A model generated the notes under the pieces. It was given only the letters and a program-made list of their open reading frames with translations, was not told the origin of the DNA and made no database searches. A stretch of 64,000 nt of DNA, from NCBI GenBank assembly GCA_963556255.1, contig OY744604.1:73543130-73607129 (forward strand). Reading direction: 5' to 3'. The DNA is from Allolobophora icterica. Taxonomy: Eukaryota; Annelida; Clitellata; Crassiclitellata; Lumbricidae. Within the stretch, counting starts at the first letter, position 1, and each line of letters starts with the position of its first letter. Shown here piece by piece: positions 1 to 64,000 of this stretch. Position numbers and translations under genes: made by a program.

Positions 1-314
1 GGTTGCGTAGGCTGAATAGCACTTTCGAGGCGGAGATTGTAAACCCCGTGTCCGGGCTGCCAATCCATCCTCAAGGTTACGTGTAGTCTTGGATAACATT
101 AAAAATTATTTTTGTGATTTGGTTGAAGCGTATTTAGCGAGCTAGAAATTATGAAAGAGTTTATTTGCCTGAATAAAAGCTAAGACGGAGTTAATAAAGG
201 TTCAGGATTGCAGAAGTTAAATTCAGTTATTCAGTGTTTACAATCATGTGTTCATAATTTGAATATTTACAAATGCTTCACATGTAGATGCATGGGTTAT
301 CTGGTGTTACTCAC

Positions 315-393
315 CTTGAGCCTCGATTTTACCAATGCTGGAGACAACAAGAAGCAAAGCTGAGTAAAGCGGCCTCCATTTATCGAATGCCAT
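315..393 (-). CDS. Gene E exon 1: signal peptide of a mucin-type receptor paralogue (partial gene)
   Basis: Reading minus from ATG at 393, 26 codons begin MAFDKWRPLYSALLLVV and end in KIEAQ, followed by one base and a GTGAGT donor (complement at 309-314). A short basic N-terminus and hydrophobic core are typical of a secretory signal peptide. Length (79 nt), phase 1 and sequence match gene C exon 1 (MAFDRWTLL...DIEAQ at 26784-26862). I see no second exon between 1 and 314, so the rest of the gene lies beyond the left edge. That it encodes a mucin-type receptor is inferred from the gene C match. Confidence 0.6.
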
Positions 394-2460
394 CGCTTAG
401 GAGAAAATTCTGAAAAAGCAAAACGAAAAAGTACAAATTATTAAATGCCAGTGTAATAGTTGAAATGTATTACAAGAGTGTGCGCAGTAAAATGATTATG
501 TTTGCATTCTAAAACTCAATTCTTTCGAGTAAAGTAAATCGAGTAGGCATTATAAGTCTCTTCAACCAGTAGTTGTTAAAGTAACCTTGTGTGCGTTGTG
601 ACCTCTTAACTGCAAAGGCATTTCAATGATCCTGAATCATATCGTAACTTCTACTATGAATGTCTTATTCTGAAAACATACAAAACGAACTCGATAACAG
701 TACGACATGTAAGGTCTACCCGTACTGGCTACCAAATCGTTGTAGTAAAGATTGTTGTAGTGCAGCACCAACAATGTAATTCTAACAGCAACATTTACTC
801 TGTTGTAGACTAGAGCAAGGCTAGAACTAGTCAAGGTTTCACAGTCAAGTAGGCCTACATGACGGACTTGATTAAACTGATTATGTGAGATCTTACAAAC
901 GCACACACACACACACATACACACGCACACCCAAAACACAATCAGTTTATCACGCATTCAGGTCAAAGTCCAGAAGATCAGTCTGTTGTAATAAGACATT
1001 GCAATCTTGAAGAGGGTATTGACAAGATATGTGATTTGTAACACTTCAACGACAAACGTGGACTAAAAGCCACTGGGAAACCAATGCAGCTCGTCGTTAA
1101 ATTGTTAAACCAATGTAGCTATCCAGTGTGATTCCCCTTACAGATTTTAACTTAGTTAAGCTACAGTTATAGCTAATGGATTTTCATTTTAGTTATCGTT
1201 GCAGTTATAGTTAGTATTATTGGTTAGTTATAGTTATAGTCATAGTCACTGGATTTTTACTATAGTCACAGTAAAAATTTAGTAAATATAACCACAACTT
1301 TAACTAAAAAATAAAGCTAACTATAACTGTAGCTATAACTGAAATTGCAACTGAAGAGAGACCTACCGGCATAAACAACTCTCGTGTGTATTTATGCCCA
1401 GGAGGAACTGACTGACGACGCCCGACCCAGGAGCAGGATCTTGAATTTGATTCTTTCCTCAATAGGGAAACAGTGAAGCGTATGCCCTAACTCTCATTTT
1501 TATATGATATTATTATACTGTAGCAGCTCCTATAAAACTATGTATACTAAGGCGCCACCTTGTGAGATCAACTTGACAACAGACGAGTTGCTATTTATGT
1601 GCACAAAGAACACTTACGTAATTATAATCATATCTAGGCCTACTAAAATTATTATTCTGTTTTTTGCTTTGTCTGTTTTACTGAAAAATTCCCAGTTACT
1701 TCTTTACTGACCTATATTCTTAACTTCTTATGTTGTACTACCTATTTACATACTTATTACTTAGTTTCTTATTCCCATGCTTACTTCTTTATTTACCTAC
1801 TTGTTTGTATTCAAGCCTGTCTATCTATCTTATCCTCTAATCTTCCTACCTACTTGCATTCGAAACTACCTACCAGCCAACCTATCTTCTGACTTGCATA
1901 CTTATTTACCTATATATTTGCATACTTAAATTACTCAACTTCCAATGCCTACTTATCTAGAAACTTAACATAGGCCTATAGGTCCTAACAAAGCAGCATG
2001 TGTACATATCGTTTAACATGCAAATTTTAAGATTAAAACTGGAGTCGAGAGACTGTAACACAAAGAATCAGACCTAGTGAAAATATGAGCTACCTCAATG
2101 GTAAAATACAAAGATCTTCTCCACAGTCACGATTTGTTCTGTGCATTTAAATAATATGCTTGTGTCGTTTGTGGCTGTAAACAATTAAGTAGTGTTTGTG
2201 GGCATCAAGGGTAGACCACTTGTGAGAAAAGCATTGAATGTGTATGGCGGCGTTGTTCTTGAGAGGTTTAAGACATCACAATTCAGTCACCTGTCTGAGT
2301 CGTTGAATGTGTATTTCTAGCGTAGGGCCTATGTATTGGCAAAGTAATCAATCGATCGTTTGCAGTATTTCCAGCATAAATTGCTGGGCCCTCCATTTGG
2401 AATTGTCTTCCTTTAGAGATGCAAATGCTGCCCAGTAGTAGTGGTTCCTGTTTAACCAGT
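394..2460. other. Intergenic: upstream flank of gene E and downstream flank of gene A
   Basis: No coding exon is recognised. It holds a (CA)n tract near 899-931, an inverted-repeat segment at about 1150-1352, and a stretch around 1960-2260 that is clearly similar to 28660-28930, where it lies upstream of gene C. The DNA just above the gene E start is also similar to that above gene C, so any promoter should lie in the first few hundred bases above 393. No TATA box stands out. Confidence 0.5.
1150..1352. repeat. Inverted-repeat segment built of AGTTATAGTTA units
   Basis: The left half repeats GTTATAG/GTTAG on the plus strand and the right half repeats CTATAACT and TAACTATAAC, meeting near 1262. 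This looks like a decayed foldback element. The composition resembles the hAT-like MITE at 57722-58268, but no clear terminal repeat or target duplication was found. Confidence 0.4.
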
Positions 2461-2464
2461 GAGT

Positions 2465-2815
2465 AATCTAGAAGTCTTGGGGTGGGAGGAATGTTCCCCC
2501 AGGATTTATGTTTCCCCCAGAGGCCAGCAATATCACAAATGTAAGAGACGTTTAGGGGAGGAAAATCCCCTCACGATACATGTGGATACATGGTCCCCCT
2601 CCAGAGAGATTAATTCCTAAAAAAAGTCATCAACCTTTTTGAGAGAGTAATTGCTGTAGAAGAAGTGAAAAAATCGGACGAACGACTAAAAAAAGGTCAT
2701 CAGCTTTTTTTGAAGATGAAATTAGGAAAAGTCATCAACTCTTTCAAGATGGAAGAAAAAAATCTTGTGTAAATTCTTTGCTCCCCCCAGAAACCTTGTT
2801 TCCCCTCCCAGAAGA
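2465..2815. mobile_element. Possible MITE with G/C-rich imperfect terminal inverted repeats
   Basis: The left end reads TCTTGGGGTGGGAGGAA. The complement of the right end reads TCTTCTGGGAGGGGAAA. Internally a GTCATCAACTTTTT-like motif occurs three times (about 2626, 2696 and 2733). No convincing target-site duplication was found, so family and exact ends are uncertain. Confidence 0.35.
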
Positions 2816-2834
2816 TTAAACACTGCTATTTAAC

Positions 2835-3060
2835 GACATTGTGTGATAACAAAGATCACTAGCGTCGCCCTCCTCCTTTATCCAGGGTTGGGACTGGCAC
2901 TGCCAGGGTACGAGCAGTGGCGGAGTTAAAGTGATACTAAATTTTGCTTTTATAAGCAGCTCAAGTCTAATTGTTATTGCCGTAGCTGGGCTGGGAGCGC
3001 GTCCGAGTATTTTTCTTGAAGGTGCGCTATATTAAATTCCCGAATAAATGAATGAATGAA
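2835..3060 (+). repeat. SINE-like repeat with LINE-type tail
   Basis: Two other copies of the first 100 bp lie at 12176-12285 and 34315-34405 (shared: CTCCTCCTT..ATCCA..CTT/TTGGGACTGGCA...AGTGGCG). This copy continues into GGTGCGCTATATTAAAT and an (AATG)n tail, the 3' end style of the CR1/L2-like LINEs in this window. Confidence 0.45.
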
Positions 3061-3164
3061 TAGGTTCTCCCCTTCGCAACTTTAGGCATGTGGAATTGCA
3101 TCTCTGAGGCGACACTGTAAAGACGACTATTTGCTAAGACAGAATTTGAAGACATGTCTGTGTC

Positions 3165-3327
3165 CAGGGGCGTCTACCCCTCCCCCTAAGTCATTGGAGC
3201 ATCTTCCCCTTCCCCCTATTTTCCCTCCTTCTCCTTCCTTCCCCCTTAAAGGGTGGCACACACTGACAGATCTCCTCCCCCCTATTTCTTGGATGGAGCA
3301 TTTGTTTCCATGGTGTAGACGCCCCTG
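3165..3327. mobile_element. hAT-type MITE with perfect 8-bp target duplication
   Basis: The terminal inverted repeats are CAGGGGCGTCTACCCC (left) and CAGGGGCGTCTACACC (complement of the right end). The element is flanked on both sides by TCTGTGTC (3157-3164 and 3328-3335), an exact 8-bp duplication as made by hAT transposases. The 163-bp interior is C-rich and non-coding. Confidence 0.85.
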
Positions 3328-3518
3328 TCTGTGTCGCATTTACAGCTTCAATGTGACACAAATAAACAACGCATGCCGATATTGACAAATTTGGTAATTT
3401 GAAGGATGTCCGCCATTTTCAGCAGTTACAAAAAGAAAGCCCTGCAAACCGGCTTAATCTTATAGACAGTCAATATAATTTATTATGAACAAAGTCAAAA
3501 TAAACACTAGGTCAAGTT

Positions 3519-3540
3519 CAATCAATCAATCAATCAATCA
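3519..3540. repeat. (AATC)n tract
   Basis: A short (AATC)n run lies about 150 bp below the gene A stop codon. It is followed by TTTATT at 3542-3547, which reads AATAAA on the minus strand and could be the gene A polyadenylation signal. Confidence 0.5.
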
Positions 3541-3696
3541 GTTTATTGACTCATCAATCATTCTGTTCCACCTTAACGACTATGTCCGACAAATTCAAAC
3601 TGTGAGGTGCATATTTTATCCATTTGTTGCTTAAAAGTTCAAATTACACTCGATAAAAATGTGCGTCTTTTCCGACGGTTACGTGTAGGTCAGGCT

Positions 3697-16710
<13,014 letters not shown>

Positions 16711-18170
16711 CGTTGAAAAGAAATCCTGAAAAGATACGAAAAAGTTATGAGAGGTAAGAAATTTATAGACGCACGTTCGCTAACTGCAACAATCAATAGT
16801 TTTCCGTATCCAAAGATTGGAGGTAGGACTGTAGCTCATTTCCTTTTCCTGTGACCTTGAACCGGTAGCGAAAGAATCCAGCGGTTGTAAATACGAAACC
16901 AATGCATCGAAACCTTTTACGTAGGCCCTCTACTTCACAGCAGCACACAGAAAATCAAATTGTGTTACCGTAGTAACAGAGGTGCGTATACACAGGAATA
17001 GAAATCCGAAAATGCCTTATAAACATTACACCGATGTTAACTGGTTATTTTCACACTAACAAATGATCCATCTGATCCATAGATGCTCTCACTTATGCTG
17101 TCTCAAAACCCGAACAGTGGTGGAATCTGAGAACTTTCTCGGTAGCTCATCGAAGGCTTTGAAGTAATTGCTCAATTCTGCTCGTTCCAAAAACAGCTCT
17201 TAAATTTCTTTCTTATACCTGTCTTAACTTGTTTGTCCACAGTTACCTGATTTTCCCCTGACCAACTGGATTTTTACTGAGTTGTTCAAGAGGATTACGA
17301 TTTTTGCTACGATCTCAATTGAAGCGACCTTCGACTGGTGCCTTTTGCACAGTGATTATGGCGCTGCATAATTCAGTAGATTAAATATTTTTTAAGAACA
17401 CGCAACTTACAAAGTTATTGTACGAACATAGAAGCAGTCTTCAACAATGACAAGTGCCACTGTTAAGCCTACGCAAATGAAGTTCTCCGAATGTCTCTAT
17501 TGAAAGGCTGGATAATCAAGGTTGCGTTACGCTAGGCCTACTTACAAGAACAAACCGAGCTGTAACCATAGACAACATTAGCTCAGCCTAGATTTGCTTT
17601 ACGATACAAAATAAATTATATTAAACCTTTGTTTTATGGGCAGTGGTAACACCGCTGACGCGTCAATACTATAGGCCTACAGTATTCAGTTTGGTATTTA
17701 TTTATAACACATAATAAAACACTCACTCTCTTCATGCTGTTGTTAAATGCACATCCCTCCCGACGAAATCTCTTTCAAATGATTTCTAAAACTACACATC
17801 CTGTTTTAGAAAACCTGTGGCTACTTCCTTGTTTGACGCACATTCGCCTCAATAAGTGGCAACGGCGATTATGCCCTGTTGACGATTTAATACGCAACCT
17901 CCTGTTATCACGTACTGCTTTTGTTTGCATTACAAAATTTACATTTCAACCTATCATGAATGCCACTTCATACAATTGCACTGCTTGCTGACGGCTGTCA
18001 CGTATCCGCCTTGAGGGCTTTCTCGATGGTCGTTGGGCCGTAAGAGTCTCACAAGTCAAAGTTTCCACTCCGGCGGATATATTTTTAAACACAGAATTTT
18101 CTGGTCTCTTGTACCTTGTAAGATATACTTGTAAGATATACATGCTACTTAAAGTGTCTAAGATATACAT
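16711..18170. other. Intergenic: 5' flank of gene A
   Basis: No exon recognised. The part near 16711-17400 resembles the flank of gene B at 40851-42060 (for example CGATCTCAATTGAAGCGACCTTCGACTG against CGATTTCACTTGAAGCGACC). A short direct repeat with AGATATACATGCTACTT lies at 18132-18183. Confidence 0.45.
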
Positions 18171-18171
18171 G

Positions 18172-18510
18172 CTACTTCAAGTGTCATCCGAAATGAGAAT
18201 ATCCGGAGGCCACTTGGAGTAGCCTGTATAGCTGACAAGGTGCGAGAGGCCAGTCTTAAGTGGTATGGCCACGTGGAGCGGGCGGAGGAGGATCAAGAGA
18301 ATCGTGAAGGCGGAGGTGCATATATATCGCAGACTGCGTGGGTCGTCAGAAAAAGCTAAGGATGGATATGGTTCAGCTGGACCTCAGGCTTCTGGGCTTG
18401 AAAATGGATGATCCTGGAGATCGAGCGGGATGGATACAAAGGATCCGAGTGGCTGACCCTCCCCAGCGAGGGATTAATTCCAACCGGAAGGAAAAGAAGA
18501 AGAAAGAAGA
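18172..18510 (+). pseudogene. LINE C-terminal remnant, frameshifted
   Basis: The plus strand reads IADKVREARLKWYGHVERAE and, after frameshifts, a D-x-x-DRAGWIQRIRVADP-like ending, matching the ARLRWYGHVxR tail of LINE polyproteins. A damaged fragment. Confidence 0.65.
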
Positions 18511-18604
18511 GAAATTTCCGTGTGGCTCTGCTTTGGAACAGATACACTATGTGAGATCTGTTTCGGAACAAATTCGTCCTTCAGAGACGGCCTTCTGATC
18601 AGAG

Positions 18605-18994
18605 CAGGGCCGCCGACAGAAATTCTGGGCCTCTAGGCAGTGCAGTTACCGGCCTCTAAACAATCGTTAGGCTTTATATAAATATAATATAGTACGGTCG
18701 TACGAAAAAAACAAAACAAATTGAAGTAATAAAAGTGCGTGTACGACCGTACGATATTAAATTTATATATATATATATATATATAACTGATTTTATTCAG
18801 ATGCTTGAATTTTTAACTCATTATAGTTAGGCCCCTAAGCGTCAGATAATATATTTAAAAAGGCATAAATCATAAACTTTGTATAACTGATTATAATATT
18901 TTTCATAAGTTGATTGCTGGACCGGCTCGAGCCCCTAAAAAGTCGCCGGGTCCCTGGGTATTTGCCCCTCCTGCCCCCCCTCTCGGCGGGCCTG
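18605..18994. mobile_element. hAT-type MITE with perfect 8-bp target duplication
   Basis: The terminal repeats are CAGGGCCGCCGA (left) and CAGGCCCGCCGA (complement of the right end). Both flanks are GATCAGAG (18597-18604 and 18995-19002). The 390-bp interior holds a TACGGTCGTACG/CGTACGACCGTA inverted pair and a (TA)n run at 18765-18785. Confidence 0.9.
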
Positions 18995-19234
18995 GATCAG
19001 AGTATCTGAGGCAAAATGTTAGCTTGAGTTGTTTAGCTACATGTAATTTTTTCCAGTTCATTGTCTAGTTCTTTACACAGAGTTCGATCAAGGCTATTTC
19101 CCTCGTTTTACAACAATTTAAGCCCTTGGTCGCGTTTTAATGGTGCCTAGGACTCAAGTGGTGTTATTAAGCTATCTTGTGTAATGCTGAAATGCATTTA
19201 TTTGATATCAAATTGGACGAAGAAAAACATAACA

Positions 19235-19694
19235 GAATTAGTTTATTTAATTAATGTATGCACCAAGCTAATTTTAAATGAAATGACCGAAATGTGAAGA
19301 AGAGGCAATTGTCAATGGGGCGGCTTTGGTTATTAGATGGGGAGATTCAATTTCAATGGGAACACTCTGTTGCTCAGGCAAGACATAATCAAATTAGTTT
19401 ATTTAATTAATGTATGCACCAAGCTAATTTTAAATGAAATGACCGAAATGTGAAGAAGAGGCAATTGTCAATGGGGCGGCTTTGGTTATTAGATGGGGAG
19501 ATTCAATTTCAATGGGAACACTCTGTTGCTCAGGCAAGACATAATCAAATTAGTTTATTTAATTAATGTATGAACCAAGCTTATTTTAAATGAAATGACC
19601 GAAATGTGAAGAAGAGGCAATTTTCAATAGGGCGGCTTTGGTTATTAGATGGGGAGATTCAATGGGAACACTCCGTTGCTCAGGCAATGCGTTA
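19235..19694. repeat. 156-bp tandem repeat, three copies
   Basis: Copies begin near 19241, 19397 and 19553 (GTTTATTTAATTAATGTATG) with a period of 156 bp. Copies 1 and 2 are almost identical. Copy 3 differs by several bases and lacks 6 bp (AATTTC). Confidence 0.92.
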
Positions 19695-19740
19695 TTCTAG
19701 TCCTGGGGTGAGTTGCGAATACTATAGACCACGCTATCGG

Positions 19741-21236
19741 CCCAGCATTGTAATTGTAATTGTAATTGTAACCGAAAACTTATATAGCGCCACTCAAATC
19801 AGCGGCGCTTTCAACCCGCATCAATGCCGGCACCGGCAAAAAGGAAAGTTTTCAGGCGTCTACGAAATTGGAGAGGGGAGAGGGCAAGAAGCTCTTGGCG
19901 GAGAAACAAGGGGAGACAGTTCCAAGCAGAGGGGCCAACATAGGCGAAACTTCTGGATTGTGCCGTGGAAGATCGCATGCGAGGGACAACCATAAGGCCG
20001 CGAGCCGAAGATCGCAAGGAAGCCCTCGCAGGCAAGGAAGAAACTGGGTTGCAAAAATTCATTAGGTAAGACGGAGCAGAGGCAGTAAGGCAGTTGCGCA
20101 TGAGAGTGAGGGTTTTAAACTGAATTCGCTGTTGAGCAGGGAGCCAGTGGAGGGAATCACGGATAAAGGCAGAAATGTGGGCAAACTTAGGAATGTCACC
20201 TATAAGCCGAGCAGCAGCATTAAGGATAGTCTGGAGTTTGTGCATATTGGAGGAGGAAAGGCCAATGTACACAGCATTGCCAAAGTCTACCCTAGTGCAG
20301 ATCAGAGCATGGACCAGTGTAGTAACAGCATGAAATGAAAGAGACTTGCGGATGGATCGGAGCTGGCGTAGATGATAAAAGCAAGATCTGGATACAAGGT
20401 TAACTTGATCAGTAAAGGAGAGGGTAGGGTCAAGGACAATCCCCAAGTCACGAACAGAGCAGGAGAATTGAATGAGGGGAAACCTAAGATGTAGAGATTC
20501 AAAATCAATCTTGCTGAGTTGGAGGCGACCGCCGAGCCAGATAAACTGAGTCTTGTCGGGGTTCAGCCGCAAGCGATTAGAGGAAAGCCAAGAATCCAGA
20601 GCAGAGGCTGCTGCTAAGATGAGTTCGACCATTTGGACAGCAGAAGAGGCTGGACCATGAATTAGAGACTGGGTGTCATCAGCATACTGATGAGACGAAA
20701 CCCCATACTGCTGGAAAATCCCCCCAAGGTCCGAAGTGTATAGGATGAAGAGCAGAGGAGCAAGAACAGAGCCTTGGGGGAGACCATAAGAGGTAGTGAC
20801 CCAAGGAGTACGTTGTGATCCAAAGACCACAGATATGGACCTGTCAGAGAGGAAAGAGCGGAACCATAAAAGGGCACTATCAGAGATACCGAAGGATATA
20901 GATAGCCGATTTAAGAGAATAGAGTGGTCTACCGTGTCAAAGGCTGCGCTGATATCATAGAGAGCTAACAGGGTGACATGACCACGGTCAAGAGCTTGGA
21001 AGACATCGGCTAGGAGCCGGACTAGTAGGGTTTCAGTTGAGTAGGATTTCCTAAACCCAGATTGAAATGGAGGCATGAGGGAATTAGATTCGAGGTAGTG
21101 GACCAATTGAAAAGCAACACACCGTTCCAGGAGCTTAGAAAGGAAGGAAAGGTTGGAGATGGGCCTAAAATTAGCTGGAGAATTACAGTGTTGTAATGCA
21201 TTGTTGAATTCGCACATGTTTTTCCACTCTGTGGGA
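19741..21236 (-). mobile_element. 5'-truncated CR1-like LINE with open RT frame
   Basis: Reading minus, one uninterrupted frame (19811-21307 including vector-like 5' host sequence) contains NFRPISNLSFLSKLLER, QSGFRKSYSTETLL, DISAAFDTVDHSILL, GLPQGSVLAPLLFILY and the catalytic YADD in SSHQYADDTQSLIHG. It continues through LRLNPDKTQFIWLG to the WNCLP...RRRLKTFLF end. The 3' end TGGCGCTATATAAG is followed by a (TTACAA)n tail (19741-19772). There is no endonuclease domain: the homology begins abruptly near LQHCNSPANFRP. The element is young (no stop) but truncated, so not autonomous. It is absent from the corresponding gene B flank. Confidence 0.88.
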
Positions 21237-22012
21237 TATGTAGCCCGTCTTTTTATCAAGGGCCTCGTGGCTCTTGGTTGCATGGCTCTGCCCAGTGAAA
21301 TGTACATCTGAAAAGCGATTTTGTTTTGAAGCGATTGCTGAATGATTGCTTGTCCATTACGATTCGGACGCTATACAGTTTTCTCGGATCACGATTAGGA
21401 TAGGTGGATGTCAATGGCGAATCCGAGAAACTTGCCTGAACAGATGCTTTAGAAATTACGGTTGCGATTATATATTGCGTAAATAGTTCTACTATGCACT
21501 GTAAACGATAAAAGACTGAATTAATGTATTGAACACGGACCTATGTGTGTATTCATGTAGGCATCTATCCACATATCTATCTTTCTATCATCTATCCATC
21601 ATCATCTATAATATCTCTGTCTGTTTATCTTTGTGTGTTTATATAGCGCCCTTATGTTGGAGTAAGTTACGAAAAGTTTAACCCGCATCACGTATTTACA
21701 GAAATATATCGATGATCCATAAAAATGAACCTATTTTATGGTTTTTATTTAAATCAGATCTAAGTCGAGCTATGATGCAACGCATACGCTTAACGTTACA
21801 TAGAGAATATTGCTCGACATATAACTTTAGAGATTTAATGAAACAAGGTCAGGCGCACTGCTAGATAGGTCCTTCTTAATATGAATATTTCAGCAGCGGC
21901 CAGGCAGTTTTCAATGGTCGAGACAATCTATCTGGATATGTAATCCATCTGTAGCCTTACTGAAGAAGCGAAAGACTAAATATCGGATTGCGTTATGTGA
22001 CCTGGTGACAGT

Positions 22013-22231
22013 GGGGCGTGGTGGCTCAGTGGTAAGTTCGGCGCCTTGTGACCGGAGGGTTGCAGGTTCGAATCCCACTCTAGCCGCTGCGTACGGACCT
22101 TGGGCAAGTCCTTCACTCGCAATTGCTCGTGGCGCATCGGCGTGAAAATTCCGACACAGTATCAAATGCTGTAGTCGGGAGCGCCTCTGAGTAGTAGTTG
22201 ACTTCGAGAGGCGCTATAGAAATATCCGGAA
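22013..22231 (+). mobile_element. tRNA-derived SINE
   Basis: It begins with a tRNA-like head: box A-like TGGCTCAGTGGTAAGTTCGG and box B GGTTCGAATCC (22065-22075). It ends CGAGAGGCGCTATAGAAAT, the same 3' end as the CR1/L2-like LINEs, suggesting mobilisation by them. The paralogous DNA near 44390 (CCTGGTGACAATTAACG) has no insertion. Confidence 0.8.
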
Positions 22232-23087
22232 TAAATACATGTGAAAAAGGAACATTCTTGTCGAGTTGCGGTCGGGTGTTCCGTCCTCCATGGACATTAA
22301 ACCTGATCACAACTACATTATTGTCATCGTCTTCCTCACCGTATCTTAATCGTATATGCGCTTCAGAAGTTTTAACTAGACTCAAAGTGTATGACACAGG
22401 GGCAAATTAGAAAATACTTGGCATTGAGTACAACAAGTGGCTAGCTTATCTTAGCTACAGGCTTAACTAAAACCCTAAATACATGCGGATGCATGCTCAT
22501 ACCAATAGCATTAACTGATTAGGTTGATGTATGTATAGAAAGACACGCAATCTTCTTTTAAAACCAGCAAATTATTCGATATACGAATTTCCCTTGGTAT
22601 TGTGTCCCATACTAAGAAGCCATACGGTTTAACAGTAAGCGTCGAGTGTTAGAGCGGACATTGGGAGGGCGATATGCTGTGGAATTCCTAGTGAAGTATA
22701 TAGGAATGACTGTCAAAGGCGTGTGGGAGAAAACTCCTAAATATCGGAGGTTCGAGGCGGTAGAAAAATTCACAAACCTGGAAATCTGTGATTGCTTTAT
22801 TCTCAAGAGTTTAAACTCACTAAAGGATGGCCCTGTGTGTAGGCCTACCCAATTTCGAATGCCCACAATTATTATGTGAACAGCCCTCTTCGGCAGGATT
22901 ATTAGTTTAAGTAACCTAGATTCGTAATAGATGCACAGATCTATGAGGTAGGAGTAGATGGGGGCATATTAATGATTCAATCGAATTGTCACTGGTAGCT
23001 TGTACGCAACTCGATTTAAAGTACTAAAATTCTCAAATATTTTTGCTGCAATTTGCATACATGCCTTCGAAATTTATATATAACATT

Positions 23088-23204
<117 letters not shown>

Positions 23205-23818
23205 CTAAGCATTTATATAGCGCCCCGTCTTGGAAACTATTCAAAGGCGCTCCCAGCTCAGCCTCGGCGAAAGAGAACAGAGAAGAAAGCGGTGGGCTAG
23301 CCTCGAGGAAGAGACCGCAGCTCAGGAGAAAGTCCATTGCAAGTTGTGGGCCCAACGACGGAGAGAGCGCGCTGCTGCATAGAAGCGGTGCGTGCGAAAG
23401 GAACAGAGAGGTTACCACGGTTGGGAGAGCGAAGAAAGCGGTGACCAGGTGGAACAGAGGCACGAGAACAGACCTCGCGCAGATAGGAGTGAGAACAGTC
23501 AAGCTGACATTGCCAAACAATGGAGGCAACCCGATAGACAATGTGTTGCGAGAGAGGTAACCAGTGGAGGGGAAGCCCTATACAGAGGAAGCAGGAGCAG
23601 TCAAGCCGACAGGTAGTGAACGCATGGACGAGAGTAGCAGCAGTTTGGAGGGATAAAGAGAGGGAAACCACGCGAAGCTTTCGCAGCTGAAAGTAGCAAG
23701 CGCGGCTCAGCTGCATGATATGCTGAAAGAGGGTGAGTTCTGAATCAATATTATATTGTTTGAATAAATATTGTAACGCAGATGATGTCGTATCGTTGGT
23801 TTCATTTGAGTGTCTCAC
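23205..23818 (-). mobile_element. 5'-truncated CR1/L2-like LINE fragment
   Basis: The minus strand reads QLSRACYFQLRKLRVVSLSLS and ATLVHAFTTCRLDCSCFLCIGL, then PLHWLPLSQHIVYRVASIVW, the post-RT region of CR1-like LINEs. An internal deletion joins CIGLP to LHWLP. The 3' end has AGGCGCTATATAAATG and the (AATC)n tail. Its other end lies about 30 bp below the gene C stop codon, so it may supply the gene C 3' UTR. A similar fragment is at 38935-39700. Confidence 0.8.
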
Positions 23819-23850
23819 CGATCTTCTATGCGTAAACTACCTAAATCTTT

Positions 23851-26800
23851 TCATGGGCGTTTTCCATGTGCATCTGGTGTAATTGTTTGCTTATTTAGGT
23901 TTTCATAGATGGATTCAGGACGATTATCGGGGCTTAAATTTTGATATAGATGTGCATCATCCCCTTCGCTCATACGTGAGGTATCTCCCGAATGACGGTT
24001 TTGCGTCGACACATTTTCATACAATGATCCAGATGAACTAGGCATTGTAGAATAATCATTGGTGGCATTCGTGCCCTCCACACAATCGGCATCTACAAAA
24101 GCACACAGTCGACTCCGTATTGCGCCATGTATCTGAATTTCGGACGAGGTTCTTTAGTCTAAATTCCTTGGTTTCTCGGGATATTTTAAACTGTAATTCT
24201 AATTCTTGCAAGAAATATTTATAGCACCGTTTCCATAGAAACAGTTCGTCTGAATGATTTTAAAGTTCATCAACAATAAAACGTTTATCAATAAGCAAAC
24301 AGTTCTCAGAGAACCATAACAATCACAAGTGGCTGGCTCCCGCAAACTCCTAGAGCCACAACTACCATATTCTCATCCAGAGTCAATAGTTGAAACTTTG
24401 TTCATTGTAATTGTAATACAACTAATTTCTATAGACTCTTAGGAAAGATCTTTATGAAAACCACACAGAATAGGCCTATTAGTGAAGTATGTTCTACATT
24501 TTTGATTGGTTATATATAGAGTAATCTCAATAGCTTCTTAGAACTGTACCATTTTTTGGTCTTCGTCTGTATCGCTGGATCATATAAATTGCTGCCAGTA
24601 CGATATAGCCAAGGATACAGATCACCAAAAACGTTGTGACCACAATGAATGGAACATCATCTACACAATTTTGGACATCAAAATATTAAAATATTACTTA
24701 TATCAACACTGTTATTGGCTGAAATATTTAATAATACCGTATTACAACTTATGTCTATAACATGTGGCGCTGTTAATGAAGACTGAGCTTAATGAATGTG
24801 AAGTTTTCATTAATCTCGTTTAAATTAAAGGCGGCCATAATGATTTCCGGATCTAGTGGCATGACTTAGTGAATATTGAGTAATATAATATCGAGAAGTG
24901 TTAAGTGTTTATAAGGCATCATGAGTTGACTCTTAAATATTTTAACGCATTTATACCTCAAAATCACCGTTTCTATTATTGCGATGGTTTGCTGCATCTC
25001 GTAAACTACTGTAGTAAGTAATATTAGTTGATAACAGTACTAGGGAAAAAGGAATAGAATGGACAACTTCTTTTTGCATTTTTTTTATGTCACAATACTA
25101 TGCAGTAATGAAAGATTACCCGACTGTTCACAGAGGCATGCGGTTGTCTCGACTGGAGTCACTGAAAAACCAAATCAGACTCTAACAAGACTCGTACAGT
25201 ATTACACAATATGTTATTTTCATTTCTTAAAGTTTCTAATGCGTTTTGAATGTTGCAGATACAAATTTATAGTAAATGATGAAGCAATCCCACTTAACTT
25301 TCAGAATGAAACTGCTTCAATAAAGTTATAATCCTGCGAAGGTAAATATAAATTTCTTCAGCTGATTCCACTGCAAAAGGGGTTGAACTGTTGATATCTG
25401 ACTATTTCATCAAAGCACTGGCATAGTAATGCAATGTGTTACAGTAAATGCATTCTGTATAACCGAAAATGAATCCCAGATAAGTAATGTTTGGTCTTTA
25501 TGTACTGTAGAATAATTTTAGTTACTAGGCAAATGGCAGAGGTAGACGCTGTAAGAGTGTAAGTGGAATATAGGAACCCAAAACGCAATATTTCAACTTC
25601 GGTTACATCGATATCTTTTAGAAAGTAAACATGAGTTTAAGACATGGCAATGAAATAACGATAGCTCAAAATATATAAGAAAATGTAGATTTGTGTAACT
25701 TAAATGGTTAAAAAAACTAATTTTAGCTAAGTCATATTTAGGTTTTTAGAATGAGTTCATGTAATATGAACAATGGTAAACTTTTTACCAGGCGTAGTAG
25801 TTGCAGTCGAGATCTTTGTGGTAGGGTTAGTAGTGGTCGATGCCTTTGTGGTAGGCGTGGTAAGCTTAGCAGTGGTCGAGATCTTTGTGGTAGGCTTGGT
25901 TACTGTAGTGGTCGAGATCTTTGTGGTAGACTTGGCAGTGGTCGATATCTTTGTGGTAGATTTAGTAGTAGTTGAGTCTATAGTTAGAAAATATATGATG
26001 AAAATACCCAAAACGATTTATTCTTACTACCAGTGATTTTTCACTTACCTTTGACAATGTTATTATTTGTGTTGTTTTTCATGATATACAGTCCGGTTTT
26101 GCACTTCCAATTGTCGATTAAGTTAGTTTAACATGTGCAATGACCGAGAAAACTCTGCTCAAAAGTGTATGAAATGATAGTTACATACAAGAAGTTATAT
26201 GTACATTCCACAGCAATAATGCTTCATACTGAGAATAAACTATTCAAGATTTAGGGAACCGTAAAGTTAAGCAGTACATTGAACTATGGCCTAGAGGAAG
26301 GCCATAATGCTAACGAATTCCTTTTGTTAGACTGGGTGTATGAGGGCGTGTAGCAAGTCGTCTCTCCTGTCGTCTGATCTTCTCACCGACAGTGTACGTT
26401 CATTGTCTCATGGCTTATGTCTCATGTACAGTCATTGTCTCATGGCTCAGTTCGCTAGAGATCGTTAGCTCAATAGCCATTCCGAAATAGCTTTCTTCCC
26501 AAGAGGAGATTTTAAACAACGTATCTGGGAGAACAATTCACCATGCTAACCTAAAAACTATACGTACCTTTCAACTATAACATGAATTCTTTTCATAATT
26601 TAGTTTAAGCAAAGTTCCCACGAACTGAAAGAGGAAAAATTATATTTGTCTGAGTGAAAGCTCAGATGTTCTGTACACGATGTGTTTAAATTAATTTAAT
26701 TTATTAAGCATTGATTTGCACGTGGACAATATTATGAATAGTTTCAAGCGCTTCACGTGTAGACGCAGATTGGTGTTACTCACTTTGAGCCTCGATATCT

Positions 26801-26862
26801 CGAATACTAGAGACAAGAAGAAGAAAAACCAAACAAAGCAGCGTCCATCTATCGAATGCCAT
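23851..26862 (-). CDS. Gene C: small mucin-type receptor with ITAM-like tail, 5 exons, 220 aa
   Basis: Exons, minus order: 26784-26862 (signal peptide MAFDRWTLLCLVFLLLV...IEAQ); 25789-25977 (Thr/Lys-rich stalk, 10-residue STTxKPTTKI-like units); 25120-25161 (14 residues, VTPVETTACLCEQS); 24550-24660 (TM, VICILGYIVLAAIYMIQRYRRR); 23851-24092 (tail). The sum is 663 nt, exactly 221 codons. All junctions are phase 1. The tail has SLYENV, HLYQNL and SIYENL; the last two are spaced YxxL-x9-YxxL, like a wide ITAM, and all three are YxN motifs of the Grb2-SH2 type. The stalk should be heavily O-glycosylated. The paralogue is gene D. Extra short exons could have been missed. Function is inferred only: a signalling surface receptor or co-receptor. 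Confidence 0.78.
25789..25977 (-). CDS. Gene C Thr-rich stalk exon
   Basis: 189 nt, phase 1 to phase 1, about 62 residues, nearly all T, S, K, P and A, in repeats such as KSTTKISTTA and KPTTKISTTA. The DNA is a degenerate 30-bp minisatellite (GTGGTCGAGATCTTTGTGGT on the plus strand). Plus-strand frames over it are artefacts. It is much shorter than gene D's equivalent at 52523-53275. Confidence 0.8.
26285..26415. repeat. Partial copy of the SINE-like repeat at 32240-32528
   Basis: Shares ATGAGGGC..., CCAGT/GTCGTCTCTC, TCT(G/C)ATCTTC(T/C)CACCGACAGTGTA with 32330-32400. It lies within gene C intron 1. Confidence 0.45.
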
Positions 26863-29800
26863 CGTGAGGAAGAAAATACTGAAACACAAAACGAGAACGT
26901 TGAAACTAAAATAGGCTAAGTATGCCACTGTGACAGCGGCTGAAATGTGTTACAATAAGTTGCACAGTACTATGATTCTGTATGCTTTACGAGGTCCGAT
27001 TGGGTCTCATAAATCGAGTAGGCATAAGTCAGTCAGTTGAAACAGTAGTTACCAATATTGTGCTTAAAGCGTAAGCTGCATCCCACGCTTCTGTGTGAGA
27101 ATGCGTGCGGATCGCGTTTTGCCTCCCGATGGCGGTTTATTTCAGAGATTCAAAAGTTGAGCTTTTATTCCAACGGGTAGCGGTGTGAAGAATCTAACTC
27201 GATCAATTCTTTAAAAAAATTTGCAGGGTCGATCCCATACGGTAGTATTTTTAAACGTCACCATTTACATTCATTAAAGTACCTTTCTGTACACGTCGGT
27301 TTACAGTCGTGAAGACATTCTGTCAAACTGAACTATATCGTAGCTTCTACTATACATGCTTCATGCAGAAAAATATTACATATGTTAAATCTTTTAGGCC
27401 TACCTGTGCTTGAATCACCTCTTTCTAATAAACATTATTATACTGCAGCACCAACAATATGCACCGAACAACAGTTGAATTCTCAAATGAGGTTAGATTT
27501 TATTTAAAGCAGATTACTCGAGTAGGCTACATGACGTGCTTAGTTATACCTGTGTTGACTGAGTTTTCACCGAAATCAAAATAGGCCACATGCAAGGAAT
27601 CACCATATTGGACTAACTTCCTGATTGAAAATTTATCAGTTTTGCACGGCTGATTGGTTGCTTGAGGAGCGTGTCGACAGTAGCTGCGATTTTAAAGGCT
27701 TATTCTATGTCAGCTAACATACACAGACCCCAGCGTATAATAATGACGTCTCTACTGTGGTACTTCAAGGTAGTTTAGCTCTTGGGCTCTTGAACTTGTA
27801 AGATTTGTAACAAGCCCAAACATATTCAGTATCTTATCGACAGGCCACGGTTTAGGCATTTTAAGATTAACTCAGAACAACATCAGAGAGACCATTGGTT
27901 GAGGCTTGTTATACAATATAATACAAAGTTCAGAAGTGCACACGACCATGCGACAGAACATCGACGGCGCTGGATCGCTACGCAGCGGCTTGAGGTAGAT
28001 TCGAACCTGCGACCCTCCGGTTACAAAGTACAGAACATAGCGCTACACCACTGCGTCCCTGTTGTTGCAATCTTGTCATCTGTGTCTGACTTTTGAGATG
28101 TTCAAGGCCTTGTGTTGATATCCGGATGCACACATACAGACCATATTTATCAAGACTAGGTGAGGCACGGTAAACGTCATGGCTCACTGCGAAAATCTGT
28201 AATAGTGCAACTAATGACTGGGTTAGAATAGTTCTTCTTTCAATGGCCTAAACATCAGTATGATCATGGAGGCTGTCTCCATGTTCTAAGGCGCAAGGTT
28301 GGATCAGCACAGTGAATTTGTCACTAGGCCTAGGCCTACTCATTCTGAGTAATATCCTTTAAAGGTTTTAAATAATCATTATCTAGAATGTTATTGACGC
28401 ATTAGCGTATTAACGCATAGGCTTACTCAGTAGCTTGATGCCAGGCAATTGAATTTTCTATTATGTATGTATGTATGTATCTGGCCTTTTATGAAGCGCA
28501 TTTGTTGAACCTCTCAAAAGTACTTTGTACATGACTGTCGAAAAGATTTAAACAGGTGCGTCTTAATGAACGACGAGAATGCTATTTGGGTCGAGCAAAC
28601 AGAAATACCTTCATATTTATTTGCTTAAAGTTTTCAATTAGCCTACCAATACCTGCTTATCTACAAACTTAACATATAAAATGTACATGTCGTCCACTAT
28701 GCAATTTTTAAAGATTAAAACTGGAGTCAATAGACTGTAACATATTGAACTTGAAGAATCAGGCCTAGTGAAAAAATGGGATACCTCAATGACAATAAAC
28801 AAAAATCTTCGACACAGTCCCGTTTTGTTGTGAGCATTGAAATAATATGATTGTGTCGCTTGTGGCTGTAAACAATGAAGTAGTGTTTGTGTGGGAATCA
28901 AGAGTAGACCACTTGTGAGAAAAGCATTGAATATATAAAACCTTGAGAGGTTTCAATACGTCACAATTCAGGCATCTGTTCGAGTTGATGGAGATGTACA
29001 GTTATCGTATATAATGGCAAAGTAAAGTAATCACCCGATCGTGTGCCGGTATTTCCGACAAAGGCTCTCACACTAGCAAAGTAGGCTACACATTTATCTC
29101 GTTGGCTGCTTCCTAGTTTCTAAGATGACAAAGTCAAAACACTACTTCAAATGGCTGCTCCATAATTATTGTGTTCTGCTTCTAATCCAATGGCAAACGT
29201 CGAATGCTATACTTACAATTTAACGGTGACGCTATATGAGTCATTAGTTTATAGTGGATAATATGTGCCTTCAGAGGATTAAATGTTCTCTCTGATTCGT
29301 TGGATTTCGAACGGGCTTATGGAATGGATAATGATATTGACTACGATTTTAATTTCAGCGACTATCGATTGATTTTTTTTGGATCATGAAAACGGCGGTT
29401 TAGAATCAATAGATTAGATCAGGTAAGATTAGCCTACATTCACTAGATAAGATCAGATGATACTAGATTTCTTACCAAATTAAGTACAAGACCAGATTCA
29501 GGATGTCAACGAGTGTCTGGCAGTGTCAGATGACGATATATATCTACGTACTGGGAAATGCTTTATCGCCCTTCCCAGGATTGGCTGGTCGCATATCCAT
29601 CGCGTCAGGACCAGAGGTAGATTGATTGTACCTTTCGCAACTTATTGGTACAGCTCTAAGTTAGCTATTTTCTATGGCAGAATTAGCAACATGCCTGGGT
29701 CAGCAATTACAGCTTTAATATGACATGCATGAAACGACCAAAACCTATTTGATGACTGTGTTAATTTGAAGGTTGACAGAGATATTGTTAGCTCTCCCAT

Positions 29801-29870
29801 AAAATTAAGGCTCCAAAAAGTTTATTCATCTAGACAGTCATCAAAATCAATAACGTCAAGCAAATACCAG
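26863..29870. other. Intergenic: 5' flank of gene C and 3' flank of gene B
   Basis: No coding exon is supported. The first 150 bp above the gene C start resemble the gene E flank (AAATCGAGTAGGCAT shared). 28660-28930 matches 1960-2260. A tRNA-like SINE lies near 27950-28075. Confidence 0.45.
27950..28075 (-). mobile_element. tRNA-derived SINE head
   Basis: The minus strand begins GGGACGCAGTGGTGTAGCGC (box A-like) and has GCAGGTTCGAATCTACC (box B) about 60 bp on, followed by GCCGCTGCGTA as in the 22013 SINE. It is probably a related, truncated copy. Confidence 0.6.
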
Positions 29871-29874
29871 TGTA

Positions 29875-30507
29875 AAGACTTCAAGCTACCCACTCCTTCA
29901 AGTTACCTCCCGGTAATCTGAAATCGATTTCATATTATCCCGGGGGTAGCCTGAACGCGATTTCAAGTTACCCCTGCGCTGTTCACATTACCCCTGCCCC
30001 TATTTGATTTGGCTAATATGATGAAGTTTTGTGCTTACAACTCATGATACGTTTATTGAATAAATCACGTGAAACATACGAGATTGAAAGCTAGTCTCAA
30101 TATCTGAAACAGTGCAACATAAGTGATAGTTGTATTAAAACCACTCCTACACTAGTTCAAAGTACCTGACATATCCCATACAAACAAAAGATATACAAGG
30201 ATTCAACCTAGTTTATGTAATTGTGATCTACAGAGAAAGATAGCTTATCGTGTATCATGCACTAGGGGTAATAAGAGATTAATGATAAATATTAGAAATT
30301 ATTATTATTATTATTACATGAGATAGTCGAAAATGGGCCCGTTAATTTGGGGGATAGTCTGAAATCGTAGGGGGTAATCTGAATTCCATTTCAAGTTACC
30401 TCCGGTGGTACCCTGAAATCGATTTCAGATTACAGATAATCTGAACGCAATTTCAAGTTCCTGGGGGTAATGTGAAGCGGGGGTAATCTGAAATTGCTAA
30501 ACCGTGT
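29875..30507. mobile_element. Unclassified element with repeated GGTAATCTGAAATCG motifs in both orientations
   Basis: Motifs GGTAATCTGAA and TTTCAAGTTACC occur many times within about 150 bp at each end (29900-30000 and 30340-30500), several as head-to-head palindromes such as CTGAAATCGATTTCAGATTA. The centre is AT-rich and non-coding. This layout fits a non-autonomous DNA element with multiple transposase-binding sites. No target duplication was found. Confidence 0.5.
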
Positions 30508-30652
30508 CAGATTTCTTTCCACCTTAATGGAATTGTCTGATCAATCAATTCAAACTGAATGGTGCAAAAGTTCTCCATATGGTACTTCAAAGTTCAAGTC
30601 ACATTTAGTCGAACATGGGCAACTTTGCCGACTGTTAGGTGTCGGTCATTCT

Positions 30653-30885
30653 TTAGGCTGATGGTTCAGGTATGCTGTCGTAGAAACCAGATTCGTGGGG
30701 TGCGTGGTTCAGATATTCGTAGGTATGTGAATCGCGTATCTCTGTCTGCGTGGAAGAGTCCAATTGAAGATCTGAAATCGGGTAATGGTAATACACAGGT
30801 TGGCTTAAAACGGTTGGTGCGCTTATATATTGACCCACGGATCTCGTCTCTCTGATTTCCATATTCTCAGCTGAATTTTGACGAC
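30653..30885 (-). CDS. Gene B last exon: cytoplasmic tail
   Basis: After the acceptor ATGTAG it reads GRQNSAENMEIRETRSVGQY and ends SGFYDSIPEPSA plus a stop. 233 nt, equal to gene A. HTYEYLNH and GFYDSIPE are the main phosphotyrosine candidates. The YDS(L/I)xEPSA ending is conserved. Confidence 0.85.
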
Positions 30886-31889
30886 CTACATAAAAAATGC
30901 AACAATGTGCCCATTATTCATCATACTTGTTTAAATAAGGAACATTAAAAATATTCAAAACTAATCTTACTTTTGTAGTTAAGTTGATAGGCATTTTAAA
31001 ATGGTGACCCTTTGTATTGGATCATTTTGATATTAATTCTCAAATAGTAAACTGCAGTTCATCGTCCATTAAGCTTATAACAGCTGATAATAGGGTAAAA
31101 AAAACTTGAGTCACAGTTTAGGAACGTGAAGTAACAAAATACCGTCTTGTGATGTGTTCGATCTCCCTCTGAATTGCTGTATAACGTAGTATAATGCTAT
31201 AGCGATGTATCCAAGAACGCAGATCCCCAACAGCACAATGAGTATAATTACCGCGACATCTAGAGGCAATATAGAAATATGCAGAGTCAACATAGACAGC
31301 ATAGATGGCTATTTTGGTTGATCAAAAACGATGAGTATAATAAGAAAGTCTAGAGGCGTATTCAAAAGTTAGAATCTAGGATTATATTTTTCATATATAG
31401 GCCTAAAAGTAAACGCCAAAATTGAGTTTGCCCCTTGGGATTATGCCAGTCTTTGTCAATCTCGCAGTCGCCGATCTATTGTAGTCTAACATTTCAAAAT
31501 TTCTAGATTAGGCTAATTGTAAACTGAAGTAGTCGGTCAGGCTTTAAGCTGTAATATTTCAAGGTTCAAAATAGTTCTGTTTTTGTATGCTTCTATGCAC
31601 TATTAAAATATTGTAATGGCTCTTGAAAATAAAAAATTGAATTAAAATATTGCAGTTCATACACGTGCTTAGATAAGGAAAGTTCAATATCGAGAGTTTA
31701 ATTTCTTCAGTTTACGTTTATGCATGAGAAAATTTTTGTAAGAAACTCATATCTAAGCTTGACTACCGGTTCCACGATTCACAGTGCTAACAGTTAACAG
31801 CACCTACGTGGAGCATGTATATCCACACTAAAAACAGCGAGAGAGAGAAAAAGAGAGGGGAGAGAGGAGGGAGAGACAGAGACAGAGAC

Positions 31890-31978
<89 letters not shown>

Positions 31979-34900
31979 CTGACACTAGATTTGTTGTTTG
32001 GTTTGGAACAAGTTTGCTTCAAAGTAATGTATAAGCTGCATCGACCCACATGCACACACATATATCATCTTTCATAAAAAGATTGAATGTAAGCAGTTTC
32101 AGGATTATAATATTATTGGCATGGTTAATTTGATTCAGAATTGTAATTTATATTGTGTTCCTATAAATCCCAATTCCTAAACTGCGAACGTCTTCAACGG
32201 AGCTTACTTTTTTGATGGTTCTGAGTTCATTAGTTTAAAAAAGTGTTAGAAGAAGAAGAGCAGTCCCTTAAGCCAGCCCTGAGGCATCCATGAGCATGAT
32301 GTGTTAGCGACGGCACTTTCTTAGCCTCATCATATGAGGGCAGAAGGCCAGTTCTTTCCCTCGCCGTCTCATCTTCCCACCGACAGTGTAAGTCAGTGTA
32401 CTCATTATAGTTGAGTTGGCTAGGGGGTGCTGGTGGAGCAGAAATCTCGAACCACATTTCTGCCCTGGCGGAATTTTAACCCCCGACCTTTCGATCGACA
32501 GTCCAGCACGCTAACCACTACACTATAAACAGTCTTGAATATAATTATGTCAAACATATGCAACTCTAACTTGTCGGATATCGTCCTGATTTTGAGTACG
32601 ATTTCACTTAAGTAAGCATCGACTGATAATTAATTCATAGCATTAGATTAGTATGGATAACTGTAAGTTATGGTATCAGTTATCATAGCAGCTATTGTAT
32701 TGTAATAAAACACTTGCCAGGCTCAGTAGATCTAGGGGCGATTGATGTTGTGATAGAAGAAGAAACTAAAACAGAAAAATGAAAAATGAAACAGAACATA
32801 GGTCATATTTGCAGTATCGTATTTGGCATTTGGGTAAAATTTTCAGCACTACTTATAATTTCTAAGTACCGGTACGTGCGACTATCTTGAACAAATAATA
32901 TGTAACAAATCTACAAAAATGAATCTGCGGATGGTAAAATTATAGACGAGTACACGCTACCGGTTAGTTTTCCGAAACAAATTAGAGGCGAGTATAAGGT
33001 ATACGGTATTTTGTGAGTATACGCTTCAGTATTTTAATATGAATAAATATAAATATTTTGTGAGGTGAGTATGCTGTATCTAGATGTGAGTACATGCTGT
33101 ATACCCGCGTATACCCTCGACTACAGCCCTGATCATGCTACGCAGAATGAAACCGAATGACAGACCGAATGAGGCAGACAGACTGACAGATAATTACATA
33201 TCTGGCCAACCGACGGTTCTCGCTGCTGTAAAAGTGTGTGCATTGCGGTCTTTTTTACCGAAGAGGCAGGAGACGTGGGTCAGTGCAGATTCATGCGTGT
33301 TAAAAGGTGAGAGAGGCGAAGGATCATATACAGTTAGAATCGTCCGTCACATCTAGTTAAAATCAACAGACTTCAAAGAGAAATATTATCCCTTGACTAT
33401 CACAGAAGGGGAACGGAGGGGGGGGTTAACACAGTTGGAAATCGACAGCCGTGATACTTCAAACAGAAATTTCGGCTCTCCGCCACCACAGAAGGGGGAG
33501 CGAGGAGGGGTAAACGCGATTCAACCAGTCGATTACATTACGTCACAACTGCACACTCGTCGCCCAGTCGAGATGGATCAAAGAGACCGGTCTCGCACAC
33601 TCGACGATCAATAGCGGTTGCCAATGGCGACGATTTTTCCCACAACGCAGTTAAATTTTGGAAGAGACACGATTAAGTTTTCGCTACATAGCTTATAATT
33701 AATTTAGTCCAAATAATTTACCGTTTGGAGTAACGAAATACTGAAGTCTAAATCCGCTTCGAACGTGTTTAGTACCAGTATGAAACCAAACCAATACTTG
33801 ATTGCAGTTGTTAATGGAAACTGGCATTGGAACAGCTGAACCACAATATTTAGGTAGCATGTAGTTAGTGTAATCGCACCTGATCTGCATTTCAACAGAT
33901 TATAATTATTATATCGGATAAAAGTCGTGGAAAAAGAAAAGTCAGGTTATCAGTATAGGTTGATTTTTGTTTCTAAAGGTGCATACTTATTCTTAACTTA
34001 ATACTGATTAGCGTTGGCGATAATAATTAATTAACAATATGCCATAATAAATTAACCATCCAAAACCTTTAAAGATTAGGCCTACTAAAAGTTGAAAATT
34101 AAGAAACCTCAAGTTCAAATAAATATGCATATTTTTGGCTAAAGTTGTTCGCGTTTTGTCTAGAGGGTTATGGATAGGCTAGAATATAATAGACGCACTG
34201 TCGATATCTTTATTCATTCATTCCATGCTTCTTTAATGCACATTATATTTTGGTCCAGAGGAATGCCCCTAATAGACTAACTAATTTGAAAAATGTGTAG
34301 CAACAGTTTACTGTTTAGCGGCGTTGTGATAAAAAGATAAATACCGTTCTCCTCCTTAATCCAGGCTTTGGACTGGCACCACTCGAATACAACAGTGGCG
34401 CAGTTTAAACGCAAATAATAATTAAAGCTCTTCCTGATATATAATTCTCACCTGTACAAAATCGCATCCGCACGAGCTACATGGTTCCAAATCGAATGCT
34501 TGGAAAATCAAAGTAAATAAACTTGGCTGTGATGTCCATATTAAATAGGTGCAGTTCTCGTTGTTACTGTACGATTGCGGATAATTTGGTGACATTATAT
34601 TTCCAGATGATTCTGTGTACACAGTGTTACCACAGCCTAGAAATACCAATCAATTCCAGATCATAAGTACTGAAGTATTTAAGTTATTTGTATTACCTAA
34701 GTGCATTGCAAATGTTCAATAAAACGCAAATGTAGGTTTAATTTTCTAGTCAGTCTCGTTTACAATTAACCACCCTTTAGAACTCACATTTTATTAAAAC
34801 CTGAAACACACTGAAAGTTACGCAGAAGGGTACTAAAAATTGTCTGAGTAGGAAACAAAAACTCAAACCTAAAACCAGGTGTGAGTAACACAGGAGTGAC

Positions 34901-37900
34901 GGAGGAATAGATAAAACTATCATTGGAAAAGTAATCGGTATCATCATTTTCAAATAAACACACGAAAACGAAGCTTTACTGCACGCGTCAAACCAAGAAT
35001 TATACTACGCTTATACTGCACTTTAAAGATGTCCAAGATAAACAGCAATCATGAGGTTAGTGCACAGAGGTCGGGAGTTGCACAGTTGCTCCGAAAATGT
35101 GCCTTGGAATGACATTCTAAATAAATTTACCGCCAGTATGCGACCGTACGTATGGAACTTATGTTATTAGTTTCTATAACGTACGTACGGTACGCGCACG
35201 TTATTATGCCGCACGTCGGCGTACGATGACATCAGTTCATTACGAAAATAAAATACATAACATCATGCACACGAAAAGTCAATAACAGTTGGTGACTGAC
35301 GGTTGTAAACAATTTTAACCATTACATCAGTTCAATGATCTCAACTTTAAACTTTTAAATTCCAATTTGCTATTATTCCGTATAATGTATAATATGAAGA
35401 TAATATCGATTTTGCGGCACACTTTATAGGATGGTCAATGCCAGTGGTCGTTTTATTGGTAATACTAAATTTCGGTATCGTTCGTAAATAATTAGGCCTG
35501 CGTACGAGGAGACTAATACTGCTGACCTATACTTATTATTTTTAACGTAGGCCTACGGTACGCGTGCGTTATAAGACTATAGGCCCTAGTTATATTTGAG
35601 GTTCTTTCTGAATGATCAGATTAACTTGTGGCATTTTTAACGTACGCGTATGGTACGCATACGTAATTTTTTTCGATAACGTACGTACGGTACGCGGACA
35701 TTATTCTGGTAAGTAACGTACGGTCGCATTTTGTTTACCGCTGACCGTTACTCAATATTAAAAGACATGAATTGCTATAATCTTTATCTAATTTTCGGTT
35801 AACGGAAATTGTTGCTACTTACCTATGGTGTTAACCTGATACTGAATTCTGAATCCTCTCACTGAATACATGTTATAGTTATCCGATTGAAAGTATAATC
35901 GTGCAGAACGACACCAAGGGATCGATATCGGAGTAGCAACGCTATTCCAGTAATACGTTCTTTGAACGTAGCTACTGTTGCTCATGCAACTGACCTGTTT
36001 CAAAAGACAATATACGATCAACGTTTTACAAGATTTAATGACCAGGCTGAAGTTAAGGTACTGTAATCATTCAATTCTTGGAGGTAGTTTAACATTTTAT
36101 TTCAGTCTGTCTAACGCTGTTGTTGGAAAACCCTTGTCGTTAGCACGATTAGATTCCTTAGCTTGTTGGACCTCAGCCGTCCTAAATGAAACGCCGATGC
36201 ATCGACTATGCAAAACAGAGATTCGGCAATTAACGCCTTGCATTAATTCACTTTTCGAATTGACCAGTTGTTTTCGAAAAAGAATTCCTGATCGTAATCG
36301 TAAGCTCCAAAATTTCTTCAGCGATAATTAAAGGGCACCAGCTTATTCACGAGCGCTGCATTGTCTCAAACGATTATCAAAAGATAGCAAAGATTGCAGG
36401 GGAGACCAGAGCGAGAATGAGGAAGAGAAGCTGCTGAGACAAGTTTCGTTTAGAACGAGAAAGACTGGAAAGCGAAGGACTGGAAGACGAAGGATTGGTT
36501 GTGTCCGGGTAGGAATTCCTCAAGAGTTGAGACCTTAATTTGGAGTGCAAAGCCTTAAGGGTGATATGTAAAGAAACCAGAGGCAAATGATGATGAATGA
36601 GCAGCGATATTGATGGAGAAAAGGAGAACTTGCAGAATTCGGGAGGGAGATCGTTCCAGAGTCGAGGTGGCGTGATTTGCTGATCGGCTGGAGAACTTGA
36701 GGTGAGTGGTGACTGGGATACCGGAACGAGTGAAGTAGGACGATGATCGAATAGAGCGGGGTGGCAGGATGGCGAAGGGTTCGCGAAGATACCTTGAATG
36801 GGAGTATTGTAGGCAGTTAGAGATTAGCGATATGACTTTTATGTTGATACTGTCTTTGATTTCCAGCTAATGGAATGAGGACTGAGCGTTGCGTGAGTTG
36901 CATAAGGTTAATTTTGGTGGATTCATAGTTGAAGAAAAAGAAATTATAGTAATCAAGCTCGAGGTGGACAATGGACAGTGGTTCTAAAAAATATATCGCA
37001 TGCGGCTGAGGTCACACATTTATTAGTGGATGAGATTCATTCTTATATAGCATAACCCTCCATATTCAAGGAGCCTTAGATTAAATATCTTAACAATTGT
37101 GTCATAGTAGATGCAACTCCTAAAATAGGGGAGATCGGGGTTGGTTGCAACAGGGGTTGGTTGCAACACCCTCGCTAGCTAAGCGCTATGTAATAGCAGC
37201 GTGAAATTAACTCGCCTCACATGTACGGAATAGCTTTTAGGTCAATATGACCTAATGTGCTTGTAGGTAATTGATAATGGCTACATAAAATAATTAACAG
37301 TTTTTTCGGCAATCAAAGTAAGTTTCCTGGCTTTGTTTTCTTTCGTAATGTAGCTGAATGTTGTGGATCAATTCAAAGTGGTTTGGTGTCATAATTGGGA
37401 CAAGGAATTGGGCTTCAAAATGCATTTAGCCATTTTATTTAAAAACAACGCTGTCGACAAAAATTTTCATAACAATGTCTATTCATTGCTTCGGGGTTGG
37501 TTGCAACATTTTCAATGGGGTTGGTTGCAACATGTTGCAACCAACCCCATGCATTTGTTTCAATAAACTGTGTTCATGTGCTCGCCACAAGTAGGGCACA
37601 TTATATTCAAATATTATATGCATTGTACTAATTGGTACTAATTGAATTATTTTAATCATGGACGCGCTCTAATCACCTAATCTTTGCATTTTGTTAACCT
37701 AAATACTACCTGTGACCATGAGAAATCATGAACGAAAAACTTATCGCGGTTCTCCTAGTAAAGAAACAATTATGGATGTAGCGACAGAAGTTATTGATAA
37801 TGGAGCTTGTCTTAGACAGACTGCAAAAAGTCAAAATGCCTCCAATGTTTGTTTTTCCGCGACTTAACTTCAGAGAACATTTTATAAGATCGGCCGGCTG

Positions 37901-40850
37901 TATCGGAGTCGCACATCCCTCCGGATGGATGACGTCATCTTTATGAGACATTTTATCAAACAAGTTAAACCAAGTTTAGATCATCCAGTCCTTTTGCTGA
38001 TGGACAACCATAACACGTTACAATCAATGCTATAGATCTCTGCAAACAGAACGGTGTGTTGGTACTGACGTTTCCTCCACACTGCTCTCACAAAATTCAG
38101 CCCCCGCTTGACCGCAGCGTTCACGGGCTCTCCAAGAAACATTTCGATATTTCTGGAGTAACTTGGATGAAAAATCATGCTGGGATTAACATGACAATTT
38201 ATGATTTACCAATAATTGTATCTCAATCCATCCCAAACTCCATAACATCGTCTAATAAACAAGCGGGGTTTCGGGTATCTGGAGTGAGGCCATTCAATGG
38301 ACAGTTTAATATTTTGATTGATGACTTTGAAATATTGAATTTGTTAAGTTTGTAACATTCTTTCATGTAGGCAGGCTTCAGTATGCAGCCTTAGTTTAAT
38401 AATTAGACTACTTTCAATACTGTTGCAACCATCCCCAGGGCTGTTGCAACCAACCCCGGTCCGGGGTTGGTTGCAACACTTTGAAGCCTTCTGTTCAATT
38501 AGCGATTGTGGGCACATGTTTTGTCACGGAGACTGTCACCATAGCCTGTTTTGGTGCCGAGATGTAAAGGATATATAAGGGCTAAACTGGTTTTAGGTTG
38601 TTCCAAGAATAAAAAAAAATGTAACAACAAATATGAAATTTGTTGCAACCAACCCCGGTCTCCCCTACAGTTCTCAAGCTCGTAAGTATAACATCAAGTG
38701 TGTAATATTATCTTATCTAACAATTTGCAATAGAAGCCTCTTATTTCTATTTATAACACGCTTGTGACGATCTTAAAGATGGATGAAATATATAAATAAT
38801 AATGAATGAAATACATCAATAAAGAGCATACTATATTAACGGAGTCTTGGCCTAGAAATATCAAGGTCCGTCTAAGTTCAGTCAGAGTAGAACACATTAC
38901 AAAACGTTACACATGTATTTTGTATCTAGACATTTTTAAAGCTCCTCTCGCAGAATAACTATTCGGAGGCGCTCTCAGCACAGAAGCCCCGGGGAAACAG
39001 AAATGCCTTTAGGGAACGCGAGACCGATGCGGAAAAGCCAGTCATTAGTTTGGCCCTGAGCAGAGGGGGAAGGTCATTCCAGATCCTGGGCCCCACTACA
39101 GCAAACGCCCGGTGCTGGGCCAAGGCAGTTTTAGCCCTGGGAACAAAAAGATCAAGCCGATTTACAGAGCACTATGGGCGAGAAGACGCAGATAGCGCTT
39201 TTCGCAGATAGTACGAGAGATATTTCGGGGCAGTAGGCTCCTGAGATTTAGAGACAAGGATCTTATATCGGATGCGCGCAGCAATAGGGAGCCAGTGAAG
39301 GACATCAAGCATGTAAGTAGAGATATGGGCAAATCCAGGGAGTCGAGCGATGAGCCTAGCAGAAGTATTTAGAACAGATTGCAGAGGGGAGAGACGCTGC
39401 TTGGGGAGACCCAGTAGGATCGAGTTGCAGTAGTCCTAGCGTGAGCAGACAAATGCGTGAACTATGGTGGTAAAGACAGAGGGTGAGACCGAGCGTCTAA
39501 TGGCCCTGAGACGCCTCAGTTAAAAGAAACAGGAGCGAGTCATGTTGGAGATAATGCTCTGTGAATGTGAGGGAGGAGTCAAGTGTGACACCCAAGTCGC
39601 GAGCGGTGGAAGAGTAGGTGTACGCAGGAAATTTCTCAGTCAGCAATGGAAAGTTGAGTTTAGCAAGCTGCTGTCTAGTCCCAAACCAGATCAATTGAGA
39701 TCAATTTATGGGTCCCTATTCTCTTGTATTAAAACTGCCAGGTTCTGTAGGGTTTCTAGAACAAATGTATGAATATTATTGAAGCATTAATAATTGCAAG
39801 TAGCCTACAACTATCGAATAGGTCAATAGGACATAGCCCTTAAACACATGCAATTTATAGTCAACCAGACTGGACGAAGGTACTAAAATCATTCGCTAGG
39901 TGGCAGTCAGGTTTATTAACGGATTAAAGAGGATTATGATCTCCATGGATGAATTTCATCCATTAATAAGTGCAGGTGTGTGACAGGTTGGATGTCTCAG
40001 AAAATTGGATATTGTGCTTTTTCTTTAGACATGCAGTTTATATTTTCACTTTTGTCATCATATATATTTTCACTTTTGTCATCATCAATTCCAGAATCAA
40101 ATGCGTAGTTAAAAGTTAAAAACTCACTGTGATATTATCGCCTGTAGGTGTACTCCTATCCAGTTCAAAAACCTCAAACGTTAACAAAATGGAGCTGCTG
40201 GTGGTAAGCGAAATGGTGTAATTATACTGACAGTTGTTATTATAGACATTAGGATAGTTTGGAGACAGCAGAACTCCACTGTTCGCTGTGGAGCTGGAAC
40301 TTCCTCCGCAACCTATTCAAAATACATATTAGCGGTGTAGCAAATTATATCAGTTACTTAGCTATTCGCGCAGCGCATTTAAGATATGAATAAAAGACGC
40401 TACGTAAGTATTTTCGTACAATTTCACATGCATTCAGTAATAGCTCAAAGAGCGTCGCATAAAGCTGGTTATAAAGTCATATAGTGCGTGGAACTGAGCT
40501 GAAACTGTTGCTGAAATTTATACATTATTTTAACAGAATTGAATTTTAGAATACATATGACTTAACACGGACGACCAGACTCAAAGAAACAGGTGGTCAT
40601 GTCATTTTCAATCTTGGTTTTTTTGGGATAATTATAACAGCAAACATAATATAAGGCCTACAGCTGTTATTTTATTGTTTGGTTCCTTAGCCGCTAGCAG
40701 ACCCTATTTAAGAAAATTGCCATGAAAATGTAATGATTTCATGCATATTTATGACCACGGTAGTCACAATTACTTACTTTCAACCTTCAGTTTAGAAATA
40801 ACATCTCCGAAGAAAAACACCACCAAGAACAAGAATGTAAGGCTGGTCAT
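30653..40850 (-). CDS. Gene B: two-CUB type I receptor with tyrosine tail, 8 exons, 391 aa
   Basis: Exons, minus order: 40778-40850 (signal peptide MTSLTFLFLVVFFFG); 40128-40312 and 35823-35994 (CUB1); 34452-34636 and 33722-33884 (CUB2); 32718-32765 (16-residue Ser/Thr stalk); 31143-31259 (TM, LLGICVLGYIAIALYYVIQ); 30653-30885 (tail). The sum is 1176 nt, exactly 392 codons. Phases are as in gene A. It is the paralogue of gene A but lacks CUB3 and all three following domains. Its stalk intron uses a GC donor (complement of GCAAGT at 32712-32717). Tail motifs are PVYYHY, HTYEYL and GFYDSI, ending EPSA like gene A. The 4.1-kb intron inside CUB1 holds a pogo element and LINE pieces. Function is unknown; receptor-type signalling is inferred. 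Confidence 0.86.
31845..31977. repeat. (GA)n microsatellite
   Basis: A purine-only GA tract of about 130 bp, with GACAGA variants at the left end, in the gene B intron between the stalk and TM exons. Leu/Ser frames across it are artefacts. Confidence 0.95.
32240..32528 (-). mobile_element. SINE-like repeat with tRNA-related end
   Basis: Reading minus, it begins TATAGTGTAGTGGTTAGCGTGC (box A-like) and has GGTCGGGGGTTAAAATTCC (box B-like). Part is shared with 26285-26415. It lies in the gene B intron between TM and stalk exons. Confidence 0.55.
32922..33132. mobile_element. hAT-like MITE, copy related to 44736-44958
   Basis: Shares GGTAAAATTA, CTACCGGTTAGTTTTCCGAA and GTATACCCTCGACTACAGCC with 44736-44958. 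The right terminal repeat CTACAGCCCTG is intact and the left is degraded. It lies in a gene B intron. Confidence 0.7.
34315..34405. repeat. SINE-like repeat, short copy
   Basis: Third copy of the 2835/12176 repeat. Same position relative to the first CUB2 exon as in gene A. Confidence 0.45.
35134..35733. mobile_element. 600-bp hAT-type element with perfect 8-bp target duplication
   Basis: The left end CAGTATGCGACCGTACG and the complement of the right end CAAAATGCGACCGTACG form 17-bp terminal repeats with 2 mismatches. TTTACCGC flanks both sides (35126-35133 and 35734-35741). The interior repeats AACGTACGTACGGTACGCG-like palindromes at about 35180, 35545, 35640 and 35680. Gene A at about 13265 has the empty site (ATTTATCGCTGACCGC). 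No transposase is encoded. Confidence 0.9.
36330..36990 (-). pseudogene. CR1/L2-like LINE 3' fragment
   Basis: The minus strand contains WNDLPPEF (complement near 36640-36665) and SLHITLKALHSKLRSQLL, the WN-LP...FK-LK ending of LINE polyproteins. The region 46995-47880 is a relative: both contain AGGGCACCAGC..ATTCACGAGCGCT-like 3' ends. It is inserted in the gene B CUB1 intron. Confidence 0.65.
37128..38665 (+). mobile_element. Internally deleted pogo/Tigger-like DNA transposon
   Basis: Flanked by TA on both sides (37126-37127 and 38666-38667). The terminal repeats are GGGGAGATCGGGGTTGGTTG (left) and GGGGAGACCGGGGTTGGTTG (complement of the right end). The plus strand encodes a pogo-type helix-turn-helix start (37720, MRNHERKTYRGSPSKETIM...CLRQTAKS), then a deletion and a stop. 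After that comes the end of the DDE domain: PVLLLMDNH near 37985, LTFPPHCSHKIQPPLDRSV near 38060, and GFRVSGVRPFN near 38265. The GGTTGGTTGCAAC motif recurs internally in both orientations (37490-37560 and 38405-38480). It is a non-autonomous copy in gene B's CUB1 intron. Confidence 0.88.
38935..39700 (-). pseudogene. CR1/L2-like LINE fragment
   Basis: The minus strand has WFGTRQQLAKLNFPLL and STARDLGVTLDSSLTFTEHY, the post-RT segment, then degraded frames to AGGCGCCTCC near 38960. It resembles 23205-23818. It lies in the gene B CUB1 intron. Confidence 0.7.
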
Positions 40851-42300
40851 TGTTATCGTTGAAAATCCTGAAAAGGTACAAAGAGGTTATGAAAGGCAAG
40901 AAATTTCTAGACGCACCATCGTTAACTGCGACAGTGTGGTATTTTTCTCGTATTCTCATATTGGAATCAGAGAAGGCGATCATTTCGTTTTCACCAACGA
41001 ATCCAGCGATTGTAATGCGAGACCAATACATCGCAAATTTTTCACATACTTCACAGCACACTTCGTAATCAAATTGTGCATAGCCTATACGTAAAAATTG
41101 ATATACGACAATGGAGGCGGGGAGATTGTTGAATGGAAACACGCTGGCACGAAGATCAGAAGGACACGGTTTCGATACCCGCTAGCCCCATAAGGTTAAC
41201 TCAGCCTTCATTCCTAGGTGCCGACTGCAAAATGAGCAGTAGGACAGATGGGCGCCCTGCATGGATGCGATACAGTTAAATTCGACTTCTGTTAAACTTG
41301 TTATCGTCTGTTACTACTATATATTGTAATCTTACTGCGTACTTGTCAGTTTGAATTAATAAACGAAGATTGTTATTATCATAATTATTTTCAAATTTTG
41401 GACCAGGGACCCTTATATTTTCTAGGCCTAGCTCGCGGACCTAAGTATTTAGTAGCAGCGTCACACCGAATACTCAGTCGGGCCCTTGATAGATCAGTTA
41501 CAGGCGTAGGCCCTATTATAACTACTACACTGTATATGAATTTGAAAAACCATGCAGTTTTAATTATTAATGAATATTTTCAGAACGTTGCCGCGGACCC
41601 CGTCATATCCTTCGCGGACCCCTCTTGGTCCGCGGACCACAGTTTGAAAAACTCTGATACGCAATATGCCACAGAGCATTAATTATACGTTAAATGGGTG
41701 TAAACTGGCTATACTAAAACTGAAAAGTGAACCACTTGATCCACAAATTATTTCGCTCTTGTTGATCTCAATCCCCGAACATCATTGGGCTCTCGACCTT
41801 TTCGTTAGCTCGTCCAAAGCTTTGAAACTCATTGACTAGTTGTGTTTTGTTTCTATTAGCTCTAGTGTCCATCAGGTGTTTGCTTGCCTTCGAACCGTAC
41901 GTAGCCTGATTTCTGGTATCCTTGGTATTTCGACTTTAGACTAGGTTGCTCCAAAGGACGACGATTCTTGACTACGATTTCACTTGAAGCGACCTTCGAC
42001 TGAAGTCTTTTGCACTATGGAAATGGCGCTACATAATCCAAGAGATCAGATAATTAAATGTTTTTATCCTTCGTAGCCCGTCTTCTTGTCTCAAGGGCCT
42101 CGAGGCTCTTGATATCGAGGTTCTGTCCAGTAAAATGTAATTTTCGAAATCGGTTCATTACGATACTTGTGTTATACAGTTCTCCGGATCAGGAGTATGA
42201 TGGTGGATTTCAGAGGCGACGCTGAGATGCTTTTCTGAAGCGATGCTTCAGAAATTACCATTACGATTATAAACAGCTCTAATATGCACCATAAACGATA
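40851..42300. other. Intergenic: 5' flank of gene B
   Basis: No exon recognised. Similar to the gene A flank: 42065-42200 matches 21236-21400 (TAGCCCGTCTT..TCAAGGGCCTCG). A tRNA-like box B (GGTTTCGATACCC) at about 41170-41182 hints at a decayed SINE. Confidence 0.4.
41380..41658. mobile_element. Probable hAT-like MITE
   Basis: The right end complement reads CAGAGTTTTTCAAACTGTGG followed by TCCGCGGACC. The left end has a degraded TTTTCAAATTTTGGACC...GGACC match. GCGGACC recurs internally. No target duplication is clear. Confidence 0.5.
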
Positions 42301-42304
42301 AAGA

Positions 42305-42560
42305 AATAATTGTAATTGTAATCGAGAATTTATATAGCGCCACTCATAATCAGAGGCGCTTCCGACCCATGTCAGTGTCTGCACTGAAAAATAGACATGT
42401 TTTCATGCGCTTGCGAACTGGACAGGAGAGAAATACGAGGTCAAGCCTAAGGGAGTGAGGCAGACGATTCCAGCTGGAAGGGCCCACAACCGCAAAGCTA
42501 CGACACTGGGCCGTAGCTGTGCGCATAGGAGGAACAACCTAGTAGCCACGGGCAGATGAC
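42305..42560 (-). pseudogene. CR1-like LINE 3' fragment
   Basis: Same family as 19741-21236: the plus strand shows AATTGTAATTGTAATCGAGAATTTATATAGCGCCACTC, the 3' tail and end. The minus strand reads VPPMRTATAQCRSFAVVGPSSW-N-LP-like sequence. Confidence 0.75.
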
Positions 42561-42854
42561 CGGAGAGAGAATAAATAAATGTATTGAATTAAAAGTACCT
42601 TCTAACCGTTAAGTTAAATCAGCGATCATTTCGACGATTTTCGAAGAAGCAACAGTCTTGTCTATGCGCCAACTTGTGTCATGTTTGAAAGTAAACCATT
42701 TTATAGATAACAAGCTCAGCCCCTTAGCCACCTGTGCGTATAACACTTCATTTACATGGCAACGATATTCGGATAAGCAGACTTTCGCTGCATTAAGTAG
42801 GCTTTGACCTGTTCGAAGGGCTTTTTGTAAACACGTATAGATGTACGTATGACC

Positions 42855-43010
<156 letters not shown>

Positions 43011-43144
43011 GTCTATGTGTTTATGCATGTAGATATGTAAATATTTATGCAGGTATGTGTATTATATCTGTGTCGATGTATGTTGAATTAAGTTGAATCT
43101 TTGCAGTATGTGTATTACTGTATATGTATCTATCAATCAGCAGA

Positions 43145-43156
43145 TCTGTCTATCTA

Positions 43157-43249
<93 letters not shown>

Positions 43250-43250
43250 T
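43145..43250. repeat. (TGTC)n/(TATC)n microsatellite
   Basis: A tetranucleotide array, mostly TCTG with TCTA units at both ends. It directly precedes a LINE RT fragment. Frames across it (CLSV repeats) are artefacts. Confidence 0.95.
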
Positions 43251-43284
43251 TTTCATCTATCTCTCTGTCTTTGGTTACATATCT

Positions 43285-43990
43285 GTTAATACTTTCCTCA
43301 AACAATGCAATGATCAAGGCAGAACTGACCCACGTATCGGAGTGGGCAGAAGGGTGCAACCTCAGGCTGAACCACAAGAAGACCCAGGAGATGATGATAC
43401 AACGTCCCCGGGGCGAGGTGGGGGAGGTATCCCCGGAGAGATGCCGGGCTTGCCAGGGGTTTCGAACATGGTAATTTTGGGGTTTACCATGACTGATACT
43501 CTCGGTTTCGAACTTCACATAAAATGGATATGTGACCAAGCAAGACAATCTTTATGCGCACTGTGCATTTTGACGGCACATGGCCTTTCGGCGCCGATGC
43601 TGCATGACGTGGTGCGGATGACCACAGTAGCCCGCCTGGTATACGCAGCCCCGGCATGGTGTAGGTTCGCGGACCAGCAGGAGTGCAGTCTGTGGTGAAT
43701 CGGTTGATCCGATTATGCTATCTACCGGATGGAAGCCCTACTTTCGAGCAGCTGTGTCGCAGGGTAGGAAAGAGCCTCTTTGCTGCTGTCCTGGACAATT
43801 CGGGTCACGTACTGTACCCGCTTCTTCCGCCTGAAAGGTGATTCTCTACTCCCTGCGCCCACGACAGCAAGACCATATAATGCGCACAACGTTCTTAATG
43901 AGAATGCTGTGTCTTATCTATACATGTTCTCCAAAGTGCGGTGAAAGCAGTTGGAATTAATAAAGAATATACTTATCTTTATCTTATCTC
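43285..43990 (+). pseudogene. LINE reverse-transcriptase fragment, frameshifted
   Basis: The plus strand gives ELTHVSEWAEGCNLRLNHKK (the W-...-N-x-x-K motif after the RT catalytic box), LGFELHIKWICDQARQSLCAL and TVARLVYAAPAWCRFA, then a stop and continued degraded homology. It ends in a (TATCTT)n tail near 43966-43988. It is a 5'-truncated jockey/CR1-type element. Confidence 0.75.
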
Positions 43991-44735
43991 ATCCTGCATC
44001 ATTTTTCATTGAAATATATAATTGATCTAGGTAAGTGACATTAACTTAGGCCTATGGTATTTATTTTAATCAGATTTAAGGCTCCGATAGTCGTGCGATT
44101 ATGCAACGCATACGCTTAGCATTATGAAGAAAGCAACGACTATCAATGCAAACATTTTAACATGTAGAATCAGCCTCAGTATATAACGTTACAGATTTAA
44201 TGTGCAATGGCGAAAACCAGATTATGCACACTGCTAGATGTATCCTTTTTCAATATAAACATTTAAGCAGAGGACAGGCAGTTAGTTTTTAACGACCAAG
44301 ATAATCTATTGGGACAGTTAATATATTTGAAGACTTACTGGAGAGGCGAATGAATAGGCCTAAGTGTCGGACAATATTATGTGGCCTGGTGACAATTAAC
44401 GTGGAGCAGAAACATTCGTGTCCAGTTGTGGTCACGTGTTCTTTCGTCTATAGACATAACACCCGACCACAATTGGAAAAGAACGTTCCATTTTCACATT
44501 TATTGCTATCGTCTTCTTTATTGTATCCTCATCGTATATAGGCCTACGCTTCAGAATGCGTGCGGAGTGTTCGAGATACACGACAGAAATGATAACTAGA
44601 TCTACAGACGATTATCATAGCATCGGCGAAACTTGATGTATTTTGCCTGAGACGAACGCTCAGTACAAGGCCCTACAGTAGTGTTACCTTACTTAGATGG
44701 ACCTACCTATATATAGTGCTTCTATTGACTGTCAG

Positions 44736-44958
44736 CAGGGCTGTAGTGGTAAAATTAGACGTGAGTATACGCTACCGGTTAGTTTTCCGAAACAAATTAG
44801 AGATGAGTATACGCTAGGCTACAGTATTTTGTGAGCCTACGCTACAGTTTTCTAATATAAATAAAAATAAATATTTTGTGAGGTGAGTATACGGTCTCTA
44901 GAGGTGAGTATAAAAATATTATGCTGTATACCCGCGTGTACCCTCGACTACAGCCCTG
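44736..44958. mobile_element. hAT-like MITE
   Basis: The terminal repeats CAGGGCTGTAGT and ACTACAGCCCTG are exact complements. The flanks ACTGTCAG (44728-44735) and CCTATCAG (44959-44966) match at 6 of 8 positions. The 223-bp interior has repeated GTGAGTATA motifs. A second copy is at 32922-33132. Confidence 0.82.
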
Positions 44959-44971
44959 CCTATCAGTCTGC

Positions 44972-46158
44972 TTAACCCTCTGAAGTACCCCTGGGGGTAT
45001 TTTTGACCCCCACATATATTTCTTATTATATATTTCCTCAACTATGCAATGCATGCGTATTTACTTCTAAGACATTGATTCTATGTTTCTGCTCAACAGA
45101 TTCATTCAATTTAGTACGTCATTCTTGAAGCAGAGAACCAGTGTTGGTGTTTGACAGAGAAAGTAAACAAATAGTAGTGCAAACATGGCGACCTATTCGC
45201 ATAGAATCTGACAGTTGTCGGTACCATGCGTAAAAACAAAGTTTGTCTCCCAGTTGAACTGTTGGCGACTGGACGAGATGTACATTCATCAATGTTCATG
45301 TTTACCCATGACCTGACATTGACATCATACGTTCCTAAAGCAAATCGATGTGTAGTTCTTCTCTCTTCAATGCATCATGATGATGCTATTGATGAAACAA
45401 AGGACAACAAACCAGACATCATAACATTCTATAACAGTACCAAAGGTAGTGTTGACACACTGGACATGATGTGCCGTCAATATTCTTGTAAACGCGGAAC
45501 ACGACGGTGGCCGTTGTCGCTCTTCTTCTCTATCATGGACATCATCATGCATAACTCCGCCGTCATCTGGTTCCAACATCATACCGATTGGATGGCTTAT
45601 GCCACGGGCCGTAAGCGCGGATCAAGAAAGATACTATTCCTTCTAGAGGCAGGTACTGCGATGTGTTGGCCATGGATACTAACCAGACGAGCGGATCCTC
45701 GGATCTATGAACAGGCATCTATGAAGCGTTGCTTTCTTGCGCTGGGAATTCCTGAGGCTGAGAGACCCGCACCAGACGCCAGCAAGAAGAGAGGAAGGTG
45801 TCATGTGTGTCCCAGAGTGAAAGACACTAAAGTGAATTATAGATGCAGTAAGTGTCAGCAGTTCGTTTGCGGAAATCATGCAGCGAAATCATTCGTGTGC
45901 GATACATGCGACTAATTGAATATTTTCGAACACGCTTCCTTGTCAAGAAGATCGATACGAACCACAGACATATCTTCTTATGATATATTATAATTTGGAT
46001 GCTATGACTTCAGATATTATATCTACTATGTTGATATTGTGCATTAGTTGTTTCATTGGAAATATTACACTCAAAACATGCTTAAAATAGTGGGGGTCCT
46101 TTTGACCCCCAAGGGTACTGAAACGTGTTTTTCAAAAAGGGGTGCCACCGAGGGTTAA
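44972..46158 (+). mobile_element. piggyBac element, N-terminally deleted transposase
   Basis: The target duplication TTAA lies at both ends (44972-44975 and 46155-46158), next to the inverted ends CCCTC...GGGGGT..TTTGACCCCCAC and its complement. The 1187-bp element encodes the C-terminal part of a piggyBac transposase only, so it cannot move by itself. Confidence 0.9.
45226..45915 (+). pseudogene. piggyBac transposase C-terminal part, 229 aa
   Basis: The open frame has GSVDTLDMMCRQYSCKRGTR, whose Asp after 'GSV' matches the last catalytic aspartate of the DDD triad, and RRWPLSLFFSIMDI. It ends in a cysteine-rich zinc-binding tail (CHVCPRVKDTK, YRCSKCQQFVCGNHAAKSFV, CDTCD). Family transposases are about 550-600 aa. 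The N-terminal half, with the first two catalytic aspartates, is missing, as the 44976-45225 leader is too short. The frame is otherwise undamaged, suggesting a recent loss or domesticated-like retention. Confidence 0.88.
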
Positions 46159-46994
46159 CTCGATCGTTTGCAGTATTTTCAGTTTATTAATAGTTACTTT
46201 TACAAGTTTGTCCTTCTGTTTTATCTTGGAGCTTCCATTCGCCATTGTTGGCTTCTTTGCAGCCACGCTCACCAATGGTCTAGCTGTCTGTGTGCGTATA
46301 TCTGTGTGTTCCTAGGGTTTTTGTTAGGTGTGTCTTCATGGGTCCTTGTCCGTTTCATTACTTTGGATTGATGAATTGGGTTGAATAGTCCATGCTGTGT
46401 GAACTGTTATTGAAGCTGATGGGGTCTCGATGTAGTTAATTATACAATCAAGTCGCACGTGGATATCTGGCCCATTTCTGCCTAACCTTATCATATGATT
46501 CTTAATTCCTGTGTTACGTCTATAGCTTCCACGTGAGATCTATCACATGATCACCCTTAACGATATGCACTTATGCCACCATGTTTTAGATGTTTGAAAT
46601 AATCCTGATGCCAATAGTAAGCCTATATACTTTAGAAATGTGATGTTTTCTAAATTGCGTGGATATTCAAAGCTTACTTTCCGAAAGAAGCTCGAGGTGC
46701 ATTCCAAGATATAAAGTGCACCAAGTAAACCAAGAACAAATAGACTTAATACATCTGTCCCGGCACAGTTGGGTAGCAGCCATATGAATTAGTATTCAGC
46801 GGTCAAAAGAACAACATATGACTTGTAATTAGATATTGCCGTTCTGTGCACACTTGTTTATCCCAAATAAATTGCCCAGGCTTTGTTTACGAAGCTATTA
46901 GTCATATTCGTGATTTTAAAAAACACGCTTATAAACGCAGGTTTGACACGTTTGCAGTTTGCGGCAATAGATGTTCGAAATCGTAATCGGTATC

Positions 46995-47880
46995 TCCAAA
47001 CTTCTAAAGCGCCTCTCGAAGGCCAAGCGCAGGGCACCAGCCTATCCACGAGCGCTATACCAAATCAGAGGGTGCTTCCAGAGAGTAATCCAAGAGAAGT
47101 CCGAGTCCAGATTCCAGAAAGGCCAAATCAAATCAGAGGGGGTTCCATAAAGTAGTCCAAAAGAGGTCCGAGCCAGATTTCCAGAAGGCCAAATCGAATC
47201 AGAGGGGATTTTCCAACGAGTAGTCCAAATGAATTCCAAGTCAGATTCCAGAGGTCCAGGACAAGAGAGGAGGCAGAGCAGCTGTCAAGGCGGGTGTCGT
47301 TTAGGGCGAGACAAATTGGAAGGCGGAGGATCAGATGAGTCAGGATAGGAGTACTTGAAAAAGTGAGACTTCACTTTTGAGTGGAAAGCCCGGGAGTGAT
47401 AGACAGAAGAACATGAGGAGGAGGATGGAGGATAGGTTGTAAAGATGATGGCGGTACGGAGAATCTGCGGAATTCAGTGGATAGATCATTCCAGAGGCGT
47501 GATGCTGTGTTGGATATGGCTCGGTTGGAGAACTTGAGATGAGTAGTGACTGGAGATCGAGAAAGACTGAGATAGGAAGATGATCAGGTGGATAGGGTTT
47601 CCTGGATGATGAGGAGATTACAGAGGTATTCGGGCTGGACATATTGTAGGGAGTTACAGGTTAATGATAGGACTTTGAAGTGAATTTGCTCTGGGATTGT
47701 TAGCCAATGGAGTGATTTGAGGATGGGAGTGATATGATGATGTTTGGGCGTTCTAGTGACAGCTCTGGCTAGTTAGTTTTGAATGAGTTGCAGACGCTTG
47801 ATTTGGGTGGATTCAAGGTTGAGGAAGAGGGAATTGCAATAATCAAACTTCGAATGAACAATGGAGGTAGCAATGGTGGA
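46995..47880 (-). pseudogene. CR1/L2-like LINE 3' fragment
   Basis: The plus-strand complement holds the 3' end GCGCCTCTCGAAGGCCAAGC and an 80-bp direct repeat (CAAATC..AGAGG.. AGTCCAA..GAG.TCC near 47060, 47125 and 47190). The minus frames have LPISVFLDLQSLL and PYPTQHHASGM-like degraded LINE C-terminal sequence. Related to 36330-36990. Confidence 0.6.
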
Positions 47881-48054
47881 GGCAGCTTAAAGGTCAATCA
47901 TAGGTCGGATGTTTAATCTACACATTCCTATTAACTTTCAAACCTATGGTATCCCTGATTAGGTAGCATCACTGGCTTTAGTTGAATGTCCTTAAGATCT
48001 TCGAAAACACATAAAATGTTTTCATGGGTGTTTGCACGATTTGTATTAAAAATC

Positions 48055-48060
48055 TTTATT
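48055..48060 (-). promoter_or_regulatory. Gene D polyadenylation signal
   Basis: TTTATT on plus is AATAAA on minus, 29 nt beyond the gene D stop codon at 48089. Confidence 0.5.
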
Positions 48061-48088
48061 TACAATTTACTAAAGGCCTGTGCGACCC

Positions 48089-48318
48089 TTAAATACAGCT
48101 TTCTTTTGTCTTTGCTTGCTTGATGAGGGTGTCATAGATCGGCTGAGCATGTTTAACAGGGCTCAACTGTGTATACAGATTTTCATCATCTTCGTGCGTA
48201 TGTAATGAATTTCCCGATTGACGATTTTGCAATGGAAAATTTTCATACAAGGATCCAGATACAGGAGGCGTTGTAGTATAATCATTAGTGGTAATTGTGA
48301 CCTCCACACTTTCAGCAT
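48089..48318 (-). CDS. Gene D last exon: tail, behind a disrupted acceptor
   Basis: Reads DAESVEVTITTNDYTTTPPV, SLYENF, NLYTQLSPVKHAQPIYDTL and a stop, clearly homologous to gene C's tail. The AG at 48319-48320 survives as part of a 5-bp duplication, but the bases upstream now come from an inserted LINE and are not pyrimidine-rich. Whether this exon is still spliced in is uncertain. Confidence 0.65.
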
Positions 48319-51300
48319 CTGGCCCGCATGTCTGGAACGGTCTTCCTTCACCTATTCAGGAAACCAAAAGCATTTATGTTTCAAAGGAACAGTACTTGCC
48401 ACGTAACTCCGAGCATAGAGTGTGTGTATGTGTTTGTTTGTGTGTGCGTGTGTGTAAGGTATCCTAGAAGTAGCTTGCTACCGACGACGTTATAATATAT
48501 AGCAGCAGTGCTTTTTTCTAGAGAAAAGGTTCCGGAACTGAACAATAGGTTCCGGAACAGAACAATAATGGAAGGGCTAAAATCCAGAGGGAAACGGGAT
48601 TGGAGGTTGGGAGGGGTCTCAATAAATACTGAAAACAGTTCACAACACTGAAATTAAATTAAAATACTAAATTATTGTTTTTATTATTAAACTAAATAAA
48701 TTATTATTTAGTAGCTGAAAAATGTGCCGGATCGCTGTTCCGGCGCGTGTTCCGGCTGGAAAAAAGCACTGTATAGGAGTTTTATAAATTGTTGTAATTA
48801 CATTACATTACATCTACAAAAGCACACAGCCAACTAGGGCCTACGTGTTGAGCCTTGTAGTTGAATTTCAGTCCAAGGTGTTTGGTTTCTCGGGACATTT
48901 AAAACTGTAATTCTAACTGTTACAAGAAATATTTATAACATCGCTGCCATAGAAACAGTTCTGAATGATTTTAAAGTTCTTCGACAATAACACGTTCATC
49001 AATAAGCAAACAATACTCTGAGATCCAGAATAATCACCAGTGGCTGGCTCCCGCAAACACCTAGAACCCAACTTTTATCCAGAGTCAACAGTTCATACGC
49101 TGTACATTGTAATGCATTAATTTCTATAAAACCTTAAGAAAGATCTTTAGTACGTTCACGCAGAATATTAATTAAGTGTTTTCTATACTGTTCAAAGGTT
49201 ATGAAGAGTAATCTTAGTAGCTTCTTAAACTGTACCATTTTTCGATGGTGTTCGTCTACATCGCTGGATCATACAAATTGCTGCCAGTACGATATAGCCA
49301 AGAATACAGATTACCAAAGACGCTGTGACCACAGTGAATTGGAAATCATCTACACAATATTCAACATCAAAATATCAATTATTATTTAAATGGAGACCGA
49401 CTTAATGTCAACAATACTGTTCGCTAAATAAATGAGGATATTAGAACTACTTATATCCATAATATTCTGCGCTATGAATCAAGATCAATGGATATAAAGT
49501 TCCGACGAATATCAGATAAACTCGGCCATAATGATTTCCATGTTTAGCCGCATGGCTTAATGATTATAGCCAAGTACAGTAGGCCTAATATATCGAGAAC
49601 TTTCCATGCTTAAAAGGCTTTTAAGGTAACCCTTAAACTTTCTAACACAATTTACCTATCAAGTTAGGGCTGGCTTTAAAAAAGTCTCTTTTTGCGGCTG
49701 TCAGTTTCCTAAAAATGCGTCTCACCGACGCCAATATGTGACAGATTTTTTAACATAATACTAAACTAGCAATCAATGGCACTTCTATAGAGACGACCAT
49801 CGCTGCCTTTCGCAAATTACTGTAGACAATTCTAAGTATAGTTTATTACTGTGCTAAGGGAAAATGAATGGAATGTGTGACCTGCTTTTTGCGTTTCAGA
49901 TGCTCCAACCAGTATGCAGTAATGAAATGAAATATTAAGTTTCTTACCCGATATTTTACAGGCGCATGCGGTTGTGTGGATGGTAGTTACTGAAAACGAA
50001 ATATATGAAAGTCAAGGACGTTCATTTCAAGAGATAAGTAAAGTTATTCCACTTCACTTTCATGATAAAACTGGTTCAAAATAAAGTAATAATCTTGCTA
50101 AGATAAATGTAAATTTATTTAAATGTCTCCAATGCAATAGAAGTGGTTAATAGTTAAACTATTGGCGTGGACGAATTTACCAACGTATTGAAAATGTAGG
50201 CCTAAAGTAGTTTGTAAAGTAAAACTTAAAGAGCGAATTAATTCCGGATCATGAAATTTGATTGGCAGATTTGCAACGTTTGATAATTGATGCCTAATGA
50301 GAATAATTACTCGGCATATGCGAGAAGTATTGTATAAAGATGTCTACCTGTTCCATTAGATGTACTGATTCCTGTCGTCATCTCGAAAGTATACGCTGTG
50401 AACGGAACAAAGAAACATAAAATGTATAATACGTTGTATATATTTTGAACTGCGGTTACTTCAATATCTTTTTTATAAAAATGGATTTTAAGACATCGTA
50501 ATGATATTGCGATACCTTAAATTATATATGAAAATATAGATTTGTTTATGCTTATATGCTTGACAAATCTTAATCAACCTATATGCTTGAAAAATCTAAA
50601 TTAACCTACAAGTCAGATTTAGATTTTAAAATGAATTCATATATTATATACGGTGGTAAATTATTTACCAGGCGTCGTAGTTGTAGAAGTGATCAAGGCC
50701 TTTGCGGGAGGCTTAGTAGTTGTAGTAGAGATTGATGGCTTCGTCGTCGTAATAGGCACTGCAGTTAGAAAATACGTTCTCAGCTAATCAACACGTTTTA
50801 TTTCAGTATCACTGGCCTTACAGTTATCAGTGCGTTGAGAATGTTGTTGCTTGTTGAACTAATTGTTTTACGTGATACAAAGTTTGCTACTGCACTTCCG
50901 ATCATTGGTGAAGTAAGTTTCTTATGTGTTAACACCAAACAAAACATTTTGAAAGAGTAAAGAGTATAAAGTTGCGTTTGCATTCTGGAAGTGTCTTCTA
51001 GTGCTCGCATGGTAGTTCAATTTTATCATTTAGGCTTTCTAAGGTCACTCTGCATGATGACAATTGATAAGTTCTTAGTACGCAACTGATTCTGCCAGCA
51101 AGCAGTGAGCCTTGGTAAAGAAATCAGCTGGTAAATAAACGATATCTACTGCGAATCACTGGCCCGTGTACAAGGACTTATGATTGTGGGTATAAACATA
51201 ATTACAAGACAATGAAATTAACGCATACCATAAGCTCCAATGTGAAATTGAAAGATTTTCTCTAAAATTAACAATTCTTTTTCGTGCTTCAGCTAAAAAG

Positions 51301-54300
51301 AATTACCAGGTTTAGTGGTTGTGAGGACGGTCGAGGTCTTTGGAGTGGCAGCAACTGAAGAACACACAAATAAAACACACTAGGGCCTATAGTAGAAATG
51401 CTATTTTAGCACATGGCCATGTTCCGTTAATAATAGTCTCTCCAGTAGTCTGTAATCAGTATTTAAATTCCATATCTACATATTTCTTTTCTGCAATACA
51501 TCTTAGACAACAATAATAGTTACTAATTAGAATCACCGTGTGTACATCAAGATCATAACTGTCGAAAACTTTTTATTTTATTATTTTCAACGGGGGGACA
51601 ATGAAATGTGAACGAGGTTTAATTTTAGTGATGATGAATGAAATACATGTGAAATTGGTCTAAAATACTCGCCGGGAGTATTACCCATTGATTTCCATAA
51701 TGGACTCAAATACTTGTTCTATATTAATATTACCACCAGGTTTGGAAGTTGTTGTTGTAAATGAAATGTTTTTGGTGGAAGAAACTAAAGGAAAAACAAA
51801 CGAAAATCTTATCGTTTCACTCACACTACGCACAATGCGCGAAATACGCCAGAAAGTATAAAGTTATAATGTTGAAATTTACTATTTTGTAACATAATAG
51901 ATTATCCAGGCCTAGTGATTGCAGAAAAAGTAGAGATTTTCGTGATAGAAAAAGCTGAAATTAGAGTGCATGCGGTTATTATATTTGCATTAGTGTTTAT
52001 TTTCGCAAAATTAATGAATTTGTCCTGTTTTCACATGCTTATTGTTTTGGTTAGTATTATCCTTCTAGTGTATTAAAATTCTTACCAGGTTTAGGAGTTG
52101 CAACTGTTATCGATGACCTCGTTGTCGTGGGAACTAAAGCAACAACATGAACTAAAGTTTCTTATTTTATTTCTGCATTGCTGCACACAACTGCAAAACA
52201 TTATAATTCTTTTATTATGAGCTATATAGGCTCATACATATACAATTCAGTTAAATAAACATCTTGGCTAATGCACATGGCGAACATTTGTATTGTAAAC
52301 CCTCTTGGCTCTTGAATAGTTCAGCACATATATACTGTTGAATTTAAATTAACGATTGGGTGAACATTTTTGGCACAGTATTAATTTGCAGGTTAAGTAC
52401 TAAGCATGACAGACTATATTTAGAATAAACCACTGAGCTTGTATACACTTATTACATAGTCATAAATCGAAATCTAGCTGAATCAGATTTAGATACACTA
52501 TGTTCTGTGTGAAGGTATTTACCAGGCCCAGCAGTGGTAGGAGTGGACGAGGTCTTTGTGGAAGGCTTAGTAGTGGTCGAGGTCTTTGTGGTAGGTTTAG
52601 TAGGGGTCGGCATCTTAGTGGTAGGCTTAGTAGTGGTCGAGATCTTTGTGGTAGGCCTAGTAGTGGTCGAGATCTTTGTGGTAGGCTTAGTAGTGGTCGA
52701 GATCTTAGTGGTAGGCTTAGCAGTGGTCGAAATCTTTGTGGTAGGCTTAGTAGTGGTCGAGATCTGTGTGGTGGTAGGCTTAGTAGTGGTCGAGATCTTT
52801 GTGGTAGGCTTAGTAGCGGTCGAACTTTTTGTGGTAGGCTTCGTAGTAGTCGAAAGCTTAGTGATAGTCTTAGTAGTGGTCGGGATCTTAGTGGTGGTAG
52901 GCTTAGTAGCGGTCGAGATCTTTGTGGTAGGCTTAGTAATGGTCGAGACCATAGTGGTAGGCTTAGTAGTGGTCGAGGTCTTTGTGGTAGGCTTAGTAGT
53001 GGTCGAAATCTTAGTGGTAGGCTTAGTAGTAGTTGAAATCTTAGTGATGGGCCTAGTAGTGGTAGTGATCTTTGTGGTTGGCTTAGTAGTGGCCAAGATC
53101 TTTGTGGTAGGCTTAGTAGTGGTAGTGATCTTTGTGGTAGGCCTAGTAGTGGTCGAAATCTTAATGGTAGGCTTAGTAGTAGTCGAAATCTTTGTGGTAG
53201 GCCTAGTAATGGTCGAGATCTTACTGGTCGGCTTAGTAGTAATCGTAGAGCTTGAGAGCTTCGTCGTACTTGAAACTGTATTCACAAAACATATAATAAC
53301 AAAACTCTAATCAATTTATTAGTAGTGATGTCTCAACAGGCAGCGCGTTGACAAACGTTATTATTTGTAACTGGTTTGCATAAAATACTCTTTTATACGG
53401 CACTGCCATCAATATCCATAGAGTACAAGACACAAGAAATGCGGCTTCTGTTGAATGAAATTCAGTTAAGCGAACTGATATGAAGAGATTGGTGAGTTGG
53501 AAAATAGAAAATTAATAATATAATAGAAAAGAAATGTCCCTGGTCATGTGAACTTTTCTTTTACGCTCTTCTCGATCATTGGTCACTTCCAACTAATGAA
53601 TATTAGTAACCAATGACGTCACTGTAATGGACGTTCGATTCAAACTTAATTCTACGTAAATTTCAATATACCGTAAAATGACTGCTCTTTTAAACCAGCG
53701 GATTCAAACAGTATTAAATTACACTAATTTACTTAAGTGGAGAACGAGCGAACGAAATTACATTTTAAAATTGTTCTATGCCGTATTTAGGACGGGCAAA
53801 GATCTTCCCGGCTTTTCGCCAGGTGGCGCCACGCATACGTGAACAATATTATTATTACTATTGGGACTATGTTACGTTAAGTTTTCCCAGGGTCGCAATA
53901 AGGCTAGTGCGGGCCCCAGTGCTGTGATTACCTATATAGCCATGAGCGAGGGCTCAATTACAAGTACAACAAATAATTTAAAGTACTTCGGAAAATCCGG
54001 CCCCTCAAACTGTGGGCCCGGTTGTTGCAGCACTCTTAGCACCCCTGAATGCGGGCATGAGTTTTCTTTTAATGACTCACATTGGAAAATTTTCAAATTG
54101 TTTTATATCGTCTTAGGACGGGAAATCATTTAGTATTAAATAGTCGGCGATTGGTAGTTCAACAATTATAGCATTCGGCCTTCGGAGCTTACTCTGTGCA
54201 ACGACACTTGCTAAGGTTCTTTGCACACAGTGTCTCTATCACAAAGAAATGCAACGTGGTAAACATATAAGCTGGAAAATAAATGACAGTTCCTGCAAAC

Positions 54301-55770
54301 CACTTGTCTTATGTACATGGCCATAATGATTCGTGATTTTAGGCAAAAATGTATAAGAAAAACAGCTCATTTTATCCTATATTTGAAACCGTTATTTTAG
54401 CTGTATATGAGGGGTTTAGCATAGTATGATAGGTTGTTAAGTCTGTACTAATGCGAGCCACACTATAGAATACGTTTTAAGTTTCTGTAAATAGACGCTG
54501 TATCTCTGCACCGTTAAACCTTACCAGGTTTGGTTGTTGCAATGATGTTCGGGATTCTTGTTATCGTAGATACTAGCAGAGAAAATAAGTGTAAGCTGCA
54601 TTTGAATGTTATTTACCTACAGCTAAATCATTATTAGCTACTTTTATGCCAACTACTCATGGTCACGCCCTTTATGCACGTGTAGACTAGCAGTTGTATC
54701 GGAAAATGGACATTTAGATCGACTTAGTTGTAACACCATTAAGAAGAAGTTAGGAATGGAATTGATAGGTCGTGTGGTTCGTATGGAAATAGATATAAGA
54801 CCGAACCAAATGATAATGGGGATACAGAGAGGAATAGCAAAAAGAGCGGGCAGAAAATCATCAAAGACGATGTGAAATGCCTGGAGAATGGAGATGTCTA
54901 GGGATTAGGCAAGCAGCCTGGCAATAAACAAATAATGAGCGGCATGCATATGAAGGATTATATTAACTAGGCCTAAACATTAAGTTGTAACATGCATCTT
55001 TTAGCGTATTTGAGTGCACAAAAACTCTTGGAAGCTGTTCTGATTTGAAACGTTTACCTGGTTTCAAAGTTGCAGCCTTTGTTGCGTTAGTATCTAAAAA
55101 AACAATTCAGTTGTCAAATACGAATTGTATTTAGTTTTTTGAATTGACATTGTTTAAAATAATGTGCAGGTCACATTAAAAAATTATGATAATGGTAAAA
55201 TAAATATTGATGACATAATTCGAATCTATTGCATTCAGTACAATGAGAAATTTATTTTTGATTGTGCTACAGAAACCGAATATTTAATTATGTTAACTTC
55301 ACCCAAATGCGTGTAAACTAAAGTAGTTTAGCTAAAGATTGTCGCAATCTGGATGATATAAGGATGCTGTTGAGCAATATTATTTCTGAAAGAGTGTCAA
55401 GGACAGGATGTTGTAAGTCAGCAATGCAGCTTTACAGGATCATAATCGGCTGCGTGAAGTTTTGGGAAACAGCCATAGACAACAGATTTTTACGTGGAAA
55501 AATTATCTAAATTGACCTAGTTCTGAAAAAATTTAATATGCACAAGGATCCGATATCTCGTAAAACATGCAATCTCTACAATCGCGTTAAAAATATCTGC
55601 AGTTAAGTAGCTATTTGATGATCTGAAGAAAAACTGACTAAATACTTTCAGATTTTTAAAGCATACAGGCTATGTTATCTTTTTGACTTACTTTGTGTAT
55701 GTATTGACCCAGCACATATTGCAAAGACGATTAAAGCTGAGTACAGGAATGTCCGTTCGTTAGATTCCAT
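48089..55770 (-). CDS. Gene D: large mucin-type receptor with tyrosine tail, 13 exons, about 543 aa
   Basis: Exons, minus order: 55692-55770 (signal peptide MESNERTFLYSALIVFAICA...HTQ); 55058-55093; 54525-54572; 52523-53275 (251-residue Thr/Lys/Pro stalk); 52086-52133; 51907-51954 (donor damaged); 51737-51784; 51307-51354; 50669-50758; 50348-50395; 49948-49989 (TTACAC); 49236-49349 (TM, VICILGYIVLAAICMIQR); 48089-48318 (tail). The sum is 1632 nt, 544 codons. Every junction is phase 1 and six exons are exactly 48 nt, so any may be skipped in frame. Tail motifs are SLYENF, NLYTQL and PIYDTL, with YxxL-x9-YxxL spacing as in gene C. A LINE insertion sits at the last splice acceptor and may remove the tail (see findings). 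The stalk should be O-glycosylated. Function is inferred from architecture only. Confidence 0.76.
48321..48815 (+). mobile_element. LINE fragment inserted at gene D acceptor, with nested hAT MITE
   Basis: CATCT flanks the insert (48316-48320 and 48811-48815). The plus strand encodes HVWNGLPSPIQETKS, the WN-LP end of a LINE polyprotein, then a (TG)n stretch near 48420-48458, and finishes with an (ATTAC)n tail at 48796-48811. The intron sequence CTACAAAAGCACACAG, which abuts the exon in gene C (24088-24108), resumes at 48814. Confidence 0.78.
48506..48771. mobile_element. hAT-type MITE
   Basis: The left end CAGTGCTTTTTTCTAG and the complement of the right end CAGTGCTTTTTTCCAG form the terminal repeats. 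The flanks TATAGCAG and TATAGGAG match at 7 of 8 positions. GGTTCCGGAAC motifs repeat inside. It is nested in the LINE insert of gene D's last intron. Confidence 0.85.
49948..49989 (-). CDS. Gene D 42-nt cysteine-pair exon
   Basis: Encodes VTTIHTTACACKIS. The gene C counterpart (25120-25161) encodes VTPVETTACLCEQS. Size, phase and the TTACxC motif are conserved while the rest varies, so the cysteines likely matter, perhaps for dimer formation next to the membrane. Confidence 0.75.
51907..51954 (-). pseudogene. Gene D 48-nt stalk exon with lost donor
   Basis: The acceptor CTAATTTCAG and 48-nt phase-1 frame (AFSITKISTFSAITRP) match its neighbours, but the donor reads GATAAT instead of GTAAxx. 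Probably skipped. Skipping keeps the frame. Confidence 0.65.
52523..53275 (-). CDS. Gene D mucin stalk exon, 30-bp coding minisatellite
   Basis: 753 nt, phase 1 to phase 1, acceptor GTGAATACAG and donor GTAAAT. About 25 tandem copies of a 10-residue unit close to KPTTKISTTT (variants RPTTKI, KPTSKI, KPTTTQIS). It is an extended, basic, O-glycosylatable stalk. The 30-bp unit (GGTCGAGATCTTTGTGGTAG on plus) is likely length-variable. Long plus-strand frames over it are artefacts. Confidence 0.85.
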
Positions 55771-57713
55771 CACTGCGAATGAGATCTACTGTCAATATAT
55801 AAACAAGATTTGAAATTGAAGGATAATGTTGAGCAATCAAAGGTTAAATCTGCCAAGCTTATGACTACCCAGCAGTTACGAAGAAACCCCAAACAAAGAT
55901 TTAGAAATCCTTTCACACAGTATGTATCATTGCCCACTGAATATGAGAAGCCTAACTATTTTTGTCTGGGCGTCTGCATAGATTTAAAGCCGATTTCAGT
56001 ATAGTCCAACTTCCTGATCTATTGTACATTGGTTTTTACGCCTGATATCCAATAATACTTATTTTCGATTGCAGCTAAAATTTAAATGCAAATACAATAC
56101 TTTATAATATGCCACCAGTATCAGCCTAAATTAACCATTTGCAATTGCGAATTTACCTTTTCATGTGGAGTACTCTAGTGTTTATAGTCTTTCTGGGCGT
56201 CGTATTCATAAAAATTATTAGTTCAGTATCTAAAGTGGCTGTCAGAGAAATCTAAGAGTAAATTAGGATTTCTATGGACGGGAAACTACACTACAGTGTA
56301 TCCTGAATAAAATTCAGCTGGTATTTATCCATCGTTATTATCATTATATTATTATATGCGACTATAGTGAAAAAGAAACAAAATTATTGTCTAATCCATC
56401 GTTCGACTACAAATTACATAATCGTATAAACTTTTACAACATGCAACAGGCGTCGACATATGATGTAACCTATCTAGACATTGATATAGCGCCTTTCGAT
56501 TAATCGAAGTAGTTCCTTGATAGCATAGACACTGCACACAGGACCATCAGACTGATCCAAACAAGTGCGTTGTAAGACAGTTTGAAGATGTTTGTTGAAC
56601 AGAGTCAAATGCAAAAGAATGTATCAGCAACAACAGACTGCTTCAAGAAGAGTTTTCAAGACAGAAGAAGGCACGATGGACTCGAGATGATGAACGGAAG
56701 CAAGGCACCTGCATATCTCCACGTGTATAAGAGGACAACGATCGCCGATCCGATTGACTCGAGTCTGTAATATAGAGCTCCCTGATGTATCCCAAAGGGG
56801 TGCGACCAACGAGGCCCATCACAGAAGAAAAATCGTAAACTGTATCTCTCCTTGACGGGGACCGAGTAAAACGTTTCGGCTACGGTATTTAATACGATAT
56901 ATGAAAACTGTAAGAATGATAAAACAACACAACTATAACAATAAAATAGTCTAACAGGTACAGCAGAATACCATATCTAGAATCAGACATAAACGGAGAA
57001 TCCTATTGATACAAATGGACAGCATACCAATAATAAGTTGTTATCGGTCAATCACCACGGCGTTTCTGGTCTCCCGGTCGCAAGACAGCTCAAGAGTCAC
57101 GATCCAGAATGATCACAAAAAGAACTAATATGAATTTCCACACAAAAACTAATATAAATTGCCACACGACGAACTAATAATGATTATGAATTGCCACACA
57201 AAGAACTAATAGGAATTACCACAAATTAGCGACCGATTTATCACGCGGCTAAACAGGATCTCTATGACCTACGTGGGCTTAGCCAAGCTTGCACAACAGT
57301 GCAGATGTATTTCACGCAGCTCAGCCTAGAATCGACTATCTTACGCAAGCACTAATTGGAATTGTGTCTCTCAAATAACCCCCGACTGAGTGTAATTAAC
57401 TATGGGTGATCTCATCGACAATGTTCTCATATTAACCCGTTACCGAGAAAAGCCCAAGTAACCCTCAGCCGGTATTATCGCACCCAAGGCTTTATGTTCT
57501 TACCATATATACATAGTGCAACATATCTGGCAAACACAGCATCGAGCTGGTCAATTATAATCGTTCAAGGAAACAATTCTACTTGTACATAGACTAGTTC
57601 CCGGATGTAAGATCAACGGCTACATCCTTTTAAAACATTTCTGAATGTATGCAAGCATGCTTTTATGAATGTATGTGTGCATGGGTGTCCGGAGGGGGCA
57701 AGAGGGGCATTTG
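55771..57713. other. Intergenic: 5' flank of gene D
   Basis: No exon recognised. A TTTATATATT motif lies just above the gene D ATG (complement near 55794-55803). A 'TATAGCGCCTTTCGA' LINE-tail-like piece is at 56483-56500. Four degenerate copies of GAACTAATA..GAATTNCCACACA lie at 57118-57232. Confidence 0.4.
57118..57232. repeat. Degenerate 25-30-bp direct repeats
   Basis: AACTAATA followed by AATTNCCACA recurs about four times with varied spacers. Origin unknown. Confidence 0.55.
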
Positions 57714-57721
57714 CCCCTGAA

Positions 57722-58268
57722 CAGTGATGGGAAATAGTTAACTATAAAGTTGCTAACTTTTAGTATAACTAAAAATTGTTAGTTAAGGATGAAGTTTAAC
57801 TAAAATGAAATAGTTTGGTCAAAACCATAGTTTAACTAAAAAAAATGTTAGTTGCTAACTAAAAAGTTTAAATAAAAAAATCAGCAATATGCAACTATTT
57901 TCCGCAATGAACATTGAACATTGTCAACAACCCAACGTGAAACTTATTGATTAGCACTGCATGATTTTAGCATTAACAAATTCATACACTATTTACAATA
58001 CACATAATAGGTGTATGCTAGAAAAGTACACATTGCACAGTTTGAAAGTGAAATTGTCATTGACGCTCTGCATTATTATAGCTCACTTAACCTCTGTTAT
58101 TGTGAAAATGTTTGTCGTAAAAAGTTGGAAAAAGTTGGAAAAACTTTGACTACTTTTTTAATGTTAGTTAACTAATTTCCAAAATCAGTTGCCAACTTTA
58201 GTTAAACTAACTTTTTTAGTTGGAAAATAGTTTTAGTTTAACTAAAAAAAGTTTAGTGCCCATCACTG
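57722..58268. mobile_element. hAT-like foldback MITE
   Basis: The ends CAGTGATGGG and CCCATCACTG are exact complements. The flanks CCCCTGAA (57714-57721) and CCCCTGGA (58269-58276) match at 7 of 8 positions. The interior repeats AGTTAACTAAA in both orientations over more than 100 bp at each side. No transposase. Confidence 0.85.
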
Positions 58269-58306
58269 CCCCTGGATTTTACAAATATTTTACTAAAATG
58301 AAATCG

Positions 58307-59185
58307 TGCGTTATAGAAATTGTAGAAGCTGCATTACCTTTGTGAGGTACTTAAAAAGCGCTACGTTAGTGTATGGATACATACATACATACATGCTTAC
58401 GTACTTGCACATCTACATACTTACATACATACATACACACATGCACACATACTAAGGGAGGGGGCAAAACGTTTGATTATTATGATCATTACAACAGTCC
58501 CAACACGATTTTCAATGCAAAAAACAATATTTAGTTAAGTCCTTTACCATTATTTTTTAAGTTGTCACGTGTTCTGTGTTCAGAAATCAGTTTTTTCAAT
58601 AAATTCTATGCAAAAACTTCATTTTGGCACCCCTGGAAAAATTTTGCCCCCCCAATATGTTTGCATGTATATATGTATTTATGTAAGTATGTAAATGTGT
58701 AAATATGTAAGCATGGATGTATGTATGTATGTATGTATGTATGTATGTATGTATGTATGTATGTATGTATGTATGTATGTATGTATGTATGTATGTATGT
58801 ATGTATGTATGTATGTATGTATGTATGTATGCATGCATGCATGCATGCATGCATGCATGCATGCATGCATGCATGCATGTATGTATGTATGTATGTATGT
58901 ATGTATGTATGTATGTATGTATGTATGTATGTATGTATGTATGTATGTATGTATGTATGTATGTATGTATGTATGCATGCATGCATGCATGCATGCATGC
59001 ATGCATGCATGCATGCATGCATGCATGCATGTATGTATGTATGTATGTATGTATGTATGTATGTATGTATGTATGTATGTATGTATGTATGTATGTATGT
59101 ATGTATTTATCCATACACTTAACGTGGCGCTTTCAAGTACCTCACATAGGTGCTGCAGCTTCTACAGTTCTTATAACGCACGACA
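58307..59185. repeat. Tail-to-tail inverted repeat enclosing tetranucleotide arrays
   Basis: The arm at 58307-58384 (GTAGAAGCTGCA, GTGAGGTACTT, GTGTATGGATACATAC) is the complement of the arm at 59104-59185. Between them lie an (ATAC)n tract, a GGGGGCAAAA/TTTTGCCCCC-ended segment (about 58455-58652) and the long (TATG)/(CATG) array. Confidence 0.8.
58717..59107. repeat. Alternating (TATG)n/(CATG)n array, 391 bp
   Basis: Five blocks: TATG 58717-58830, CATG 58831-58878, TATG 58879-58974, CATG 58975-59030, TATG 59031-59107. Every block keeps the 4-bp frame. Long frames over it (Met/Tyr/Val/Cys or Ile/His/Thr repeats) are artefacts. Confidence 0.97.
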
Positions 59186-59189
59186 CAGA

Positions 59190-60890
59190 AACTGGGTAAA
59201 TTATCAGCGTAGCCTAGTTGTGGGGCACGGTTGATGATGGAATGAAGCTGGTGGATTCTGGACTTCTCCACTGTTCTCCAGGTCCACAAGGTAGGCTATG
59301 GATGCCCCTGCTTGTGTGCAAAATTAGGTAATTGGATCAGATGTGCTAGGCGGTGACGCATCGATGTTTGGCACAGAGCTAAATCACCTCCATAGTTGAT
59401 TACGATATACACGGATTTCGCTGGCTATGCTTTATAACAGCTTTTTACATATAGGCTACACCCAGTAATTAACGTAGTGATGTAGGCCCTACTTAGCTAT
59501 TTTGTTGTTAGTGATAGCTGCGTGCAATTAACGATCAATTAACATGCTTTGTGGAATAGTTTGCGCAGATAATATCCGTAATAGAACAGAGATCAGCTTT
59601 GTTTTCTGTAGAACACATGTGACATTCGTTTACTGCTAAATAGAGCTAGGAAGTTCGTGATCGTGTGTCACTGAGGTTGACGTCGTTGGAATGAATACGC
59701 CGATTAGCAAGCGTGAATGCTTCTGGTAGAAGTGTCTTGTTTAGAGATGGTGCAGTCGAAATTCAACCCATGGCAAGGAGAGATCCCTGCGACGTTTCTG
59801 TGCTTAACTTCAGAAGGATGTTTTGAAAATGGAGTTTTTGTTCCGACAACATAGAGAAAGGACGCCATGTTTTCGTTGCTACTCGGTTACATTTAGGCTA
59901 CACAAACGATCTGTACTAAAGCTTAATACAGTGCATTAGCCCTAAACGATGACGAATGCTTGGATTTAAACCAAAGATCAACCCAAGTCTGGACATTATA
60001 GGCCTACCTTTTGTAATTCATCGACAACCTTTCAATACTGCATAAGTGAAATATTATGTTGCTATTAGCTTTGTAGCCTAAGTTCGAAATTTTGCTAAAT
60101 CGAGTTCTTCCAAAAATAACTCTCGTTCCGTGTTTATTCTGACTTCATTGGCAAGCCATGAAGTGGCAAAATGATGCAAGATGATAAGCTAGACCCATAT
60201 TTCGGCGATTTATGTTAACTTATTACAATATTAGCATACATCCGTGCTCAAGGCGGACGTGACTTGTGCACAGGAACTCCTTATCAGTCATGGCACCTAT
60301 CGCTGTTGTTAAAAGCCTGGATTTGGCTTCAATTAAATGCTGGTCGACTTCGATATAGCGTAGTTTCACAGCCGTTATTCTGATTATTTTGCATCTAGAG
60401 TTTTAGACTCGAACTTAGACCTACGTTGAACTCGATCGCTAGCTTCGTTGTGTGGACATGTAATGCATACTGAAAGGCACGCCCATACTTTTTTCCACCG
60501 TGTGCCATTGGCGTTCGTAGTAGGCCTATCTGGTTCTCACGTCGACCTCTCCACTGTGAACCAGTAGAGACTGAGGACAAACAATAATTAGACAATAAAG
60601 TTGTAATTACTAAATATTAGAATTTGTAATCTATTTGGTAAAGCACAGCAACGCATGATAACAGAAATCTGCTGTAAATTAGCCCTAAATATGATTATAA
60701 GTCAATCACATAATTAGGCCTATCATTAGACGAAATGAAATACATACATGCGAGGACAGAGGAGAGCTAAATTTTCAAAGGAAGCAATGATTATATTTGA
60801 ATTATGTCGAAAACATAATGTGTCTTATCCTAAGCATCAAGCAGCCTGTTAAACGCAAAACGTGCATGTTTTTACACGTGCATTGTAAGA
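59190..60890. other. Intergenic, no feature recognised
   Basis: AT-rich unique-looking sequence with several AGGCCTA motifs. I see no exon, RNA gene or mobile element. Confidence 0.5.
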
Positions 60891-60894
60891 CTCC

Positions 60895-61140
60895 CATCCT
60901 CTAGACTTTCTTGTCATTTCTTCTCCTACAATTCAGTCTGTTCCAGCAGCTTTCTCTCTTCCATTTCTTTTAATATTTTTCTCTTTTCTAAATCTCGCTT
61001 CCTCTTTTCAAATTCTTTCTGTTCCAATCTCAGTCTCTATTCCTTTGCTTCCATTTGCCTTTCCTTAACAAATCCTCTAAATCACTGTCCTTCAATTCCT
61101 AATTCGTGACCAATCTTAATCCACTTTTGAAATTCAGTCG
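60895..61140 (-). pseudogene. Gag-like retroelement remnant
   Basis: The minus strand, with two in-frame stops, reads FQKWIKIGHELGIEGQ, then FRGFVKERQMEAKE, then LRLEQKEFEKRKRDLEKRKI and LKEMEERKLLEQTEL. A W-x-x-x-G-x-x-LG-x-x-G start followed by a charged coiled coil resembles the gag-like N-terminus of LTR retrotransposons in marine invertebrates. A lone fragment; no LTRs were found. Confidence 0.5.
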
Positions 61141-62330
61141 TAATGTTTGAAATCATAAAATATTCCTCAATCAATTCTGTAGACTAAATTTAACGCTATA
61201 AAACTCTTTCAAACTAACACACAAATGACTCATCAATCAGTCTATGCATATTCATAATCATTTCTAGGCAGGCCCCTAATTATAGCCTTATTCCCAAACT
61301 ACAATATCAGTGACGTATTATCTGACGTCGTGAATATTATTCGTCACCAAAGATCTATGTCCTATAACGGTATTAACGGCAGTTTGTATTGTTTGTCTTG
61401 GACTTATCTATCGATTGAGAATGGTGAGCCAACCGATTTACTAATCCATAAAGTTCTAAGGTAGTCTGAAATGGGCTCTTGCCTAGTGATATGGACCCAA
61501 CGTTGTCGAAAAAATTCAATCCTTACGACAATCACCATTTAATGCGTGGTTTTGTGCTTACACAATTTACATTACATTACCAGACTACAATAAGCAGGCT
61601 CAGCTGGATTTCAACAGTCGGTTTTTGAACGATGGACTCTTCTCAGTTATATATGAAAAATATTCATACCACAGCTTATTAATAAGTTACTCAAATCGCC
61701 TCGAGTGAGAGAACAACTTAAAAGCTTTCGGCGAAAATTCCTTTATTTTTTAATGCAACGCAGTTCCACTTGAATTCAGTTCTAACTGCAAATACATTTG
61801 GGTGGAGATAAGTACATATATGTGTATGCTTGTATGTGTGCATCCACGCTTTCTTGTTTGTTGTTTTCATGCGTGTACTAAATCAAATCAGGTTCTGCAT
61901 GTTCGATTTTGGAAGATCAACGTTTATGAGGCTCTTTAAGCACTGTAGTAAAACATTATGAAACGAGGCTAATGGGTTAGCCACTCGATCGTACGTGCTT
62001 AAATAGCTAATCAAAAGATCAGATTTCAAACCATTCACATCGAAAGCCCTGAAAAGGGAAAGCTACGTTGAAATAATGTTTAAATGTTTAAATATTCTAT
62101 AGTTGTATGTGTTCAGGGCAGATTCAGGATTTACTATGCTTTTTCAGCCAGGTAGGGATCCAGCTTTCTTTGCCCACGTTAAAATATAAAATTACAGTGT
62201 CTCCCACTTTCCTGATAAACATTCTGCTTATCATTCTTATCACAGTGATCATACAACTTATGATCAGTAAAAAAAGCGATACAACGGCACTGCAGTATAA
62301 ATTCTCTTAAGGCTAACTTTAAGATCGCAT
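61141..62330. other. Intergenic, no feature recognised
   Basis: No supported exon or element. Confidence 0.45.
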
Positions 62331-62399
62331 GGACAAGCGTTAGGGACGAGATGAAATCCAGTGTGTCTCTCGCACTCTCTAGCGGCAGATTCAGCAGAG

Positions 62400-63120
62400 C
62401 GTGACCGTGTCCACCATGTGGCACCAACCTGTTCTGTCTTAAGCCTTCTTCCAGGCTGTGTGGAGGCCCACGTTAGCGTTTCTCTACGATTTTAATCAAC
62501 GTGTTCCTAGGTCTATCGCGTTGTCTCTTCCAATCCTCTGGAGGCTTGTTCACGGCGGCGCTCAAGGCTCTCCAGTGGTCCTCGTCTTCTGATGATAGTG
62601 AGCTCAAGGCTCTCCAGTGGTCCTCGTCTTCTGATGATAGTGAGCTCAAGGCTCTCCAGTGGTCCTCGTCTTCTGATGATAGTGCAGCCCGTCCGAAGGA
62701 GCGCAACTATTGTATAGAAGGGTGTCGTTGCTGCACTCCTCGTGATTGTCAGGTTGCTGATGTGATATCTGTACGAAATCCACAACATAGCAAAGGCGTC
62801 ACGCTTCCTATTCAAGTTGTTGGTTGATGTCCAGGTCTCAAAACTGCTGAGTGGGACTGGAAACATTATTTAGTTTGTAGAGCTGCAGCACCTGTCCTTG
62901 TTCAGGGAGGTCATGAAGGATCTGGTTACTGCGATTCGGTGCTTCATTTTGTAGTTCGCTAGATCTGTTGGACATAGTGCAGTTGCCCAGATATGTCAAG
63001 GTATCAACGACCATCAGTGTACTGCCCGTGGCTGTCGAATGTGGTGGTCACGCGCACAATCCATGGTAGTCCGGATCTTGGTCTTGTCCCAGTTGAAATC
63101 CAGACCGAATATCTAGGCCT
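62400..63120 (-). pseudogene. LINE polyprotein remnant with internal triplication
   Basis: The minus strand reads GLDFNWDKTKIRTTMD, then MKHRIAVTRSFMTSLNKDR, FETWTSTNNLNRKRDAFAML and ATTPFYTIVALLRTG, the ordered pieces of an RTE/jockey-like C-terminal half (K-TK, RRIA-AR--M-SL, ETWT, LR-FGH). Frames are broken and the ..DHWRAL.. segment is tandemly triplicated (62560-62685). Confidence 0.72.
62560..62685. repeat. 42-bp tandem repeat, three copies
   Basis: Three near-identical copies of a 42-bp unit (GCTCAAGGCTCTCCAGTGGT...GATGATAGTGA). 42 bp keeps the reading frame (14 residues, SSEDEDHWRALSSL on minus). Confidence 0.95.
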
Positions 63121-63419
63121 CAGTGTATGAAATGCATTGCTTCTAAATTATCCAAGCACACCAACTGCTACAGGATTATTATCGGCATAAACATTAATAA
63201 ATAAGAAGCCTATCTAATACCACTTGAGAATGTCTAAAGGAGATGGCCAGATATGAAAAAAATGCACTTATAATCTAATAATAGGAATAAGCAAGTCGAA
63301 CTGTAATCGATCCACGGGTCATGTGGACTTCGGACCTGTTAAGAGAGACAGACACACAGAGAGAGAAACGTATACAGACGCTCGGTAATTATTTAGATGC
63401 AGGAAAACGATTAGCCAGA

Positions 63420-63665
63420 TACATGCATGGTTTCATAAACACATACATATGCACATGTAGATCATATATTCATAAATAGGCTTACCTGCATGGATGCATG
63501 CATACATACAAACAAACATGCACACAAATATTTACAAACCATTCACACGTGGATACACACATGCCGGCACACAAATGCATACATACTGTACATTCATGCA
63601 CACATACACACGCTTATAGGCCTACACAAACATGCAAGCATGCATACATACATGGATACATATAG
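63420..63665. repeat. Degenerate (ACAT)n-rich region
   Basis: Imperfect ACAT/CACA tetranucleotides with His/Thr/Ile frames, an old, decayed microsatellite. Confidence 0.6.
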
Positions 63666-63951
63666 CCTATTCGTATACGAGCAGATATATATAAACAAGA
63701 GAAGTAGACAGGCACTTGATATATGGTCTGGTTCGCAATTTAATATGATAACTGGATCACTAGATAGTCAACACATCGGAGATAGTCGTACAATGAACTA
63801 GATCTTAAAGATAATCCGATGTGCACACTTCCACATTCAGATATAAATGCATTTACTGTACAGCCTTCTCTGCTGAATTGTCGTAGATGAAATAAGAAGC
63901 TGAAACGATTCACAGCATCTCAGACATCGTGCAAAGTACTTGAGGACCAAA

Positions 63952-64000
63952 ATGAACACGAAGATCTTACTTCTTGGAGTCAATGTCCTCCTGATTGCAT
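63952..64000 (+). CDS. Start of a secreted or membrane protein gene (partial)
   Basis: ATG at 63952 in AACATG-like context (CCAAAATGA) opens MNTKILLLGVNVLLIA, a short basic start plus hydrophobic core typical of a signal peptide, reaching the window edge without a stop. It has the opposite strand to the receptor cluster. The product cannot be named. A chance open frame is possible because only 16 codons are visible. Confidence 0.45.
   Translation, partial: MNTKILLLGVNVLLIA

Follow-up and report, generated by a model that had tools for sequence, protein, structure and literature searches.

A 0.75-Mb tandem array of predicted CUB/Ig receptors with paired tyrosine motifs in an earthworm genome

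Vertebrate paired receptors such as KIR and LILR are encoded in clusters in which signalling and motif-less tails occur side by side. A family of 41 Alr genes, including Alr1 and Alr2, has been reported from Hydractinia, as has the oyster protein CgIgIT2, which combines five Ig domains, a transmembrane (TM) segment and an ITAM (PMC11999971). Engulfment by Draper and MEGF10 is described as using ITAM tails, with Draper signalling via Src42a and Shark (PMC8092387). Earthworms are reported to reject grafts with short-term memory (PMC2248247), and no receptor family behind this rejection was found in the titles and abstract openings of literature on earthworm together with allograft rejection, CUB domain or V-set. 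The array described here is a mappable candidate locus for earthworm graft rejection, with concrete tail motifs.

The window analysed (a single 64-kb stretch of DNA) constitutes the 5' end of a tandem array of CUB-Ig receptors extending over 0.75 Mb, and we describe this array, its exon architecture and its tail motifs, along with two mucin-like genes of the window that have related TM and tail exons. Twenty-one Ig1 loci (E <= 4e-31), 66-100% identical and confined to the minus strand, lie at C3:72.80-73.55 Mb of the 1.12-Gb genome. The same region contains 39 of the 150 scored CUB matches, and the 30 kb to the right gave a low-complexity match only. The host falls within lumbricid earthworms close to Aporrectodea by its mitochondrial NAD4 (86% identity to Aporrectodea tuberculata), and its mitochondrial genes are in annelid order; an echinoderm host was rejected, since COX1 translates well under the invertebrate code, with AAA as Lys at conserved positions. 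Neighbouring genes G and I repeat the full exon chain and E, J and K repeat part of it; a search for the tails of J and K found none. Scans of the window against Rfam (gathering threshold) and for tRNA gave no matches. The 21 loci, together with a shared leader and promoter and a recurring tail spacing, support the proposal in the initial annotation that this is a multigene locus of recognition type whose products have tyrosine tails.

The Hydractinia Alr ectodomain consists of V-set/I-set Ig domains without CUB, whereas array ectodomains begin with two or three CUB domains (Pfam, genes A and B), carry a module termed X between Ig domains and end in a YxxL-x9-YxxL tail. Oyster CgIgIT2, as described, is likewise lophotrochozoan, with Ig domains, a single TM and an ITAM-type tail; the array adds CUB domains and tandem copies, and its x9 spacing differs from that of a strict ITAM. 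Draper and MEGF10, according to their description, resemble the array in being single-pass proteins with a tyrosine tail to which a tandem-SH2 kinase is recruited (in the array, a predicted property), but the domains are EMI, NIM and EGF-like in Draper and CUB and Ig in the multigene array; no EMI or EGF-like domain was detected in A, B or C (Pfam, E <= 1). Like KIR and LILR, the array mixes tails predicted to signal with motif-less ones, although its tail differences stem from tyrosine loss or truncation. Cubilin, neuropilin and C1r/C1s are alike by CUB sequence, with matches confined to the CUB part of B and a different architecture.

Some members of the array are broken. The tail region of the pseudogene H contains stops, CUB3b of K is interrupted by one, and a relic of an A-like tail lies at C3:73391242. 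Such cases would be expected if the array were mostly decaying, with few working genes amid relics and little coordinated function, but we consider this very unlikely, as 19 of the 21 Ig1 loci are near full length (covering 102 or more of 105 query positions) and free of stops, genes A-D are open from ATG through stop, and dN/dS is below 1. Mean dN/dS between array members was 0.33-0.74 in seven exon classes (X and Ig3 lying outside these), as calculated among E, G, I, J and K with pairs involving A or B excluded, E absent from CUB1a, K CUB3b excluded because of its stop, and exon borders chosen automatically, some donors being doubtful.

All five first exons in the window are on the minus strand, as are all features located below, and the genes occur in the order E (CUB/Ig), A (CUB/Ig), C (mucin), B (CUB) and D (mucin). 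The initial annotation had recognized five minus-strand genes, which stands, but had taken E for a mucin gene in a series of alternating families. E as a mucin gene was rejected: its exon 1, a leader (MAFDKWRPLYSALLLVVSSIGKIEAQ; 315..393), belongs to a CUB/Ig receptor that is mostly outside the window. Since E is a CUB/Ig gene next to the CUB/Ig gene A, there is no strict alternation. To the left of the window, the E leader is followed by CUB1b, CUB2, CUB3, Ig1, TM and a tail in which PPAY occurs twice; CUB1a was not found there, and a stretch in this part reads N.

Exon chains of A, B, C and D were rebuilt with splice sites and phase-1 junctions. As previously claimed, module junctions are in phase 1; junctions between CUB halves are in phase 0. 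Acceptors of internal exons are AG and donors GT, with a GC donor in two (A Ig1 and B stem). Genes A, C, D and E have a phase-1 exon 1 of 79 nt, in agreement with the earlier description, whereas the ending AQ attributed to all four is replaced by TQ in D. Exon 1 of B measures 73 nt because its ATG is placed 6 nt later. Similarly, the TM motif ICxLGYIxLA holds for A, C and D but not for B, which reads ICVLGYIAIA.

Gene A encodes a leader (exon 1, 16632..16710), three CUB domains, an Ig domain, module X, a further Ig domain, a TM and a tail. The CUB domains, identified by Pfam, are each split into two half-domain exons (CUB1, 15280..15467 and 13559..13730; CUB2, 12308..12492 and 11219..11381; CUB3, 10585..10763 and 9162..9324) and together score 145.9 bits against PF00431 (cut-off 21.4, E 6.7e-43). 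Next come the V-like Ig1 exon (7942..8259), whose four cysteines are kept in six members, exon X (also termed Ig2; 7204..7533), a conserved module without a Pfam match, and the Ig3 exon (6369..6614). Scanned as single exons, Ig1 and Ig3 fall below each Pfam Ig cut-off, while the whole protein exceeds them for Ig_3 (32.4 bits vs 30) and Ig_2 (28 vs 27). The CUB/Ig assignment of A is thus borne out by two Ig matches in the whole-protein scan, though not for the middle Ig-type exon: X matched no Pfam family, and a PDB profile search returned one match at noise level (E 0.63). Fold models were unreliable for both X (pLDDT 40) and Ig1 (pLDDT 45). The chain ends with a stem exon (5289..5318), a TM exon (4663..4782, ICVLGYIVLA) and a tail exon (3697..3929) carrying PPVY and then YEHL-x9-YDSL.

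Gene B is simpler, with a leader (exon 1, 40778..40850), two CUB domains (Pfam; CUB1, 40128..40312 and 35823..35994; CUB2, 34452..34636 and 33722..33884), a 48-nt stem exon (32718..32765), a TM exon (31143..31259) and a tail exon with YEYL-x9-YDSI (30653..30885). Its two CUB domains score 109.5 bits against PF00431 (cut-off 21.4), and PDB matches to this CUB part included cubilin (the best), neuropilin, C1r/C1s and MASP. A protein search with B identified one relative that is alike in leader, TM and tail, namely P0001 (288 aa, from a contig of 1,317 nt), which consists of a MAFD leader, CUB, TM and a YERL-x9-YETL tail. These four parts are joined in P0001 in the manner of a spliced transcript.

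The motif Yxx[LIV]-x9-Yxx[LIV] occurs in 12 of 18 tails (tails of pseudogene H and the relic excluded), with three copies in one gene; shuffling of eight tails yielded it in 0-1%. Because 10 of the 18 tails were found via similarity to the G tail, they are not an independent sample. Among the six tails without the motif, the +3 position is W in L035, and five (E, I, L039, L041 and L043) have lost a tyrosine or the tail end. In all 13 tails that keep both aligned tyrosines (L035 in addition to the 12 motif-bearing ones, mucin genes included), these are 13 residues apart. The ITIM pattern ([SIVLT]xYxx[ILV]) is present in 8 of 18 tails, compared with 6-32% of shuffled tails (eight tails). Of the ITIM/ITAM-like tails reported earlier, tyrosine motif pairs are found in A-D, whereas the strict ITAM (two Yxx[LI] with x6-8 between) was rejected, being found in none of eight tails, with the recurring spacing the longer x9. 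In L041, which lacks the x9 motif, a pair within x6-12 is present.

PPxY was found in the tails of A, E (twice), G (twice), L035 and P0001. PPxY is a ubiquitin-ligase motif, and YxxL is also an endocytic motif. The tails could therefore serve traffic rather than signalling, as ubiquitin-ligase and endocytosis signals of cubilin-like endocytic scavenger receptors, to which the best PDB match of the B CUB domains, cubilin, would also point. However, the tyrosines keep a fixed 13-residue distance in 13 of 18 tails, mucin genes included, and endocytic motifs are not known to require one; a role in traffic is in our view unlikely.

We consider it somewhat probable that the array encodes predicted single-pass CUB/Ig receptors and that the YxxL-x9-YxxL of most tails recruits a Syk/Shark-type kinase upon clustering; most likely, they would be activating recognition receptors using such a kinase. 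The proteins may sit on coelomocytes or epithelium, where their CUB and Ig domains would bind non-self or altered-self ligands. Clustering by ligand would lead Src-family kinases to phosphorylate the tail, the phosphorylated YxxL-x9-YxxL would recruit a Syk/Shark-type tandem-SH2 kinase, and the resulting signal might trigger engulfment or cytotoxicity. The motif-less E, I, L039, L041 and L043 could act as decoys or non-signalling partners. Weighing against this reading are the spacing beyond that of a strict ITAM, the six tails lacking the motif, a C tail that resembles the G tail no more than shuffles do, mean dN/dS below 1, the unreliable fold models and the broken members. On the basis of their sequences, the array genes are candidates for how earthworms discriminate foreign tissue or microbes from self.

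Recognition could be restricted to microbes and debris, the array then functioning like Draper/MEGF10, as a family for phagocytic pattern recognition that would not serve to distinguish individuals. This is a serious possibility, if a little short of even, which draws on the ITAM tails that serve engulfment in Draper and MEGF10 (PMC8092387), on the matches of the B CUB domains to cubilin, neuropilin, C1r/C1s and MASP, and on dN/dS below 1 among array members; tandem multigene arrays with mosaic exons are compatible with allorecognition too. A more far-reaching version of the activating-receptor reading, which we regard as improbable, is a lumbricid modular histocompatibility-type system in which CUB and Ig1-X-Ig3 cassettes, each multiplied dozens of times at separate chromosomal locations, would have been fused, within the 0.75-Mb array, to give activating receptors that bear one to three YxxL-x9-YxxL units, the array forming the genetic basis of graft rejection.

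Gene C has a promoter and leader of array type (exon 1, MAFDRWTLLCLVFLLLVSSIRDIEAQ; 26784..26862), followed by a mucin-like exon (25789..25977), a short TTACLC exon (25120..25161), a TM exon (24550..24660) and a tail exon with YQNL-x9-YENL (23851..24092). In gene D, the leader (exon 1, 55692..55770) precedes eight Ser/Thr-rich exons (50348..55093 including introns, all phase 1-1), of which five are exactly 48 nt and one is 753 nt (52523-53275), and then a short TTACAC exon (49948..49989), a TM exon (49236..49349) and a tail exon with YTQL-x9-YDTL (48089..48351). The composition of both is mucin-like, and C scored 11.3 bits against Pfam Mucin (cut-off 34.7). The domain search suggested for all five proteins, carried out on A, B and C, recovered CUB in A and B and Ig in A, with Mucin below cut-off for C.

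The initial annotation had paired a CUB family with a mucin family, and the location of C and D among receptors, with related TM and tail exons, would suit joint action of CUB receptors with mucin-like ligands or partners. Such pairing is unsupported because E encodes a CUB/Ig receptor and C and D appear to derive from the array receptors; the promoter and leader of C are those of the array, and a protein search with the C TM-tail gave 27 candidates, none at E <= 0.001. We therefore rate two paired families as quite improbable. As receptor derivatives, the mucin genes may instead encode long-stalk signalling proteins or decoys that arose by amplification of the receptor's own 48-nt stem exon. 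The C tail was not similar to the G tail beyond shuffles (z 0.9), and B-C tail similarity was weak (z 2.8, with 10 of 500 shuffles equally good). Similarity between classes exceeded shuffles for the TM exons (A-C z 13.9, A-D z 9.1) and for other tail pairs (A-D z 13.5, B-D 9.5, A-C 8.4), and A and B share 57% identity in the tail exon, C and D 49%.

The window (C3:73543130-73607129, in a 1.12 Gb genome of 328 contigs) is the 5' edge of a minus-strand tandem array of predicted CUB-Ig receptor genes at C3:72.80-73.55 Mb, because the same exon order is repeated on the same strand through the 150 kb to its left and the 30 kb to its right yielded a low-complexity match alone. A query with the Ig1 exon of array gene J returned at least 21 loci with 66-100% identity (best 150 of 552 candidates scored), all on the minus strand within C3:72.80-73.55 Mb, and 19 of the 21 had no stops and covered at least 102 of 105 positions. 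Array genes G and I contain the entire chain CUB1-CUB2-CUB3-Ig1-X-Ig3-TM-tail, where X is the exon between the two Ig-type exons. Within the same 150 kb, X and Ig3 were not found in E, nor Ig3, TM and tail in J, nor X, Ig3 and tail in K; H, a decayed A-like TM and tail, is situated between neighbour genes. Window gene B, without Ig, is a further member. The best 150 of 1,124 candidates scored in a CUB search included at least 39 matches in C3:72.80-73.55 Mb, with other clusters at C3:91.1-93.2 Mb (at least 29), C1:61.88-61.96 Mb (at least 22), C8:67.6-68.7 Mb (at least 17), and C1:96.7-97.0 Mb (at least 7). CUB half-exons in one sample each of C3:91.9, C8:68.6, and C1:97.0 Mb were 31-54% identical to A or B.

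Reconstruction of the window genes bore out the five minus-strand first exons, the four complete genes, and the phase-1 module junctions of the initial annotation, with the halves of CUB domains joined in phase 0; exon borders are AG/GT, with GC at two. Gene A encodes 801 residues, made up of a leader, three CUB domains (two exons apiece), Ig1, X, Ig3, a short stem exon, TM, and one tail exon. The product of B has 391 residues; it contains two CUB domains, and the gene lacks an Ig exon. In C (220 residues) and D (538 residues), Ser/Thr-rich exons replace the CUB/Ig exons; a short TTACxC exon and then the exons for TM and tail come after them. A Pfam search of the products of A to C found three CUB domains in A and two in B. 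Scanned as a whole protein, A also gave an Ig match above the cut-off, and C had no match above any cut-off. Scanned singly, Ig1 and Ig3 of A gave Ig-family matches under the cut-offs and X gave no Pfam match; X is kept in three neighbour genes (51-58% identity), and its fold prediction produced an unusable model. Gene E had been described as a mucin gene, a reading we reject, as its leader (window 315-393) is succeeded left of the window by CUB1b (a half exon), CUB2, CUB3, Ig1, a TM exon, and a tail in which PPAY occurs twice. No CUB1a was seen there, and part of that DNA reads N. With E a CUB/Ig gene, the picture of two alternating families fails. Further details needed correction: the leader of D ends in TQ rather than AQ, exon 1 of B is 73 nt long, and the TM of B is ICVLGYIAIA, outside the proposed ICxLGYIxLA.

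From the comparisons that follow, we infer that C and D may be receptor genes minus their CUB/Ig part, with the stem amplified. TM exons are alike across classes beyond shuffled sequences (alignment z scores of 13.9 for A-C, 9.1 for A-D, and 9.7 for B-D), as are tails (A-D 13.5, B-D 9.5, A-C 8.4, C-L037 6.4, and D-G 5.2, L037 being a further locus). Weaker tail scores were obtained for D-L037 (3.6) and B-C (2.8), and the C and G tails showed no likeness beyond shuffles (0.9). The TM and tail of C are nearest to those of D, and its leader resembles six array leaders (z 12-17) but does not resemble that of A (1.4). Upstream DNA of C is colinear with that of E, G, K, and M, a further array gene with its leader at C3:73380853, and did not align with that of I or J. 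Overall, 15 of 45 upstream pairs tested align. The upstream regions of A (from 16711) and B (from 40851) have about 245 bp in common (68% identity) and aligned with none of the other eight tested, and the region upstream of D matched no other region tested. Five of the eight Ser/Thr-rich exons of D are exactly 48 nt long and in phase 1-1, as is the stem exon of B. Compared with that stem, four of the five were equalled by at most 2 of 500 codon shuffles and the fifth by 14 of 500; against the 30-nt stem of A, 3 to 38 of 500 shuffles were equally good. A Ser/Thr-rich exon-like stretch in D (window ~51905-51955, minus strand), which ends GGATAA without a GT donor, is perhaps a dead stem exon.

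We compared 18 tails: those of A-D, E, G, I, and P0001 (a protein matched by B), and ten found via similarity to the tail of G. The motif Yxx[LIV]-x9-Yxx[LIV] occurs in 12 of the 18, and in 0-1% of shuffled tails (eight tails); this tyrosine distance is constant though the rest of the tail diverges, in receptor and mucin genes alike. Strict ITAM spacing fits none of eight tails, and the frequency of ITIM-type matches (8/18) is not much higher than in shuffles (6-32%). Six tails lack the x9 motif: in L035 position +3 is W, in L039 the second tyrosine is replaced by F, in E the pair's first tyrosine is gone, in L041 the second motif is gone (another pair is present within x6-12), and I and L043 have short tails. 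L042 (C3:72986146-72986835), preceded by an array-type TM and Ig1, repeats the YEPL-x9-YDTL unit within a single open frame, with three copies intact and a fourth decayed. PPxY is present in A, E, G, L035, and P0001.

Identity among members differs widely by exon (G and J share 93% in the second half of CUB2 and 49% in the second half of CUB1); this variation suggests that array members exchanged sequence. Mean dN/dS among array members was 0.73 and 0.74 in the second halves of CUB1 and CUB3, respectively, and ranged over 0.33-0.48 in the five remaining classes of exon for which it was computed, so none of the seven exceeded 1. Two A-type relics that contain stops, of TM/tail or of the tail, lie inside the array (C3:73468600-73469320 and C3:73391242-73391280), and hence A-type tails were once present deeper in it. 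The last intron of A holds an inverted CUB3 second-half exon fragment with a stop (window 4110-4208, plus strand).

The same Ig1 search gave a second tier of 29-44% identity: at least 69 rows at C13:45.2-53.3 Mb, 19 at C9:20.3-26.5 Mb, 15 at C4:51.97-52.43 Mb, 10 at C2:9.5-9.8 Mb, 4 at C1:89.9-90.1 Mb, and 11 elsewhere (our own count over 150 rows of best matches, 22 of them in the array). One of the 69 C13 rows was inspected (L049, C13:46913500-46919500) and matches the array in exon order, with Ig1, a relative of X (28% identity, E 1e-5), and then two exons of Ig3 type. The array therefore looks like a CUB cassette fused with an Ig1-X-Ig3 cassette amplified elsewhere. The large families of V-like Ig exons on C13, C9, C4, and C2 may be the more important finding.

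Querying with the B protein returned 17 proteins at E ≤0.001 (2,525 candidates). P0001 (leader, CUB, TM, and tail on a 1,317-nt contig) has the leader type, TM, and tail of B; the others of the four inspected, P0002, P0003, and P0005, have CUB domains alone in common with B. By name and Pfam domains, the other 13 are procollagen enhancers and C1s. A query with the TM and tail of C found no relatives at E ≤0.001 among 27 candidates. The best-supported reading is that the array encodes a predicted family of activating recognition receptors, with ligand, cell type, and kinase inferred; judged from one assembly, its target may be microbe, damage, or graft. Earthworm graft rejection with memory is documented (PMC2248247), and Draper (PMC8092387) can serve as a working model for the array tails. 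Among the matches listed for open-licence PMC papers, no title or abstract start describes the array family.

Other elements were also observed. A 519-aa reverse-transcriptase-like open frame (window 19811-21370, minus strand) is, by eye, presumably a non-LTR retrotransposon, and a 236-aa open frame (window 45205-45915, plus strand) resembles what we take to be the end of a piggyBac-type transposase. Contig C328 is the mitochondrial genome: its COX1 gives a good reading under the invertebrate code, and its genes share one strand and follow the order of the annelid ground pattern. Among named records, its NAD4 is closest to that of Aporrectodea tuberculata (86% identical), followed by A. rosea (85%) and by Eisenia andrei and Lumbricus rubellus (both 82%), so the host is most likely a lumbricid earthworm. 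A long tandem repeat (~C328:12790-13240) lies between atp6 and nad5. Mitochondrial COX1 pieces adjoin in both orientations on a nuclear contig (C8:61145195-61147845), and a COX1-type oxidase without in-frame stops on a 28-kb contig (C257:6513-7808) is perhaps bacterial.
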